Origin: Argopecten irradians
Lineage: Eukaryota; Mollusca; Bivalvia; Pectinida; Pectinidae
Length of the DNA stretch: 64,000 nucleotides
NCBI RefSeq assembly: GCF_041381155.1
Contig: NC_091135.1
Coordinates: forward strand, 2,114,490-2,178,489
Direction of reading: 5' to 3'
How positions within the stretch are numbered: position 1 is the stretch's first letter; each line of letters starts with the position of its first letter. The notes beneath the pieces are model-generated. The model had not been told where the DNA came from and ran no database searches. It worked only from the letters and a program-made list of their open reading frames with translations. The translations under genes were made by a program, and so were the position numbers. Positions 1-64,000 of the stretch are shown here, in pieces.

Positions 1-1054
1 TCATTGTCGATCATTTTGTATATCATACCGAGATTTAATAGTATGATATATGAATATTTATCGTATAATCCAAAAAGTAACCACATATAGTGTTAAAATG
101 AAAAATGAAATTAATTGTATACCGGCATTATGAAAAGATATAATATCTTGTACCTTTTCAAAAATATACTTAGTGATATTTAAAGATGCTCCACCGCTGA
201 CAAATGGTATTTTTTTCACTATCAAAAACAGAAGCAGACGATTTAGTATTTTTCTTCTGTTACAAAAGTTACTTACTTTACACCATTACCACCATTGAAA
301 AGTTTGAGCTTCTAATTTTACTTCAAGTTAAAAATATGAAAAATAATTATTTGCATCCCGAAAAAATTCCGTGGCACTATATTCTATATGAAATGAAGTA
401 CTGATTGCGCATGCACCAAAGGCAAAATAAATTATTTCATATTATTTTTTGTGTTAAGGTAGAAGGTCCCTTTTTAGAGTGTGTTTTTTCTAGTTAGAAT
501 TACAAGTTAAAAAACTTAAATATAACATATATTCTATATACCAAAATGTTCAGTAGGAACAAGGACGTATATGAGACTCACTTAAAAATCCTTGGTAGGA
601 AACAGACTATCCATGTGAATAAACTATTTATTTAAAAACACTTCTGAAATGAAATGAGTACCACAAAATTGTTGAAATTTTGCTGCAAATCCTCAGAATT
701 TGTGAAGTCATATATTGTTTGAAAAGGAACTCAAATATCTTTTAAAAGTTATTTTCTAGGTCATGCTATGCCTTTGGTTGATATAATATAATGATAAACA
801 TCTAAAATCGACTAGTAAAAGTTTGTTAATAAATGAACAAGAAATCCAAAATGGCAGCCATGGACTACTTTCTCCATACAATGTATGGAGGCCCATAGGG
901 CAAGTACATTTGTATCATAGACATTATTAAAAGAAAATTTGCTAGAATAAATACAATGTAAAACTCTATTTCCTTGTAATTATGTAGTATATTTGAACAG
1001 TAAGAAATGTTTTATTAGTAAATTTTATGGAAACAAAAGATAAAATGGCCTTAA
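1..1054. other. AT-rich stretch, no gene recognised
   Basis: No convincing coding exon on either strand. The longest open frame (66 codons near 204-404) has no recognisable motif and is what AT-rich DNA gives by chance. The only structured item is the short palindromic repeat at 560-595. Confidence 0.6.
560..595 (+). repeat. Short dispersed palindromic repeat, copy 1
   Basis: A motif of about 35 bp starting CAAGGACGTATATGAGACT and ending AAATCCTTGG. Its two ends are complementary (CAAGGA / TCCTTG). Related copies lie at 6481-6510, 27028-27057 (opposite strand) and 27437-27468. Too short to code; probably a tiny MITE or the relic of one. Confidence 0.6.
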
Positions 1055-1454
1055 AGGCCCATTACCTTTCCGGAGCAAAATATAAAGGTTTCTTAAAAAA
1101 CATAAATAACATCAGAAAATGCGTACCGATGACTTAAAATAAGGTTACGACACCAAGCATATGCAAGATTTCCTGCGTAATATATGAAAACAGTGGAGAG
1201 TCAATTCGCTGTTTTGCCGTCTGGCGCAGTGATAGTCAACTACCGCCAGGTATTTAGGACGACGGCGGGAAACATAATACGACCCGCGTTATGAAAATAA
1301 ACATTTTATTTATTTTAATCAAATCGTTCGGAAGGTGATGATAAATGTAGTATTAACGGTAAGTTAATAATTTTTGCGACTCTACAAAATTATCGATCTT
1401 GTTTTACATTCCCATTTTAAAAATTTAAAACCGTTTCGGAAAGGTAGTGGGCCT
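1055..1454. mobile_element. 400-bp MITE with TTAA target duplication
   Basis: The left end AGGCCCATTACCTTTCCGGA and the reverse complement of the right end (AGGCCCACTACCTTTCCGAA) agree at 18 of 20 bases. Both ends are flanked by TTAA (1051-1054 and 1455-1458). A TTAA duplication is the hallmark of piggyBac-type transposition. There is no transposase reading frame inside, so this is a non-autonomous element. The superfamily is inferred from the TTAA and not from protein. Confidence 0.75.
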
Positions 1455-1458
1455 TTAA

Positions 1459-2090
1459 AGGTCACTTGGGTTATGTATGCTTAAAAAAGATTTTGACTTT
1501 TTTTGTAAAGGAGCATTCAGGACTCAAACAGATGCATATCAAAATCAAATAACCATCACTGTAATCACACATAATTGTAATAAACTTTACTTTCTTGCTT
1601 TAGGAAAAGCCTAATATTCCAATTTCAGAAACACTCTCTTTAAGTAAAATGTATTTGAAAAAAGAAACTTTTATCTGTAATGAGTATTAAATTTGAGTAT
1701 ATCTGGATTTCAAGAAAAATACTGTAGACATCTTGGTCAGTTTGACCACTTTTGGTCTCCCTCTCTGGTCTTGTGGCTCAGAAACCATTGATTTGTTTCA
1801 CTATGTATATAAATACAATGTATATATAGTCTATATAGTGTTGGTTGAAAACTTGTGCTAGATCCCTGTGACCTCTTACTGATAATTAATAGAGAATTTT
1901 AAGAAATTACAACTTTTTCCTGAGGGAAACAAATAGTTCTCAAACCATGCTTCCCTATGTAACTGTAGTATCGGAGTACACTCTCTAGAAGAAAATCTTA
2001 GACCCAATCTCTAGGCCATGAAATTAATAATTTTTGTTAAGAGTTTTAGAGTCCTTCAATCTATGAAGATCAGGCTCCGATTTCTCGAAA
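1459..2090. other. No feature recognised
   Basis: AT-rich sequence with no open frame, no tandem repeat and no terminal inverted repeat that I could see. Confidence 0.5.
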
Positions 2091-2219
2091 CAAAAGTGCA
2101 GACTTAAGTAAGTTAAGTAAGAGCTTAAGTTTTTCTGTTTTTCTCCTTATGTAACTTACGTAAAACTTTTTGACTTAAGTAAGTTTTTAAGTTAAGTTTG
2201 TTTGAGAAATTGGGGCCTG
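2091..2219. mobile_element. 129-bp MITE with CAGGCYCCRATTTCTC ends
   Basis: It starts CAGGCTCCGATTTCTCGAAA and ends AGAAATTGGGGCCTG, which are reverse complements with a few mismatches. The interior is a run of ACTTAAG/AAGTTAAG palindromes. Flanking AT dinucleotides on both sides may be the target duplication. It is non-coding. From memory this end sequence is common in mollusc genomes; I did not check this. Confidence 0.65.
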
Positions 2220-2325
2220 ATGGACTGCAGAGGATGTTCGACGACAGACAAGAGATGATTAGAAAACGTTACTTAAGTCTGTCTTAAGTTATCAATAAAA
2301 AAGAAAGCAGATTTTTTCATCCATC

Positions 2326-2331
2326 TTTATT
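2326..2331 (-). terminator. Possible poly(A) signal AATAAA (minus strand)
   Basis: AATAAA on the minus strand lies about 470 bases past the stop codon of the candidate exon at 2798-2887. This fits a 3' UTR of ordinary length. On its own the hexamer is weak evidence in AT-rich DNA. Confidence 0.3.
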
Positions 2332-2797
2332 AATGGAAAAAAATGCACATTTACATACTATGTACCAAATGCTTGAATCTTGTAAAATTTCAAGTAAATT
2401 GGCCTAAACTTTTCACACAGATGGACATAACGATGAATGGCCCAATTATTATGTACATGTAATTTTCTAGCAATAACTTAGAAAACAGTAGTGTCAATAA
2501 TACCACCTCATCTATTCATGTAGTTGTCTATCATTCCACAGTATTGCAGACAAAACACAAATTATTTTAGTCAATTAAGATTGTCATTACAGTCATATAT
2601 GTACAATCTGCATGGATGATATTCATTAAACACCTTCAAATACCACATTCTGTAAAACCTTTCATTAATTTTGTTTCCAGCTCCACATGGACCTTCTTTG
2701 TTAAAACTTAATACACATCACTCTGTCTCTTTTCCCTGATGCAATCTCAGTTATTCTCCACTTCTCTGGCTTTAATTCAAGGTGCTAAAGGAACTGA

Positions 2798-3453
2798 TCA
2801 AATAACTTCAGTTTGTATGGTGCTTTGTAGATCCATAGCCAGAGATAACTGCTGTACTGCTACTGACAAGTTCAAAACTGATGAGAACTGCAAAACAAAA
2901 CAAAAAGATATTTAATTGTGAACCTCAAACAATGATGCAAGAGTGAGTGTGACAAAAGTATTCTGGTCAATGTATATATAGCTAAGCATGTGCACCATTC
3001 CTTAAAATATACATGTACAAAATTATATAAACCCAAATATTATGATCAAGTTATTGTTTCAACTGGAAATGCCTCCATCTCAATACAGTCAAACCTGTAT
3101 GTAAAGGGTCCTTTTTTTTTAATAAAATACAAACCCATCAGTTCCATTTGGTGAAATATACTATATAGGTAGTACTCTGTATAAAGAGACCTATCTATCT
3201 ATTTTGCTATGTCCTTTTGGTGTCCTTTATAGACAGGTTTGACTGTATCTAATTGTGCCATGACATGATATTGCATGACAGAGTGGGGTTGACAGAGAGA
3301 AAGGAGACAAATACATATATTTTTAAATCACACTACAATGTTTTTATAAACATGTACATACTTTTATGTACCTGCAGGGTTACACATATACTGCATATCC
3401 GTTTGGTGATTCGATGACTAGTCTTCTGGTAGGATACAATCTCATTTTTTCCA
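2798..3453 (-). CDS. Possible 3' end of an unrecognised host gene (two exons)
   Basis: Two minus-strand exons can be proposed. The upstream one, 3453 down to 3372 (82 nt), has a pyrimidine-rich acceptor ending TTTCAG and a CAG|GTACAT donor. The next starts at 2887 after a strong acceptor (TTTTGTTTTGTTTTGCAG). One frame stays open through the upstream exon and continues in phase into the second (FSSVLNLSVAVQQLSLAMDL, then a stop at 2798-2800). A competing frame in the upstream exon ends at its own stop after YAVYV, in which case the downstream exon would be 3' UTR. An AATAAA lies further downstream. I do not recognise the peptide and cannot place upstream exons; a start near 4.8-5.1 kb is possible. 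RNA evidence would decide. Confidence 0.3.
3086..3245. mobile_element. 160-bp TA-flanked MITE (pogo/Tc1-mariner type ends)
   Basis: The element starts CAGTCAAACCTGTATGTAAA and ends TTTATAGACAGGTTTGACTG. The ends are inverted copies over about 22 bp with a few mismatches. TA lies on both sides (3084-3085 and 3246-3247), the target duplication of the Tc1/mariner/pogo superfamily. No transposase frame fits in 160 bp. Confidence 0.75.
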
Positions 3454-3649
3454 CTGAAATAATAAAGGAAACAATTTATTTTCATAAAGGAAAATTTATC
3501 GATCCAATATTTTACTAACTGTGTATATATATTGTATGTGCTTTATTGTATTCATTATTGTAAGGTAATGAACTATCACTTTTGTAACAGGTATAATAAA
3601 GTAATACTACAGCCTCCTGGCTTCAGGCTAGAGGGAATTTCCCTTACAC

Positions 3650-3720
3650 TAAGTTAACTGGTAAAGCGACAGACCAGTAAGACTTGGTAGCAGGTTCAAG
3701 TCCACCTGGCGGCACAGTCT
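3650..3720 (+). repeat. tRNA-like SINE head (plus strand)
   Basis: Contains a near-canonical RNA polymerase III B box, GGTTCAAGTCC (3693-3703), preceded at about the right distance by an A-box-like TGGTAAAGCGAC. The flanks do not fold into a full tRNA cloverleaf, so this reads as the head of a tRNA-derived SINE and not a tRNA gene. Confidence 0.45.
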
Positions 3721-3894
3721 CACCCTGTTATAGATTAATCTCATTACATGACAATCAATGTCCAAGATCAGCTTGTTTTGGCCAGGGGGCATCAACTTTT
3801 TACCATTAACCAGCATATATTAATTGATGTTTTATATTTCAAATCAGTAAATTATTAAAGAAGAACTGGGATAAATACACATGATTCTTATCGG

Positions 3895-3952
3895 ATGAGC
3901 AACCCAGGTCTCCAGAGTGGTAATCTACAACGCTATCAACTGAGGAGCATAC
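3895..3952 (-). repeat. tRNA-like SINE head (minus strand)
   Basis: On the minus strand CTCAGTTGATAGCG resembles a tRNA D-arm/A box. It is followed by GATTACCACTCTGGAGACC and GGGTTGCTCATCC, a decayed B box. It is an old, degraded tRNA-derived SINE fragment of a different subtype from the one at 3650. Confidence 0.45.
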
Positions 3953-4840
3953 AGTGTATGCATGCTCCGTCAGCTAGGAAGTGACACCATATTTAACACT
4001 AACATGATTATGTACAAACCACACTAACTCGTTCCTTTTTTGACGATTGAATAAAAACACAACAATCATGCAACACTGTTTGTTCCAAAACTGCTGTATT
4101 GTAATGCCTTCATATTTTTAACATTGGAACATCCATGATTATATATACTTGTAAAAAGAAGACGAAGGGTACAATCCTCTCGCACCGCCCACCTTCCCCA
4201 TGTCCCACTCATTCATGTACATTTATAAAGGGAATCTTACTTTACTAGACATTCCTAATTATAGGATGCAGCCTTTCCACATTCATTTACAAATGTATCA
4301 TTGATAACAACTTTTAATGGGAGACTGATTTTTTGACAACATACACAATATTTTGTGAAGGTTATTGACTTTAACATACTTCCGTACTTCCAGTAATCGT
4401 GAGATCGCTGGCTTTGTTTATATCTTTCAAAAGTGTATCGCGTTTGTGTTACATCATACAATAAAATGCATTGTTAGAGTAAGGCTTCCATAGATTGACC
4501 CACGCTTCAAGGGACACTAGAACTCTCTCAAATACGTTTATTATTACCAATTCATATTTTGTTTAATCTTTGAGAAAGAAAAAACGTTACCACTACCCAT
4601 GAAACTGAAAAATATATACTTTTAAACGTTTATAAATCATCCGGAAGTTGACATATTCACATCAAATGTCAAACCTCACTGCTGGATAAATCGACTAAGA
4701 ATTCGAGCGTTCTGTCCATTTGATCGTTGATTATAACAATGAAGAAATAAAATGGTATGCTATGTATCACTTATCAACAGTACTTACCACAATCAATCAT
4801 ATGTATCAACATAAATGAATAACATCTTCTGCTCAGCTGC
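3953..4840. other. No gene recognised
   Basis: A 68-codon minus-strand frame at 4255-4461 begins at TTG and has no recognisable motif. A donor-like GTAAGATT follows it, but all three frames are closed before that donor, so I do not call an exon. Confidence 0.4.
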
Positions 4841-4854
4841 TGTCTGCATGCCCT

Positions 4855-5180
4855 CTCGCGAAAAACCGGAAGTCATTGCATAATGAATAACAAGGCCCGC
4901 AGTTCAATAAATAAAATATCTAAATGATCGAATAAAATGACTATCTTCATCTTTTGGTTTCAACATGACATCGGACATTAAATGGCTCTGCAGTAATGCT
5001 CAAATGTAACGTTCAGTATCATTACTGATCTACTTTCACTTTCAGCGTATTGATTTCCTAGCTTCCGGTATCTTCCGGGTAACGTTAACGTTAGGTGCTT
5101 TAAAAAGATAACTTTCGACACACCGATTTTGTTACATTATGTTGAATAGGTCTTGCGTCTGATGAGGTAAATTCGCTTGT
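4855..5180. promoter_or_regulatory. Possible promoter region with ETS-like sites
   Basis: This patch has several CCGGAAG / CTTCCGG cores (near 4866-4875, 5062-5080; another at about 4640), typical of ETS-bound promoters. A splice-donor-like GATGAG|GTAAATTCG lies at about 5160-5175 on the plus strand. It sits between the minus-strand gene candidate at 2.3-3.5 kb and the plus-strand epimerase at 9.6 kb, so it could serve one or both. Inference only. Confidence 0.2.
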
Positions 5181-7330
5181 TAATTTTGTGATAATGACCT
5201 CAAATAAATATATACTTCATTTCAAATTATTGTTCGAATGATGAATATCATTTATGCTCTGTCGGCGGTGGAGCATCTTACGTATATTTAGTGAGGTAAT
5301 GCTGTAACCCTTCTTGTATGACTATACATGTAGATTTGAAACGGTGAAAATACATGCTTAGAATTCTTACTAATACCTTAGAAATTACGTAAGATTGCTA
5401 CATGCCACGATTCCTTAATTACAGTATGTATTAGACAGAAATATTTTTTAAGATTAAACCTTTAGTTGAAATAGTTCTTAGAACCATTTTTGTTTCTGAA
5501 TAAGTCAACTTCTATTATTGTTTTACCTGTGTACGACATATATAATATATGATATATATTCCCAGGTATGATCAGGGATATTTTATTTCCATTGGCTTTT
5601 ACATCTTCATTTAAAAAAAATGGAGGCGACAATAAAAAAAACACCCTAGATTTCAGATTTTATTTCACTCTCAGACATACAAGTATGTAACAGGAGGTCA
5701 CTATACATAATATAAACATACAAGTATATTGGGCCCATAGCGCAACAGTGCATTACAATATGTATTAGTGATGTACATGCTCAATCAATAGTTTTTCAAA
5801 TTTTTTCAAAAACTTACATATATTTGTCAGAACAGTAATGTTACATATAGTAGAGCATAGATGAACGGGGTTTCCTTAAGTCAAACCACAATCCAATTAA
5901 CGGATGTCCTTACCTGATTGACAGTAAGACAATAGTAAATACCCGATATAGTCCACCGAATAGCAAACTGCCAGGTAATTACAGGTGAGTTCGATGAATG
6001 GCGGCGTGTACAGGTAAACAACATCCTGTTCCAGGTATTACATAACCATCAAACCAAAGGCATGGCTAATTATATATGTATATCGGAGTATCTACTCGAA
6101 TATAGATTAAAAATTTTAAGCGACCGCATGGTCTGAAAAAATAGTGTTTTTTATAATATCAAAAATAAATTTTTTCTACCATATGTTGAAACGTTTTACG
6201 GTATTGTAATAAATGTATCTCAATTTATTCGGTTAGCAACACACAACACAATGTTTGTAATGATCAATCATCGGTATGTACGTACGTCAATACTTTAATC
6301 AAGGATTTCTTAAATTGTTACGTAAAATTTCATTTTACAGTCACAAACTTTGCAATTCACAACGTATCAAAGATACAGACTACAGGAAAATATTATCTAA
6401 TTAAAGCTTATTCGTTGCTGAACTCATCGACAAAAAATCCGAAACTTTTATTTCTGTGTGGATTTTCTTTCATAATTACACCAAGGACGTATATGACTTC
6501 TAAATCCTTGATTACACGAAGATACCTGCTATTAGAACATAAATTAGAGTATTCGAAACATCGAATATCACTCTTTTAGTTATTGACATTCGAGCCAAAG
6601 TTATTGTACGATTAACTTCACTCAAAAGTAATCATAAAAAATCGTTGATCGGCTTTTCCTGTGACCGTCGACGTAAGTGATAGCACATCAGTTATAGTAC
6701 AGCTATAAGCCACGGACTATTATGACGTCACATGGTTTAGAGCTAGAAAATATGCATAATCGGTCGGTCACAATTTTGGACCTCGATATCGACGGCTTTC
6801 AGGTTATTCCGGTCGCGCGCGGCACGCAGAGGTTTCTACACGTTCTTGTAAAGCCATTTCCAGCATAAACTGAAATTATCATTTTTGACTGCACAAGTCC
6901 TTTTAAACCAAGTATTGGGTTCCCAAAAAGCTAAGTGAGCTACGCGGAAGCTGAACCCTTTGATTGGAAAGAATAGGAAATTAAAAAAATGATATGATTA
7001 TATTGCTTAGCAATTTCAATTGTTATGTTGGAAGCCATTTAATAATTTGTGAGCTTGTGTTAGTGTAAGGTACATTTAGCCAGGTCTCGCACAGACGAAC
7101 AGTTTAACGGTTTTAATTATACTTTTGTTACCAAAAAATAAATAGGGTTTATGCAGAGATTGCTAGGCTCTGCTCAGATAAACGACAAAGGAAATATTGA
7201 ATTTTATCTCATATATTTCTTTGGTTTTTCTATGTTCCGTTTTCATTCCGCTTTTTGTAGGTACTCTCGTTCCGATCCGCATTCCGCATTTTAGTATGCT
7301 CCATGTTCCGTCAATTAGCATACGCATTGT
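5181..7330. other. No gene recognised
   Basis: AT-rich sequence without a supportable coding exon. The only structured item noticed is the palindromic repeat at 6481-6510. A locally GC-rich patch near 6780-6830 has CpG-containing sequence but no visible gene start. Confidence 0.45.
6481..6510 (+). repeat. Short dispersed palindromic repeat, copy 2
   Basis: CCAAGGACGTATATGACTTC followed by TAAATCCTTG: the same motif as at 560-595, slightly shorter in the middle. The ends are complementary (CAAGGA / TCCTTG). Confidence 0.6.
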
Positions 7331-7339
7331 CTGATAGCC

Positions 7340-8581
7340 AAAGGTCAACCAAAATTGTGAATTATATGGTCCCAGCCCCCCAGGGGCCTGAGGGGTGGGG
7401 CTAAAAGGGGTCAAATAGGCTAAAACTTAAAAAATCTTCTTCTGAAATTCCAGAAATGGTAGAATCAAATACTCTTCATAGATTGAAAGGTCTTGAGGTC
7501 CTTTACAAAAATTGTGAATTTTATGACCCTGGGGTCTCACGTTCCCCCCTGGGGAGGGGGTCAAGTTTGCTATAGTTTATATAGGGAAAAGACATTTTTG
7601 AGCATTATTTGGTCATTTGTAATAGGAAATAAGTCAAATGTTGTCAGAATTATCAGTATGAGATGGCCATTGAATCCTATTAACAATTTTTCCACGACTG
7701 ACCCCCAGGGGCCTGAGGGGTGGGGCCAAAAAGGGTCAAATATTCTAAAACTTCAAAAATCTTCTTCTGAAGTTCCAGAAATGGTGGAATCAAATACTCT
7801 TCATAGATTAAAAGGTCTCGAGGTCCTTTACAAAAAATGTGAATTATATGACCCTGGGGTCTCACGTTCCCCCCTGGGGAGGGGGTCAAGTTTACTATAG
7901 TTATATAGGGAAAAGACATTTTTGAGCATTATTTGGTCATGTGTCATAGGAAATGAGTCAAACTTTGTTAGAATTATTAGCCTGAGATAGTATTTTAACA
8001 TCATATCCATATTGGTCCTGGCCGACCCCCAGGGGCCAGAGAGTGGGACCAAAATTGATCAAAATGGCTAAAATTTCAAGTGTCTCCTTCTGAATTTACA
8101 AATTTGATTGAACCAAATACTCTTCATAGATTGGAAGGTCTTTTTTAAGGCCCTTTACAAGAATTGTGAATTTCATGGCCCTGGCATCTCAGACTTTCCC
8201 CTGATTAGGGGTCAAATATATTTTAATTGATATTGGAAAAACACATTTATTAGCATTATTTGCTTTATTTTCAATAGGTTAAACTTGGTTAGAATTATTA
8301 CCCTGTGATAGCATTTTAGTATCATATCCATATTGGTCCTGGCCAACCTCCAGGGGTAGATAAGCGGGGCCAAAAGGGGTCAAAATGACTGAAATAAGAA
8401 AATAAAATCTTCTGAATTCACAGATTTGATGGAACCAGATACTCTTCATAGATTGAAAAGTCAGTTTTAAAATCACTGACTGGTTTCAAGGGCCTGATTG
8501 GCCAATATATAGTGTTTTTGTGTCTTTGTTTCATTCTGTATCCGAACTCAGGTGACCGCTAAGGCCCATGGGCCTCTTGTT
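7340..8581 (-). mobile_element. Tandem-repeat element, ~325-bp units, AGGCCCATGGGCCT end
   Basis: About 3.5 diverged copies of a unit of roughly 325 bp. The conserved CCCCCAGGGGCC core recurs near 7375, 7700, 8025 and 8342. Each unit also carries GGTCTCACGTTCCCCCCTGG and a TATAGGGAAAAGACATTTTT stretch. The right end reads AAGGCCCATGGGCCTCTTGTT, the reverse complement of the terminus seen at 35206 and 35744, so this copy is in the opposite orientation. The apparent open frames of 74-135 codons here are by-products of GC-rich repeated sequence. Class unknown; it is non-coding. Confidence 0.65.
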
Positions 8582-8654
8582 AGTAATTAACTCGGTCATC
8601 TTAGGTGTCATAATCCGCGCATGTGCACCTCGATAGGCTGCATTAACAACTCAT

Positions 8655-9256
8655 GTAGAGGGTAGGTCGGGGATAGAGAGTAGGGAAAAAGGGTAGAGAG
8701 TGGAGGGTAGGGGGTATGGGGTAGAGTGTAGGGGGTAGAGAGTAGGGGGTAGAGATTAGGGGGGAGGAGGTAGGGAGTAGGTGGAAGACGGTAGGGGGTA
8801 GAGAGTAGACGGTAGGGGGTAGCGGTCAGTAGGGGAGTAGAGGGTAGAGAGTAGGGGGAAGAGGGTAGGGGGTAGAGAGTAGGGGGTAGAGATTAGGGGG
8901 GAGGAGGTAGGGAGTAGGGGGAAGACGGTAGGGGGTAGAGAGTAGACGGTAGGGGGTAGCGGTCGTAGGTCAGTAGGGGGTAGAGGGTAGAGATTAGGGG
9001 GGAGGAGGTAGGGAGTAGGTGCAAGACGGTAGGGGGTAGAGAGTAGACGGTAGGGGGTAGCGGTCAGTAGGGGGTAGAGGGTAGAGAGTAGGGGGTAGAG
9101 ATTAGGGGGGAGGAGGTAGGGAGTAGGGGGAAGACGGTAGGGGGTAGAGAGAAGACGGTAGGGGGTAGAGAGAAGACGGTAGGGGGTAGAGAGAAGACGG
9201 TAGGGGGTAGAGAGAAGACGGTAGGGGGTAGAGAGAAGACGGTAGGGGGTAGCGGT
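8655..9256 (+). repeat. G-rich minisatellite (TAGGGGGTAGAG family)
   Basis: Almost pure purine plus T sequence built from GTAGGGGGTAGAGA variants. A longer block marked by AGAGATTAGGGGGGAGGAGG recurs near 8751, 8887, 8991 and 9097 (spacing about 104-136 bp). The last ~120 bp is a cleaner 21-bp tandem array of about six copies. A 21-bp period is seven codons, which explains the heptad-like minus-strand open frames; they are not genes. The many G runs could form G-quadruplexes. Confidence 0.9.
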
Positions 9257-9600
9257 ATGTGTGACAATAGATCAACAGGTAAAAAACGGAGTTATTAAAT
9301 AATTGTCTTATATACACATGCAATTGACATTATGGCCATCATTGCCTAAATTACTGGGAAATCTGGGAAAGTTATAATAGCTTCAAGGTGTTGTATGGTC
9401 TCCATGTCTCTTCTTCAGGTGGCAATAGTCTCTATTTGAATACTTAAAAAAATGTCGTTTCCCAGATGGACACACCGTAGTACAAGATTCATTCCGTCGA
9501 ATCCATTCAAAATTAAAGCGCTGTTTCATAAATATATCTAAATAATTTATCTATTTTGTCTCGTCAGATGTGTTAGGCCGATTGAACTTCATTCAATGTC
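9257..9600. other. Upstream region of the epimerase gene
   Basis: No promoter element I can name. A splice-acceptor-like tract (TATTTTGTCTCGTCAG) ends at 9567 and may be an alternative to the acceptor at 9621. The transcription start and any 5' UTR exon cannot be placed from sequence alone. Confidence 0.35.
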
Positions 9601-9621
9601 TTAATATTTTTTATGTTACAG
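9601..9621 (+). other. Splice acceptor before the epimerase start codon
   Basis: A T-rich tract ending TTATGTTACAG lies immediately upstream of the ATG at 9627 (five bases between AG and ATG). This fits a 5' UTR intron with the whole protein coded in the following exon. Confidence 0.5.
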
Positions 9622-9626
9622 AAACT

Positions 9627-10595
9627 ATGGCTTCACAATTAGCTGAGGGCGGAAGCAGTAAAGGTCACGTGTTACTTACAGGTGGCGCTGGCTACTTAGG
9701 CACAACTATGATACCGATTCTTCTAGAAGATGGGTACGAGGTGACAGTGTATGATATCTTTAAGTGGGGTCTGCATCCTGTACTTAATTTCGCACAAAAC
9801 CCAAACTTTCATATCGTAAAGGGAGATGTGCGCGATCGCGACCAGCTAGCTGAGGTAATGCACGATAAATCCGCCATCATACACTTAGCCGCTATTGTAG
9901 GATACCCTGCCTGTGACAAAGACCCGGATCTGGCAATTGATACAAACGTTGGCGGGACTCGGATGATTGCTGAGCTGAAGCGTCCGGATCAGATATTGGT
10001 GTACGCCAGTACAGGGTCTTGCTATGGGGCGGTAGAGGGCGTATGTACAGAAGAAACCGGGATTAGTCCCCTTACTTTGTACGGAGGCAGCAAGGCCGAA
10101 GGGGAAAAACTTGTTCTAGATGTTGGCGGTGTTGCTCTACGGCTCGCTACTGTTTTTGGACTTTCACCTAGACTGCGCCTTGATCTCCTCATTAATGACC
10201 TCACACATAAAGCGTTAACATTGAAAGAATTTGATTTGTACGAAGGCAATTTTCGCCGTACGTTTCTACACGTGAAAGACGCCGCCCGCGCGTTTGTGTT
10301 TGCTCTTTCTAATTTTGACGCTATGAAAGGACAGGCGTACAACGTTGGCGACGAAAAGATGAACATGACAAAGTCGCATGTTGCACGTGTTATACAAAGC
10401 AATGTGCCCGGATGTAAAATCACAGAATCAAATTCCGGTGAAGACAAGGACAAACGAGATTACGAGGTTTCCTACGCCAAAATTCGAAAGCTAGGTTACA
10501 GCGCCACAGTGTCAGTGGAGCAAGGTATTCGGGACATGCTCAAAATTCTTCCGTTCTTGGCCCCGGAAGATATTTCTCGTTGTAAAAATGTTTGA
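9627..10595 (+). CDS. NAD-dependent epimerase/dehydratase-like protein (extended SDR)
   Basis: A 322-residue protein, complete in one exon, usual length for extended short-chain dehydrogenases acting on nucleotide sugars. Seen in order: glycine-rich NAD(P)-binding loop GGAGYLG (residues 19-25) after the first strand; acidic D43 at the end of strand 2 (ribose binding, suggests NAD); GDVRD (66-70); [15 protein letters not shown] (86-100); YASTGSCYG (126-134); catalytic YGGSK, i.e. YxxxK, at 152-156; [12 protein letters not shown] (210-221) in the substrate half. There is no signal peptide or membrane segment, so it is probably cytosolic. The exact sugar-nucleotide substrate cannot be read from sequence. 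I chose ATG 9627 because the longer frame (from 9570) lacks an upstream ATG and crosses a splice acceptor. The gene stands alone among repeats. The HLAAIVG-PAC-KDP pattern resembles bacterial and archaeal epimerases more than animal GALE. Confidence 0.9.
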
Positions 10596-11069
10596 ACTCT
10601 GTTTCATTTGTATGTCTCAAAGCATAATCGTAATCACGATACACTGAAATAACGATGATAACAGAAGATAACCGTAGTAGTATGTGGTATTGACCTGCCT
10701 TATTGTCATGGATTGATTTGTAAATGATAGTATCATATATGAGTGACGACTCGTTCCTAGCTCCCACCAGTAAACCCGTCCTGGTCGTCATGGTGATCTG
10801 AACAGAGCGAGTATACAGAGTTATAGTGAAAATTATTTTTATTAATATCAATTACTGTATACATGTATTTATTAGACCTGATATCGATTGGAGGCAAGCT
10901 AGGTTGTAAGTAAGTTTAGTTCATGTACCGCCTGGGGCTCTATTATCACCCACATTAATAATGCGCACTTTGGTTTCCGGGTGACGTCATTTGCACTAAA
11001 AGCTATGACGTCACTTACCAGACTATTTCATTATGAGGATGATAATAAACGATCTACTAGTAAGTATTT
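10596..11069 (+). other. Likely 3' UTR / downstream region of the epimerase gene
   Basis: No open frame of note. The first clear AATAAA on the plus strand is at 11044-11049, about 450 bases after the stop codon, a reasonable poly(A) signal distance. Confidence 0.35.
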
Positions 11070-11957
11070 AGTATGGAAAGCCATAACTGTCTCGTATGGT
11101 TCAAATGTAATACAGTTTCATTATATTATATGATTTTATCGCCATCTGATTTGATCTTCATCTTATCAATATTTTATTACACCAATACATCATTTGCTTC
11201 TACCACTATTTTATTTTTATTTGTCATGGTATTATTTTCTTTTATCATAATCTCAATTTATTTCATCATTTAATTTGGTGATATATATGGTTTACATCTA
11301 TCAGATTGTTATATTTAGTGATATATATTGATTTACATCTATCAGATTGTTGTATTTGGTGTTATCATACCATTCTAATTTATCTTTATATTATTTCATT
11401 TCATCTACATATAAATTTGATTTGATTTTAACGTTATATCATTCTTTTTTAACAATGTATGATTCTACTTTACATTATTTACAAACATCATTATGTAACA
11501 TACAAATATATACGTGTAGTTTATATGGTTATATATTGTATAATTGTACTCTTTCATTGTATGTATGAGTGATGTAAGCGTCTCTGCGACTTCGTGAATA
11601 ACGAATATTGTACAGTAAAAACATTGGTAAAATGAATAATAAAAAACCCCGACAAAATGAAATCAAATAACATAACGATAAATGAAAATGATATAAATGA
11701 TAAAACCAAATAAAACAATTATAGATGTAAATCAAATATATACAATTGTAACTCACTAAATCAAATAATGATGAAATCGATGATTTTAACGATAAAAAAT
11801 AATACCATGACAAATGAAAATAAAATAATGATAGAAGCAAATGATATACATGTATTGGTCAAATCAAATATTGATAAAATGATACCACATATTGATTAAG
11901 ATCAAATCATATTATGATAAAACCCTATAATATTGAACCATACAAGAAAGCTATGGT
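11070..11957. repeat. Fold-back repeat with ~350-400-bp diverged arms
   Basis: The left arm (about 11070-11480) and right arm (about 11600-11957) are imperfect reverse complements. Landmarks shared in inverted order are CATAACTGTCTCGTATGGTTC near 11080 with its complement near 11935; CATTTGCTTCTACCACTATT with its complement near 11830; and TTTGTCATGGTATTATTTT with its complement near 11800. A ~55-bp segment is tandemly doubled in the left arm (11271-11362). AT-rich, non-coding, diverged, so an old fold-back or MITE-like insertion. Confidence 0.7.
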
Positions 11958-12352
11958 GTTCCATAACTCGGCCCACAAACACAGTGTTCATATTTGAAGA
12001 GAAATTTTGTAATGCTATTTCAGTGGAGTGGTTTTCGGGCCTAATTAAAAATATTTGCAAAACGTTATCGGCAACTTTATAACTGCAGAAATATCCTCGT
12101 CAGGGAGGCTTTGGGTCATTGGTAACTGGACGACTTGATCGATTATGACAATAATTAGGGAAACTACAGAGTACGGTGTTTTAAATTTAATGCAATTATT
12201 TCTGGTTTTTATCAATTTCTTTAAACTAATTTAAAGTTCATACTTTACAACATCATGTTGGTTTTATGTGTGATCCAAGCCATTGGATGTCTTGCATTAA
12301 AATAAAAGCCTATCTTATAAACTATTTTAAAACTGTTTTTTTTTTCGTATTT
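11958..12352. other. No feature recognised
   Basis: Unique AT-rich sequence with a short T run at 12334-12345; nothing supportable. Confidence 0.5.
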
Positions 12353-13651
12353 AGGTCACCTGAGATGAAGTCTCAAGTGACCTATTCTAATCGCCTTGAG
12401 GTCCTTTAAAATATGTGGATTATATGACCATGTAGTCTCACGTTTCCCCCGGGGAGAGGGATCAAGTTTACTGTACATGTAGTTTATATAGGGAAAACAT
12501 ATTTTTGAGAATTATTCAATCATTATTATAGGAAATCGGTCAGCATTATGCCCGGGAAAGTGGTAAACTTTTAAATTATTTAGTCTATAAGCCATCCAAT
12601 TTACAATTACCATCCCGGTCATTTTCCGTATCTTATTTTAATCAGAATTAATCTGTTTTCCATGGATAATACCGACAGAATAAAATAATATCTTTGTGAA
12701 ATAAATCATTTGTGAATTACCGTAGTAATGTTGTGTGAGGTGCCATCGGCAACCGGAAGGTATGTTTGAAGTATCGTTTTCGTCGTCAGCTAAGTATGAA
12801 TAAAGGCAAGGAGAGAGTTTAAAACGCCTTAACTGAGTTTAAGTTATAATAACAAGATACACATGGGCCTTAAAGGTGATCTTACTATTAGCACAATACC
12901 ACACCTCAGAGAATATAGTAGTGGCAAATAGAAGAAGTTCAGGTTTCGATATATTTAAGGTTAAGGGCATTCATTTTAATAAACATGGCGTCCCTTGATC
13001 CAATATTTACATGAAGTTGTTTAAAGATTTTACCCTCTTTGATTCCTGTGAAATTGAATGAAGGTCAAGGTCATTCATTTGAACAAACTAGGTAGCCCAG
13101 CATGTCACAGGCCCAATATAAGGTCTTTATGCCTCTTCGTTATTCACAAGAAGTCGTGTAAAGATTTTAACCTATTTGACCCCGTGACCTTGAATGAAGG
13201 TCAAGGTCATTCACTTGAAGAAATGTGTTAGCCATTCATACCAGCAAGCCGCAGGCCCAATTTGAGTACCCTGAGCCTTTCGGTTCTTGAGAAGAAGTCG
13301 TTTAAAAGTTTAGCCTTTTTTACACCTGTGACCTTGAATGAAGGTCAAATTAATTCTTTGAACAAACTTAGTAGCCCTTCAGCCCAGCATTTCACAGGCC
13401 CAGGTCTCTATGCCTCTTTGTTATTCATAAAAAGTTGTTTTTAGCCTATTTGACCCATGTGATCTTGAATGAAGGTCAAGGTCATTCATTTGAATAAACG
13501 TTGTAGCCCTTCATTCTACCATGCTACAGGCTAAATATCAGTACCCAGGGCCTATCGGTTATTGAGAAGAAGTCGTTTGAATGAAAAGTTTACACACGAC
13601 GCCAGGCGCAAGTCAACGGACAATGCATGATGACAATAGGTCAAATGACCT
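12353..13651 (+). mobile_element. Modular tandem-repeat element with ~140-bp units
   Basis: It starts with a hairpin AGGTCACCTGAGATGAAG... CTCAAGTGACCT (12353-12391) and ends with AGGTCAAATGACCT (13638-13651), so AGGTCA/TGACCT palindromes bound it. Near the left end is a fragment of the 325-bp unit seen at 7340-8581 (CTCACGTTTCCCCCGGGGAG). From about 12950 there are four to five diverged copies of a ~140-bp unit carrying TGACCTTGAATGAAGGTCA. The 60-codon frame at 13262-13444 is repeat sequence. Probably composite; class unknown. Confidence 0.55.
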
Positions 13652-13990
13652 AAAAACTCCTTAACTTGACCAGCAGCAGAATTAATGTATGTGGATTATG
13701 ATTAGTTTGACTTTCTTTTATTTCTGTATTTTACAAAGCCCGACGTTATTAAGTTCGCGAAAAAACGATACCTCCAGGATATGTGTTACCAGCGACTTAG
13801 ATAGAATACTATTTGCATCTTAGTATCTTCTCTTACTATTTATGTCAAATGGTCATTAGTTTCGACTTCGAAAATAACTGAAAAACCAATTTTCACACGA
13901 ATAAATAATCAGGTAGTTTCTAAACTAGGAAAAACAAGGGTATAAATAATGATTAATATACTATACTATGCCAAGGTATCTGTCAAAACA
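13652..13990. other. No feature recognised
   Basis: AT-rich stretch between two tandem-repeat modules; no open frame or repeat ends seen. Confidence 0.5.
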
Positions 13991-14765
13991 GTGCAATGTT
14001 ACGATGATGAACACTTTTCAGCCCCATTATTTGTATCATTTTTAATCCTCGCCCTATAAGAATACTACCAATACATTATGATTATTATCCAATGCTTAGT
14101 TTCCGAGAAGAAATCGTTTTAATGGAAATAGCCAAATTGACCCCGCCCCTCAGGCCCCCGGCGGGTCAACTCCGTCATTTGTACAATTTTGAATCCCCGC
14201 CCTATTACGATGCCACCATTGCATTATGAGTGCTATCCCAAGCTTAGTTTCAGAGAAGAAGCCGTTTATATGGAAATAGTCAAATTGTCCCTTTTGGCCC
14301 CGCCCCTCAGGGCAACAACATCATTTGTACCATTTTGAATCCCAACCCTATAAGGATGCTACCATTGCATTATGAGTGCTATCCCATACTCAATTTCAGA
14401 GAAGAATTAGTTTAAATGGAAATAGCCAAATAGACCCCGCCCCTCAGGCCCCCGGGGACTCAGCCCCCTCATTTGTATAATTTTGAATCTCCGGCCTATA
14501 AGGATGCTACCATTACATTATGAGTGTTATCCCATGCTTAGTTTCAAAAGAAGAAGTCGTTTATATGGAAATAGCCAAATCGACCCCTTTTAGCCACGCC
14601 TCGCAGGCCCTCAGGCAGTCACCCCGACCATTTGTACAATTTTCAGTCAGTACCCCATAAGGATGCTACCATTCTTTAGTTAAATTCTGACCAGCGGTTA
14701 TGGAGAAGAAGTCGATTGTTGACGGGCCGACGGACGCCGGACGCCACGGTATCGCACCTTGATCA
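13990..14765 (+). repeat. Tandem repeat, ~148-bp units
   Basis: About five diverged units. The core GACCCCGCCCCTCAGGCCCC recurs near 14139, 14289, 14434 and 14590, with ATAAGGATGCTACCATT and GAGAAGAAGTCGTTTA landmarks in each. It ends in a CG-rich tail (GACGGACGCCGGACGCCACG) near 14730-14748, a kind of tail other modules here also carry. Non-coding. Confidence 0.7.
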
Positions 14766-14844
14766 AGCAAATAACTTCAGCAATATTTTTCTGTAAAACG
14801 TCAACTTCCGGTAATAAGGGTCAAAGTTCAATAATGCAATTTTT

Positions 14845-15970
14845 AGCTCACCTGGCCCGAAGGGCCGGTGAGCTTATGTCATGGCGCGGCGTCCGTCGTC
14901 CGTCCGTCCGTCTGTCCGTCAACATTTCCTTTAAATCGCTACTAGTCATAGAGTTCTGCATGGATTGTAACCAAATTTGGCCACAAGCATCCTTGGGGGA
15001 GGGGAAACAGAACGTGTATAAATGTTGGCTCTGACCCTCCGGGGGCAGGAGGGGCGGGGCCCAATAGGGGAAATAGAGGTAAATCCTATAAATCGCTACT
15101 TGTCCTAGAGTTCTGCATGGATTGTAACCAAATTTGGCCACAAACATCCTTGGGGGAGGGGAAACAGAACTTGTATAAATTTTGGCTCTGGTCCCCCCGG
15201 GGGCAGGAGGGGCGGGGCCCAATAGGGGAAATAGAGGTAAATCCTTTAAAACGCTACTTGTCCTAGAGTTCTGCATGGATTGTAACCAAAATTAGCCACA
15301 AACATCCTTGGGGGAAGGGGAACAGAACTTGTATAAATTTTGGCTCTGATCCCCCAGGGGCAAGAGGGGCGGGGCCCAATAGGGGAAATAGAGGTAAATC
15401 CTTTAAATCGCTACTAGTCATAGAGTTCTACATGAATTGTAACCAAATTTGGCTACAAACATCCTTGGGGGACGGGGAACAGAACTTGTATAAATTTTGG
15501 CTCTGAACCCCTGGGGGCAGGATAGGTGGGGCCCAATAGGGGAAATAGAGGTAAATCCTTTAAATCGCTACTAGTCATAGATTTCTGCATTGAATGTAAC
15601 CAAATTTGGCCACAAACATCCTTTTTGGAAGGGGAACAGAACTTGTATAAATGTTTGCTCTGGCCCCCCCGGGGGCAGAACGGGTGGGCCCAATAGGGGA
15701 AATAGAGGTAAATCCTATAAATCGCTACTTGTCCTAGAGTTTTGCTTGGATTGTGACCAAATTTGGCCATAAACATCCTTGGGGGAAGGGTAACAGAACT
15801 TGTATAAATTTTGGCTCTGACCCCCTGGAGGCAGGAGGGATGGGGCCCAATAGGGGATTTAGAGGTTAATATTAAAAATTCCTTTAGAAAAGAAACAATG
15901 AACTTGTATTCATAACATTACTTGGCATTACAAACCAGGTGAGCGATACTGGCCCTCTGGGCCTCTTGTT
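14845..15970 (+). mobile_element. Modular element with six ~157-bp tandem units and hairpin ends
   Basis: The left end is a hairpin, AGCTCACCTGGCCCGAAGGG followed by CCGGTGAGCTT, then a GTCCGTC run (14893-14922). Six units of about 157 bp follow, each with CGCTACTAGTC or CGCTACTTGTC, TTGTAACCAAATTTGGC and a CCCCGGGGGCAGGAGGGGC core (starts near 14933, 15088, 15246, 15403, 15561, 15717). The right end is ACCAGGTGAGCGATACTGGCC then CTCTGGGCCTCTTGTT. The ends share the GGCC-nnn-GGCC hairpin theme with elements at 7340, 22580, 35206 and 35744. Open frames of 90-142 codons inside are repeat by-products. Confidence 0.75.
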
Positions 15971-17390
15971 ATAAAACAAATCATCAAAAGTCTAAATTCT
16001 AGAAGGTCTAATTAAAGACCATATATTAGTTCTGTAGTATGCTGACATAAATGACGACTAAGTTTGTTTATATGAATGACATTGACCTTCATTCAAGGTC
16101 ACATTGGCCAAAATTCCTAAACACTTCAAATGACTTTTTGTTAGGTTCTAGATTAAGAAGGCCTAGAGGCCTAATGTTAAGCCTGTAGCATGCTGACATA
16201 AATGGCAAAAAAATCTGTTAATATGAAATATCCTAAAACCTTTAAACGACTTCTTGTCATGTTCTGAAATGTCTAGAAACTTGCAATTTGACCTATAGCA
16301 TGTTAAGATAAAAGGCTATCAAGTTTGGTAATATGACTGACCTTGACCGAAATTCCTTGTTAGTGAAAAGCCCATCAAGTTGTCCAATGAAAATTTCTAG
16401 TTCTTATTATTATTCTTCCTATATTTGTAAACATTATTTCAGTATAGTTAAGTAATGTATCTGAAGTTGTTTTATAAACAAAATAATGTAGATCAAGAAT
16501 TCAATATGACCGCTATGGCCTCATTTCCGGTTTTCAATTTATGTCAATATCTCGTTAACGGCTCGACAAATTTCTTTCAGTTTTGAAAATGTTATGTAGA
16601 ATAAAAAATGGAAATATTAACTTGCAGCGACTTGGATATAAAACGTCAACTTTTGGTTGAAAATAATGGTAAAAGTTCAAACGTTAAATAATCCTAATGA
16701 ATCTTCAAATTGCTTCTTCTGAATTTCTGGACGCCTTAGAGACCTAGTATTAGGTCTGCAGGATGCTGGATTCATATTACCAAACATGGTAGCCATTTAT
16801 GTCAGACATTAACCTTCACTCAAAGTCATATGGGCCAAAATTCTTTAAACGACTTCTTTTCATGTTCTGAAGGGCCTGAAATTGGACTTGTAGCACGCTG
16901 AGACAAAGGGATACCAAGTTTGTTACTATAAATGACCTTGAGCGAAATTTATAGCAGGTGAAAAGCCCGCCAAATTGTCCAGTGACAATTACTAGTTTAT
17001 TATCTTCTGCACAGAAAGTTGTTGGTAAGAGATATGCCAATGAACGTGTCATCATATTGTAGTGCAATTTTCCGAGAAAAAAAAATCATTAAAAAATCGA
17101 TGAGGAACCTGAGACCTAATATAGACATTTAACAGACTGACATACATGGCAAGTTTGTTAATATGAATGAGCTTGACTTTCATTCAAGGTCACATCAGCC
17201 AAAAATCCTAAAATCTTGAATTAAGGTCAAGGTAATTCAGTTGAGCAAACATAATACACCTTCATCCAAACATGCAACAGGCCCAATATTAGATCTTCTG
17301 GCCTCCTAGTTATTGACATGAAGTCATTAAAAGATTTTAGCCAATTTGACCCCTGTGAATTTAAGTGGCGGTCAATTTTACATTAGATGT
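15971..17390 (-). repeat. Degraded ~140-bp tandem repeats (AGGTCA palindrome family)
   Basis: Several diverged units related to those at 12950-13600, mostly in the opposite orientation. TGACCTTCATTCAAGGTCAC occurs near 16083, and similar strings recur near 16340, 16805, 17165 and 17215. Recurrent landmarks are AAACGACTTCTTGTCATGTT and GCATGCTGACATAAATG. No coding sequence seen. Confidence 0.6.
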
Positions 17391-17438
17391 GATTCTAACA
17401 TTTTACCTAGCTCTGAAATAGTGAAGGTATGAAAAAGT

Positions 17439-18200
17439 ATGAAAAAGACAGAAGAGATGGTTGACTCCATCACAAAACAAATTGAGACAGTGGTAATGAC
17501 AAACAAAGACAACCAGCAGGCAATATTAGACATTATAGAGGACATACAGTGTCGATCAATGAAACAGAACCTGGTATTCCATGGACTCCGGGAAGACAAA
17601 CACGAGGACACTGAAAGTAGACTGAAAGACTTTATCTACTATGAACTGTGTATCGAGAAAAACATTGAATTCACAGATGTCCATCGTTTTGGCAGGCATG
17701 TATTTGGCAAATCGCGGCCGATCGTAGCAGTGTTTATGTACCAAAAAGACCTACAGCTAGTTCGAAAAAACGCGCATTATCTTAAAGACAAAAACTTTTG
17801 GATCAATGAGCAGTTCCTCAAAGCTGTAGAACAACGGCGTAGAGAGCTATACCCTATTCTACGATTGCACAAAAGAGCAGGCCACCAAGTTAAACTTGTG
17901 AGACACAAACTTTACATCGATAATCAACTGTATGATGATCAAGAGACAGCTGGTAGATCTTTTAGTGAAGTTGTTCTATCATCTATTGTTAACAATGGTA
18001 GAATTGTTAAAAACGATCACGTGTTCCCTCTTCCCCATCTGTGCATAATAATGCCCCGTTATCCAGTCGGCCACGTTTGTCATCTGATCGTGAGCCAAAG
18101 CAGTCAAGTGTGCCTCCTAGTACTCCTGGGCAACCAGCTGAGGAACGGAGGATCATTGAGTCTCGTGAGTCTAGTACCCCTGACACCTCCCAGTCAGTAG
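17439..18200 (+). pseudogene. LINE 1 ORF1: RRM-like RNA-binding protein
   Basis: 253 codons; the first ~185 look genuine. Residues 1-40 are a probable coiled coil (MKKTEEMVDSITKQIETVVM). Residues 43-118 fit the RRM-like domain of LINE ORF1 proteins (QNLVFHGLRE, then FTDVHRFG and RPIVAVFM). Residues 119-165 match the small C-terminal domain (NEQFLKAVEQRRRELYPILR). The family binds LINE RNA as a trimer and has nucleic acid chaperone activity. After about residue 185 the sequence becomes low-quality and probably reads out of frame. It is followed by the endonuclease reading frame from about 18235. Confidence 0.7.
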
Positions 18201-18234
18201 GGGAACAGAGGTAGGACAGGGAGAAGAGTGATTG

Positions 18235-18565
18235 TCGGTCCTGTCATGGAACATTGGTAAAGGGCTCACTAGTTAACTCACCGACGGAGATTTTTTAGAA
18301 ATATTATATAAATATGATGTCATATGTCTGACTGAATGTTGGATAACGAGTAATGACGTGGTTGAGTTGAATGGATTTTGTACATATGTTTTCCCCAGTC
18401 CTACTGGAAAAGAGGGTGGAGTTGTGCTTCTGCATAAAAACCATTTAAAAATACGTTTTCTAGAGTTGAAAATATTGTTGATTGTATATTTTGGGTAAGG
18501 ATTTACTCTGGTAATCAGTCATTCTTTTTTGTGTTTTTGTTATTTTCATCCGGAAAATAGTATCT
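18235..18565 (+). pseudogene. LINE 1 APE-type endonuclease, N-terminal piece
   Basis: Translation gives LSWNIGKGL near 18245, then DVICLTECWI (with the catalytic E of the TE motif) near 18320, and GKEGGVVLLHKNH near 18405. These are the first blocks of the apurinic-like endonuclease of non-LTR retrotransposons. There is a stop early in the piece. The homology breaks at X and resumes at 20124. Confidence 0.65.
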
Positions 18566-20123
18566 TTGATGCTGTGAAATAGCATTCTTAGGTACGCTCG
18601 GCGAGCCTGTGCACATCAAAACAATGAAATCCCTCCGCGATGAAAATTAAAAGTTGTTTTGTTCATTTCACTTAATACTTGATGGTGTGAAAAATAAAAC
18701 CCCAATATTCAAAACCACAGACATTGAATTTGTACATACATATACACCATGGATGGAGTGTTTTAAGTGTTCAGTTGGGACTCTATGATATTGGTATTAC
18801 TCCGTGATAGTAGTCTCCAGAAAAACACGAACAACGCCTTCTTCGCTGTCTTCCTCCGCGGCAGACTTTGGATTGTGTATGTTTATTTAAATTTTACGTT
18901 ATTCATGCTGCTGATCGATTATTATAATCAAATGTTAGGAAGGTTAATACAACAGAAAGTTCTTATAACGCTTATAAAGTTTTTTTTTTGTGTTGGTTGC
19001 ATTGACGAACTATATCCGATGATACACTGTATTATTGCGCAGTAAATGTTAATAGTTTTGAGTATGTGTCTGTCACCGGGAGTTGTGTCTTTTGTTTATC
19101 GACAACTGCGTCATATTGAAAGGGGAAAGGTACAAAATTTATCAACATAAACTTACAAAATATAATGATGATATAGATCTATATATGTACGAGCATTTTA
19201 GAGTGACAAATAAACTTATGTTGCCGTGTAATGTACGGTAGCCTTATGAAGACTTGCTAAAGTCCGATGTATTGCAGGAAGTTTTCTTGATGTTAGCGTT
19301 ATGAATCCAAAAGAAATTTTAGTGTTATAAGTAACCAAATAATGTACCTTTTACTTGGCAAAAGTAAATGGTCATGTTTTATTATGAGTCAAAAGTCGGC
19401 AAAGCACAACTCACGGTATAATGTTCTGCGCCAACCAGTTACTGTTAGGCTTACGAAGACTTGCTAAAGTCCGGTACATTACATGAAGTTTTTTTATGTT
19501 AACGGCTAGCGATCTTGTGAATTTAAAAGAAATCCTAGTGATATACGTATTGAAATAATGTACCATTTATTAGGCAAAAGTATCTGACCATGTTTCATTA
19601 GTCAAAAGTCGTCAAAGCAACGTTAACCCATGTAAGTTTTCTAAAAAAGAAACCAAAACTTGTCCGGAAATGGTAATATTTCTAATGTTATATTTTTCCG
19701 AAAATATTCTTCAATGTTAAATGGATATTAAGATACGGATATGTTTACTTATTATTTTTTTGTCTTTAAAGAGACATTGATGAAATTGATAACTGAGTAA
19801 CTAAAAAAGAATTATAAAAAATGAAACTCAGATTCTGAACGGTTTCAATGGTGTCGAAATCGTTATTTCAGAAATAACTTAGATACGAAATTTATTACAG
19901 TTATTTCAGGAAAATGAGTTTTTCAAGAATATTAAGTTGAATAACTCATAATATCATAAAATAAATACGGTATACTGTAAATACATTTTATTAAACTCCG
20001 AAATTCAACACTGCACACTTAAAGTATACTAAATTCAATATTTAAATGAAAAACCAATTTCTTTATTATTTGGTTTGGATCCTTCAATCACAGCATCTAT
20101 GAGTGGTCTTGGCACTTTGATTT
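18565..20123 (+). mobile_element. Element X, copy 1 (unclassified 1.56-kb repeat)
   Basis: An insertion in the LINE 1 endonuclease. It is matched in reverse orientation at 25598-27010 and for its right half at 62021-62800. Its ends carry complementary decamers GATGCTGTGA (18568-18577) and TCACAGCATC (20088-20097). Inside, a ~210-bp segment is present twice (about 19215-19420 and 19440-19635; landmarks GAAGACTTGCTAAAGTCCG and AGTCAAAAGTCG). A 92-codon frame (18767-19045) is paralleled in copy 2 but has no recognisable domain. No transposase or RT is visible, so it is a non-autonomous element of unknown class. The right boundary is set by where copies 1 and 3 stop matching. Confidence 0.7.
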
Positions 20124-20590
20124 ATAATAGTTGTGATATTGATATATTCATGAGTCTAGAGGAGTCAATAAGCCGTTACAAAACAAATGGTAATGTGTAT
20201 GTAGCTGGTGACTTAAATGCGCGAACAGAAACTAGGCCAGATTATATTGTAAATGATGGGCTTGATGATAAATTGTTTGATGATATGTTTTATAATAACG
20301 ATTCAACTAGTTGTCCTCGTATTAATATGGATAAACATGTAAATACATATGGCAGAAAATGACTTACATTGTGTAAAACTACAAGTATGCGAATAGTTAA
20401 TGGTCGTCATATACAGGCGATGCAGATGGAAATTATACCTTTTGTAATAACAACGGAATGAGCCTAATTGATTGCCTATTAGTTGATTGTGATTATATTT
20501 CAAATATTTTAAAATTTGGGACGGGCGAGTTCAATACTATGTCTGACCACTCACCGTTGTTTTTTCCTTCAATATCTGTTACACTAATAT
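20124..20590 (+). pseudogene. LINE 1 endonuclease, C-terminal piece
   Basis: IDIFMSLEESISRYKTNGN followed by VYVAGDLNARTETRPDYI is the block with the catalytic GDxN of APE-type endonucleases (about residues 38-50 of the local frame). SLIDCLLVDCDYISNI and MSDHSPLFF-like sequence near 20460-20570 match the SxxD and SDH blocks. The frame shifts between them, so the piece is dead. Confidence 0.65.
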
Positions 20591-20989
20591 AATTGATGAC
20601 CGCAATAATGTCTTATGTAGTGGTATTACAACAAAAACTGTGAGGTGGAACAAAGACAATGTAGATAGAATATGCAATGACCTTCAAGCAATAGTTCACG
20701 ACCTACTAATATATGTGATATGTCGTTAGATTCTCAAGAAAAAAATGATGAATGTGTAACCAAATTTTGTGGTGATATAAATCATGTTGTTTTACCAAAC
20801 TGTAATGTTAGAAATACAAGTAATAAGAATCAATACCCGCAACAGTATAAAGGTGATAAAGAGGACAAACCATGGTTTACTGATGAATGTAAAATAGATA
20901 TAATGAGTATAAACGTGCAATATATGATTTTAATGTTAACAAGACACATGGTAATCATGCGGTTCTTATAAGTAAAAAACAAACTTACA

Positions 20990-21790
20990 AAAAGTTGGAA
21001 TATAGACTTAAGCGGCAATACAAACGACAAGAAGGTGATATGGTAGAGTTTCTCAGAAAGAATAACCCCAAGAAATTCTATAAATATTTTTCAAAGCGTA
21101 AAAATCATGTATCCCAACCACATATTAGTATGGATGAATTTTTAGACTATATTAGTAATATTAGTAGTAGCATTAATACAGATGACACTAATGACGAATT
21201 GTCGCATAACGATATAGATTCAACAATATTTAATAAATTAGATGAACCATTTTCTGAAGAGGAGATACATTTTGCAATTCGTAATCTGAAGAGATAAAAG
21301 TTGCAGTGAAGGTCTAATTTTAAACGAATTATTCTTAGATTGTGAAGATATTTTGATACCTTGTATATCAAAACTCTTTAGTAGAATTTTTGAATCCGGG
21401 TTCTTTCCAAAAGTGTGGTCACTTGGCTCCATTGTCCCAGTACATAAAAAAGATTATAAAAATTATGTCAATAATTATAGAGGTATAACTTTAGTCAATT
21501 GTATGGGAAAGCTATTTACCGCAATGGTAAACAAAAGGCTGATTAAGTGCGATAATGAAAATTCTGTTATAAATGATGCTCAATTGGTTTTAAAGCTGGT
21601 CACTCAACAGTAGATGCAATATTCGTCCTCAATCACTAATTAATAGACGTCTTAATAAAAAAGAAACGTTTGTACTGTTGTTTCATTGATTATAAAAAGT
21701 CATTTGATCTTATTGATAGAGGGAAACTTTGGTGTAAACTTATAAAACACGGAGTTCAAGGAAAATAATTTTTTTTTATTAAGTCTCTAT
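20990..21790 (+). pseudogene. LINE 1 reverse transcriptase, N-terminal half
   Basis: The 100-codon frame at 20995-21297 leads into RT block 0/1 (LDEPFSEEEIHFAIRNLKR). The frame at 21353-21613 holds FFPKVWSLGSIVPVHKKDYKNY and the NYRGITLVN block. Near 21660-21740 the translation resembles CFIDYKKSFDLIDRGKLW, which would contain the first catalytic aspartate. The sequence decays at about 21780 before the second catalytic box. Confidence 0.65.
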
Positions 21791-21829
21791 ATGAAAATGT
21801 AAAATCATGTGACAAATCTATCTATATTC

Positions 21830-22015
21830 ATGTCATTAAAAATATCACATGTTATTGAGATGTAATTGAAAAGTAATTGAGCATTACATGCATGTTTGTA
21901 ATCTAATTAATTAAATTACCATTACATGTAATTGAAATTTGCATCAATTACACATAACATTCAATTACTTGAAAAATTGTAATGCATAACAATTAATTAC
22001 CATTACATTTTTTAT
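21830..22015. repeat. ATTACATGTAATTG-rich repeat tract
   Basis: A run of overlapping ATTACATG/CAATTAC words on both strands (for example ATTACATGTAATTGAAATT near 21920). It looks like the interior of an AT-rich MITE; the ends could not be defined. Confidence 0.45.
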
Positions 22016-22510
22016 TACCCCATGCCTGCAACATGTACAGGCCTAATATGAGGTCTATAGGCCTCTTAGATATTGACAATAGTTGTGAAAAGTTTTTTTC
22101 ATCCTGTGACCTTAAATGAAGGTCAAGGTATTCATTCGAGCCAACATAATAGCCCTTCATATTACCAGTATGTTACGGTCCCAATATCAGGTCTCTAGGC
22201 ACAAGAAGTTGTGTAAAGCTTTTAACCTATATGTATTTGACCCCCGCAATCTGGAATGACGATCGAGGTCATTCCTTTGAATAAACCCAGTAGAGCTTTA
22301 CCCCAGTATGCGACACGCCCAATATCAGATCTTTAGGCATTTTAGTTATTGACAGAACATCATTAAAATATTTCAGCCTATTTGGTCTCTGTGACCTAGA
22401 ATGGCGTTCAATGTCATTAATTTGAACAAACTTGGTAAATTTCCAAACCAGAATGCCACAAAACCAATACGAAGCCTCTATGCCTATAAATTGGTGAGAG
22501 GAAATCGTGT
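22016..22510 (+). repeat. ~140-bp tandem repeats (AGGTCA palindrome family), degraded
   Basis: Three to four diverged units with GTGACCTTAAATGAAGGTCA near 22105 and related strings near 22240 and 22390, and the landmarks CAATATCAGGTCTCTAGGC and TATTGACA. Same family as 12950-13600 and 15971-17390. Confidence 0.6.
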
Positions 22511-22579
22511 AATAGATTTTAAAATATTAGTAAAATAAATCGTAAATATTAATTATACACATTTAAATGAAATTAAAAC

Positions 22580-23110
22580 CAAGAGGCCCAAGGGTCTTAA
22601 CGGTCATCTGACTACTTTGGCAATAATCATATAGGAAACTAATTAGATATAGTGTCATGGTAGATATCTTCGATTTGGAATCAACCGGAGATGTAACAAC
22701 ACTTTGTCAGGGCCATGTCAGGATCATTTCATGCAAGTTTCAGCCAAATAGCACTGGTAAAACTTGAAAAGAAGTTTAAAATGTGTTTTCAAGATTGCGG
22801 CTGTGGCGGCCATCTTGAATTTTGGATCGACCCGAAAAATAATAACACTTTGTCGGGACCATGTCAGGATCATTCCGGTAGAACTTGAGAAGAAGTTCAA
22901 AAAGTGTTTTCAAGATGGCGGCTATGGCGGCCATCTTGGATTTCAGATCGACCCGAAAAATAACAACACTTTGTCGGAACCATGTCAGGATCATTTCATG
23001 TAAGTTTCAGCTAAATCGCACTGGTAGAACTTGAGAAGAAGTTCAAAATGTGAAAAGTTAAGGCACGGCTTACGACGACGGACGACACATGTCAGGTCAG
23101 ATGACCTAAA
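22580..23110 (+). mobile_element. Modular tandem-repeat element, ~125-140-bp CAAGATGGCGGC units
   Basis: It starts AAGAGGCCCAAGGGTCTTAA and ends in ACGACGACGGACGACACATG then AGGTCAGATGACCT. Between them are about three units with GTCAGGATCATTTCATGCAA and TGGCGGCCATCTTG. A second, shorter copy is at 35206-35520. Open frames here (22764-23003) follow the repeat and are not genes. Confidence 0.7.
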
Positions 23111-23614
23111 AAAATGGTGGATCATTGGTTACTCCTTGGTCAGCAAATCTATTTGCAGAACTCTTTATTAAATTCTTAGTGAACTTGTATTACATTATTT
23201 GATTCCTTGCACTTCATGATTATTTGATTTGACTTATTGTTCTGGTACACAGTGACCGGAGCCCTGGTCGGATTGGGCAGGTCACGATAGAATTGTTGTT
23301 GTAGTTAGTCATGCTGGGAATTAGCGGGGCACGATTAACACATAGAATAGGTTACGATTGTTTATTTGCAAGTGAGAGGTAATATTGAGCATGTTGACAA
23401 ATAATCCAAGTAATAACAGAATAGTCACAAATATCTCGTACACAGTTGAAGTCGAAGGGGAAAGTCAAGTCTCCATGATGAGTTAGTCAAATAATTCTAC
23501 GTATCCGTAATAAACTTCATATAATATCCTGTAGGTAAAGGTAAAATCCAAATATCAGACCGCTTGATTGTAACTCTAACTTAAATTCTGACTAAAAACT
23601 GAATACCTATCTGT
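23111..23614. other. No feature recognised
   Basis: Unique AT-rich sequence leading into the satellite; no open frame or repeat ends. Confidence 0.5.
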
Positions 23615-25597
23615 TGTATCTCCTGATGAGATTTGTAATTTATGTTGTTTGTAGCGGATCTGGTGTCTCAGATGAGATTTGTAATTTGTGTTGTTTGTAG
23701 CGGATCTGATGTCTCAGATGAGATTTGTAATTTGTGTTGTTTGTAGCGGATCTGGTGTCTCAGATGAGATTTGTAATTTGTGTTGTTTGTAGCGGATCTG
23801 GTGTCTCAGATGAGATTTGTAATTTGTGTTGTTTGTAGCGGATCTGATGTCTCTGATGAGATTTGTAATTTGTGTTGTTTGTAGCGGATCTGGTGTCTCT
23901 GATGAGATTTGTAATTTGTGTTGTTTGTAGCGGATCTGGTGTCTCAGATGCGATTTGTAATTTGTGTTGTTTGTAGCGGATCTGGTGTCTCTGATGAGAT
24001 TTGTAATTTGTGTTGTTTGTAGCGGATCTGGTGTCTCTGATGAGATTTGTAATTTGTGTTGTTTGTAGCGGATCTGATGTCTCAGATGAGATTTGTAATT
24101 TGTGTTGTTTGTAGCGGATCTGGTGTCTCTGATGAGATTTGTAATTTGTGTTGTTTGTAGCGGATCTGGTGTCTCTGATGAGATTTGTAATTTGTGTTGT
24201 TTGTAGCGGATCTGGTGTCTCAGATGAGATTTATAATTTGTGTTGTTTGTAGCGGATCTGGTGTCTCAGATGAGATTTGAAATTTGTGTTGTTTGTAGCG
24301 GATCTGATGTCTCTGGTGAGATTTGTAATTTGTGTTGTTTGTAGCGGATCTGATGTCTCTGATGAGATTTGTAATTTGTGTTGTTTGTAGCGGATCTGAT
24401 GTCTCTGGTGAGATTTGTAATTTGTGTTGTTTGTAGCGGATCTGATGTCTCAGATGAGATTTATAATTTGTGTTGTTTGTAGCGGATCTGGTGTCTCAGA
24501 TGAGATTTGATATTTGTGTTGCTTGTAGCGGATCTGATGACCTCTGATGAGATTTGTAATTTGTGTTGTTTGTAGCGGATCTGGTGTCTCAGATGAGATT
24601 TGTAATTTGTGTTGTTTGTAGCGGATCTGGTGTCTCAGATGAGATTTGTAATTTGTGTTGTTTGTAGCGGATCTGGTGTCTCAGATGAGATTTGTAATTT
24701 GTGTTGTTTGTAGCGGATCTGGTGTCTCAGATGAGATTTGTAATTTGTGTTGTTTGTAGCGGATCTGGTGTCTCTGATGAGATTTGTAATTTGTGTTGTT
24801 TGTAGCGGATCTGGTGTCTCAGATGCGATTTGTAATTTGTGTTGTTTGTAGCGGATCTGGTGTCTCTGATGAGTGTTTGTAATGAGATTTGTAATTTGTA
24901 TTGTTTGTAGCGGATCTGGTGTCTCTGATGAGATTTGTAATTTGTGTTGTTTGTAGCGGATCTGATGTCTCAGATGAGATTTGTAATTTGTGTTGTTTGT
25001 AGCGGATCTGGTGTCTCTGATGAGATTTGTAATTTGTGTTGTTTGTAGCGGATCTGGTGTCTCTGATGAGATTTGTAATTTGTGTTGTTTGTATCGGATC
25101 TGGTGTCTCAGATGAGATTTATAATTTGTGTTGTTTGTAGCGGATCTGGTGTCTCAGATGAGATTTGAAATTTGTGTTGTTTGTAGCGGATCTGATGTCT
25201 CTGGTGAGATTTGTAATTTGTGTTGTTTGTAGCGGATCTGATGTCTCTGATGAGATTTGTAATTTGTGTTGTTTGTAGCGGATCTGATGTCTCTGGTGAG
25301 ATTTGTAATTTGTGTTGTTTGTAGCGGATCTGATGTCTCAGATGAGATTTATAATTTGTGTTGTTTGTAGCGGATCTGGTGTCTCAGATGAGATTTGATA
25401 TTTGTGTTGCTTGTAGCGGATCTGATGTCTCTGATGAGATTTGTAATTTGTGTTGTTTGTAGCGGATCTGGTGTCTCAGATGAGATTTGTAATTTGTGTT
25501 GTTTGTAGCGGATCTGGTGTCTCAGATGAGATTTATAATTTGTGTTGTTTGTAGCGGATCTGGTGTCTCAGATGAGATTTGAAATTTGTGTTTGTAG
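23615..25597 (+). repeat. 46-bp satellite, about 43 copies, with a higher-order duplication
   Basis: The unit is 46 bp (GATGAGATTTGTAATTTGTG, then TTGTTTGTAGCGGATCTGRT, then GTCTCW). Variant monomers recur in the same order about 875 bp apart: GATGCGATTT (first base C at 23951 and 24826) and, with an extra 13-bp insertion in the second block, AGATTTGATATTTG (24503 and 25391). So a block of 19 monomers has been duplicated. There is no spacer diversity, so it is not a CRISPR, and no frame is open through it. The right edge joins element X copy 2 directly. Confidence 0.95.
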
Positions 25598-27010
25598 TTA
25601 TTTAGTGATATTTGAAGTTTTTCAAGAACAATAAGTTGAATAACTTATTATCCTGAAATAACTGTAATAAATTTTATTTCTAAATTATTTTTGAAATAAC
25701 TATTTCAACACCAATGAAACCGTTCAGAATCTGAGTATCATTTTTTTTATAGTTCTTTTTTAATTGCTAAATTATCAATTTCATCAATGTCTCTTCAAAG
25801 ACAAAAAAATAATAAGTAAACATATCCGTATCTTAATATCCACTTAACATTGAAGAATATTTTCGGAAAAAATATAACATTAGAAATATTACCATTTCCG
25901 GATATGTTTTGGTTTCCTTTTTAGAAAACTAACATGGGTTGCTTTGACGACTTTTGACTAATAAATCATGGCCAGATACTTTTGCCATAAAAAATGTACA
26001 TTATTTCATTACGTATATCACTCGGATTTCTTTTAAATTCACAAGAACGCTAGCCGTTAACATCAAGAAAGCTACATGTAATGTATCGGACTTTAGCAAG
26101 TCTTCGTAAGCCTAACAGTAACTGGTTGGCGAGATATTATCGTGCAGAACATTTATCGTGAGTTTTGCTTTGCCGACTTTTGACTTATAATAAAACATGG
26201 CCATATACGTTTGTCAAGTAAAGGGTACATTATTTGGTTACTTATAACAGTCAAATTTCTTTTGAATTCATAAGAACGCTATCATCAAGAAAACTTCCTG
26301 CAATACATCGGACTTTAGCAAGTCTTCATAAGACACGGCAATATAAGTTCAATTGTCACTTTAAGTTGCTCGCACATAAATAGATCTATATTATCATTAT
26401 ATTTTGTAAGTTTATGTTGATAGATTTGGTACTTTTTCCCTTTCAATTCACCGCAGTTGTCGATAAACAAAAGACAGAACTCCCAGTGGCAGATCAAGGG
26501 AGGAGGCACATACTCAAAACTATTAACTTTCACTGCGCAATAATATCTCAGATATAGTTCGTAAATACAACCAACACAAAAAACTTCATTAGCGTTATAA
26601 GAACTTTCTTTTGCAGTTACCTTCCTAACATTTGATTACAATAATCGATCATTAGCATGAATAACGTAAAATTCGGATAAACACACACAGTCCAAAATCC
26701 ACCGAAAGTCTGTCGCGGAGGAAGACAGCGAAGAAGGCGTTGTTCGTGACTTTCGGGAGACCAGTGTTCTCGGAGTAATACAAATATGATAGAGTCCCAA
26801 CTGAACACTTAAAACATTCCATCAATGGTATATACGTATGTACAGATTCTATGTCTGTGATTTTGAATATTGGGGTTTTATTTTTTCATACCATCAAGTA
26901 ATACGTGAAATGAACTAAACAACTTTAAATTTTCATCGCGGAGTGGTTTCATTGTTTTGATGTGCACAGGCTCTCCGAACGTACCTAAGAATGCTGTTTC
27001 ACAGCATCAA
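25598..27010 (-). mobile_element. Element X, copy 2 (inverted)
   Basis: Reverse-complement match to 18565-20123. Landmarks are the frame at 26617-26808 (minus), which begins MFSWDSI like the copy 1 frame, the GGACTTTAGCAAGTCTTCGT strings near 26088 and 26310, and TCACAGCATC at 26999-27008. The part equivalent to the last ~150 bp of copy 1 is missing where it meets the satellite at 25597. Both copies of the internal ~210-bp duplication are present. Confidence 0.75.
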
Positions 27011-27027
27011 AAATGTCTTACATATGA

Positions 27028-27057
27028 CCAAGGATTTATAAGTGATATATGTCCTTG
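27028..27057 (-). repeat. Short dispersed palindromic repeat, copy 3
   Basis: The reverse complement reads CAAGGACATATATCACTTAT then AAATCCTTGG; the same motif as copies 1, 2 and 4 with a few changes. It lies just outside the left end of element X copy 2. Confidence 0.55.
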
Positions 27058-27436
27058 ATATGACAGAAATGGTTTAGATAATGATTTTGTATTAATTTGC
27101 GATAAAATATATGAAGTAATTCAATTAAGAGAAAAATATTATAGATTGTGCAAATTTAGTATTTGCACTGGTGAAATGCATGCCAATGGCGCAGTTAATG
27201 ACACCCCATTTTAATTCTGGTCTTGTAGGGCATTGATTGATGCCCTTAGAAATAAACACCATAGGCATTACCTTTATTTTGTTCGTTGTTGTATTTAATA
27301 AAAGGGGAAATCTTTTCAAAACCTACTGACGTGCTGTTCATTCATCACTTGCTGATAGCAATATATCGTGTTTCCAATCCGAGTTAAAGGAATGTTTGCA
27401 TGTACATGTGTAATTAAGTACAGTCCTTATAGTAGT

Positions 27437-27468
27437 CCAAGGACGTATATGAGACTTATAAATACTTG
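27437..27468 (+). repeat. Short dispersed palindromic repeat, copy 4
   Basis: CCAAGGACGTATATGAGACT, then TATAAATACTTG; one mismatch breaks the terminal complementarity (ATACTTG instead of ATCCTTG). Confidence 0.6.
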
Positions 27469-27834
27469 AGTAGTCGTAAACAAATACTTATACCACATTC
27501 TAGTAATATCTATGATTTCAGCACATCTGCTTGACTCCACATTTAGTGGTTTTGATTGTAATATCAATCTACTCTACTCAAGCCTGTATCTACAATCTTA
27601 TTCAATCTGTACAAAATTGTTATAAAGGCTGTACCACACTCATCTTAATAATTTGTAAGCTAATACATCACTGTATTCTTATAAACTTACCTAAGACCAT
27701 CAACAATGAATCCAAGGATATAAAAATACATACTACTCCTTATGTTACGTCATTATATCTCCTTTCAGCTCTTTAGTGATCTCAAAAAAGTTAATCACAT
27801 ACAGATCATCCGTATAATTGTATATTTTCTACTG

Positions 27835-28239
27835 TATACAAGCAGTTAATGACATTATTTGCTTAACAGAAACTCATATTAATGACACAATAACTGATCA
27901 CTGAGTTAGATACACATCCTACCATGTTCAGGCGAGACAGAAATTATGGTAATGGTGGTGGTTTGTTAATATTTACCAAAGAAAATTTATCAACAATTAG
28001 ACGCTGTGATCTTGAGAATCCCAACATTGAAAACATTGTCATTGAAGTACATAACTCCAACAAAAGATTTATCTTATGTTGTATTTATCGTCCACCAAAC
28101 TCTTAAGTTAACTTTTGGCAACACTTCGATACACTTATTGAAAATATGATGAACCTAAACATTGATGTAATTATAACTGGGGATATAAATCAGGATATGC
28201 TTAGACTTTCCAACTCATTCCATCTTCACAATATTTTAA
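27835..28239 (+). pseudogene. LINE 2 APE-type endonuclease, N-terminal piece
   Basis: Translation shows AVNDIICLTETHINDTIT near 27845 (catalytic TE motif), then GNGGGLLIFTKENLSTIRR (27950-28010), FILCCIYRPPNS (about 28068-28105) and IDVIITGDINQDML (near 28160, the GDxN motif). One stop lies after the PPNS block. The piece ends with HLHNIL, exactly where the TTAA element is inserted. Confidence 0.75.
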
Positions 28240-28920
28240 AGTGAATAGTCGGGCAAAGGAAACCAGTCTAAATGCGTTCTTTGGCCTTCCAAAAGTCATT
28301 GTATACCATAATGATGGTCAAGTTCTGCTTACGGTGTCCAGTTTTGACCATTGAAATTTTGGGGAAGCCCCGTGTAAATTTAGCACAGTTCTAAATATAA
28401 ATTCGCCAAACTCTTTGAAAACGAGGCTGCGTGGAAATGTCAACATGGACATGTGTTTCTCAGTCGTGTCGGTTTCGTTTCGTGTGATAAACCACTAATG
28501 CGGTATGCAAATTGTTGTTTTGAGATGATACATTTGATGCAAATGAAGTATTCTTACATTAATGACAATGCTTTGTAATAATTTTTCGATAAAAGCATCT
28601 TGTACATGGAAATCGACACAAATATTCGGCCGATGCAGAGATGGGGCCCCGGCAAGGGGCAATTATTGCAGCCTCGCATTCGTCGTATTTTACATCAACC
28701 GAATCATGGAGGTTAAGTACAAATAATTCAATGTTGCTTGCTACGAGCATTTCCATTGGCTTAAAAATTTACTTTATCAGCCCATAAAGGAAAAAAATGG
28801 CGTCGCCGTTTGTAACGTCGCTTCTGATTGGCTGAGATGACGGCGTAATACTTTCATAGACAAAAGAGTCCCAAAATGAATTTTAAATGTTGAAGAGATT
28901 ATCTTTAGTAAATTGAATTA

Positions 28921-29079
28921 TAAGGATTAATTTGAATAGATTTTTTATGTTATGGAGATATAACACAAAAATCTGAGTGTACTCTCATCATAAACCGCTT
29001 CGCGGTTTATTTAGAGTACACTCAGATTTTTGTGTTATATCTCCATAACATAAAAAATCTATTCAAGTTAATCCTTAAA
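28921..29079. repeat. Long hairpin with 65-bp arms
   Basis: The left arm 28921-28985 and right arm 29013-29079 are nearly perfect reverse complements (TATGTTATGGAGATATAACA pairs with its complement). The loop holds a second short palindrome, TAAACCGCTTCGCGGTTTA. It could be a small fold-back element inside the TTAA element. Non-coding. Confidence 0.8.
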
Positions 29080-31541
29080 TAATCGTAACATAATTTCCCA
29101 TTTAAAACCACACGAAAACGTTCCATAGAACGTCCATGCATGTAGCTGTCAAAGATGTGAAAATAAATTAGCTCATACATAGACATTTTACAAGTACAAT
29201 ATATGTGTTCAATTATTCGTGTAGTTTTTTGCAGAGATTTAATTAAATTATCTATGTCTCTGTTTGTTTTTTTTTTTTTTTTTGTAAACAATATTTGAGT
29301 TCTGGAGAGAGATGACATGAATGTCCAGCTGGAAGGAAAGAAACTTTTATGATGTATATGTATCGTACAATGTATATATGTAAACGTACATTCCATGTAG
29401 CTGCTATAGAATTACAACTAGGAAATTCTCTCAAACATTGATAATATTTAATTCTTCACATTCATGTAGGCCTATGCTGTGAGAATTAACACATCATATA
29501 TATTTCCAGAAAACATATAGGCCTACATGTATGTTACTTTCCTTTTCTGTTGTTTCCTGTTCTTTTTTGTGCTCTGAAGAAAAAGATGATTGAGTTGAAG
29601 AAAAGTAATTAATTAAGAGAAATGTGTACCACAGTACTTTGTCTGTAGCCGAGGGTTTCTATACTGTTTTAATAGTCCAGTAATTAATAATTAAATTGAA
29701 AATTTCAAAATTAAGATGAAATAGTAAATTCCATTTTTGAATGAAGTGGTTCCCCTCCTTTGAGAGTACACAGTGTGTATACCCTTTTTGCTTTTTAGGA
29801 ATAATACCTGAATAGGAACCTGAAATAACATGACAATTAATCAGGTATGTGTGTGTTGGGGGGTGGGGGTGGGGGTGGGGCTAAAAGACAGAAGAATCAT
29901 GAGGTTGGGAAGTTGTAACTTGAGTGGGGGGTTGAAATATAGAAGAAATAGCTACAGATAACTGGAAGTGGAAGGGTGCTTTATCATTGATCTGGTCATT
30001 GCATATTTGGGGTTTACATGGCTTTTTTTTGGTTATTTAGTCTCATTGATTTTGGAGCAACTTTGAATCCATATGGTACTGTATATCTTTCTTTTTTCCA
30101 TGTGTAGCTATTTCTTCTGTATTTCACCCTCCGCCCAAGTCACGACTTCCCAATAGGTACCACTTTTTTGTTTAGAACTCAAATCAAAGACAGATGTACA
30201 TAGTACTACATACTACATTTTAGTCTATGTGTTTGTAATCACTGTTACTACAGTATTAATACATAAATGGTCTATGTACAAGTTACACATAGACAATAAA
30301 TGTGAAATTTGGTTCAGACAAAAAGATTTTTAACATTTCAGATAACTTGCTAGTTTTTTATGGTTTTATTTATATGTTGAGTCTACTCTTGTAAAGTAGA
30401 ATTTAGAAATGCTAAGACAATGGTATCTATATTGCTATATGTAAAAAAAATCCTTATATTTTAAAAGTAATTGAAAAGCTATCTCACAAGCCCTGACAAA
30501 CAAATGGGCCGGCATATGGATGCAAGAATTATAATCACTGGATCTAGAGGACTAATATAAACAAATATTTCTACAAAGTTAAACAATGAAAAAGTATTGC
30601 ATCATAATTTTATTTAATGATTACAGTTGAAAGGAACATTTAATAAATTAATACTGTTTAAATGTTCTGTTCATGATCCTCTAGGTCCATATTGGAAAAG
30701 TTTACTTTCAAGAGCACTCATATCAACATTCTTCAGTCTTCATATGATGCTAATTGTATGTATATGTATACATACACTTGTATACAGGTCCAAGGGATGA
30801 ACTTTCTGTATTCATGTCACTAAAGATACAAAATTCATTATCTATAGTTCCAACAAAAATTCAGAATAATTATAAATGACACATGGCTGCAGTACATTTC
30901 AACTCTGTAAAGTTTGTCATATACACATGAACCAGGTACGAGTTGTAATAAATATACAAACACTATTATTATGACCAGAAATAATACTGTATGTGTCCTC
31001 CAAATATATCTAAAGAACAAGCTAAAACCTACATGTACATATGTATATGTGTATATCAGAACATATACAATACAATTCTACCAATTAACCTACAATGTAA
31101 ATCCTATATACAATGTATGTGTATAACACTACCAGAACATGTACAGAACAAAAATTTACAAATTAAAAATCTATAAATATATACATCAGATAACAACTGT
31201 ATGAATTGACCGGTAGCATAATATTATAGATTAATTGAAACAAATCTTAGCTTGATAATGCACTAGCGGTTACATTCTAACTGTACATGCATTACAACGG
31301 TACATTTTATAAATATACAGGGCATTCATTACCCCTAAAGAGGCCCCACGAAAGAACCGCTATTTACCCCAGGGTTACGTTTTACGCGAATGGGGAACAG
31401 GTATGAAACATGTGACCATATGTGACCACTCATTTATGAAAAAAATACTGCTAGGGACTATTTACATAATGATCAAAATACGAAGACTCACTCACTATCA
31501 GCTGAGCAGGGAGTACCGGGTAGTAGGCCTAGGTACCACAA
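29080..31541. other. Interior of TTAA element, no gene recognised
   Basis: AT-rich sequence. It contains a 17-base T run (29267-29283) and a G-rich run (29858-29880). Open frames here (up to 124 codons on the minus strand at 29022-29396) are low-complexity and match nothing I recognise. Confidence 0.45.
29858..29880 (+). other. G-quadruplex-type G run
   Basis: Four runs of at least four G separated by single T (six, five, five and four G). This fits the canonical G4 pattern with one-base loops, the most stable class. Confidence 0.7.
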
Positions 31542-32660
31542 GGACTTGTAACGTAGGTTGTGAGAAAGTCTGTTGTGTATACGTGTGTACTATAGGCCTA
31601 TATACCATATAAAAGGACAAGGGAACCAACGGCTCGCTTGGAAGAGGTACACCTGCCTCTACAAAAGTCGCCGGTATTCCGTCAAACATGGATAAATATG
31701 TATATATTTAATACTAATATATTCTTAAATAAATTTTCGATACGGAAAACACAACTTCAGACACGAAATAATATATTAACATACCTTTATTTCACTATGA
31801 ACGCGGAAAATGCAGTCAGATTTCCTCACTGTCGTTTTGCCTGTCCAGTGAAATCTAGGTTAAACACGTTTGAGTGGATATTGTGTACCCCATACCCGGA
31901 CCCGAACTGGAAACCCCATATACACAGTGCCTGTATACTAAAAGCTACAATATTAATGTGGTAGCGGTAAAGTAAAACATTAGAGTCTCGACTTAAGTTA
32001 GATTCTTCAATTAATGATACGTGTATTTCAAATAAAGGTACTTCTAAGAACCTTAACCATAAAACTTAATTTATACAAAGTCTGGGTACAGAATTCCAGT
32101 GCAGTATCGGGTAAGGGCGGGTACACTAAAAAGGTACCCATCATCAATTACAATATGGCGGATTATACGAACAAGAGTCGAGTGCTGGATAAAAAAAAGT
32201 GTGATTCCTCGCTTAGTTGTTGGATTGGATTAATGAAAGAGTTATCGGAGATAGCCTATTTGTATTTGCAATGGGAAAATATCACCAGAAAGTGAAATGA
32301 ATGCATACAAAATTTGTTACAAGGGAATATGAGTGCCTTTGACCTAGATTTCACTGGACAGGCAAAACGACAGTGAGGAAATCTGACTGCATTTTCCGCG
32401 TTCATAGTGAAATAAAGGTATGTTAATATATTATTTCGTGTCTGAAGTTGTGTTTTCCGTATCGAAAATTTATTTAAGAATATATTAGTATTAAATATAT
32501 TCATATTTATCCATGTTTGACGGAATACCGGCGACTTTTGTAGAGGCAGGTGTACCTCTTCCAAGCGAGCCGTTGGTTCCCTTGTCCTTTTATATGGTAT
32601 ATAGGCCTATAGTACACACGTATACACAACAGACTTTCTCACAACCTACGTTACAAGTCC
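31542..32660. repeat. 319-bp near-perfect inverted repeat with 481-bp spacer
   Basis: Arms 31542-31860 and 32342-32660 are each 319 bp. Reading them through I saw a single clear mismatch (near 31700). The matching frames in the arms (beginning MEEVHLPLQK and MFDGIPATFV, each found once per strand) only reflect the repeat. The spacer 31861-32341 contains a 46-codon frame at 32155-32295 (MADYTNKSRVLDKKK start), of unknown significance. High arm identity means a young inverted duplication or active gene conversion. Confidence 0.9.
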
Positions 32661-33100
32661 CTGTGCTAGGTACGTACAGTAGCGGTCCGGAGCCGCGTGC
32701 TCGTTTGAACTGTTCTCTTCACTATAACAAGTTGTATTAACACTCTCCATGCGTCGTAATGTTTACCGAGTTAGGTGTTGGGATTGTCGCTGCTCCATTG
32801 CCTTTCCTTTCGCATTTTAGGTGAGTCAGTTGGTTGTTTTGGCGGAAACCTTTTGGTTCAAAACTACGGTAGCCATGTTTTGTTTACTACGGAGAGTGGT
32901 GGATGTTGCGCATGCGTTAAGATTGACCTGCACTCATAGCCGGTCGGGAGGACTTTTAGGATTCCCATAGATATTATTATTTTCTTCGCATGTACAGCGA
33001 TTTTGACGGAAAGTTTTATTTTTCTAATTCATAAGAAATTATACCGGATATATTAATACCATTTTTACCGATTTTACAGTCACTTGCTCGACTATTCGCT
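32661..33100. other. Right end of TTAA element, no gene recognised
   Basis: Moderately GC-rich DNA (around 32680-32960) that falls to AT-rich sequence before the terminal inverted repeat. No open frame or further repeat was seen. Confidence 0.45.
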
Positions 33101-33104
33101 TTAA

Positions 33105-35190
33105 CAAAATACCTACTAGAAAGTCTTATTCAAACACCAACACATGTAACTGACACTTCAGTGTCCAGCATAGATATTTTTTTCACAAATAACACTTGAA
33201 TATTGTAAGTAATACTGAAGTCTTACCTCCAACATGTAGTGGTCATTGTCCAATCCTTTTAAACCTATGTTTCAAAATCCTAAAAGAGAAATCTTATAAT
33301 TTTTTTATCATTTTGACAGAGCCAAGTGGGACTATATAAATAATCAACTGCAATCAATAGGCTGGGACTCATTGATTTGAGAACTAGATAATGTTAATGA
33401 AATAAATGAAATAATTCTGAGAACATTGAATGATATTATTACTAAACATGTTCCTTATAAAACAGTAACTATTAGACCCTCAGATAAACCCTGGATTACA
33501 AATGAAATTCGATTATGCCTTAGAAAAAAGAACAGAATTCACTAAAAAGCAATTACCAGAAATAGAGTTAAGGATTGGCAAAAATTTAGGGACATTAGAA
33601 ATAAATCAATAGATCTTATTCGTAAAGCCAAAACAGATTATGTCACCAAATTATAAAATTCTTTGATTGATAAATTCGTCCCTCCAGGTAAATGGTGACG
33701 AATAGTTAAGTCTGTGTCTTCTTTAAACAATAAAAAGAAAGTCTTTTCCTCCTAATGTTAATAATAAAATTCTTATCCATCCATTAGAAAAAGCTGACGC
33801 ATTTAACAACTTCTTTACCTCCATATCAAATTCCAGTGTACTCCAACAATGTTAGAGGTATAGCATGACGAGACACGTATGATCATTACGTCATGTCTAA
33901 CATCAGAAGTTTCTCAATATCGAGATCTAAATATTATTGGATTAATTCCAGTGATGATGCACGACAACAAGATTGACCTCCCCTTAGTCATGTGATACTG
34001 ATATTATAGATCAGATCCAGATAATTAATAATAATAAAACCCTGCTGGTTCTGATGGAATAATCCCTAAGCTCATAAAATACCTTTGTCAATCCATAATA
34101 AAACCTCTAAACATTCTATTTAACAAAACATTTGCAACTGGTACTATTCCACAGACTTAGAAAAGATCCAATGTTACACTTCAAATCCAAGTAATTACAG
34201 ACCAATTGCCGTAACCTCAGTTTTTTCCAAAACTATTGAAAAAATTGTTAGTAATCATCATGTTATAAGTAAACACCAGTCTAGATTTTAGCATGGTTAC
34301 TCAACATTAAATCAACTTTTATCAATATATAATACCTACCGTTGTGTTAAAACCGGAAACGGGTTCTACAACATATCATATATAGATAATGGCAAAGTTA
34401 TTAGATTTGTATTTTTAGATATTTGTAAAGCATTTGATAATGTATCGCATAAGGGCCTCCTTTACAAATTAAGAAAACATGGAATTGCTGATAAAGTTTA
34501 TAAATGGTTTGAAAGTTATCTTACTGACAGGTCGCAAAAAGTAATACTTGAAGGATATAGTTCTTTTAAACATATATCTGCTGCTGTGCCTCAAGGATCA
34601 GTCCTTAAGGGCCCTTCTTATTTCTTTTATTTATTAATGATATTATGAAGTCTCCTGCAACATTAAATTATTTGCTGATGATACATCCCTATATGTTATT
34701 GTAGATAATGATCCAGTTTCTGCTTCAGAACAATTAAATGAAGATCTGAATTCAATTAGTGAATGGGCAAATGAGTGGCAAATTAATTTCAATACAAATA
34801 AAACTCTAGGCTTAAACATCACTAGGAGAAATCTTGTCCATCCTAATCTAATTTTTAATAATGTTATTGTTAATCAATATGATTGTCATAGACACTTAGA
34901 ATTGAATTTCAATAGAGCAGGAACGTGGGATAACTATATCCAATATATAAGACAAAGCTTATAAAAGATTAAATATTCTTAGAATGTTGAAATATAGAAT
35001 TGGCCGTAAATCTTTAGAAACTGTTTATAAATCTTTTATACGACCGATTTTAAAATATACAGATATTATCTGGAATAATTGTTCAATGCATTTATCCAAC
35101 GACTGAAATTGAAAAAATACAACTAGAAGCCTTAAGAATTATAACTGGAATGAGAAAAGGCACATCACATTTGAAATTATATAATGAAAT
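33105..35190 (+). pseudogene. LINE 2 endonuclease C-terminus and reverse transcriptase
   Basis: The first ~85 bases read TKYLLESLIQTPTHVTDTS and then a SIDIFFTNN block, the end of the endonuclease. A linker with PWITNEIRLCLRKKNR follows (near 33490). RT blocks: GSDGIIPKLIKYLCQSI (near 34045), NYRPIAVTSVFSKTIEKIV (near 34195), DICKAFD (34418 on), YLTDRSQKVILEG (near 34520), PQGSV and FADDTSLY (34671-34694), then ISEWANEWQINFNTNKT (near 34755). Both catalytic motifs are recognisable, but stops and frameshifts are scattered throughout. Confidence 0.75.
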
Positions 35191-35205
35191 TAAATTCATT
35201 TCATC

Positions 35206-35520
35206 AACAAGAGGCCCAAGGGCCTTAACAGTGATAGGAAATTATTTTTTAGATATCGTGTCCTGGTTGCCATCTTCGATTTGGGATCAACCAGAGATGT
35301 AACAACACTTTGTCGGGACTATGTCAGGATCATTTCATGCAAGTTTCAGCCAAATAGCACTGGTAGATCTTGAGAAGAAGTCCCTCAAAATGTGTTTTCA
35401 AGATGGCGGCTGTAGTGGCCATCTTAGATTTCAGATCAACCCGAAAAATAAGAACACTTTGTCAGGACCATGTCAGGATCATTTCATGCAAGTTTCAGGA
35501 CTTATTTTTAATCTTCAATA
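35206..35520 (+). mobile_element. Modular tandem-repeat element, second CAAGATGGCGGC copy
   Basis: It starts AACAAGAGGCCCAAGGGCC and holds about two of the units seen at 22580-23110 (GTCAGGATCATTTCATGCAA near 35325 and 35470; CAAGATGGCGGCTGTAGTGG near 35399). It interrupts or truncates the LINE 2 3' end. The short plus-strand frames 35321-35624 follow the repeat. Confidence 0.65.
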
Positions 35521-35743
35521 GGATTGGCTACATGTCCGCCAATATTTTAACAAAAGGTAGTTTAATACTTTCCGATGAAGACAATAAATTTCATCTTCGA
35601 CAATGTATCAAAATTTATTATTGAATCAATTCGACTCATGTAAACTTTCTTTACACCTTAAATTGTATACATATTATATTCATGATTTACAATGTATTTA
35701 AGTTCATATCCTATAGAAAGATAAAAGGGCTGCATTTTATATT
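35521..35743. other. No feature recognised
   Basis: AT-rich spacer between two modular elements. Confidence 0.45.
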
Positions 35744-36571
35744 AACAATAGGCCCATGGGCCTTAACGGTTACTGAGTGAGAATATATAATGAAACAAAT
35801 AATGAAACAAATTAAAGACATATAAACACTATATGCTTGGCCTTGAAGTTGGTCAGTGATTTATAAATTTGACTTTTTAGACTATGAAGAGTATTTGCTT
35901 CCATCAAACCTGTGAACTTAAGAGGTATTTTTTGAAATTTTAATCATTTTGACCCTGTTTGGTCCTGCCTCTCTGGTCCCCCAGGGGGCCATCGAGGACG
36001 GTTTGTTTGTTTGTTTGTTTGTTTCAGTTTTACGGCCCATCGACAACTAAGGTCATTTAGGGCCAAACTACAAGTCATGCATTAATATCAGGATAAAGGA
36101 CGGATATGGATGTTAAAATGCTATATCTTAGGCTAATAATTCTAATCAAGTTTGACTAATTTCCTATGAAAATTGGGCAAATAATGTTCACAAATAGGTT
36201 TTTCCTATATAAACTAAAGTAAACTTGACCCCTCACCAGCAACGTGAGACCCCGAGGTCATATAATTCACAATTTTTTTTAAAACACCTTAAGACTTTTC
36301 CATCTCTAATTATTTGATTCTGCTATTTCCAGAATTTTAGAATATTTTTGAAGTTTTAGCCCATTTGACCTTTTTTTGGCCCATCTTCTCTGCGCCCAGG
36401 GGGTCGGCCTGGACTAATATCAATATGATGTTAAAATGCTATCTCAGGCTAATAATTCTAACCAAGTTTGACTCGTTAACAATGAAAATTGAGCAACAAA
36501 TGCTCATAAATGTGTTTTCCCTATATAAACTATAGTAAACTTGACCCCCTCCCAAGGGGGAAACGTGAGAC
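35744..36571 (+). mobile_element. Modular tandem-repeat element, 325-bp unit family, cut by LTR array
   Basis: It starts AACAATAGGCCCATGGGCCT and contains units in reverse orientation to 7340-8581 (CCCCCAGGGGGCC near 35980; AACGTGAGACC near 36250). A (GTTT)n run lies at 36002-36026, followed by TTTTACGGCCCATCGACAAC, which may be a SINE tail. The element stops at GTGAGAC, exactly where the first LTR begins. This shows it was the insertion target of the BEL/Pao element. Confidence 0.65.
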
Positions 36572-38888
36572 TGTTCTGTCTCAAAAAATCAAAAAGTTCC
36601 TTGAACTGTTTCCAACCTTTATTACAGATCCACATAAAGTGGTGTATAGTGGCTTATAGTGGAGTATAGTAAAACCTGAAATACAAACAAGTAAATATTG
36701 TTACTTAATGATCTCTGACTTCTGTAGTCATTCACTCTTACAGATACAAATATTAATCCTAAGGATTAAACTTATTACATAAGTGCTAATTTCACAAACA
36801 CCTAATAAAGTTGTAATAACTATTGCACAAATAAACACTATTCTGGACTAGATCACACTTACACAATGAATTAGTCAATGTAATATTTCAAGAGAAATAT
36901 TAAAAGTGTACTTGTTAACTCTACAGTAAATATGCAGATACAGGTATTTACTGTCGTGTCGGTCTAACCGTTGACGACGACAGTGATGTACTCGCCGCGC
37001 AACTTGCACAATACCATTGCATACTGGGTTACAATATAATGCTAAACGCGAGTTGATTGGTTGGTGGGCGTGGCTTTATCGTGTGATATGTGTGACCCAC
37101 GTGTGATAGATCTATCCTGAACTCATCGGGTATTACCGTACTCTAAGAACTAGATCTATCCTGAACTCATCGGGTATTACCGTATTCATAAGAACTGCAG
37201 GATGTGTCCATACTTTCTATTACCCGCAGTTAAAGCTGTAGTATTAAATGCGATAACGCGGTTTTCATGAGCTGCTGTCCGTGTTTCAGCCGGGATAGAC
37301 TGGATAACTTTTTGCGTCACCGCTAGCATAATTCACGGTAGGGATTGTGCATCACAAACGTTAGCTAGGCTACTTCGAGAACAACGTACATGTAATGGCT
37401 GCCGTGAGGCCCGCCTCGCGGACAGTTCACCTCTGTTTGTTTCTTTATCAATCAACTTTTTAAATATCAAAGTACTTTTAATTCACTACGGATTTATCGT
37501 CTGTTAATGGATTTCTTACAGAATGTGTCGTTTTTCAAACATTCAAGGACAAACATCATACATTCGTAGATATATCTAACACTGTTATCGTTACTGTAAG
37601 CCTTACGTTTATGTACGTGGAAATGCAGCAAATTGCTCTAAATTCTCAAATGGCCGACGGAACCGTTTGCGGCGTACGAACATTCCTCTCCAATAAACGG
37701 GGCATTATTTTATTTCTGTTTATATTCTATAAACATAAGACTTCGTTGGTAATTTTGCTTGGGTTCCGATAAACAGGTAAATGGGTCAAATGTCCCGCGT
37801 GCAGTCACATTTCTTTATAATCTTGTGACAACCTCCTCTCGTAACATCAGGTTTTTTTTTACTAATCTCATGAAAAAGATAATCCTTTAGTTTATAATGA
37901 AGATCAAGTAATTCACGACGAAGTTTACCGTCCGTCAGTACCCCGTTAACATAAGATCTTCCACACACGCTTTTTTATCAGGTGCAGCCATATTGCCTTT
38001 CAAACTCTAGAACATTGTTAGATAAACTCCGCCCATTCGTTCTATCGCCTGACGTCAGGTAGGCTATCTAAACTCAGCCCCTCAGACAATTGACAGAACC
38101 ACTCGACCAGTTGATAATACTGTCGCTCAACATACCGAGGTATTACATCATTTATTTTGTCAACGGTTAGACCGACACGACAGTAATAACTTGACAATTG
38201 GTACATACTATCTCTGAGTATCAAGATGGGATTTCCTTATCATTATAGGATATATAACAATTCAATCCTTTAATATTATGATTTGACACATGAAAATAAG
38301 AGAAAACTGTAATTCACATGATTAACCTCTCTACAACGACAACCTGCATACATCGACCATTGCCTATACGAGATTTTCTATTTTGCATACCGACTAACAA
38401 TGATTAAACCATGTGCACTAGTAATTTACATTTAGCTAGGGCATACATGTTATACATCTTATCTACCACTAAGATACAAAATAATATCGTAAAGACTGAT
38501 AGGTATTGCTTTATAAACAGCAATAATAAAACGACATCACTCAAAAACATGTCAGAGAATCAAATTGACAAACTGCACGATTTCCGGTGAAATCAAAACA
38601 TCGCTTCATGTGCATTTATACAAAAAATACCAAATACATGGTACGCACATAGCTTCATCACAATTTTAAATTGTCACACATGAAATAATTAATGCATTTA
38701 ACATTAAACTATACACTTACAACGTGTGGGGCCACATAGTTGCTACATTTTTGCAGTTTTATCTCTCTCTCTCGAGACCATCCTTTCCTTGGGCGGAAAT
38801 GACATACAGACAGGGGCAGGTAACTCTAATACCATACCTTGATTATTAAGTTATCAATCAAAGGGAGAGAACTCCTGGTTCCATCACA
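36572..38888 (-). repeat. BEL/Pao LTR1 (contains a nested DNA transposon)
   Basis: The leftmost LTR. On the minus strand it begins TGTGATGGAACC after a purine-rich GACGGGGAG tract and ends AGACAGAACA. Without the nested element at 36951-38183 and its duplicated TA it is about 1,082 bp, like the other three. The left flank GAGAC could be one half of a 5-bp target duplication; its partner is lost with the right end of the array. Confidence 0.85.
36951..38183. mobile_element. 1,233-bp TA-flanked DNA transposon inside LTR1
   Basis: Perfect 25-bp terminal inverted repeats begin CTGTCGTGTCGGTCTAACCG. TA lies on each side (36949-36950 and 38184-38185). The uninterrupted site is visible in LTR2, LTR3 and LTR4, which confirms the boundaries. 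The TA duplication suggests a Tc1/mariner-like element. Two short minus-strand frames (37786-37968, and one overlapping 38042-38183) have no recognisable transposase motif, so it is probably non-autonomous. The perfect ends and its absence from the other LTRs mean it arrived recently. Confidence 0.85.
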
Positions 38889-39089
38889 CTCCCCGTCTGA
38901 TATTAATAATATCACTAACTTTATCTCTAATCAACTTAAGAGTAACATATTTATAAATAAAATAATTCCAGCTCTTAACAGTAAATTTTGCAAAGGTTTC
39001 AACATGATGTTCATGAACTAAACTGTTACACACTTAGACATCAATTATACACAACATAGTTTATCACTTGACCACAGCTGACAGTCTAT

Positions 39090-41090
39090 GTCTCCTTGGA
39101 ACAAATGATAACAACCTGAGTAACTGGACGGACGAATGTTGACTTCTTTCCTTCTCGCGATATCTGAATCTCAACTTTCCTAACAAGTCCATCTTCACTA
39201 GGAAAGGTACGCGTGATTACACCAAGAGGCCAATCGTTGCGCGCTGTTTGTTCATCCTTCATGAGAACAACGTCTCCCTCCTCAAGGTTGCGAGACTCGT
39301 GATTCCACTTCCTCCTGCCCTGCAACACAGGTAGAAACTCCAGAACTGCTCAGCGAGCACCTGCACATGCTTCCACTGTGATCTAAGCATGTCTTTCTGG
39401 TTAAAATATTCAAACGACTCGATCCGACTTCCTGTTTTCTGTGTCAAAAGGGTTGCTGGAGATAAGATTAATGGTTCATATACATCTGTTGAAACAGGAA
39501 TCAATGGTCGCGCGTTGATGATCGCTGTTACTTCTGCCATAAATGTCGACAAGTAACCTCGTAGTGAGGTTACGATTGTTGTTGAGGAACATGGAGTCTA
39601 GTATGCGTCGTGCAACGCCAATCATCCTTTCCCAGGAGCCTCCAAAGTGTGAGGCGTGGGGAGGATTAAATTTCCAGATGGTACCAGATTCACGGAGAAA
39701 TTCTTTGATGTTTGGGTCTTCTATGAAGATTGCTGTAGCGTCAAGGTCCGAGATTGCCCCAACAAAATTGGTTCCCCTATCAGAACGGAACTCTGCAACT
39801 TTTCCTCTAATGGCGTAGAATCTTCTCACAGAGTTTATAAACGATGATGAGCTCATTTCTTCCAGTAACTCAATATGAACCGCCCTAGATGACAGACACG
39901 TGAAGAGCACTGCCCAGCGTTTACTTGAAGCTGAACCGCCTCTTGTCCTGCGTGTGACAATGGTCCAAGGTCCAAAAACATCGACACCAACGAATGTAAA
40001 TGGCGGGCTTGGCGTAACACGATCGATCCACTGGTAGATCAGCCATCTTCTGTTGGGAATGCTTTCCTCGAAGTTTCCGACACTTCACACAGTGATGAAT
40101 GACGAAAGAAACCAGTCTCTTGACCCCAGTGATCCAAAAGCCTGCGGCCCTTATCGCCCCTTCTGTCAGGTGTCTGCCCTGATGTTGAACAGCGTTATGG
40201 AAGTGTCTAGTCAACAGCATTGCGACGTAATGTTGGCCGGGTACTAAGATAGGGTTCACTTCGTGTCTCGGTAAATCTGAGTTCTGTAGCCTTCCTCCAA
40301 CACGTATCATGCCGTTTTCGTCCAAGTAGGGTGAAAGTTCCTTTGGACATTTCCTAATGTCCCCATAGAATTCCCTTTGTAATTCTCTGATAATAAATGC
40401 TTCTGCAGAAGCACAGTTTTCAACTGACCGATAAATGTCACACTTGTGCCATCCTATGCACTTGCCGTGATTTGACTTGAAAGACTCAGCTAAGTGTTTT
40501 ATCAAAGATATTGACAACAACAGCCTTTTCCAACTTGAGAACTTCTCAAATCGCTCTGACCAATTATGAGGTTTCTCACTGTTCGTTATGTCCGTTTTAG
40601 CCACGTGAACAACCTCAGGTCGAACTTCAGTATCCTCCTCTGGGGTAACCAAAGGGAAAATTAAGGATTCAGTTGGGGATATGTTTGGTTTAGGTCCTTG
40701 AATCCACATGCTCTCCTCTTAGCGAGCTGGATCGATGTATCGAGTGCCGACATCTGCAGGGTTATTCTCGGTAGAGATGTAGAACCAATGGTCTGGTCTA
40801 GAAAATTCCAGGATCCTGCAGACTCTGTTGGCCACATAGATATAAAACCGTCGAGTTGTGTTAGTTACGTAGCCCAGTACAACTTTACTATCGGTGTGGA
40901 AAAACACATGTTCTCGGGGAAAGAATAGCTCTTCTGTGACAATTTCTGCTATTTCCACGGCTAAGACTGCGGTACATAATTCCAGACGTGGAATTGTATG
41001 ACCATAACGCGGTGCTACTCGGATCTTATTTGGTTTCTTAGGATGATAAATGCCGAAAAGAGGCAAATACCAGCACTCCTCAAGTTTACT
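39090..41090 (-). pseudogene. BEL/Pao body A: RNase H and integrase parts
   Basis: The RNase H part shows FFHTDSKVVLGYV and NNPADVGTR motifs. The integrase part has a zinc-binding HHCVKC segment, the core FRSDRGTNFVG and PPHASHFGGSWERM motifs, and ends in the GDVVLMKDE domain typical of BEL/Pao (DUF5641-like). Fossil; broken. Confidence 0.8.
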
Positions 41091-41099
41091 CACAACTCC

Positions 41100-42870
41100 T
41101 TAAGTGGAGGGGCCACTTCCGCGTGCCCGTTGTCTAAGATTCCTTTCATAAAGGTGACAAGGTGTTCGCGCTTAACGGAATTCCTTTGAAGAGAGACATC
41201 GAGAAGCTGAGCTCGTTTAAGGGCTTGGTGCCTGTTATTAGGTAGTCTAGGACGAGGTTTGCGAAAAGGCAACGGTGCAGTCCATTTACCACTAGTGTCT
41301 CGTACAAATTCTTTGTCCATGAGATCCAGAAATGCTCTGTCTTCTACAGACAAGCCAACTTTGTTGTCATCATGAGTCTGCTTGAATACTCCTTGTCCAA
41401 TGATTGGTTCCTCGCAAACCCCTTTCACATTAAACTGATTGTCACATGGATCAAACAATGTAGGTCGACCATCTCCAAGTATCCTTGTCTTGAGAACAGA
41501 GACCTCTGATGGGTTCGGAGGATGAGTAGTTCCCAGACATACATTCCCTACAACCACCCAACCAAGGTTTAGCCTCTGGGCAAATGGTGAATTGGGTGGA
41601 CCAATAATCTGCTCACAGATGTGATGAGCCTCTGGCACGTCGCGCCCAATCAACAGTAGAATTTCAGAATTAGACCGTAACGGAGGCAACTTGACGTCCT
41701 TCAAATTACTGTGATAGTTGGTGATCTCTGGAGTAGGAATCTCTGTACGGTTGTTGGGTATCTGATCACACTCCAGTATGTCAGGTAAGGGTAAGGTAAA
41801 CTGGCCGTTCAGAGAGGAAACTGAGAATCCATGTGCGCGCCGACCCTGTGTCGGCAAGTCCCCTGCACAGGATACCAGAGTATATTGTTCAACTGTCTCT
41901 CCTGAGACATCCATGATATTGAAGAAACCAGGCTTGCACAATGTCCGATTACTTTGATCGTCGATTATGGCATACATGTAGGTAGCTTGCTCTGGTGAGT
42001 TAGTCCTATGAACTCGAACAAGTATTGTTTTTGAACAAGATCTGCCTGTAAACGTTCCTCCACACACGCGCGTACATTTACTCACAACGCCTTCATTCTC
42101 CCCGCCGTTCTGACTAGTCGTTATCTCCCCACCGTTCGGACTTGTAGAATTATTGTTGTTTTTTGTCTGGCTTATGACCATTTCGATTTCCGGATGTAGA
42201 ATGTCCATCCCTGGGATGGAGCGCCGTAGGGTGCTGACTGCTGCTGCATTCTGCGCATTTTACAGAGACTGAACAGTTTTTGTATATATGAGCATCTGTG
42301 TCACACAACATCGAAAACATAAGCGGTGTTCGCTTAATATACGTCTCCGTTCCGACAAGGATTTAAGACGGAATGCCCTGCACTGATTTATGTCGTGGTT
42401 AGATGTGTGTTGTGTATCAAACACTGTTTCTTGGGTTGTTTGTTAGAGTTCTCGTTAGACGACACCTGAGTTTTATTCACCTGAATATTTGACCGAACTC
42501 TGTCCTTGGAACGCGGTTCATTGCTTGTACGAGTGGTCAACGTATCTTTATATACAAGGCCGGGGTCATTAAGCATAGAGCTCATTTCCTTTATGAACAC
42601 CACAAATTCCGAGAATGGAGGAAAGGCTTCTCTTCTCCTTCTTATACCTTGCAGCTCTGACTGTCCATTTCCCTTGGATATGGAGAGGCAATTTACCCAC
42701 AATGGGGAGAACGTCTTTTTCTTCTGATGGGACCTTTCCATCTCTGTTGGAGTAGCATGGGCGTTGTCGGGAACCTGCAGTTGTGACCCATACTCCTGCA
42801 TGGGCGCAAGATACCCTCCTTGCTCAAACAATTTGCTGGGATCCTGATCCCTGGATGTAGACATCATGTA
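41100..42870 (-). pseudogene. BEL/Pao body A: protease region and gag remnant
   Basis: The retropepsin-like part shows YMYAIIDDQSNRTLCKPGFF and LLIGRDVPEAH, the pattern of BEL/Pao proteases. The gag side retains only part of the zinc-knuckle and N-terminal sequence found in B and C. Fossil; broken. Confidence 0.75.
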
Positions 42871-42897
42871 CTGTGCAGCTGATACACGTTGTTTTAC

Positions 42898-44007
42898 TGT
42901 TCTGTCTCAAAAAACAGAAAGTTCCTTGAACTGTTTCCAACCTTTATTACAGATCCACATAAAGTGGTGTATAGTGGCTTATAGTGGAGTATAGTAAAAC
43001 CTGAAATACAAACAAGTAAATATTGTTACTTAATGATCTCTAACTTCTGTAGTCATTCACTCTTACAGATACAAATATTAATCCTAAGGATTAAACTTAT
43101 TACATAAGTGCTAATTTCACAAACACCTAATAAAGTTGTAATAACTATTGCACAAATAAACACTATTCTGGACTAGATCACACTTACACAATGAATTAGT
43201 CAATGTAATATTTCAAGAGAAATATTAAAAGTGTACTTGTTAACTCTACAGTAAATATGCAGAAACAGGTATTTAATAACTTGACATTTGGTACATACTA
43301 TCTCTGAGTATCAAGATGGGATTTCCTTATCATTATAGGATATAACAATTCAATCCTTTAATATTATGATTTGACAAATGAAAATAAAAGAAAACTGTAA
43401 TTCACATGATTAACCTCTCTACAACGACAACCTGCATACAACGACAACCTGTCTACATCGAAAACCTGCATACATCGACCATTGCCTATACGAGGTTTTC
43501 TATTTTGCATACCGACTAACAATGATTAAACCATGTGCACTAGTAATTTACATTTAGCTAGGGCATACATGTTATACATGGCTATATACCACTAAGATAC
43601 AAAATAATATCGTAAAGACTGATAGGTATTGCTTTATAAACAGCAATAATAAAACGACATCACTCAAAAACATGTCAGAGAATCAAATTGACAAACTGCA
43701 CGATTTCCGGTGAAATCAAAACATCGCTTCATATGCATTTATACAAAAAATACCAAATACATGGTACGCACATAGCTTCATCACAATTTTAAATTGTCAC
43801 ACATGAAATAATTAATGCATTTAACATTAAACTATACACTTACAACGTGTGGGGCCACATAGTTGCTATATTTTTGCAGTTTTATCTCTCTCGAGACCAT
43901 CCTTTCCTTGGGCGGAAATGACATACAGACAGGGGCAGGTAACTCTAATACCATACCTTGATTATTAAGTTATCAATCAAAGGGAGAGAACTCCTGGTTC
44001 CATCACA
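42898..44007 (-). repeat. BEL/Pao LTR2
   Basis: 1,110 bp, shared by bodies A and B. Same ends as LTR1 (TGTGATGG start and GAACA end on the minus strand). It has the intact site that carries the TA transposon in LTR1. The leader between its end and the gag start in body A is only about 30 bp; I saw no standard TGG primer-binding site there. Confidence 0.85.
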
Positions 44008-44219
44008 CTCCCCGTCTGATATTAATAATATCACTAACTTTATCTCTAATCAACTTAAGAGTAACATATTTATAAACAAAATAATTCCAGCTCTTAACAG
44101 TAAATTTTGCAAAGGTTTCAACATGATGTTCATGAACTAAACTGTTACACACTTAGACATCAATTATACACAACATAGTTTATTACTTGACCACAGCTGA
44201 CAGTCTATGTCTCCTTGGA

Positions 44220-46220
44220 ACAAATGACAACAACCTGAGTAACTGGACGGACGAATGTTGACTTCTTTCCTTCTCGCGATATCTGAATCTCAACTTTCCT
44301 AACAAGTCCATCTTCACTAGGAAAGGTACGCGTGATTACACCAAGAGGCCAAATCGTTGCGCGCTGTTTGTTCATCCTTCATGAGAACAACGTCTCCCTC
44401 CTCAAGGTTGCGAGACTCGTGATTCCACTTCCTCCTGGCATGTAACACAGGTAGAAACTCCTTTCGCCATCGACTCCAGAACTGCTCAGCGAGCACCTGC
44501 ACATGCTTCCACTGTGATCTAAGCATGTCTTTCTGGTTAAAATATTCAAACGACTCGATCCGACTTCCTGTTTTCTGTGTCAAAAGGGTTGCTGGAGATA
44601 AGATTAATGGTTCATCTACATCTGTTGAAACAGGAATCAATGGTCGCGCGTTGATGATCGCTGTTACTTCTGCCATAAATGTCGACAAGACTTCGTGCGT
44701 GAGGTTACGATTGTTGTTGAGGAACATGGAGTCTAGTATGCGTCGTGCAACGCCAATCATCCTTTCCCAGGAGCCTCCAAAGTGTGAGGCGTGGGGAGGA
44801 TTAAATTTCCAGATGGTACCAGATTCACGGAGAAATTCCTTGATGTTTAGGTCTTCTATGAAGATTGCTGTAGCGTCAAGGTCCGAGATTGCCCCAACAA
44901 AATTGGTTCCCCTATCAGAACGGAACTCTGCAACTTTTCCTCTAATGGCGTAGAATCTTCTCACAGAGTTTATAAACGATGATGAGCTCATTTCTTCCAG
45001 TAACTCAATATGAACCGCCCTAGATGACAGACACGTGAAGAGCACTGCCCAGCGTTTACTTGAAGCTGAACCGCCTCTTGTCCTGCGTGTGACAATGGTC
45101 CAAGGTCCAAAAACATCGACACCAACGAATGTAAATGGCGGGCTTGGCGTAACACGATCCACTGGTAGATCAGCCATCTTCTGTTGGGAATGCTTTCCTC
45201 GAAGTTTCCGACACTTCACACAGTGATGAATGACGAAAGAAACCAGTCTCTTGACCCCAGTGATCCAAAAGCCTGCGGCCCTTATCGCCCCTTCTGTCAG
45301 GTGTCTACCCTGATGTTGAACAGCGTTATGGAAGTGTCTAGTCAACAGCATCGCGACGTAATGTTGGCCGGGTACTAAGATAGGGTTCACTTCGTGTCTC
45401 GGTAAATCTGAGTTCTGTAGCCTTCCTCCAACACGTATCATGCCGTTTTCGTCCAAGTAGGGTGAAAGTTCCTTTGGACATTTCCTAGTGTCCCCATAGA
45501 ATTCCCTTTGTAATTCTCTGATAATAAATGCTTCTGCAGAAGCACAGTTTTCAACTGACCGATAAATGTCACACTTGTGCCATCCTATGCACTTGCCGTG
45601 ATTTGACTTGAAAGACTCAGCTAAGTGTTTTATCAAAGATATTGACAACAACAGCCTTTTCCAACTTGAGAACTTCTCAAATCGCTCTGACCAATTATGA
45701 GGTTTCTCACTGTTCGTTATGTCCGTTTTAGCCACGTGAACAACCTCAGGTCGAACTTCAGTATCCTCCTCTGGGGTAACCAAAGGGAAAATTAAGGATT
45801 CAGTTGGGGATATGTTTGGTTTAGGTCCTTGAATCCACATGCTCTCCTCTTAGCGAGCTGGATCGATGTATCGAGTGCCGACATCTGCAGGGTTATTCTC
45901 GGTAGAGATGTAGAACCAATGGTCTGGTCTAGAAAATTCCAGGATCCTGCAGACTCTGTTGGCCACATAGATATAAAACCGTCGAGTTGTGTTAGTTACG
46001 TAGCCCAGTACAACTTTACTATCGGTGTGGAAAAACACATGTTCTCGGGGAAAGGATAGCTCTTCTGTGACAATTTCTGCTATTTCCACGGCTAAGACTG
46101 CGGTACATAATTCCAGACGTGGAATTGTATGACCATGACGCGGTGCTACTCGGATCTTATTTGGTTTCTTAGGATGATAAACGCCGAAAAGAGGCAAATA
46201 CCAGCACTCCTCAAGTTTAC
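44220..46220 (-). pseudogene. BEL/Pao body B: RNase H and integrase parts
   Basis: The same RNase H (FFHTDSKVVLGYV) and integrase (HHCVKC zinc segment; FRSDRGTNFVG; HFGGSWERM) signatures as body A. Fossil; broken. Confidence 0.8.
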
Positions 46221-46279
46221 TCACAACTCCTTAAGTGGAGGGGCCACTTCCGCGTGCCCGTTGTCTAAGATTCCTTTCA

Positions 46280-49200
46280 TAAAGGTGACAAGGTGTTCGC
46301 GCTTAACGGAATTCCTTTGAAGAGAGACATCGAGAAGCTGAGCTCGTTTAAGGGCTTGGTGCTCTCTATATTAGGTAGTCTAGGACGAGGTTTGCGAAAA
46401 GGCAACGGTGCAGTCCATTTACCACTAGTGTCTCGTACAAATTCTTTGTCCATGAGATCCAGAAATGCTCTGTCTTCTACAGACAAGCCAACTTTGTTGT
46501 CATCATGAGTCTGCTTGAATACTCCTTGTCCAATGATTGGTTCCTCGCAAACCCCTTTCACATTAAACTGATTGTCACATGGATCAAACAATGTAGGTCG
46601 ACCATCTCCAAGTATCCTTGTCTTGAGAACAGAGACCTCTGATGGGTTCGGAGGATGAGTAGTTCCCAGACATACATTCCCTACAACCACCCAACCAAGG
46701 TTTAGCCTCTGGGCAAATGGTGAATTGGGTGGACCAATAATCTGCTCACAGATGTGATGAGCCTCTGGCACGTCGCGCCCAATCAACAGTAGAATTTCAG
46801 AATTAGACCGTAACGGAGGCAACTTGACGTCCTTCAAATGACTGTGATAGTTGGTGATCTCTGGAGTAGGAATCTCTGTACGGTTGTTGGGTATCTGATC
46901 ACACTCCAGTATGTCAGGTAAGGGTAAGGTAAACTGGCCGTTCAGAGAGGAAACTGAGAATCCATGTGCGCGCCGACCCTGTGTCGGCAAGTCCCCTGCA
47001 CAGGATACCAGAGTATATTGTTCAACTGTCTCTCCTGAGACATCCATGATATTGAAGAAACCAGGCTTGCACAATGTCCGATTACTTTGATCGTCGATTA
47101 TGGCATACATGTAGGTAGCTTGCTCTGGTGAGTTAGTCCTATGAACTCGAACAAGTATTGTTTTTGAACAAGATCTGCCTGTAAACGTTCCTCCACACAC
47201 GCGCGTACATTTACTCACAACGCCTTCATTCTCCCCGCCGTTCTGACTAGTCGTTATCTCCCCACCGTTCGGACTTGTAGAATTATTGTTGTTTTTGTCT
47301 GGCTTATGACCATTTCGATTTCCGGATATAGAATGTCCATCCCTGGGATGGAGCGCCGTAGGGTGCTGACTGCTGCTGCATTCTGCGCATTTTACAGAGA
47401 CTGAACAGTTTTTGTATATATGAGCATCTGTGTCACAACATCGAAAACATAAGCGGTGTTCGCTTAATATACGTCTCCGTTCCGACAAGGATTTAAGACG
47501 GAATGCCCTGCACTGATTTATGTCGTGGTTAGATATGTTGTGTATCAAACACTGTTTCTTGGGTTGTTTGTTAGAGTTCTCGTTAGACGACACCTGAGTT
47601 TTATTCACCTGAATATTTGACCGAACTCTGTCCTTGGAACGCGGTTCATTGCTTGTTCGAGTGGTCAACGTATCTTTATATACAAGGCCGGGGTCATTAA
47701 GCATAGAGCTCATTTCCTTTATGAACACCACAGATTCCGAGAATGGAGGAAAGGCTACACTCTTCTCCTTTTTATACCTTGCAGCTCTGACTGTCCATTT
47801 CCCTTGGATATGGAGAGGCAATTTACCCACAATGGGGAGAACGTCTGAAGAGGTGTTGTAATAGCCTAATAATGAGCCATAAATGGGATCTTCCATCATG
47901 GCTCCCACTTCTGAAAGAATGTCTGCCAATTCGTATAATTTGGCATTATCCTTTGAACCCAACCTTGGAAACTTCTCTAGTTTCCTTTTTAATGAGGCCT
48001 CTACCATTTCCGGACATCCATATCGCTCGTGGAGACGCTCTTATGCTCAAAGCGTGCTTCTTGGACTCCGGTCCCAACCACTTGAAAAGCAGGTCGAATT
48101 CCTCATTAGCTGTCACGCTGAGTTCTTTGGTTACAGACTGGAAACTAGCCTTCCACATTGAAAATGTTTCAGGTTTGTCGTCAAAGGTGGTAAGTCTCTG
48201 CAGGAGCAAGTCCTTACGTAACAGGTACTTAGTGAAATCAGAATAACCTAGTCGTTCTGGGTAAAAACTAGGTGCATTAGGATCCATCTGTTGTCTATTG
48301 TCATTAATCGTCCTATCAGACTTTTTCTCCATCAATGGAAGACTCATGTACTGGACACCTACCTCCTTCAAAGGCAGAATCTTGACCTGTATTTATCGGT
48401 GCAAGGGTGTTGTTTTCCAATCTAGGAGGTCCATGGCTCTCAGTCTGTGCCTGCGCATTGATAAACTGCGCTGTAAGCTCCTTACTGTCCATCGAAGGTA
48501 ATGAGAGTTGTGGTCCTCTGTCTATGTCGCCTTCACCATACTCCTCATACATGGCCTCAAGTTCGGCTTGAGCTACGGCTGCTGCTCGTTGTGATTTTAG
48601 ATACTGGAGGTCAGATTCATACTGAGCTCTCTGTCGAAGAATTTCAGCATCCATCTTGGCCTGGTGTTTCTGCATCTCAACTTCTTGGCGTGTAAATGTC
48701 AAACTAGTTTTAGCTGCTTCTAACTTTGCACGTTGAAGTGCTAATAGCGAACTCCTGCGACTACTAGAACTGCTCACTGATGAATGACTTTTGGTTTGAG
48801 AGTTCTTTTTCACTTCTTGTTTCTGCTCTTTGTTTTCTTCGATATCTGTTTCTGGCTGCTTAAGAATCTCCACCATCTCGTTATGCACATCTGTTACCTT
48901 TCTATAGATTTTGATATGTATCATCTCTTGCGAAACTTTCTCACTATTACTGGAGGAGGTATTAATACAAGTTAAATATTTCATAAATCCTTTCACCTCG
49001 TCTAGGTATTTGTCATAGACCGCTCCTAGCTGATCCTTTAGTTTTATCACTAAGTCTCTTTCGTGCTTGGCCGAGTTAAACTCTTCGATAGTATCCTCTA
49101 CCTTTTTTCGGAGTTTGATAAGTTTGGCGGTACTTGTCTCTACCGTGGCCTCATACAGTTCCTCCCCACCTCCTGTGAGGTTTTTCTTCCGATGGGACCT

Positions 49201-49330
49201 TTCCATCTCTGTTGGAGTAGCATGGGCGTTGTCGGGAACCTGCAGTTGTGACCCATACTCCTGCATGGGCGCAAGATACCCTCCTTGCTCAAACAATTTG
49301 CTGGGATCCTGATCCCTGGATGTAGACATC
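46280..49330 (-). pseudogene. BEL/Pao body B: gag and protease parts
   Basis: The N-terminal gag part is a long charged coiled coil (LQRAKLEAAKTSLTFTRQEV) with a serine-rich stretch. The middle gag part has the TFDDKPETFSMWKASFQSV block resembling DUF1759 of BEL/Pao gag. Next come CFRCCDTDAHIYKNC zinc-knuckle cysteines and the AIIDDQSN protease. Fossil; broken. Confidence 0.8.
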
Positions 49331-49362
49331 ATGTACTGTGCAGCTGATACACGTTGTTTTAC

Positions 49363-50450
49363 TGTTCTGTCTCAAAAAAACAGAAAGTTCCTTGAACTGT
49401 TTCCAACCTTTATTACAGATCCACATAAAGTGGTGTATAGTAGCTTATAGTGGAGTATAGTAAAACCTGAAATACAAACAAGTAAATATTGTTACTTAAT
49501 GATCTCTAACTTCTGTAGTCATTCACTCTTACAGATACAAATATTAATCCTAAGGATTAAACTTATTACATAAGTGCTAATTTCACAAACACCTAATAAA
49601 GTTGTAATAACTATTGCACAAATAAACACTATTCTGGACTAGATCACACTTACACAATGAATTAGTCAATGTAATATTTCAAGAGAAATATTAAAAGTGT
49701 ACTTGTTAACTCTACAGTAAATATGCAGAAACAGGTATTTAATAACTTGACATTTGGTACATACTATCTCTGAGTATCAAGATGGGATTTCCTTATCATT
49801 ATAGGATATAACAATTCAATCCTTTAATATTATGATTTGACAAATGAAAATAAAAGAAAACTGTAATTCACATGATTAACCTCTCTACAACGACAACCTG
49901 CATACAACGACAACCTGTCTACATCGAAAACCTGCATACATCGACCATTGCCTATACGAGGTTTTCTATTTTGCATACCGACTAACAATGATTAAACCAT
50001 GTGCACTAGTAATTTACATTTAGCTAGGGCATACATGTTATACATGGCTATCTACCACTAAGATACAAAATAATATCGTAAAGACTGATAGGTATTGCTT
50101 TATAAACAGCAATAATAAAACGACATCACTCAAAAACATGTCAGAGAATCAAATTGACAAACTGCACGATTTCCGGTGAAATCAAAACATCGCTTCATGT
50201 GCATTTATACAAAAAATACCAAATACATGGTACGCACATAGCTTCATCACAATTTTAAATTGTCACACATGAAATAATTAATGCATTTAACATTAAACTA
50301 TACACTTACAACGTGTGGGGCCACATAGTTGCTACATTTTTGCAGTTTTATCTCTCTCGAGACCATCCTTTCCTTGGGCGGAAAATGACATACAGACAGG
50401 GGCATTATTAAGTTATCAATCAAAGGGAGAGAACTCCTGGTTCCATCACA
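49363..50450 (-). repeat. BEL/Pao LTR3
   Basis: 1,088 bp, shared by bodies B and C; near-identical to LTR2 and LTR4 apart from a few small length differences. Confidence 0.85.
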
Positions 50451-50649
50451 CTCCCCGTCTGATATTAATAATATCACTAACTTTATCTCTAATCAACTTA
50501 AGAGTAACATATTTATAAACAAAATAATTCCAGCTCTTAACAGTAAATTTTGCAAAGGTTTCAACATGATGTTCATGAACTAAACTGTTACACACTTAGA
50601 CATCAATTATACACAACATAGTTTATCACTTGACCACAGCTGACAGTCT

Positions 50650-52670
50650 ATGTCTCCTTGGAACAAATGACAACAACCTGAGTAACTGGACGGACGAATG
50701 TTGACTTCTTTCCTTCTCGCGATATCTGAATCTCAACTTTCCTAACAAGTCCATCTTCACTAGGAAAGGTACGCGTGATTACACCAAGAGGCCAATCGTT
50801 GCGCGCTGTTTGTTCATCCTTCATGAGAACAACGTCTCCCTCCTCAAGGTTGCGAGACTCGTGATTCCACTTCCTCCTGGCCTGTAACACAGGTAGAAAC
50901 TCCTTTCGCCATCGACTCCAGAACTGCTCAGCGAGCACCTGCACATGCTTCCACTGTGATCTAAGCATGTCTTTCTGGTTAAAATATTCAAACGACTCGA
51001 TCCGACTTCCTGTTTTCTGTGTCAAAAGGGTTGCTGGAGATAAGATTAATGGTTCATCTACATCTGTTGAAACAGGAATCAATGGTCGCGCGTTGATGAT
51101 CGCTGTTACTTCTGCCATAAATGTCGACAAGACTTCGTGCGTGAGGTTACGATTGTTGTTGAGGAACATGGAGTCTAGTATGCGTCGTGCAACGCCAATC
51201 ATCCTTTCCCAGGAGCCTCCAAAGTGTGAGGCGTGGGGAGGATTAAATTTCCAGATGGTACCAGATTCACGGAGAAATTCCTTGATGTTTAGGTCTTCTA
51301 TGAAGATTGCTGTAGCGTCAAGGTCCGAGATTGCCCCAACAAAATTGGTTCCCCTATCAGAACGGAACTCTGCAACTTTTCCTCTAATGGCGTAGAATCT
51401 TCTCACAGAGTTTATAAACGATGATGAGCTCATTTCTTCCAGTAACTCAATATGAACCGCCCTAGATGACAGACACGTGAAGAGCACTGCCCAGCGTTTA
51501 CTTGAAGCTGAACCGCCTCTTGTCCTGCGTGTGACAATGGTCCAAGGTCCAAAAACATCGACACCAACGAATGTAAATGGCGGGCTTGGCGTAACACGAT
51601 CCACTGGTAGATCAGCCATCTTCTGTTGGGAATGCTTTCCTCGAAGTTTCCGACACTTCACACAGTGATGAATGACGAAAGAAACCAGTCTCTTGACCCC
51701 AGTGATCCAAAAGCCTGCGGCCCTTATCGCCCCTTCTGTCAGGTGTCTACCCTGATGTTGAACAGCGTTATGGAAGTGTCTAGTCAACAGCATCGCGACG
51801 TAATGTTGGCCGGGTACTAAGATAGGGTTCACTTCGTGTCTCGGTAAATCTGAGTTCTGTAGCCTTCCTCCAACACGTATCATGCCGTTTTCGTCCAAGT
51901 AGGGTGAAAGTTCCTTTGGACATTTCCTAGTGTCCCCATAGAATTCCCTTTGTAATTCTCTGATAATAAATGCTTCTGCAGAAGCACAGTTTTCAACTGA
52001 CCGATAAATGTCACACTTGTGCCATCCTATGCACTTGCCGTGATTTGACTTGAAAGACTCAGCTAAGTGTTTTATCAAAGATATTGACAACAACAGCCTT
52101 TTCCAACTTGAGAACTTCTCAAATCGCTCTGACCAATTATGAGGTTTCTCACTGTTCGTTATGTCCGTTTTAGCCACGTGAACAACCTCAGGTCGAACTT
52201 CAGTATCCTCCTCTGGGGTAACCAAAGGGAAAATTAAGGATTCAGTTGGGGATATGTTTGGTTTAGGTCCTTGAATCCACATGCTCTCCTCTTAGCGAGC
52301 TGGATCGATGTATCGAGTGCCGACATCTGCAGGGTTATTCTCGGTAGAGATGTAGAACCAATGGTCTGGTCTAGAAAATTCCAGGATCCTGCAGACTCTG
52401 TTGGCCACATAGATATATAAAACCGTCGAGTTGTGTTAGTTACGTAGCCCAGTACAACTTTACTATCGGTGTGGAAAAACACATGTTCTCGGGGAAAGGA
52501 TAGCTCTTCTGTGACAATTTCTGCTATTTCCACGGCTAAGACTGCGGTACATAATTCCAGACGTGGAATTGTATGACCATGACGCGGTGCTACTCGGATC
52601 TTATTTGGTTTCTTAGGATGATAAACGCCGAAAAGAGGCAAATACCAGCACTCCTCAAGTTTACTCACAA
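50650..52670 (-). pseudogene. BEL/Pao body C: RNase H and integrase parts
   Basis: The integrase part is the best preserved of the four, with zinc-binding, catalytic-core (VGVDVFGPW; FRSDRGTNFVG; HFGGSWERM) and C-terminal GDVVLMKDE segments, preceded by RNase H (FFHTDSKVVLGYV). Fossil; the element as a whole is broken. Confidence 0.8.
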
Positions 52671-52679
52671 CTCCTTAAG

Positions 52680-55600
52680 TGGAGAGGGCCACTTCCGCGT
52701 GCCCGTTGTCTAAGATTCCTTTCATAAAGGTGACAAGGTGTTCGCGCTTAACGGAATTCCTTTGAAGAGAGACATCGAGAAGCTGAGCTCGTTTAAGGGC
52801 TTGGTGCCTATTATTAGGTAGTCTAGGACGAGGTTTGCGAAAAGGCAACGGTGCAGTCCATTTACCACTAGTGTCTCGTACAAATTCTTTGTCCATGAGA
52901 TCCAGAAATGCTCTGTCTTCTACAGACAAGCCAACTTTGTTGTCATCATGAGTCTGCTTGAATACTCCTTGTCCAATGATTGGTTCCTCGCAAACCCTTT
53001 CACATTAAACTGATTGTCACATGGATCAAACAATGTAGGTCGACCATCTCCAAGTATCCTTGTCTTGAGAACAGAGACCTCTGATGGGTTCGGAGGATGA
53101 GTAGTTCCCAGACAATACATTCCCTACAACCACCCAATCAAGGTTTAGCCTCTGGGCAAATGGTGAATTGGGTGGACCAATAATCTGCTCACAGATGTGA
53201 TGAGCCTCTGGCACGTCGCGCCCAATCAACAGTAGAATTTCAGAATTAGACCGTAACGGAGGCAACTTGACGTCCTTCAAATGGACTGTGATAGTTGGTG
53301 ATCTCTGGAGTAGGAATCTCTGTACGGTTGTTGGGTATCTGATCACACTCCAGTATGTCAGGTAAGGGTAAGGTAAACTGGCCGTTCAGAGAGGAAACTG
53401 AGAATCCATGTGCGCGCCGACCCTGTGTCGGCAAGTCCCCTGCACAGGATACCAGAGTATATTGTTCAACTGTCTCTCCTGAGACATCCATGATATTGAA
53501 GAAACCAGGCTTGCACAATGTCCGATTACTTTGATCGTCGATTATGGCATACATGTAGGTAGCTTGCTCTGGTGAGTTAGTCCTATGAACTCGAACAAGT
53601 ATTGTTTTTGAACAAGATCTGCCTGTAAACGTTCCTCCACACACGCGCGTACATTTACTCACAACGCCTTCATTCTCCCCGCCGTTCTGACTAGTCGTTA
53701 TCTCCCCACCGTTCGGACTTGTAGAATTATTGTTGTTTTTGTCTGGCTTATGACCATTTCGATTTCCGGATGTAGAATGTCCATCCCTGGGATGGAGCGC
53801 CGTAGGGTGCTGACTGCTGCTGCATTCTGCGCATTTTACAGAGACTGAACAGTTTTTGTATATATGAGCATCTGTGTCACAACATCGAAAACATAAGCGG
53901 TGTTCGCTTAATATACGTCTCCGTTCCGACAAGGATTTAAGACGGAATGCCCTGCACTGATTTATGTCGTGGTTAGATGTGTTGTGTATCAAACACTGTT
54001 TCTTGGGTTGTTTGTTAGAGTTCTCGTTAGACGACACCTGAGTTTTATTCACCTGAATATTTGACCGAACTCTGTCCTTGGAACGCGGTTCATTGCTTGT
54101 TCGAGTGGTCAACGTATCTTTATATACAAGGCCGGGGTCATTAAGCATAGAGCTCATTTCCTTTATGAACACCACAGATTCCGAGAATGGAGGAAAGGCT
54201 ACACTCTTCTCCTTCTTATACCTTGCAGCTCTGACTGTCCATTTCCCTTGGATATGGAGAGGCAATTTACCCACAATGGGGAGAACGTCTGAAGAGGTGT
54301 TGTAATAGCCTAATAATGAGCCATAAATGGGATCTTCCATCATGGCTCCCACTTCTGAAAGAATGTCTGCCAATTCGTATAATTTGGCATTATCCTTTGA
54401 ACCCAACCTTGGAAACTTCTCTAGTTTCCTTTTTAATGAGGCCTCTACCATTTCCGGACATCCATATCGCTCGTGGAGACGCTCTTATGCTCAAAGCGTG
54501 CTTCTTGGACTCCGGTCCCAACCACTTGAAAAGCAGGTCGAATTCCTCATTAGCTGTCACGCTGAGTTCTTTGGTTACAGACTGGAAACTAGCCTTCCAC
54601 ATTGAAAATGTTTCAGGTTTGTCGTCAAAGGTGGTAAGTCTCTGCAGGAGCAAGTCCTTACGTAACAGGTACTTAGTGAAATCAGAATAACCTAGTCGTT
54701 CTGGGTAAAAACTAGGTGCATTAGGATCCATCTGTTGTCTATTGTCATTAATCGTCCTATCAGACTTTTTCTCCTCAATGGAAGACTCATGTACTGGACA
54801 CCTACCTCCTTCAAAGGCAGAATCTTGACCTGTATTTATCGGTGCAAGGGTGTTGTTTTCCAATCTAGGAGGTCCATGGCTCTCAGTCTGTGCCTGCGCA
54901 TTGATAAACTGCGCTGTAAGCTCCTTACTGTCCATCGAAGGTAATGAGAGTTGTGGTCCTCTGTCTATGTCGCCTTCACCATACTCCTCATACATGGCCT
55001 CAAGTTCGGCTTGAGCTACGGCTGCTGCTCGTTGTGATTTTAGATACTGGAGGTCAGATTCATACTGAGCTCTCTGTCGAAGAATTTCAGCATCCATCTT
55101 GGCCTGGTGTTTCTGCATCTCAACTTCTTGGCGTGTAAATGTCAAACTAGTTTTAGCTGCTTCTAACTTTGCACGTTGAAGTGCTAATAGCGAACTCCTG
55201 CGACTACTAGAACTGCTCACTGATGAATGACTTTTGGTTTGAGAGTTCTTTTTCACTTCTTGTTTCTGCTCTTTGTTTTCTTCGATATCTGTTTCTGGCT
55301 GCTTAAGAATCTCCACCATCTCGTTATGCACATCTGTTACCTTTCTATAGATTTTGATATGTATCATCTCTTGCGAAACTTTCTCACTATTACTGGAGGA
55401 GGTATTAATACAAGTTAAATATTTCATAAATCCTTTCACCTCGTCTAGGTATTTGTCATAGACCGCTCCTAGCTGATCCTTTAGTTTTATCACTAAGTCT
55501 CTTTCGTGCTTGGCCGAGTTAAACTCTTCGATAGTATCCTCTACCTTTTTTCGGAGTTTGATAAGTTTGGCGGTACTTGTCTCTACCGTGGCCTCATACA

Positions 55601-55775
55601 GTTCCTCCCCACCTCCTGTGAGGTTTTTCTTCCGATGGGACCTTTCCATCTCTGTCGGAGTAGCATGGGCGTTGTCGGGAACCTGCAGTTGTGACCCATA
55701 CTCCTGCATGGGCGCAAGATACCCTCCTTGCTCAAACAATTTGCTGGGATCCTGATCCCTGGATGTAGACATCAT
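52680..55775 (-). pseudogene. BEL/Pao body C: gag and protease parts
   Basis: Coiled-coil gag, DUF1759-like block, zinc knuckles (CFRCCDTDAHIYKNC; CAECSSSQH) and protease (AIIDDQSN), as in body B. Fossil; broken. Confidence 0.8.
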
Positions 55776-55805
55776 GTACTGTGCAGCTGATACACGTTGT
55801 TTTAC

Positions 55806-56920
55806 TGTTCTGTCTCAAAAAAACAGAAAGTTCCTTGAACTGTTTCCAACCTTTATTACAGATCCACATAAAGTGGTGTATAGTGGCTTATAGTGGAGTA
55901 TAGTAAAACCTGAAATACAAACAAGTAAATATTGTTACTTAATGATCTCTAACTTCTGTAGTCATTCACTCTTACAGATACAAATATTAATCCTAAGGAT
56001 TAAACTTATTACATAAGTGCTAATTTCACAAACACCTAATAAAGTTGTAATAACTATTGCACAAATAAACACTATTCTGGACTAGATCACACTTACACAA
56101 TGAATTAGTCAATGTAATATTTCAAGAGAAATATTAAAAGTGTACTTGTTAACTCTACAGTAAATATGCAGAAACAGGTATTTAATAACTTGACATTTGG
56201 TACATACTATCTCTGAGTATCAAGATGGGATTTCCTTATCATTATAGGATATATAACAATTCAATCCTTTAATATTATGATTTGACAAATGAAAATAAAA
56301 GAAAACTGTAATTCACATGATTAACCTCTCTACAACGACAACCTGCATACAACGACAACCTGTCTACATCGAAAACCTGCATACATCGACCATTGCCTAT
56401 ACGAGGTTTTCTATTTTGCATACCGACTAACAATGATTAAACCATGTGCACTAGTAATTTACATTTAGCTAGGGCATACATGTTATACATGGCTATATAC
56501 CACTAAGATACAAAATAATATCGTAAAGACTGATAGGTATTGCTTTATAAACAGCAATAATAAAACGACATCACTCAAAAACATGTCAGAGAATCAAATT
56601 GACAAACTGCACGATTTCCGGTGAAATCAAAACATCGCTTCATGTGCATTTATACAAAAAATACCAAATACATGGTACGCACATAGCTTCATCACAATTT
56701 TAAATTGTCACACATGAAATAATTAATGCATTTAACATTAAACTATACACTTACAACGTGTGGGGCCACATAGTTGCTACATTTTTGCAGTTTTATCTCT
56801 CTCGAGACCATCCTTTCCTTGGGCGGAAATGACATACAGACAGGGGCAGGTAACTCTAATACCATACCTTGATTATTAAGTTATCAATCAAAGGGAGAGA
56901 GAACTCCTGGTTCCATCACA
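55806..56920 (-). repeat. BEL/Pao LTR4
   Basis: 1,115 bp, shared by bodies C and D; ends as in the other LTRs. Confidence 0.85.
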
Positions 56921-57119
56921 CTCCCCGTCTGATATTAATAATATCACTAACTTTATCTCTAATCAACTTAAGAGTAACATATTTATAAACAAAATAATTC
57001 CAGCTCTTAACAGTAAATTTTGCAAAGGTTTCAACATGATGTTCATGAACTAAACTGTTACACACTTAGACATCAATTATACACAACATAGTTTATCACT
57101 TGACCACAGCTGACAGTCT

Positions 57120-59140
57120 ATGTCTCCTTGGAACAAATGACAACAACCTGAGTAACTGGACGGACGAATGTTGACTTCTTTCCTTCTCGCGATATCTGAA
57201 TCTCAACTTTCCTAACAAGTCCATCTTCACTAGGAAAGGTACGCGTGATTACACCAAGAGGCCAATCGTTGCGCGCTGTTTGTTCATCCTTCATGAGAAC
57301 AACGTCTCCCTCCTCAAGGTTGCGAGACTCGTGATTCCACTTCCTCCTGGCCTGTAACACAGGTAGAAACTCCTTTCGCCATCGACTCCAGAACTGCTCA
57401 GCGAGCACCTGCACATGCTTCCACTGTGATCTAAGCATGTCTTTCTGGTTAAAATATTCAAACGACTCGATCCGACTTCCTGTTTTCTGTGTCAAAAGGG
57501 TTGCTGGAGATAAGATTAATGGTTCATCTACATCTGTTGAAACAGGAATCAATGGTCGCGCGTTGATGATCGCTGTTACTTCTGCCATAAATGTCGACAA
57601 GACTTCGTGCGTGAGGTTACGATTGTTGTTGAGGAACATGGAGTCTAGTATGCGTCGTGCAACGCCAATCATCCTTTCCCAGGAGCCTCCAAAGTGTGAG
57701 GCGTGGGGAGGATTAAATTTCCAGATGGTACCAGATTCACGGAGAAATTCCTTGATGTTTAGGTCTTCTATGAAGATTGCTGTAGCGTCAAGGTCCGAGA
57801 TTGCCCCAACAAAATTGGTTCCCCTATCAGAACGGAACTCTGCAACTTTTCCTCTAATGGCGTAGAATCTTCTCACAGAGTTTATAAACGATGATGAGCT
57901 CATTTCTTCCAGTAACTCAATATGAACCGCCCTAGATGACAGACACGTGAAGAGCACTGCCCAGCGTTTACTTGAAGCTGAACCGCCTCTTGTCCTGCGT
58001 GTGACAATGGTCCAAGGTCCAAAAACATCGACACCAACGAATGTAAATGGCGGGCTTGGCGTAACACGATCCACTGGTAGATCAGCCATCTTCTGTTGGG
58101 AATGCTTTCCTCGAAGTTTCCGACACTTCACACAGTGATGAATGACGAAAGAAACCAGTCTCTTGCCCCAGTGATCCAAAAGCCTGCGGCCCTTATCGCC
58201 CCTTCTGTCAGGTGTCTACCCTGATGTTGAACAGCGTTATGGAAGTGTCTAGTCAACAGCATCGCGACGTAATGTTGGCCGGGTACTAAGATAGGGTTCA
58301 CTTCGTGTCTCGGTAAATCTGAGTTCTGTAGCCTTCCTCCAACACGTATCATGCCGTTTTCGTCCAAGTAGGGTGAAAGTTCCTTTGGACATTTCCTAGT
58401 GTCCCCATAGAATTCCCTTTGTAATTCTCTGATAATAAATGCTTCTGCAGAAGCACAGTTTTCAACTGACCGATAAATGTCACACTTGTGCCATCCTATG
58501 CACTTGCCGTGATTTGACTTGAAAGACTCAGCTAAGTGTTTTATCAAAGATATTGACAACAACAGCCTTTTCCAACTTGAGAACTTCTCAAATCGCTCTG
58601 ACCAATTATGAGGTTTCTCACTGTTCGTTATGTCCGTTTTAGCCACGTGAACAACCTCAGGTCGAACTTCAGTATCCTCCTCTGGGGTAACCAAAGGGAA
58701 AATTAAGGATTCAGTTGGGGATATGTTTGGTTTAGGTCCTTGAATCCACATGCTCTCCTCTTAGCGAGCTGGATCGATGTATCGAGTGCCGACATCTGCA
58801 GGGTTATTCTCGGTAGAGATGTAGAACCAATGGTCTGGTCTAGAAAATTCCAGGATCCTGCAGACTCTGTTGGCCACATAGATATAAAAAACCGTCGAGT
58901 TGTGTTAGTTACGTAGCCCAGTACAACTTTACTATCGGTGTGGAAAAACACATGTTCTCGGGGAAAGGATAGCTCTTCTGTGACAATTTCTGCTATTTCC
59001 ACGGCTAAGACTGCGGTACATAATTCCAGACGTGGAATTGTATGACCATGACGCGGTGCTACTCGGATCTTATTTGGTTTCTTAGGATGATAAACGCCGA
59101 AAAGAGGCAAATACCAGCACTCCTCAAGTTTACTCACAAC
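57120..59140 (-). pseudogene. BEL/Pao body D: RNase H and integrase parts
   Basis: The same signatures as the other copies (FFHTDSKVVLGYV; HHCVKC; FRSDRGTNFVG; HFGGSWERM; GDVVLMKDE). Fossil; broken. Confidence 0.8.
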
Positions 59141-62020
59141 TCCTTAAGTGGAGGGGCCACTTCCGCGTGCCCGTTGTCTAAGATTCCTTTCATAAAGGTG
59201 ACAAGGTGTTCGCGCTTAACGGAATTCCTTTGAAGAGAGACATCGAGAAGCTGAGCTCGTTTAAGGGCTTGGTGCCTATTATTAGGTAGTCTAGGACGAG
59301 GTTTGCGAAAAGGCAACGGTGCAGTCCATTTACCACTAGTGTCTCGTACAAATTCTTTGTCCATGAGATCCAGAAATGCTCTGTCTTCTACAGACAAGCC
59401 AACTTTGTTGTCATCATGAGTCTGCTTGAATACTCCTTGTCCAATGATTGGTTCCTCGCAAACCCCTTTCACATTAAAACTGATTGTCACATGGATCAAA
59501 CAATGTAGGTCGACCATCTCCAAGTATCCTTGTCTTGAGAACAGAGACCTCTGATGGGTTCGGAGGATGAGTAGTTCCCAGACATACATTCCCTACAACC
59601 ACCCAATCAAGGTTTAGCCTCTGGGCAAATGGTAAATTGGGTGGACCAATAATCTGCTCACAGATGTGATGAGCCTCTGGCACGTCGCGCCCAATCAACA
59701 GTAGAATTTCAGAATTAGACCGTAACGGAGGCAACTTGACGCCCTTCAAATGACTGTGATAGTTGGTGATCTCTGGAGTAGGAATCTCTGTACGGTTGTT
59801 GGGTATCTGATCACACTCCAGTATGTCAGGTAAGGGTAAGGTAAACTGGCCGTTCAGAGAGGAAACTGAGAATCCATGTGCGCGCCGACCCTGTGTCGGC
59901 AAGTCCCCTGCACAGGATACCAGAGTATATTGTTCAACTGTCTCTCCTGAGACATCCATGATATTGAAGAAACCAGGCTTGCACAATGTCCGATTACTTT
60001 GATCGTCGATTATGGCATACATGTAGGTAGCTTGCTCTGGTGAGTTAGTCCTATGAACTCGAACAAGTATTGTTTTTGAACAAGATCTGCCTGTAAACGT
60101 TCCTCCACACACGCGCGTACATTTACTCACAACGCCTTCATTCTCCCCGCCGTTCTGACTAGTCGTTATCTCCCCACCGTTCGGACTTGTAGAATTATTG
60201 TTGTTTTTGTCTGGCTTATGACCATTTCGATTTCCGGATGTAGAATGTCCATCCCTGGGATGGAGCGCCGTAGGGTGCTGACTGCTGCTGCATTCTGCGC
60301 ATTTTACAGAGACTGAACAGTTTTTGTATATATGAGCATCTGTGTCACAACATCGAAAACATAAGCGGTGTTCGCTTAATATACGTCTCCGTTCCGACAA
60401 GGATTTAAGACGGAATGCCCTGCACTGATTTATGTCGTGGTTAGATGTGTTGTGTATCAAACACTGTTTCTTGGGTTGTTTGTTAGAGTTCTCGTTAGAC
60501 GACACCTGAGTTTTATTCACCTGAATATTTGACCGAACTCTGTCCTTGGAACGCGGTTCATTGCTTGTACGAGTGGTCAACGTATCTTTATTATACAAGG
60601 CCGGGGTCATTAAGCATAGAGCTCATTTCCTTTATGAACACCACAAATTCCGAGAATGGAGGAAAGGCTACACTCTTCTCCTTCTTATACCTTGCAGCTC
60701 TGACTGTCCATTTCCCTTGGATATGGAGAGGCAATTTACCCACAATGGGGAGAACGTCTGAAGAGGTGTTGTAATAGCCTAATAATGAGCCATAAATGGG
60801 ATCTTCCATCATGGCTCCCACTTCTGAAAGAATGTCTGCCAATTCGTATAATTTGGCATTATCCTTTGAACCCAACCTTGGAAACTTCTCTAGTTTCCTT
60901 TTTAATGAGGCCTCTACCATTTCCGGACATCCATATCGCTCGTGGAGACGCTCCCAAAGTCTTCAGTCCTCTAGCTGGGTTTGGATTGGAGGCTCTTATG
61001 CTCAAAGCGTGCTTCTTGGACTCCGGTCCCAACCACTTGAAAAGCAGGTCGAATTCCTCATTAGCTGTCACGCTGAGTTCTTTGGTTACAGACTGGAAAC
61101 TAGACTTCCACATTGAAAATGTTTCAGGTTTGTCGTCAAAGGTGGTAAGTCTCTGCAGGAGCAAGTCCTTACGTAACAGGTACTTAGTGAAATCAGAATA
61201 ACCTAGTCGTTCTGGGTAAAAACTAGGTGCATTAGGATCCATCTGTTGTCTATTGTCATTAATCGTCCTATCAGACTTTTTCTCCATCAATGGAAGACTC
61301 ATGTACTGGACACCTACCTCCTTCAAAGGCAGAATCTTGACCTGTATTTATCGGTGCAAGGGTGTTGTTTTCCACTCTAGGAGGTCCATGGCTCTCAGTC
61401 TGTGCCTGCGCATTGATAAACTGCGCTGTAAGCTCCTTACTGTCCATCGAAGGTAATGAGAGTTGTGGTCCTCTGTCTATGTCGCCTTCACCATACTCCT
61501 CATACATGGCCTCAAGTTCGGCTTGAGCTACGGCTGCTGCTCGTTGTGATTTTAGATGCTGGAGGTCAGATTCATACTGAGCTCTCTGTCGAAGAATTTC
61601 AGCATCCATCTTGGCCTGGTGTTTCTGCATCTCAACTTCTTGGCGTGTAAATGTCAAACTAGTTTTAGCTGCTTCTAACTTTGCACGTTGAAGTGCTAAT
61701 AGCGAACTCCTGCGACTACTAGAACTGCTCACTGATGAATGACTTTTGGTTTGAGAGTTCTTTTTCACTTCTTGTTTCTGCTCTTTGTTTTCTTCAATTA
61801 ATGTACCCTTTATTAATACAAGTTAAATATTTCATAAATCCTTTCACCTCGTCTAGGTATTTGTCATAGACCGCTCCTAGCTGATCCTTTAGTTTTATCA
61901 CTAAGTCTCTTTCGTGCTTGGCCGAGTTAAACTCTTCGATAGTATCCTCTAAGTTTGGCGGTAATTGTCTTCGGAGTTTTTCTTTGGGACCTTGGTATCT
62001 CTGTCGGCAGTAGCATTGGC
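59140..62020 (-). pseudogene. BEL/Pao body D: gag and protease parts
   Basis: Protease (AIIDDQSN) and zinc knuckles are clear, as is the central gag. The N-terminal coiled-coil gag is only partly present. Fossil; broken. Confidence 0.75.
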
Positions 62021-62800
62021 ACAAACGTATATGGCCATGTTTTATTATAAGTCAAAAGTCGGCAAAGCAAAACTCACGATAAATGTTCTGCACGGTAATA
62101 TCTCGTCAACCAGTTACTGTTAGGCTTACGAAGACTTGCTAAAGTCCGGTACATTACATGTAGTTTTCTTGATGTTAACGGCTAGCGTTCTTGTGAATTT
62201 AAAAGAAATCCGAGTGATATACTTAATGAAGTAATATACCTTTTATTTTGCAAAAGTATCTGGCCATTATTTATTAGTCAAAAGTCGTCAAACAACCCAT
62301 GTTAGTTTTCTAAAAAGGAAACCAAAACATATCCGGAAATGGTAATATTTCTAATGTTATATTTTTTCGAAAATATTCTTCAATGTTAAGTGGATATTAA
62401 GATACGAAAATGTTTACTTATTATTTTTTTGTCTTTGAAAAGACATTGATGAAATTGATAATTTAGCAATTAATAAAGAATTATAAAAAAAATTGATACT
62501 CAGATTCTGAACGGTTTCATTGGTGTTGAAATCGTTATTTCAAAAATAATTTAGAAATAAAATTTATTACAGTTGTTTTAGGATAACAAGTTATTCAACT
62601 TATTGTTCTTGAAAATCTTCAAATATCATAAAATAAATACGGTATCGTAAATATTTTTTTTTATTAAACTCCGAAATTCAACACTGCACACTTATGTATA
62701 GTTTACTAAATTTTATATTTAAATGAAAAACCAATTTCTTTATTCCTTTGTTTGAGTCCTTCATTCACAGCATCTATGAGTGGCCTTGGCACTTTGATTT
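62021..62800 (+). mobile_element. Element X, copy 3 (right half)
   Basis: Matches the right half of X copy 1 (about 19360-20123): AGTCAAAAGTCGGCAAAGCA near 62050, GAAGACTTGCTAAAGTCCGG near 62130, TTCAACACTGCACACTTA near 62677, CACAGCATCTATGAGTGG near 62766. It begins abruptly at the scrambled end of BEL/Pao body D and ends at the same base as copy 1 (…CACTTTGATTT), which defines the right end of X. Confidence 0.8.
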
Positions 62801-63897
62801 CATTTCCTGCGTTCAAATCACTACATATATTGGATTATTTGGTCCTGACGTGTATTTGCTGTTCTATTGTGGTCATTTTTTGATACCTTATTTGTCTACT
62901 TCAGTCGAAAAATGTCAATGTTATGACTATTTTTTCATTTTTCAGTGAAATTCGAGATGGTGGCCATCTTGATGACGTCATAACTTGTACGATGTTAACA
63001 CTGATTTTTGTTGTTTTTGTTGCTTAAACCGATTGATAAGTGGTCAAAAAACTTATTAGAAATAATAGTTTGCTGTTTGGAAACATTTTTGTTGCGTCAA
63101 GCCAAGTATGAAAAATTTGCTGAAACGTTCATTCTCCACTAAATGTACAAATTCCATTATTAAGTGTCCTTTATCAATATCGGGACTTAAAAACCATGTT
63201 TGTATATCATGTTTGTTTCACACGTAAAATATATTGATTGATCTTCGAAAATAATCAAGTGTTGTTCCTCTGACCAATTAAGCTTTTTCTCATCATCACA
63301 TCAAATATGGCTCTCGTGACGAATTTCGACTGTCCTCTTAAGCTATAATGTATTTCATAAATCAACTGTGACTAAGGAAATGGGTAAATGTTACATTTTT
63401 TTCTATCATATCATAGATATTAGCATACGCAATGAGAATAGACAAGTATTGGCACACAAAATGCTTAGATATTTTTGATGTATCTCATTTTATCATTGTC
63501 ACAAACTATGCTGGCAGATACGTTACAAACAAATAAAATCATGTACACAATTAATGTATTATCAAATGTCCACGTTTTCTCCGTGATAATGAACTTTAAT
63601 CTGTATACTAACTTTTACCTTTATGACAAGGACACATCCATAAATGGACAGGTGCGATCTAATCTTGAAAATATACATGTTACGCAACGACATCAACAGA
63701 TACGTTACTACTATGCACTTGATTACCTAAGATGCCACTTTCCCACAGAGATAAATTCACATCACAGTTTGAAAAGTATAGAATACTAAGTGTTACAATG
63801 TTTGTGGTTTGGTCGACAAGTCACACGGTGTCATTTAAATGATGAGAGGGGTTAGTGTCGGCCAGTACGTTACCGACAGATACGTTATGGAAAAATA
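62801..63897. other. No gene recognised
   Basis: AT-rich sequence. A 104-codon plus-strand frame at 63475-63789 has no recognisable motif; it overlaps a stretch where CAGATACGTTA recurs (near 63515, 63700 and 63877). I would not call it a gene. Confidence 0.45.
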
Positions 63898-64000
63898 CAG
63901 TGGACCCTCGATAATCCGGACACCTTGGTTCCCAGCATAAACCGTCCGGATTACGAGTTTTCCGGACTGCCGAATTCCGTGTTGTTAGTCAATTAAATTG
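63898..64000 (+). mobile_element. Start of a pogo/Tigger-like DNA transposon (runs off window)
   Basis: TA (63896-63897) followed by CAGTGGACCCTCGATAATCC, which closely matches the terminal inverted repeat type of the pogo/Tigger branch of Tc1/mariner (CAGT...CCTCGATAATCCG). Repeated TCCGGA words follow. The other end lies outside the window, so length and coding capacity are unknown. Confidence 0.6.

Follow-up and report, generated by a model that had tools for sequence, protein, structure and literature searches.

Tandem LTR retrotransposons have been described in rice and other plants, where LTRs and internal regions alternate, neighboring units share LTRs and the number of units varies between haplotypes (Morales-Diaz et al. 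2025, PMC11899658). Precedents outside plants, as cited in that study, are shared-LTR tandems at kangaroo centromeres, tandems in yeast and tandem TE insertions in Drosophila. Cassandra TRIM elements form long tandem arrays of LTR/internal units, which PMC7215508 ascribes to recombination. BEL/Pao elements of molluscs, of the Sparrow, Surcouf and Sinbad clades, are treated in PMC6238403; our array shares their superfamily, and the likeness holds at that level.

The window analyzed here (the whole stretch of 64,000 nucleotides) contains four BEL/Pao bodies at positions 36,572-62,020, all on the minus strand, with one common LTR of ~1.1 kb between neighbors. To our knowledge, the BEL/Pao superfamily is known only from animals. 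A shared-LTR tandem is a documented kind of structure, and this array is an instance of it in an animal element family. Like the plant tandems, the array has alternating LTRs and internal regions, and its LTRs are shared. It differs from those treated in PMC11899658 in that they are gypsy and copia elements, in that 18 units here have one defect in common that no search hit among dispersed copies shows, and in that our array is without a demonstrable complete flanking target duplication. The shared defect marks the amplification as local. LTR/internal units are also repeated in Cassandra, which has no coding domain (PMC7215508), whereas the 6.4-kb units here carry an integrase and other coding frames. 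Among the literature matches listed, none deals with a BEL/Pao shared-LTR array in its title or the opening of its abstract; we do not claim absence from print. The plant study leaves open whether such tandems grow through recombination once inserted or come in as ready concatemers (PMC11899658). That question can be asked here through the array-specific pol deletion, a built-in marker for array growth in DNA as opposed to insertion of a ready-made concatemer.

Structure and coding content of the array

Self-comparison of the window gave a unit spacing of ~6.44 kb and, together with LTR mapping, confirmed the four bodies and four LTRs on one strand that the first-pass annotation had described (Table 1). 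LTR positions were converted from C2 coordinates, LTR 1 corresponding to C2:2151061-2151439 plus 2152673-2153377, and positions 49361-55803 (6,443 bp, unit C) served as the reference unit for comparisons. The LTR termini in the array are TGTTCTG...CATCACA, and the left end of LTR 1 has the same TGTTCTG terminus as the dispersed copies. Unit A is unlike B, C and D in having an element inside its LTR and in missing 1.3 kb of gag. No fifth LTR lies beyond body D in the window. At the internal junctions at 42898, 49363 and C2:1.94 Mb, the LTR runs straight into the internal region and no target bases are duplicated.

Table 1. Features of the array and its flanks (window positions)
Feature	Position	Strand	Remarks
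Left flank	36102..36571	.	Dispersed tandem-repeat family, ~320-bp period, directly outside LTR 1
LTR 1, left array end	36572..38888 (parts 36572-36950 and 38184-38888)	-	Split by insertion 36951-38183
Insertion within LTR 1	36951..38183	.	1,233 bp; 25-bp terminal inverted repeats (CTGTCGTGTCGG...); TA on both sides; by eye and alignment gap
Body A	38889..42897	-	Lacks 1-kb pol piece and unit positions ~4930-6264 (gag)
LTR 2, common to units A and B	42898..44007	-	
Body B	44008..49362	-	Gag/protease-like frames, integrase and DUF5641; lacks reverse-transcriptase core
LTR 3, common to units B and C	49363..50450	-	
Body C	50451..55805	-	
Deletion junction, unit C	52593..52594	-	Unit position ~3233/3234; dispersed relatives have ~1,000 bp of additional pol here; equivalent junction in 4/4 window units
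LTR 4, common to units C and D	55806..56920	-	
Body D, truncated	56921..62020	-	Collinear to 61798; extra matching piece 61811-61951; degraded gag as far as about 62020 (by eye)
Right flank	62021..62800	.	Abundant dispersed repeat adjoining truncated body D

The assignment to BEL/Pao LTR retrotransposons is supported by predicted DUF5641 (E 5.8e-27) and Peptidase_A17 ('Pao retrotransposon peptidase') domains. Array units retain only the end of the Peptidase_A17 profile (positions 115-162 of 162, E 2.2e-8), and the dispersed relative on C11 matches profile positions 17-117 (E 1.6e-21). That relative also gives a weak RVT_1 match (E 0.015, under the cut-off) in a part that the array units lack. 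The integrase match in the array (rve, E 5.9e-5) falls under its curated cut-off; the integrase is followed by the C-terminal DUF5641 in pol, the order expected for the minus strand. The gag/protease frame had no Pfam match at E<=1, and it contains a stretch that looks protease-like by eye. No TGG-type primer-binding site was seen by eye in the ~30 bases inside the LTR. Plasmid records gave no match, as expected for animal DNA.

Direct LTRs of the form TG...CA with target-site duplications of 4-6 bp occur in the family, with GGTAT at C11 and CAACC at a solo LTR at C13:34.6 Mb; the duplication is only approximate at C14 and C13:72-90 kb. Within the window, the array lacks an intact pair of ends. 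Its right end is truncated, and a candidate right end lies at C2:1955366, flanked by TGAAAC against TGAGAC at the left array end, which is no clean 5-bp duplication, unlike those at C11 and C13:34.6 Mb. These two outer LTR ends, possible partners, are 196 kb apart on C2, and simple expansion does not explain their order.

Distribution of the shared pol deletion

Every unit of the window array lacks the same 1.0-kb piece of pol, comprising the reverse-transcriptase core and most of Peptidase_A17. The first-pass annotation had noted that all copies lack the same pol parts, and the deletion common to all four window units bears this out and leaves them defective. We searched the genome with a 30-base pattern across the deletion junction, allowing up to 3 mismatches and using the reversed pattern as control. 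The search returned 15 matches: four in the window, one at C2:1.94 Mb, and five each on C572 and C720. Outside these places it returned 0, as did the control, at a stringency (3 mismatches in 30 bases) that old, strongly diverged deleted copies could escape. Three further units (C572 units 4 and 5, C720 unit 2) lie in error-rich sequence and align straight across the deletion site, bringing the deleted units to 18, with four in the window, one at C2:1.94 Mb and 13 on the unplaced contigs C572 and C720.

The missing piece itself was found at four places, all beyond the arrays (C11, C14, C10 and C529). The C13 copy initially appeared to lack it, wrongly, since it retains parts of the piece on both sides of an insertion. 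Five dispersed copies therefore keep the piece, whole or in part. A separate insertion at C529 was rejected: its flank is that of C13:90 kb and long stretches of the two are 96-98% alike, so this copy probably represents the C13 copy on the other haplotype.

The first-pass annotation had also proposed that a deleted lineage was mobilized by a relative elsewhere in the genome. Mobilization would be expected to leave single deleted copies at other places. All 15 junctions lie in the window, at C2:1.94 Mb or on C572 and C720, and the dispersed copies retain the piece whole or in part, so mobilization of the deleted form is unsupported. The suggested search for relatives thus yielded copies that keep the pol piece (C13 partly) and returned no single deleted ones.

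Divergence and mosaicism among units

Substitutions were counted for the LTR and for the rest of each unit, ignoring indels. B and C, described earlier as almost identical units of about 6.45 kb, indeed differ at only 4/1086 LTR sites and 8/5348 other sites. The corresponding counts are 2/1086 and 16/4971 for B against D, and 2/1087 and 9/4973 for C against D. These three units are 0.2-0.4% apart in their LTRs and 0.15-0.32% apart elsewhere; the LTRs of B, C and D are not older than the bodies, and the description of a young head-to-tail array with shared LTRs is supported. Unit A differs from B, C and D at 11-13 of 1051-1052 LTR sites (1.0-1.2%) and at 22-26 of 3815-3996 others. Pairwise comparison, which the first-pass annotation had recommended, therefore finds no LTRs that differ far more than their bodies, the ratio being about twofold in unit A.

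Units of the array also occur outside the window, at C2:1.94 Mb and on C572 and C720, which are unplaced and partly unpolished contigs. At C2:1.94 Mb, unit x1 has an LTR with no substitution relative to LTR B, yet carries the D allele at 8/8 listed body sites. The x1 LTR differs from its partner LTR, x3, at 18/1061 sites, and this mismatch speaks against fresh retrotransposition, as a new insertion would give a matching pair. C720 holds six units. The first carries A's 1.3-kb deletion; compared with A, it shows 2/2124 and 1/1686 substituted sites in two segments of the body and 24/457 in the LTR, where the sequence is noisy. The last unit of C720 has the D allele at just 2/8 sites, so its identification with the D end is weak. 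A's gag deletion is also present in the third unit of C572; over a segment that is noisy in part, this unit and A have 48/1673 sites different. Another C572 unit, at about 37.8-41.8 kb, still has ~250-300 bp of the pol piece that the deleted units lack and appears more similar to the C11 element; either the array may not be purely of the deleted form, or the contig may be chimeric.

Some units on C572 and C720 are strongly diverged. One C572 unit has 374 insertions against 19 deletions of 1-2 bases and the next 395 against 20 (47 and 60 substitutions per kb), whereas three aligned pieces of the dispersed C14 copy show 32-42 substitutions per kb with 3 insertions against 9 deletions. Such an excess of insertions looks like sequencing error, and we rejected great age for these units. 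Near-identical array units can look old in unpolished contigs.

Among the LTRs of ten inner units, differences amount to 0.00-0.92%; LTR A is 0.70-1.24% away from these, and x3 differs from the inner LTRs and A by 1.22-1.70%. The contrast between inner and outer LTRs is not clean, the inner C572 unit 2 being up to 0.92% from others. Across 11 units, 25 biallelic shared sites gave 89 incompatible pairs out of 300 in a four-gamete test, corresponding to at least seven recombination intervals. Judged by these sites, the units are mosaics of one another.

Origin of the array

The sequence comparisons make it likely that a deleted BEL/Pao copy multiplied locally after insertion, through unequal exchange or gene conversion. 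A BEL/Pao element would have inserted on the chromosome carrying the window, and a copy without ~1 kb of pol (the reverse-transcriptase core) would have become the repeated unit. Mispairing of its direct LTRs, and later of whole units, between homologues or sister chromatids would then let unequal exchange or gene conversion add, remove and shuffle units in place. Gene conversion by itself could yield mosaic sites with no change in copy number. The mosaic units and the six-unit C720, which starts with an A-like unit, fit local growth and shuffling after insertion. We infer that DNA exchange, not reverse transcription, made the first tandem, and likewise infer the order of the deletion and the first tandem step; the founding insertion itself may already have been deleted. 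The unplaced contigs would represent either other haplotypes or stretches of this locus left unassembled, and C720, with six units against four in the window, may not be allelic. We put at roughly even the chance that an element without a reverse-transcriptase core is now a 6.4-kb macrosatellite, surviving solely by LTR-mediated unequal exchange and varying in unit number between haplotypes. The array points to a way in which a dead retrotransposon may go on multiplying.

The first-pass annotation had offered LTR-LTR unequal recombination or a concatemer as the source. Unequal recombination fits best. Alternatively, an element already carrying the deletion could have integrated once as a multimer, made as tandem cDNA or from circles, with an RT-bearing relative acting in trans. 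This would likewise yield shared LTRs and one deletion across all units, and this route is discussed as possible in the plant study (PMC11899658). Relatives with the pol piece exist, and the LTRs of one differ at 3/1083 sites, so the family was recently active. We nevertheless consider a concatemer unlikely: the junction search returned no single deleted copy elsewhere, the left-end LTR stands farther from those of B, C and D than these do from one another, and unit x1 joins B-type and D-type parts.

Duplication of one element by the assembler is very unlikely, even though the units are very similar and the unplaced contigs bear signatures of uncorrected reads. Substitutions separate every pair of window units, so B, C and D are not identical assembly copies, and unit A has both a deletion and an insertion with clean inverted ends. 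There is no N run in the window, C720, C572:1-50000 or the examined C2 stretch. In C572:17-35.9 kb, units lie head to tail with insertion-heavy errors like those of raw long reads, and this segment would represent one or a few molecules carrying the tandem. Least probable are independent insertions of deleted elements, nested or side by side, at a single hotspot. In their favor, a single dispersed repeat family contains both the left array end and the right end at C2:1.955 Mb, at nearly equal phase, which could mean target preference. The shared LTRs and the absence of duplicated target bases at internal junctions disfavor such an origin, and the insertions at C11 and C13:34.6 Mb have differing targets.

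Layout of the array

Self-comparison of the window (C2:2,114,490-2,178,489) revealed four copies of a ~6.44-kb BEL/Pao unit (A to D, left to right) in one orientation, running from 36,572 to about 62,020 with the coding strand on the minus strand. Each unit comprises one ~1.1-kb LTR and one body. The LTR end TGTTCTG directly adjoins the internal region at the array-internal junctions we read, as it does inside dispersed single elements; adjacent units therefore have one LTR in common.

LTRs of the array (window coordinates)
Feature	Position	Strand	Remark
LTR 1 (unit A)	36572-36950/38184-38888	-	split by insertion
LTR 2	42898-44007	-	
LTR 3	49363-50450	-	
LTR 4	55806-56920	-	

The element that splits the LTR of unit A (36951-38183; 1,233 bp) has, by eye, 25-bp terminal inverted repeats and TA on both sides. 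Unit A also lacks unit positions ~4930-6264 (gag; numbered on unit C). Unit D, at the right end of the array, finishes in a degraded gag piece, followed from 62,021 by an abundant dispersed repeat.

Other repeats occur in the window. Inverted copies at 18562-19968 and 25594-27014 (86%) surround a 46-bp minisatellite (23625-25592, 42.5 copies), a structure reminiscent of a mobile element whose core is a tandem repeat; a related repeat adjoins the array at 62021. A pair of 331-bp inverted repeats (31534-31864 and 32338-32668; 98.8% alike, 473 bp between) lies outside the array.

A missing piece of pol

On the minus strand, gag and protease-like frames recognized by eye precede an integrase with DUF5641. 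The gag and protease-like frames of the array units gave no Pfam match. An array unit matched the Pao-specific Peptidase_A17 profile (162 positions) over its final 48 positions only, and the match in these units restarts at position 115. Dispersed relatives on contigs C11, C14, C10 and C529 carry ~1,000 bp extra at unit position 3233; in the C11 copy this piece covers Peptidase_A17 positions 17-117 together with a weak hit to reverse transcriptase (E 0.015, short of the cut-off). A C13 copy, absent from the genome-search matches for the piece, keeps parts of it on either side of an insertion and is probably the other haplotype of the C529 copy. About 6.3 kb of other sequence (C13:80,488-86,791) splits its pol piece. 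Two adjacent LTR copies with a nearly identical flank (ATCTAATTAAAATACAGAT) lie at C13:71,070-73,607, perhaps a local or assembly duplication. By eye, no TGG-type primer-binding site adjoins LTR 2 at the body A junction (42870-42897, minus strand), and priming may be unusual.

The pol deletion is a useful internal marker for the array. We searched the genome (846 Mb, 1,508 contigs) with a 30-base pattern across the deletion junction, allowing ≤3 mismatches. It matched 15 times: four in the window, one at a further locus (C2:1.94 Mb), and five on each of the unplaced contigs C572 and C720. No match fell outside these four places, and the reversed control pattern had none in the same genome. Three extra units in error-rich stretches align across the deletion site, bringing the deletion-form units to 18. 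The exception, at ~37.8-41.8 kb on C572, begins within the missing piece and retains ~250-300 bp of it; its gag is 8.45% from the C11 copy versus 11.24% from unit C. Either a fuller element was joined to the array or C572 is chimeric. About 1.8 kb of sequence precedes this unit.

The first-pass annotation had proposed that a deleted lineage was mobilised in trans by a relative elsewhere. Relatives that keep the pol piece do exist (C13 in part). Mobilisation lacks support, since a search whose 3/30 tolerance covers reasonably young copies returned no dispersed copy with the deletion.

Divergence and exchange between units

Substitution counts, which ignore indels, show LTRs that are not far more divergent than the bodies. 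Any two of units B, C and D are separated by 2-4 substitutions over ~1,086 LTR sites and 8-16 over 4,971-5,348 other sites, whereas A is separated from each of these by 11-13 over ~1,052 and 22-26 over 3,815-3,996. These substitutions, the insertion and deletion in unit A and the ending of unit D argue against duplication by the assembler. Ten inner-unit LTRs differ mutually by 0.00-0.92% (0.00-0.65% without the second C572 unit), and their distances to the left outer LTR (unit A) are 0.70-1.24%. For the right outer LTR, at C2:1.955 Mb, distances to the inner LTRs and to that of A are 1.22-1.70%. These values broadly match recombining tandem repeats whose ends lag, although the left and inner ranges overlap.

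Mosaic analysis used 11 units from cleaner stretches, with a noisy kilobase still present in C572 units 1 and 3 and in the final C720 unit. At least two units had the minor allele in common at 26 sites. Among the 25 biallelic sites, 89 of 300 pairs show all four combinations, requiring at least seven recombination intervals. The C2:1.94 Mb unit has an LTR with 0 substitutions from LTR B (18/1,061 sites from its partner LTR) and D's allele at 8/8 sites further inward; the last C720 unit has D's allele at 2/8.

Units occupy most of C572 (50,033 bp) and all of C720 (36,975 bp), the latter with six versus four in the window. The gag region of the C2:1.94 Mb unit is interrupted by an insertion of 8.5 kb (C2:1,945,494-1,954,046) whose direct terminal repeats, ~270 bp each, are 97.8% alike. 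The end of C572 (47,889-50,000) lies inside this insertion at an identical unit position, which ties C572 to that locus. The first C720 unit has A's gag deletion and, over two segments of the body, shows 2/2124 and 1/1686 differences from A; its LTR part, in a noisy stretch, differs at 24/457. The third C572 unit also has this deletion, yet its segment 1091-3233 is 0.09% from unit C versus 0.66% from A, as though separate exchanges had carried the deletion and the body.

One C572 unit has 374 insertions versus 19 deletions of 1-2 bases, and the next 395 versus 20; the C14 copy, a real diverged copy, has 3 small insertions versus 9 small deletions over three aligned pieces. This insertion-heavy profile extends over the C572 units from 17,000 to 42,800 and over some stretches of C720. 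We infer that these parts are uncorrected long-read sequence, from which divergence estimates mislead. If so, they weakly suggest that real molecules span several units.

Origin and ends of the array

We propose that one BEL/Pao element inserted, that ~1 kb of pol was then lost, that LTR-LTR mispairing would have produced the first tandem, and that whole units were subsequently gained, lost and shuffled. Only this last stage has direct support; the earlier steps are inferred. Of the two options in the first-pass annotation, unequal LTR-LTR recombination fits best. A less probable alternative is that an element with the deletion already in place inserted as a concatemer. One study reports shared-LTR tandems as common in plants, cites kangaroo, yeast and Drosophila cases, and leaves complex insertion versus recombination undecided (PMC11899658). 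Our array is a fresh example of such tandems. No BEL/Pao case was among the literature matches listed, a weak negative, since the slashed family name is not a usable search term.

The array's left end, within the window, and a right end at C2:1,955,366 lie in one dispersed repeat family at nearly equal phase, flanked by TGAGAC and TGAAAC, respectively. Both may stem from a single old insertion, as its opposite ends, but 196 kb separates them and their order is wrong for a simple array. Contig C1293 has the right flank of C2:1,955,366 too, so a second version of the right end exists.
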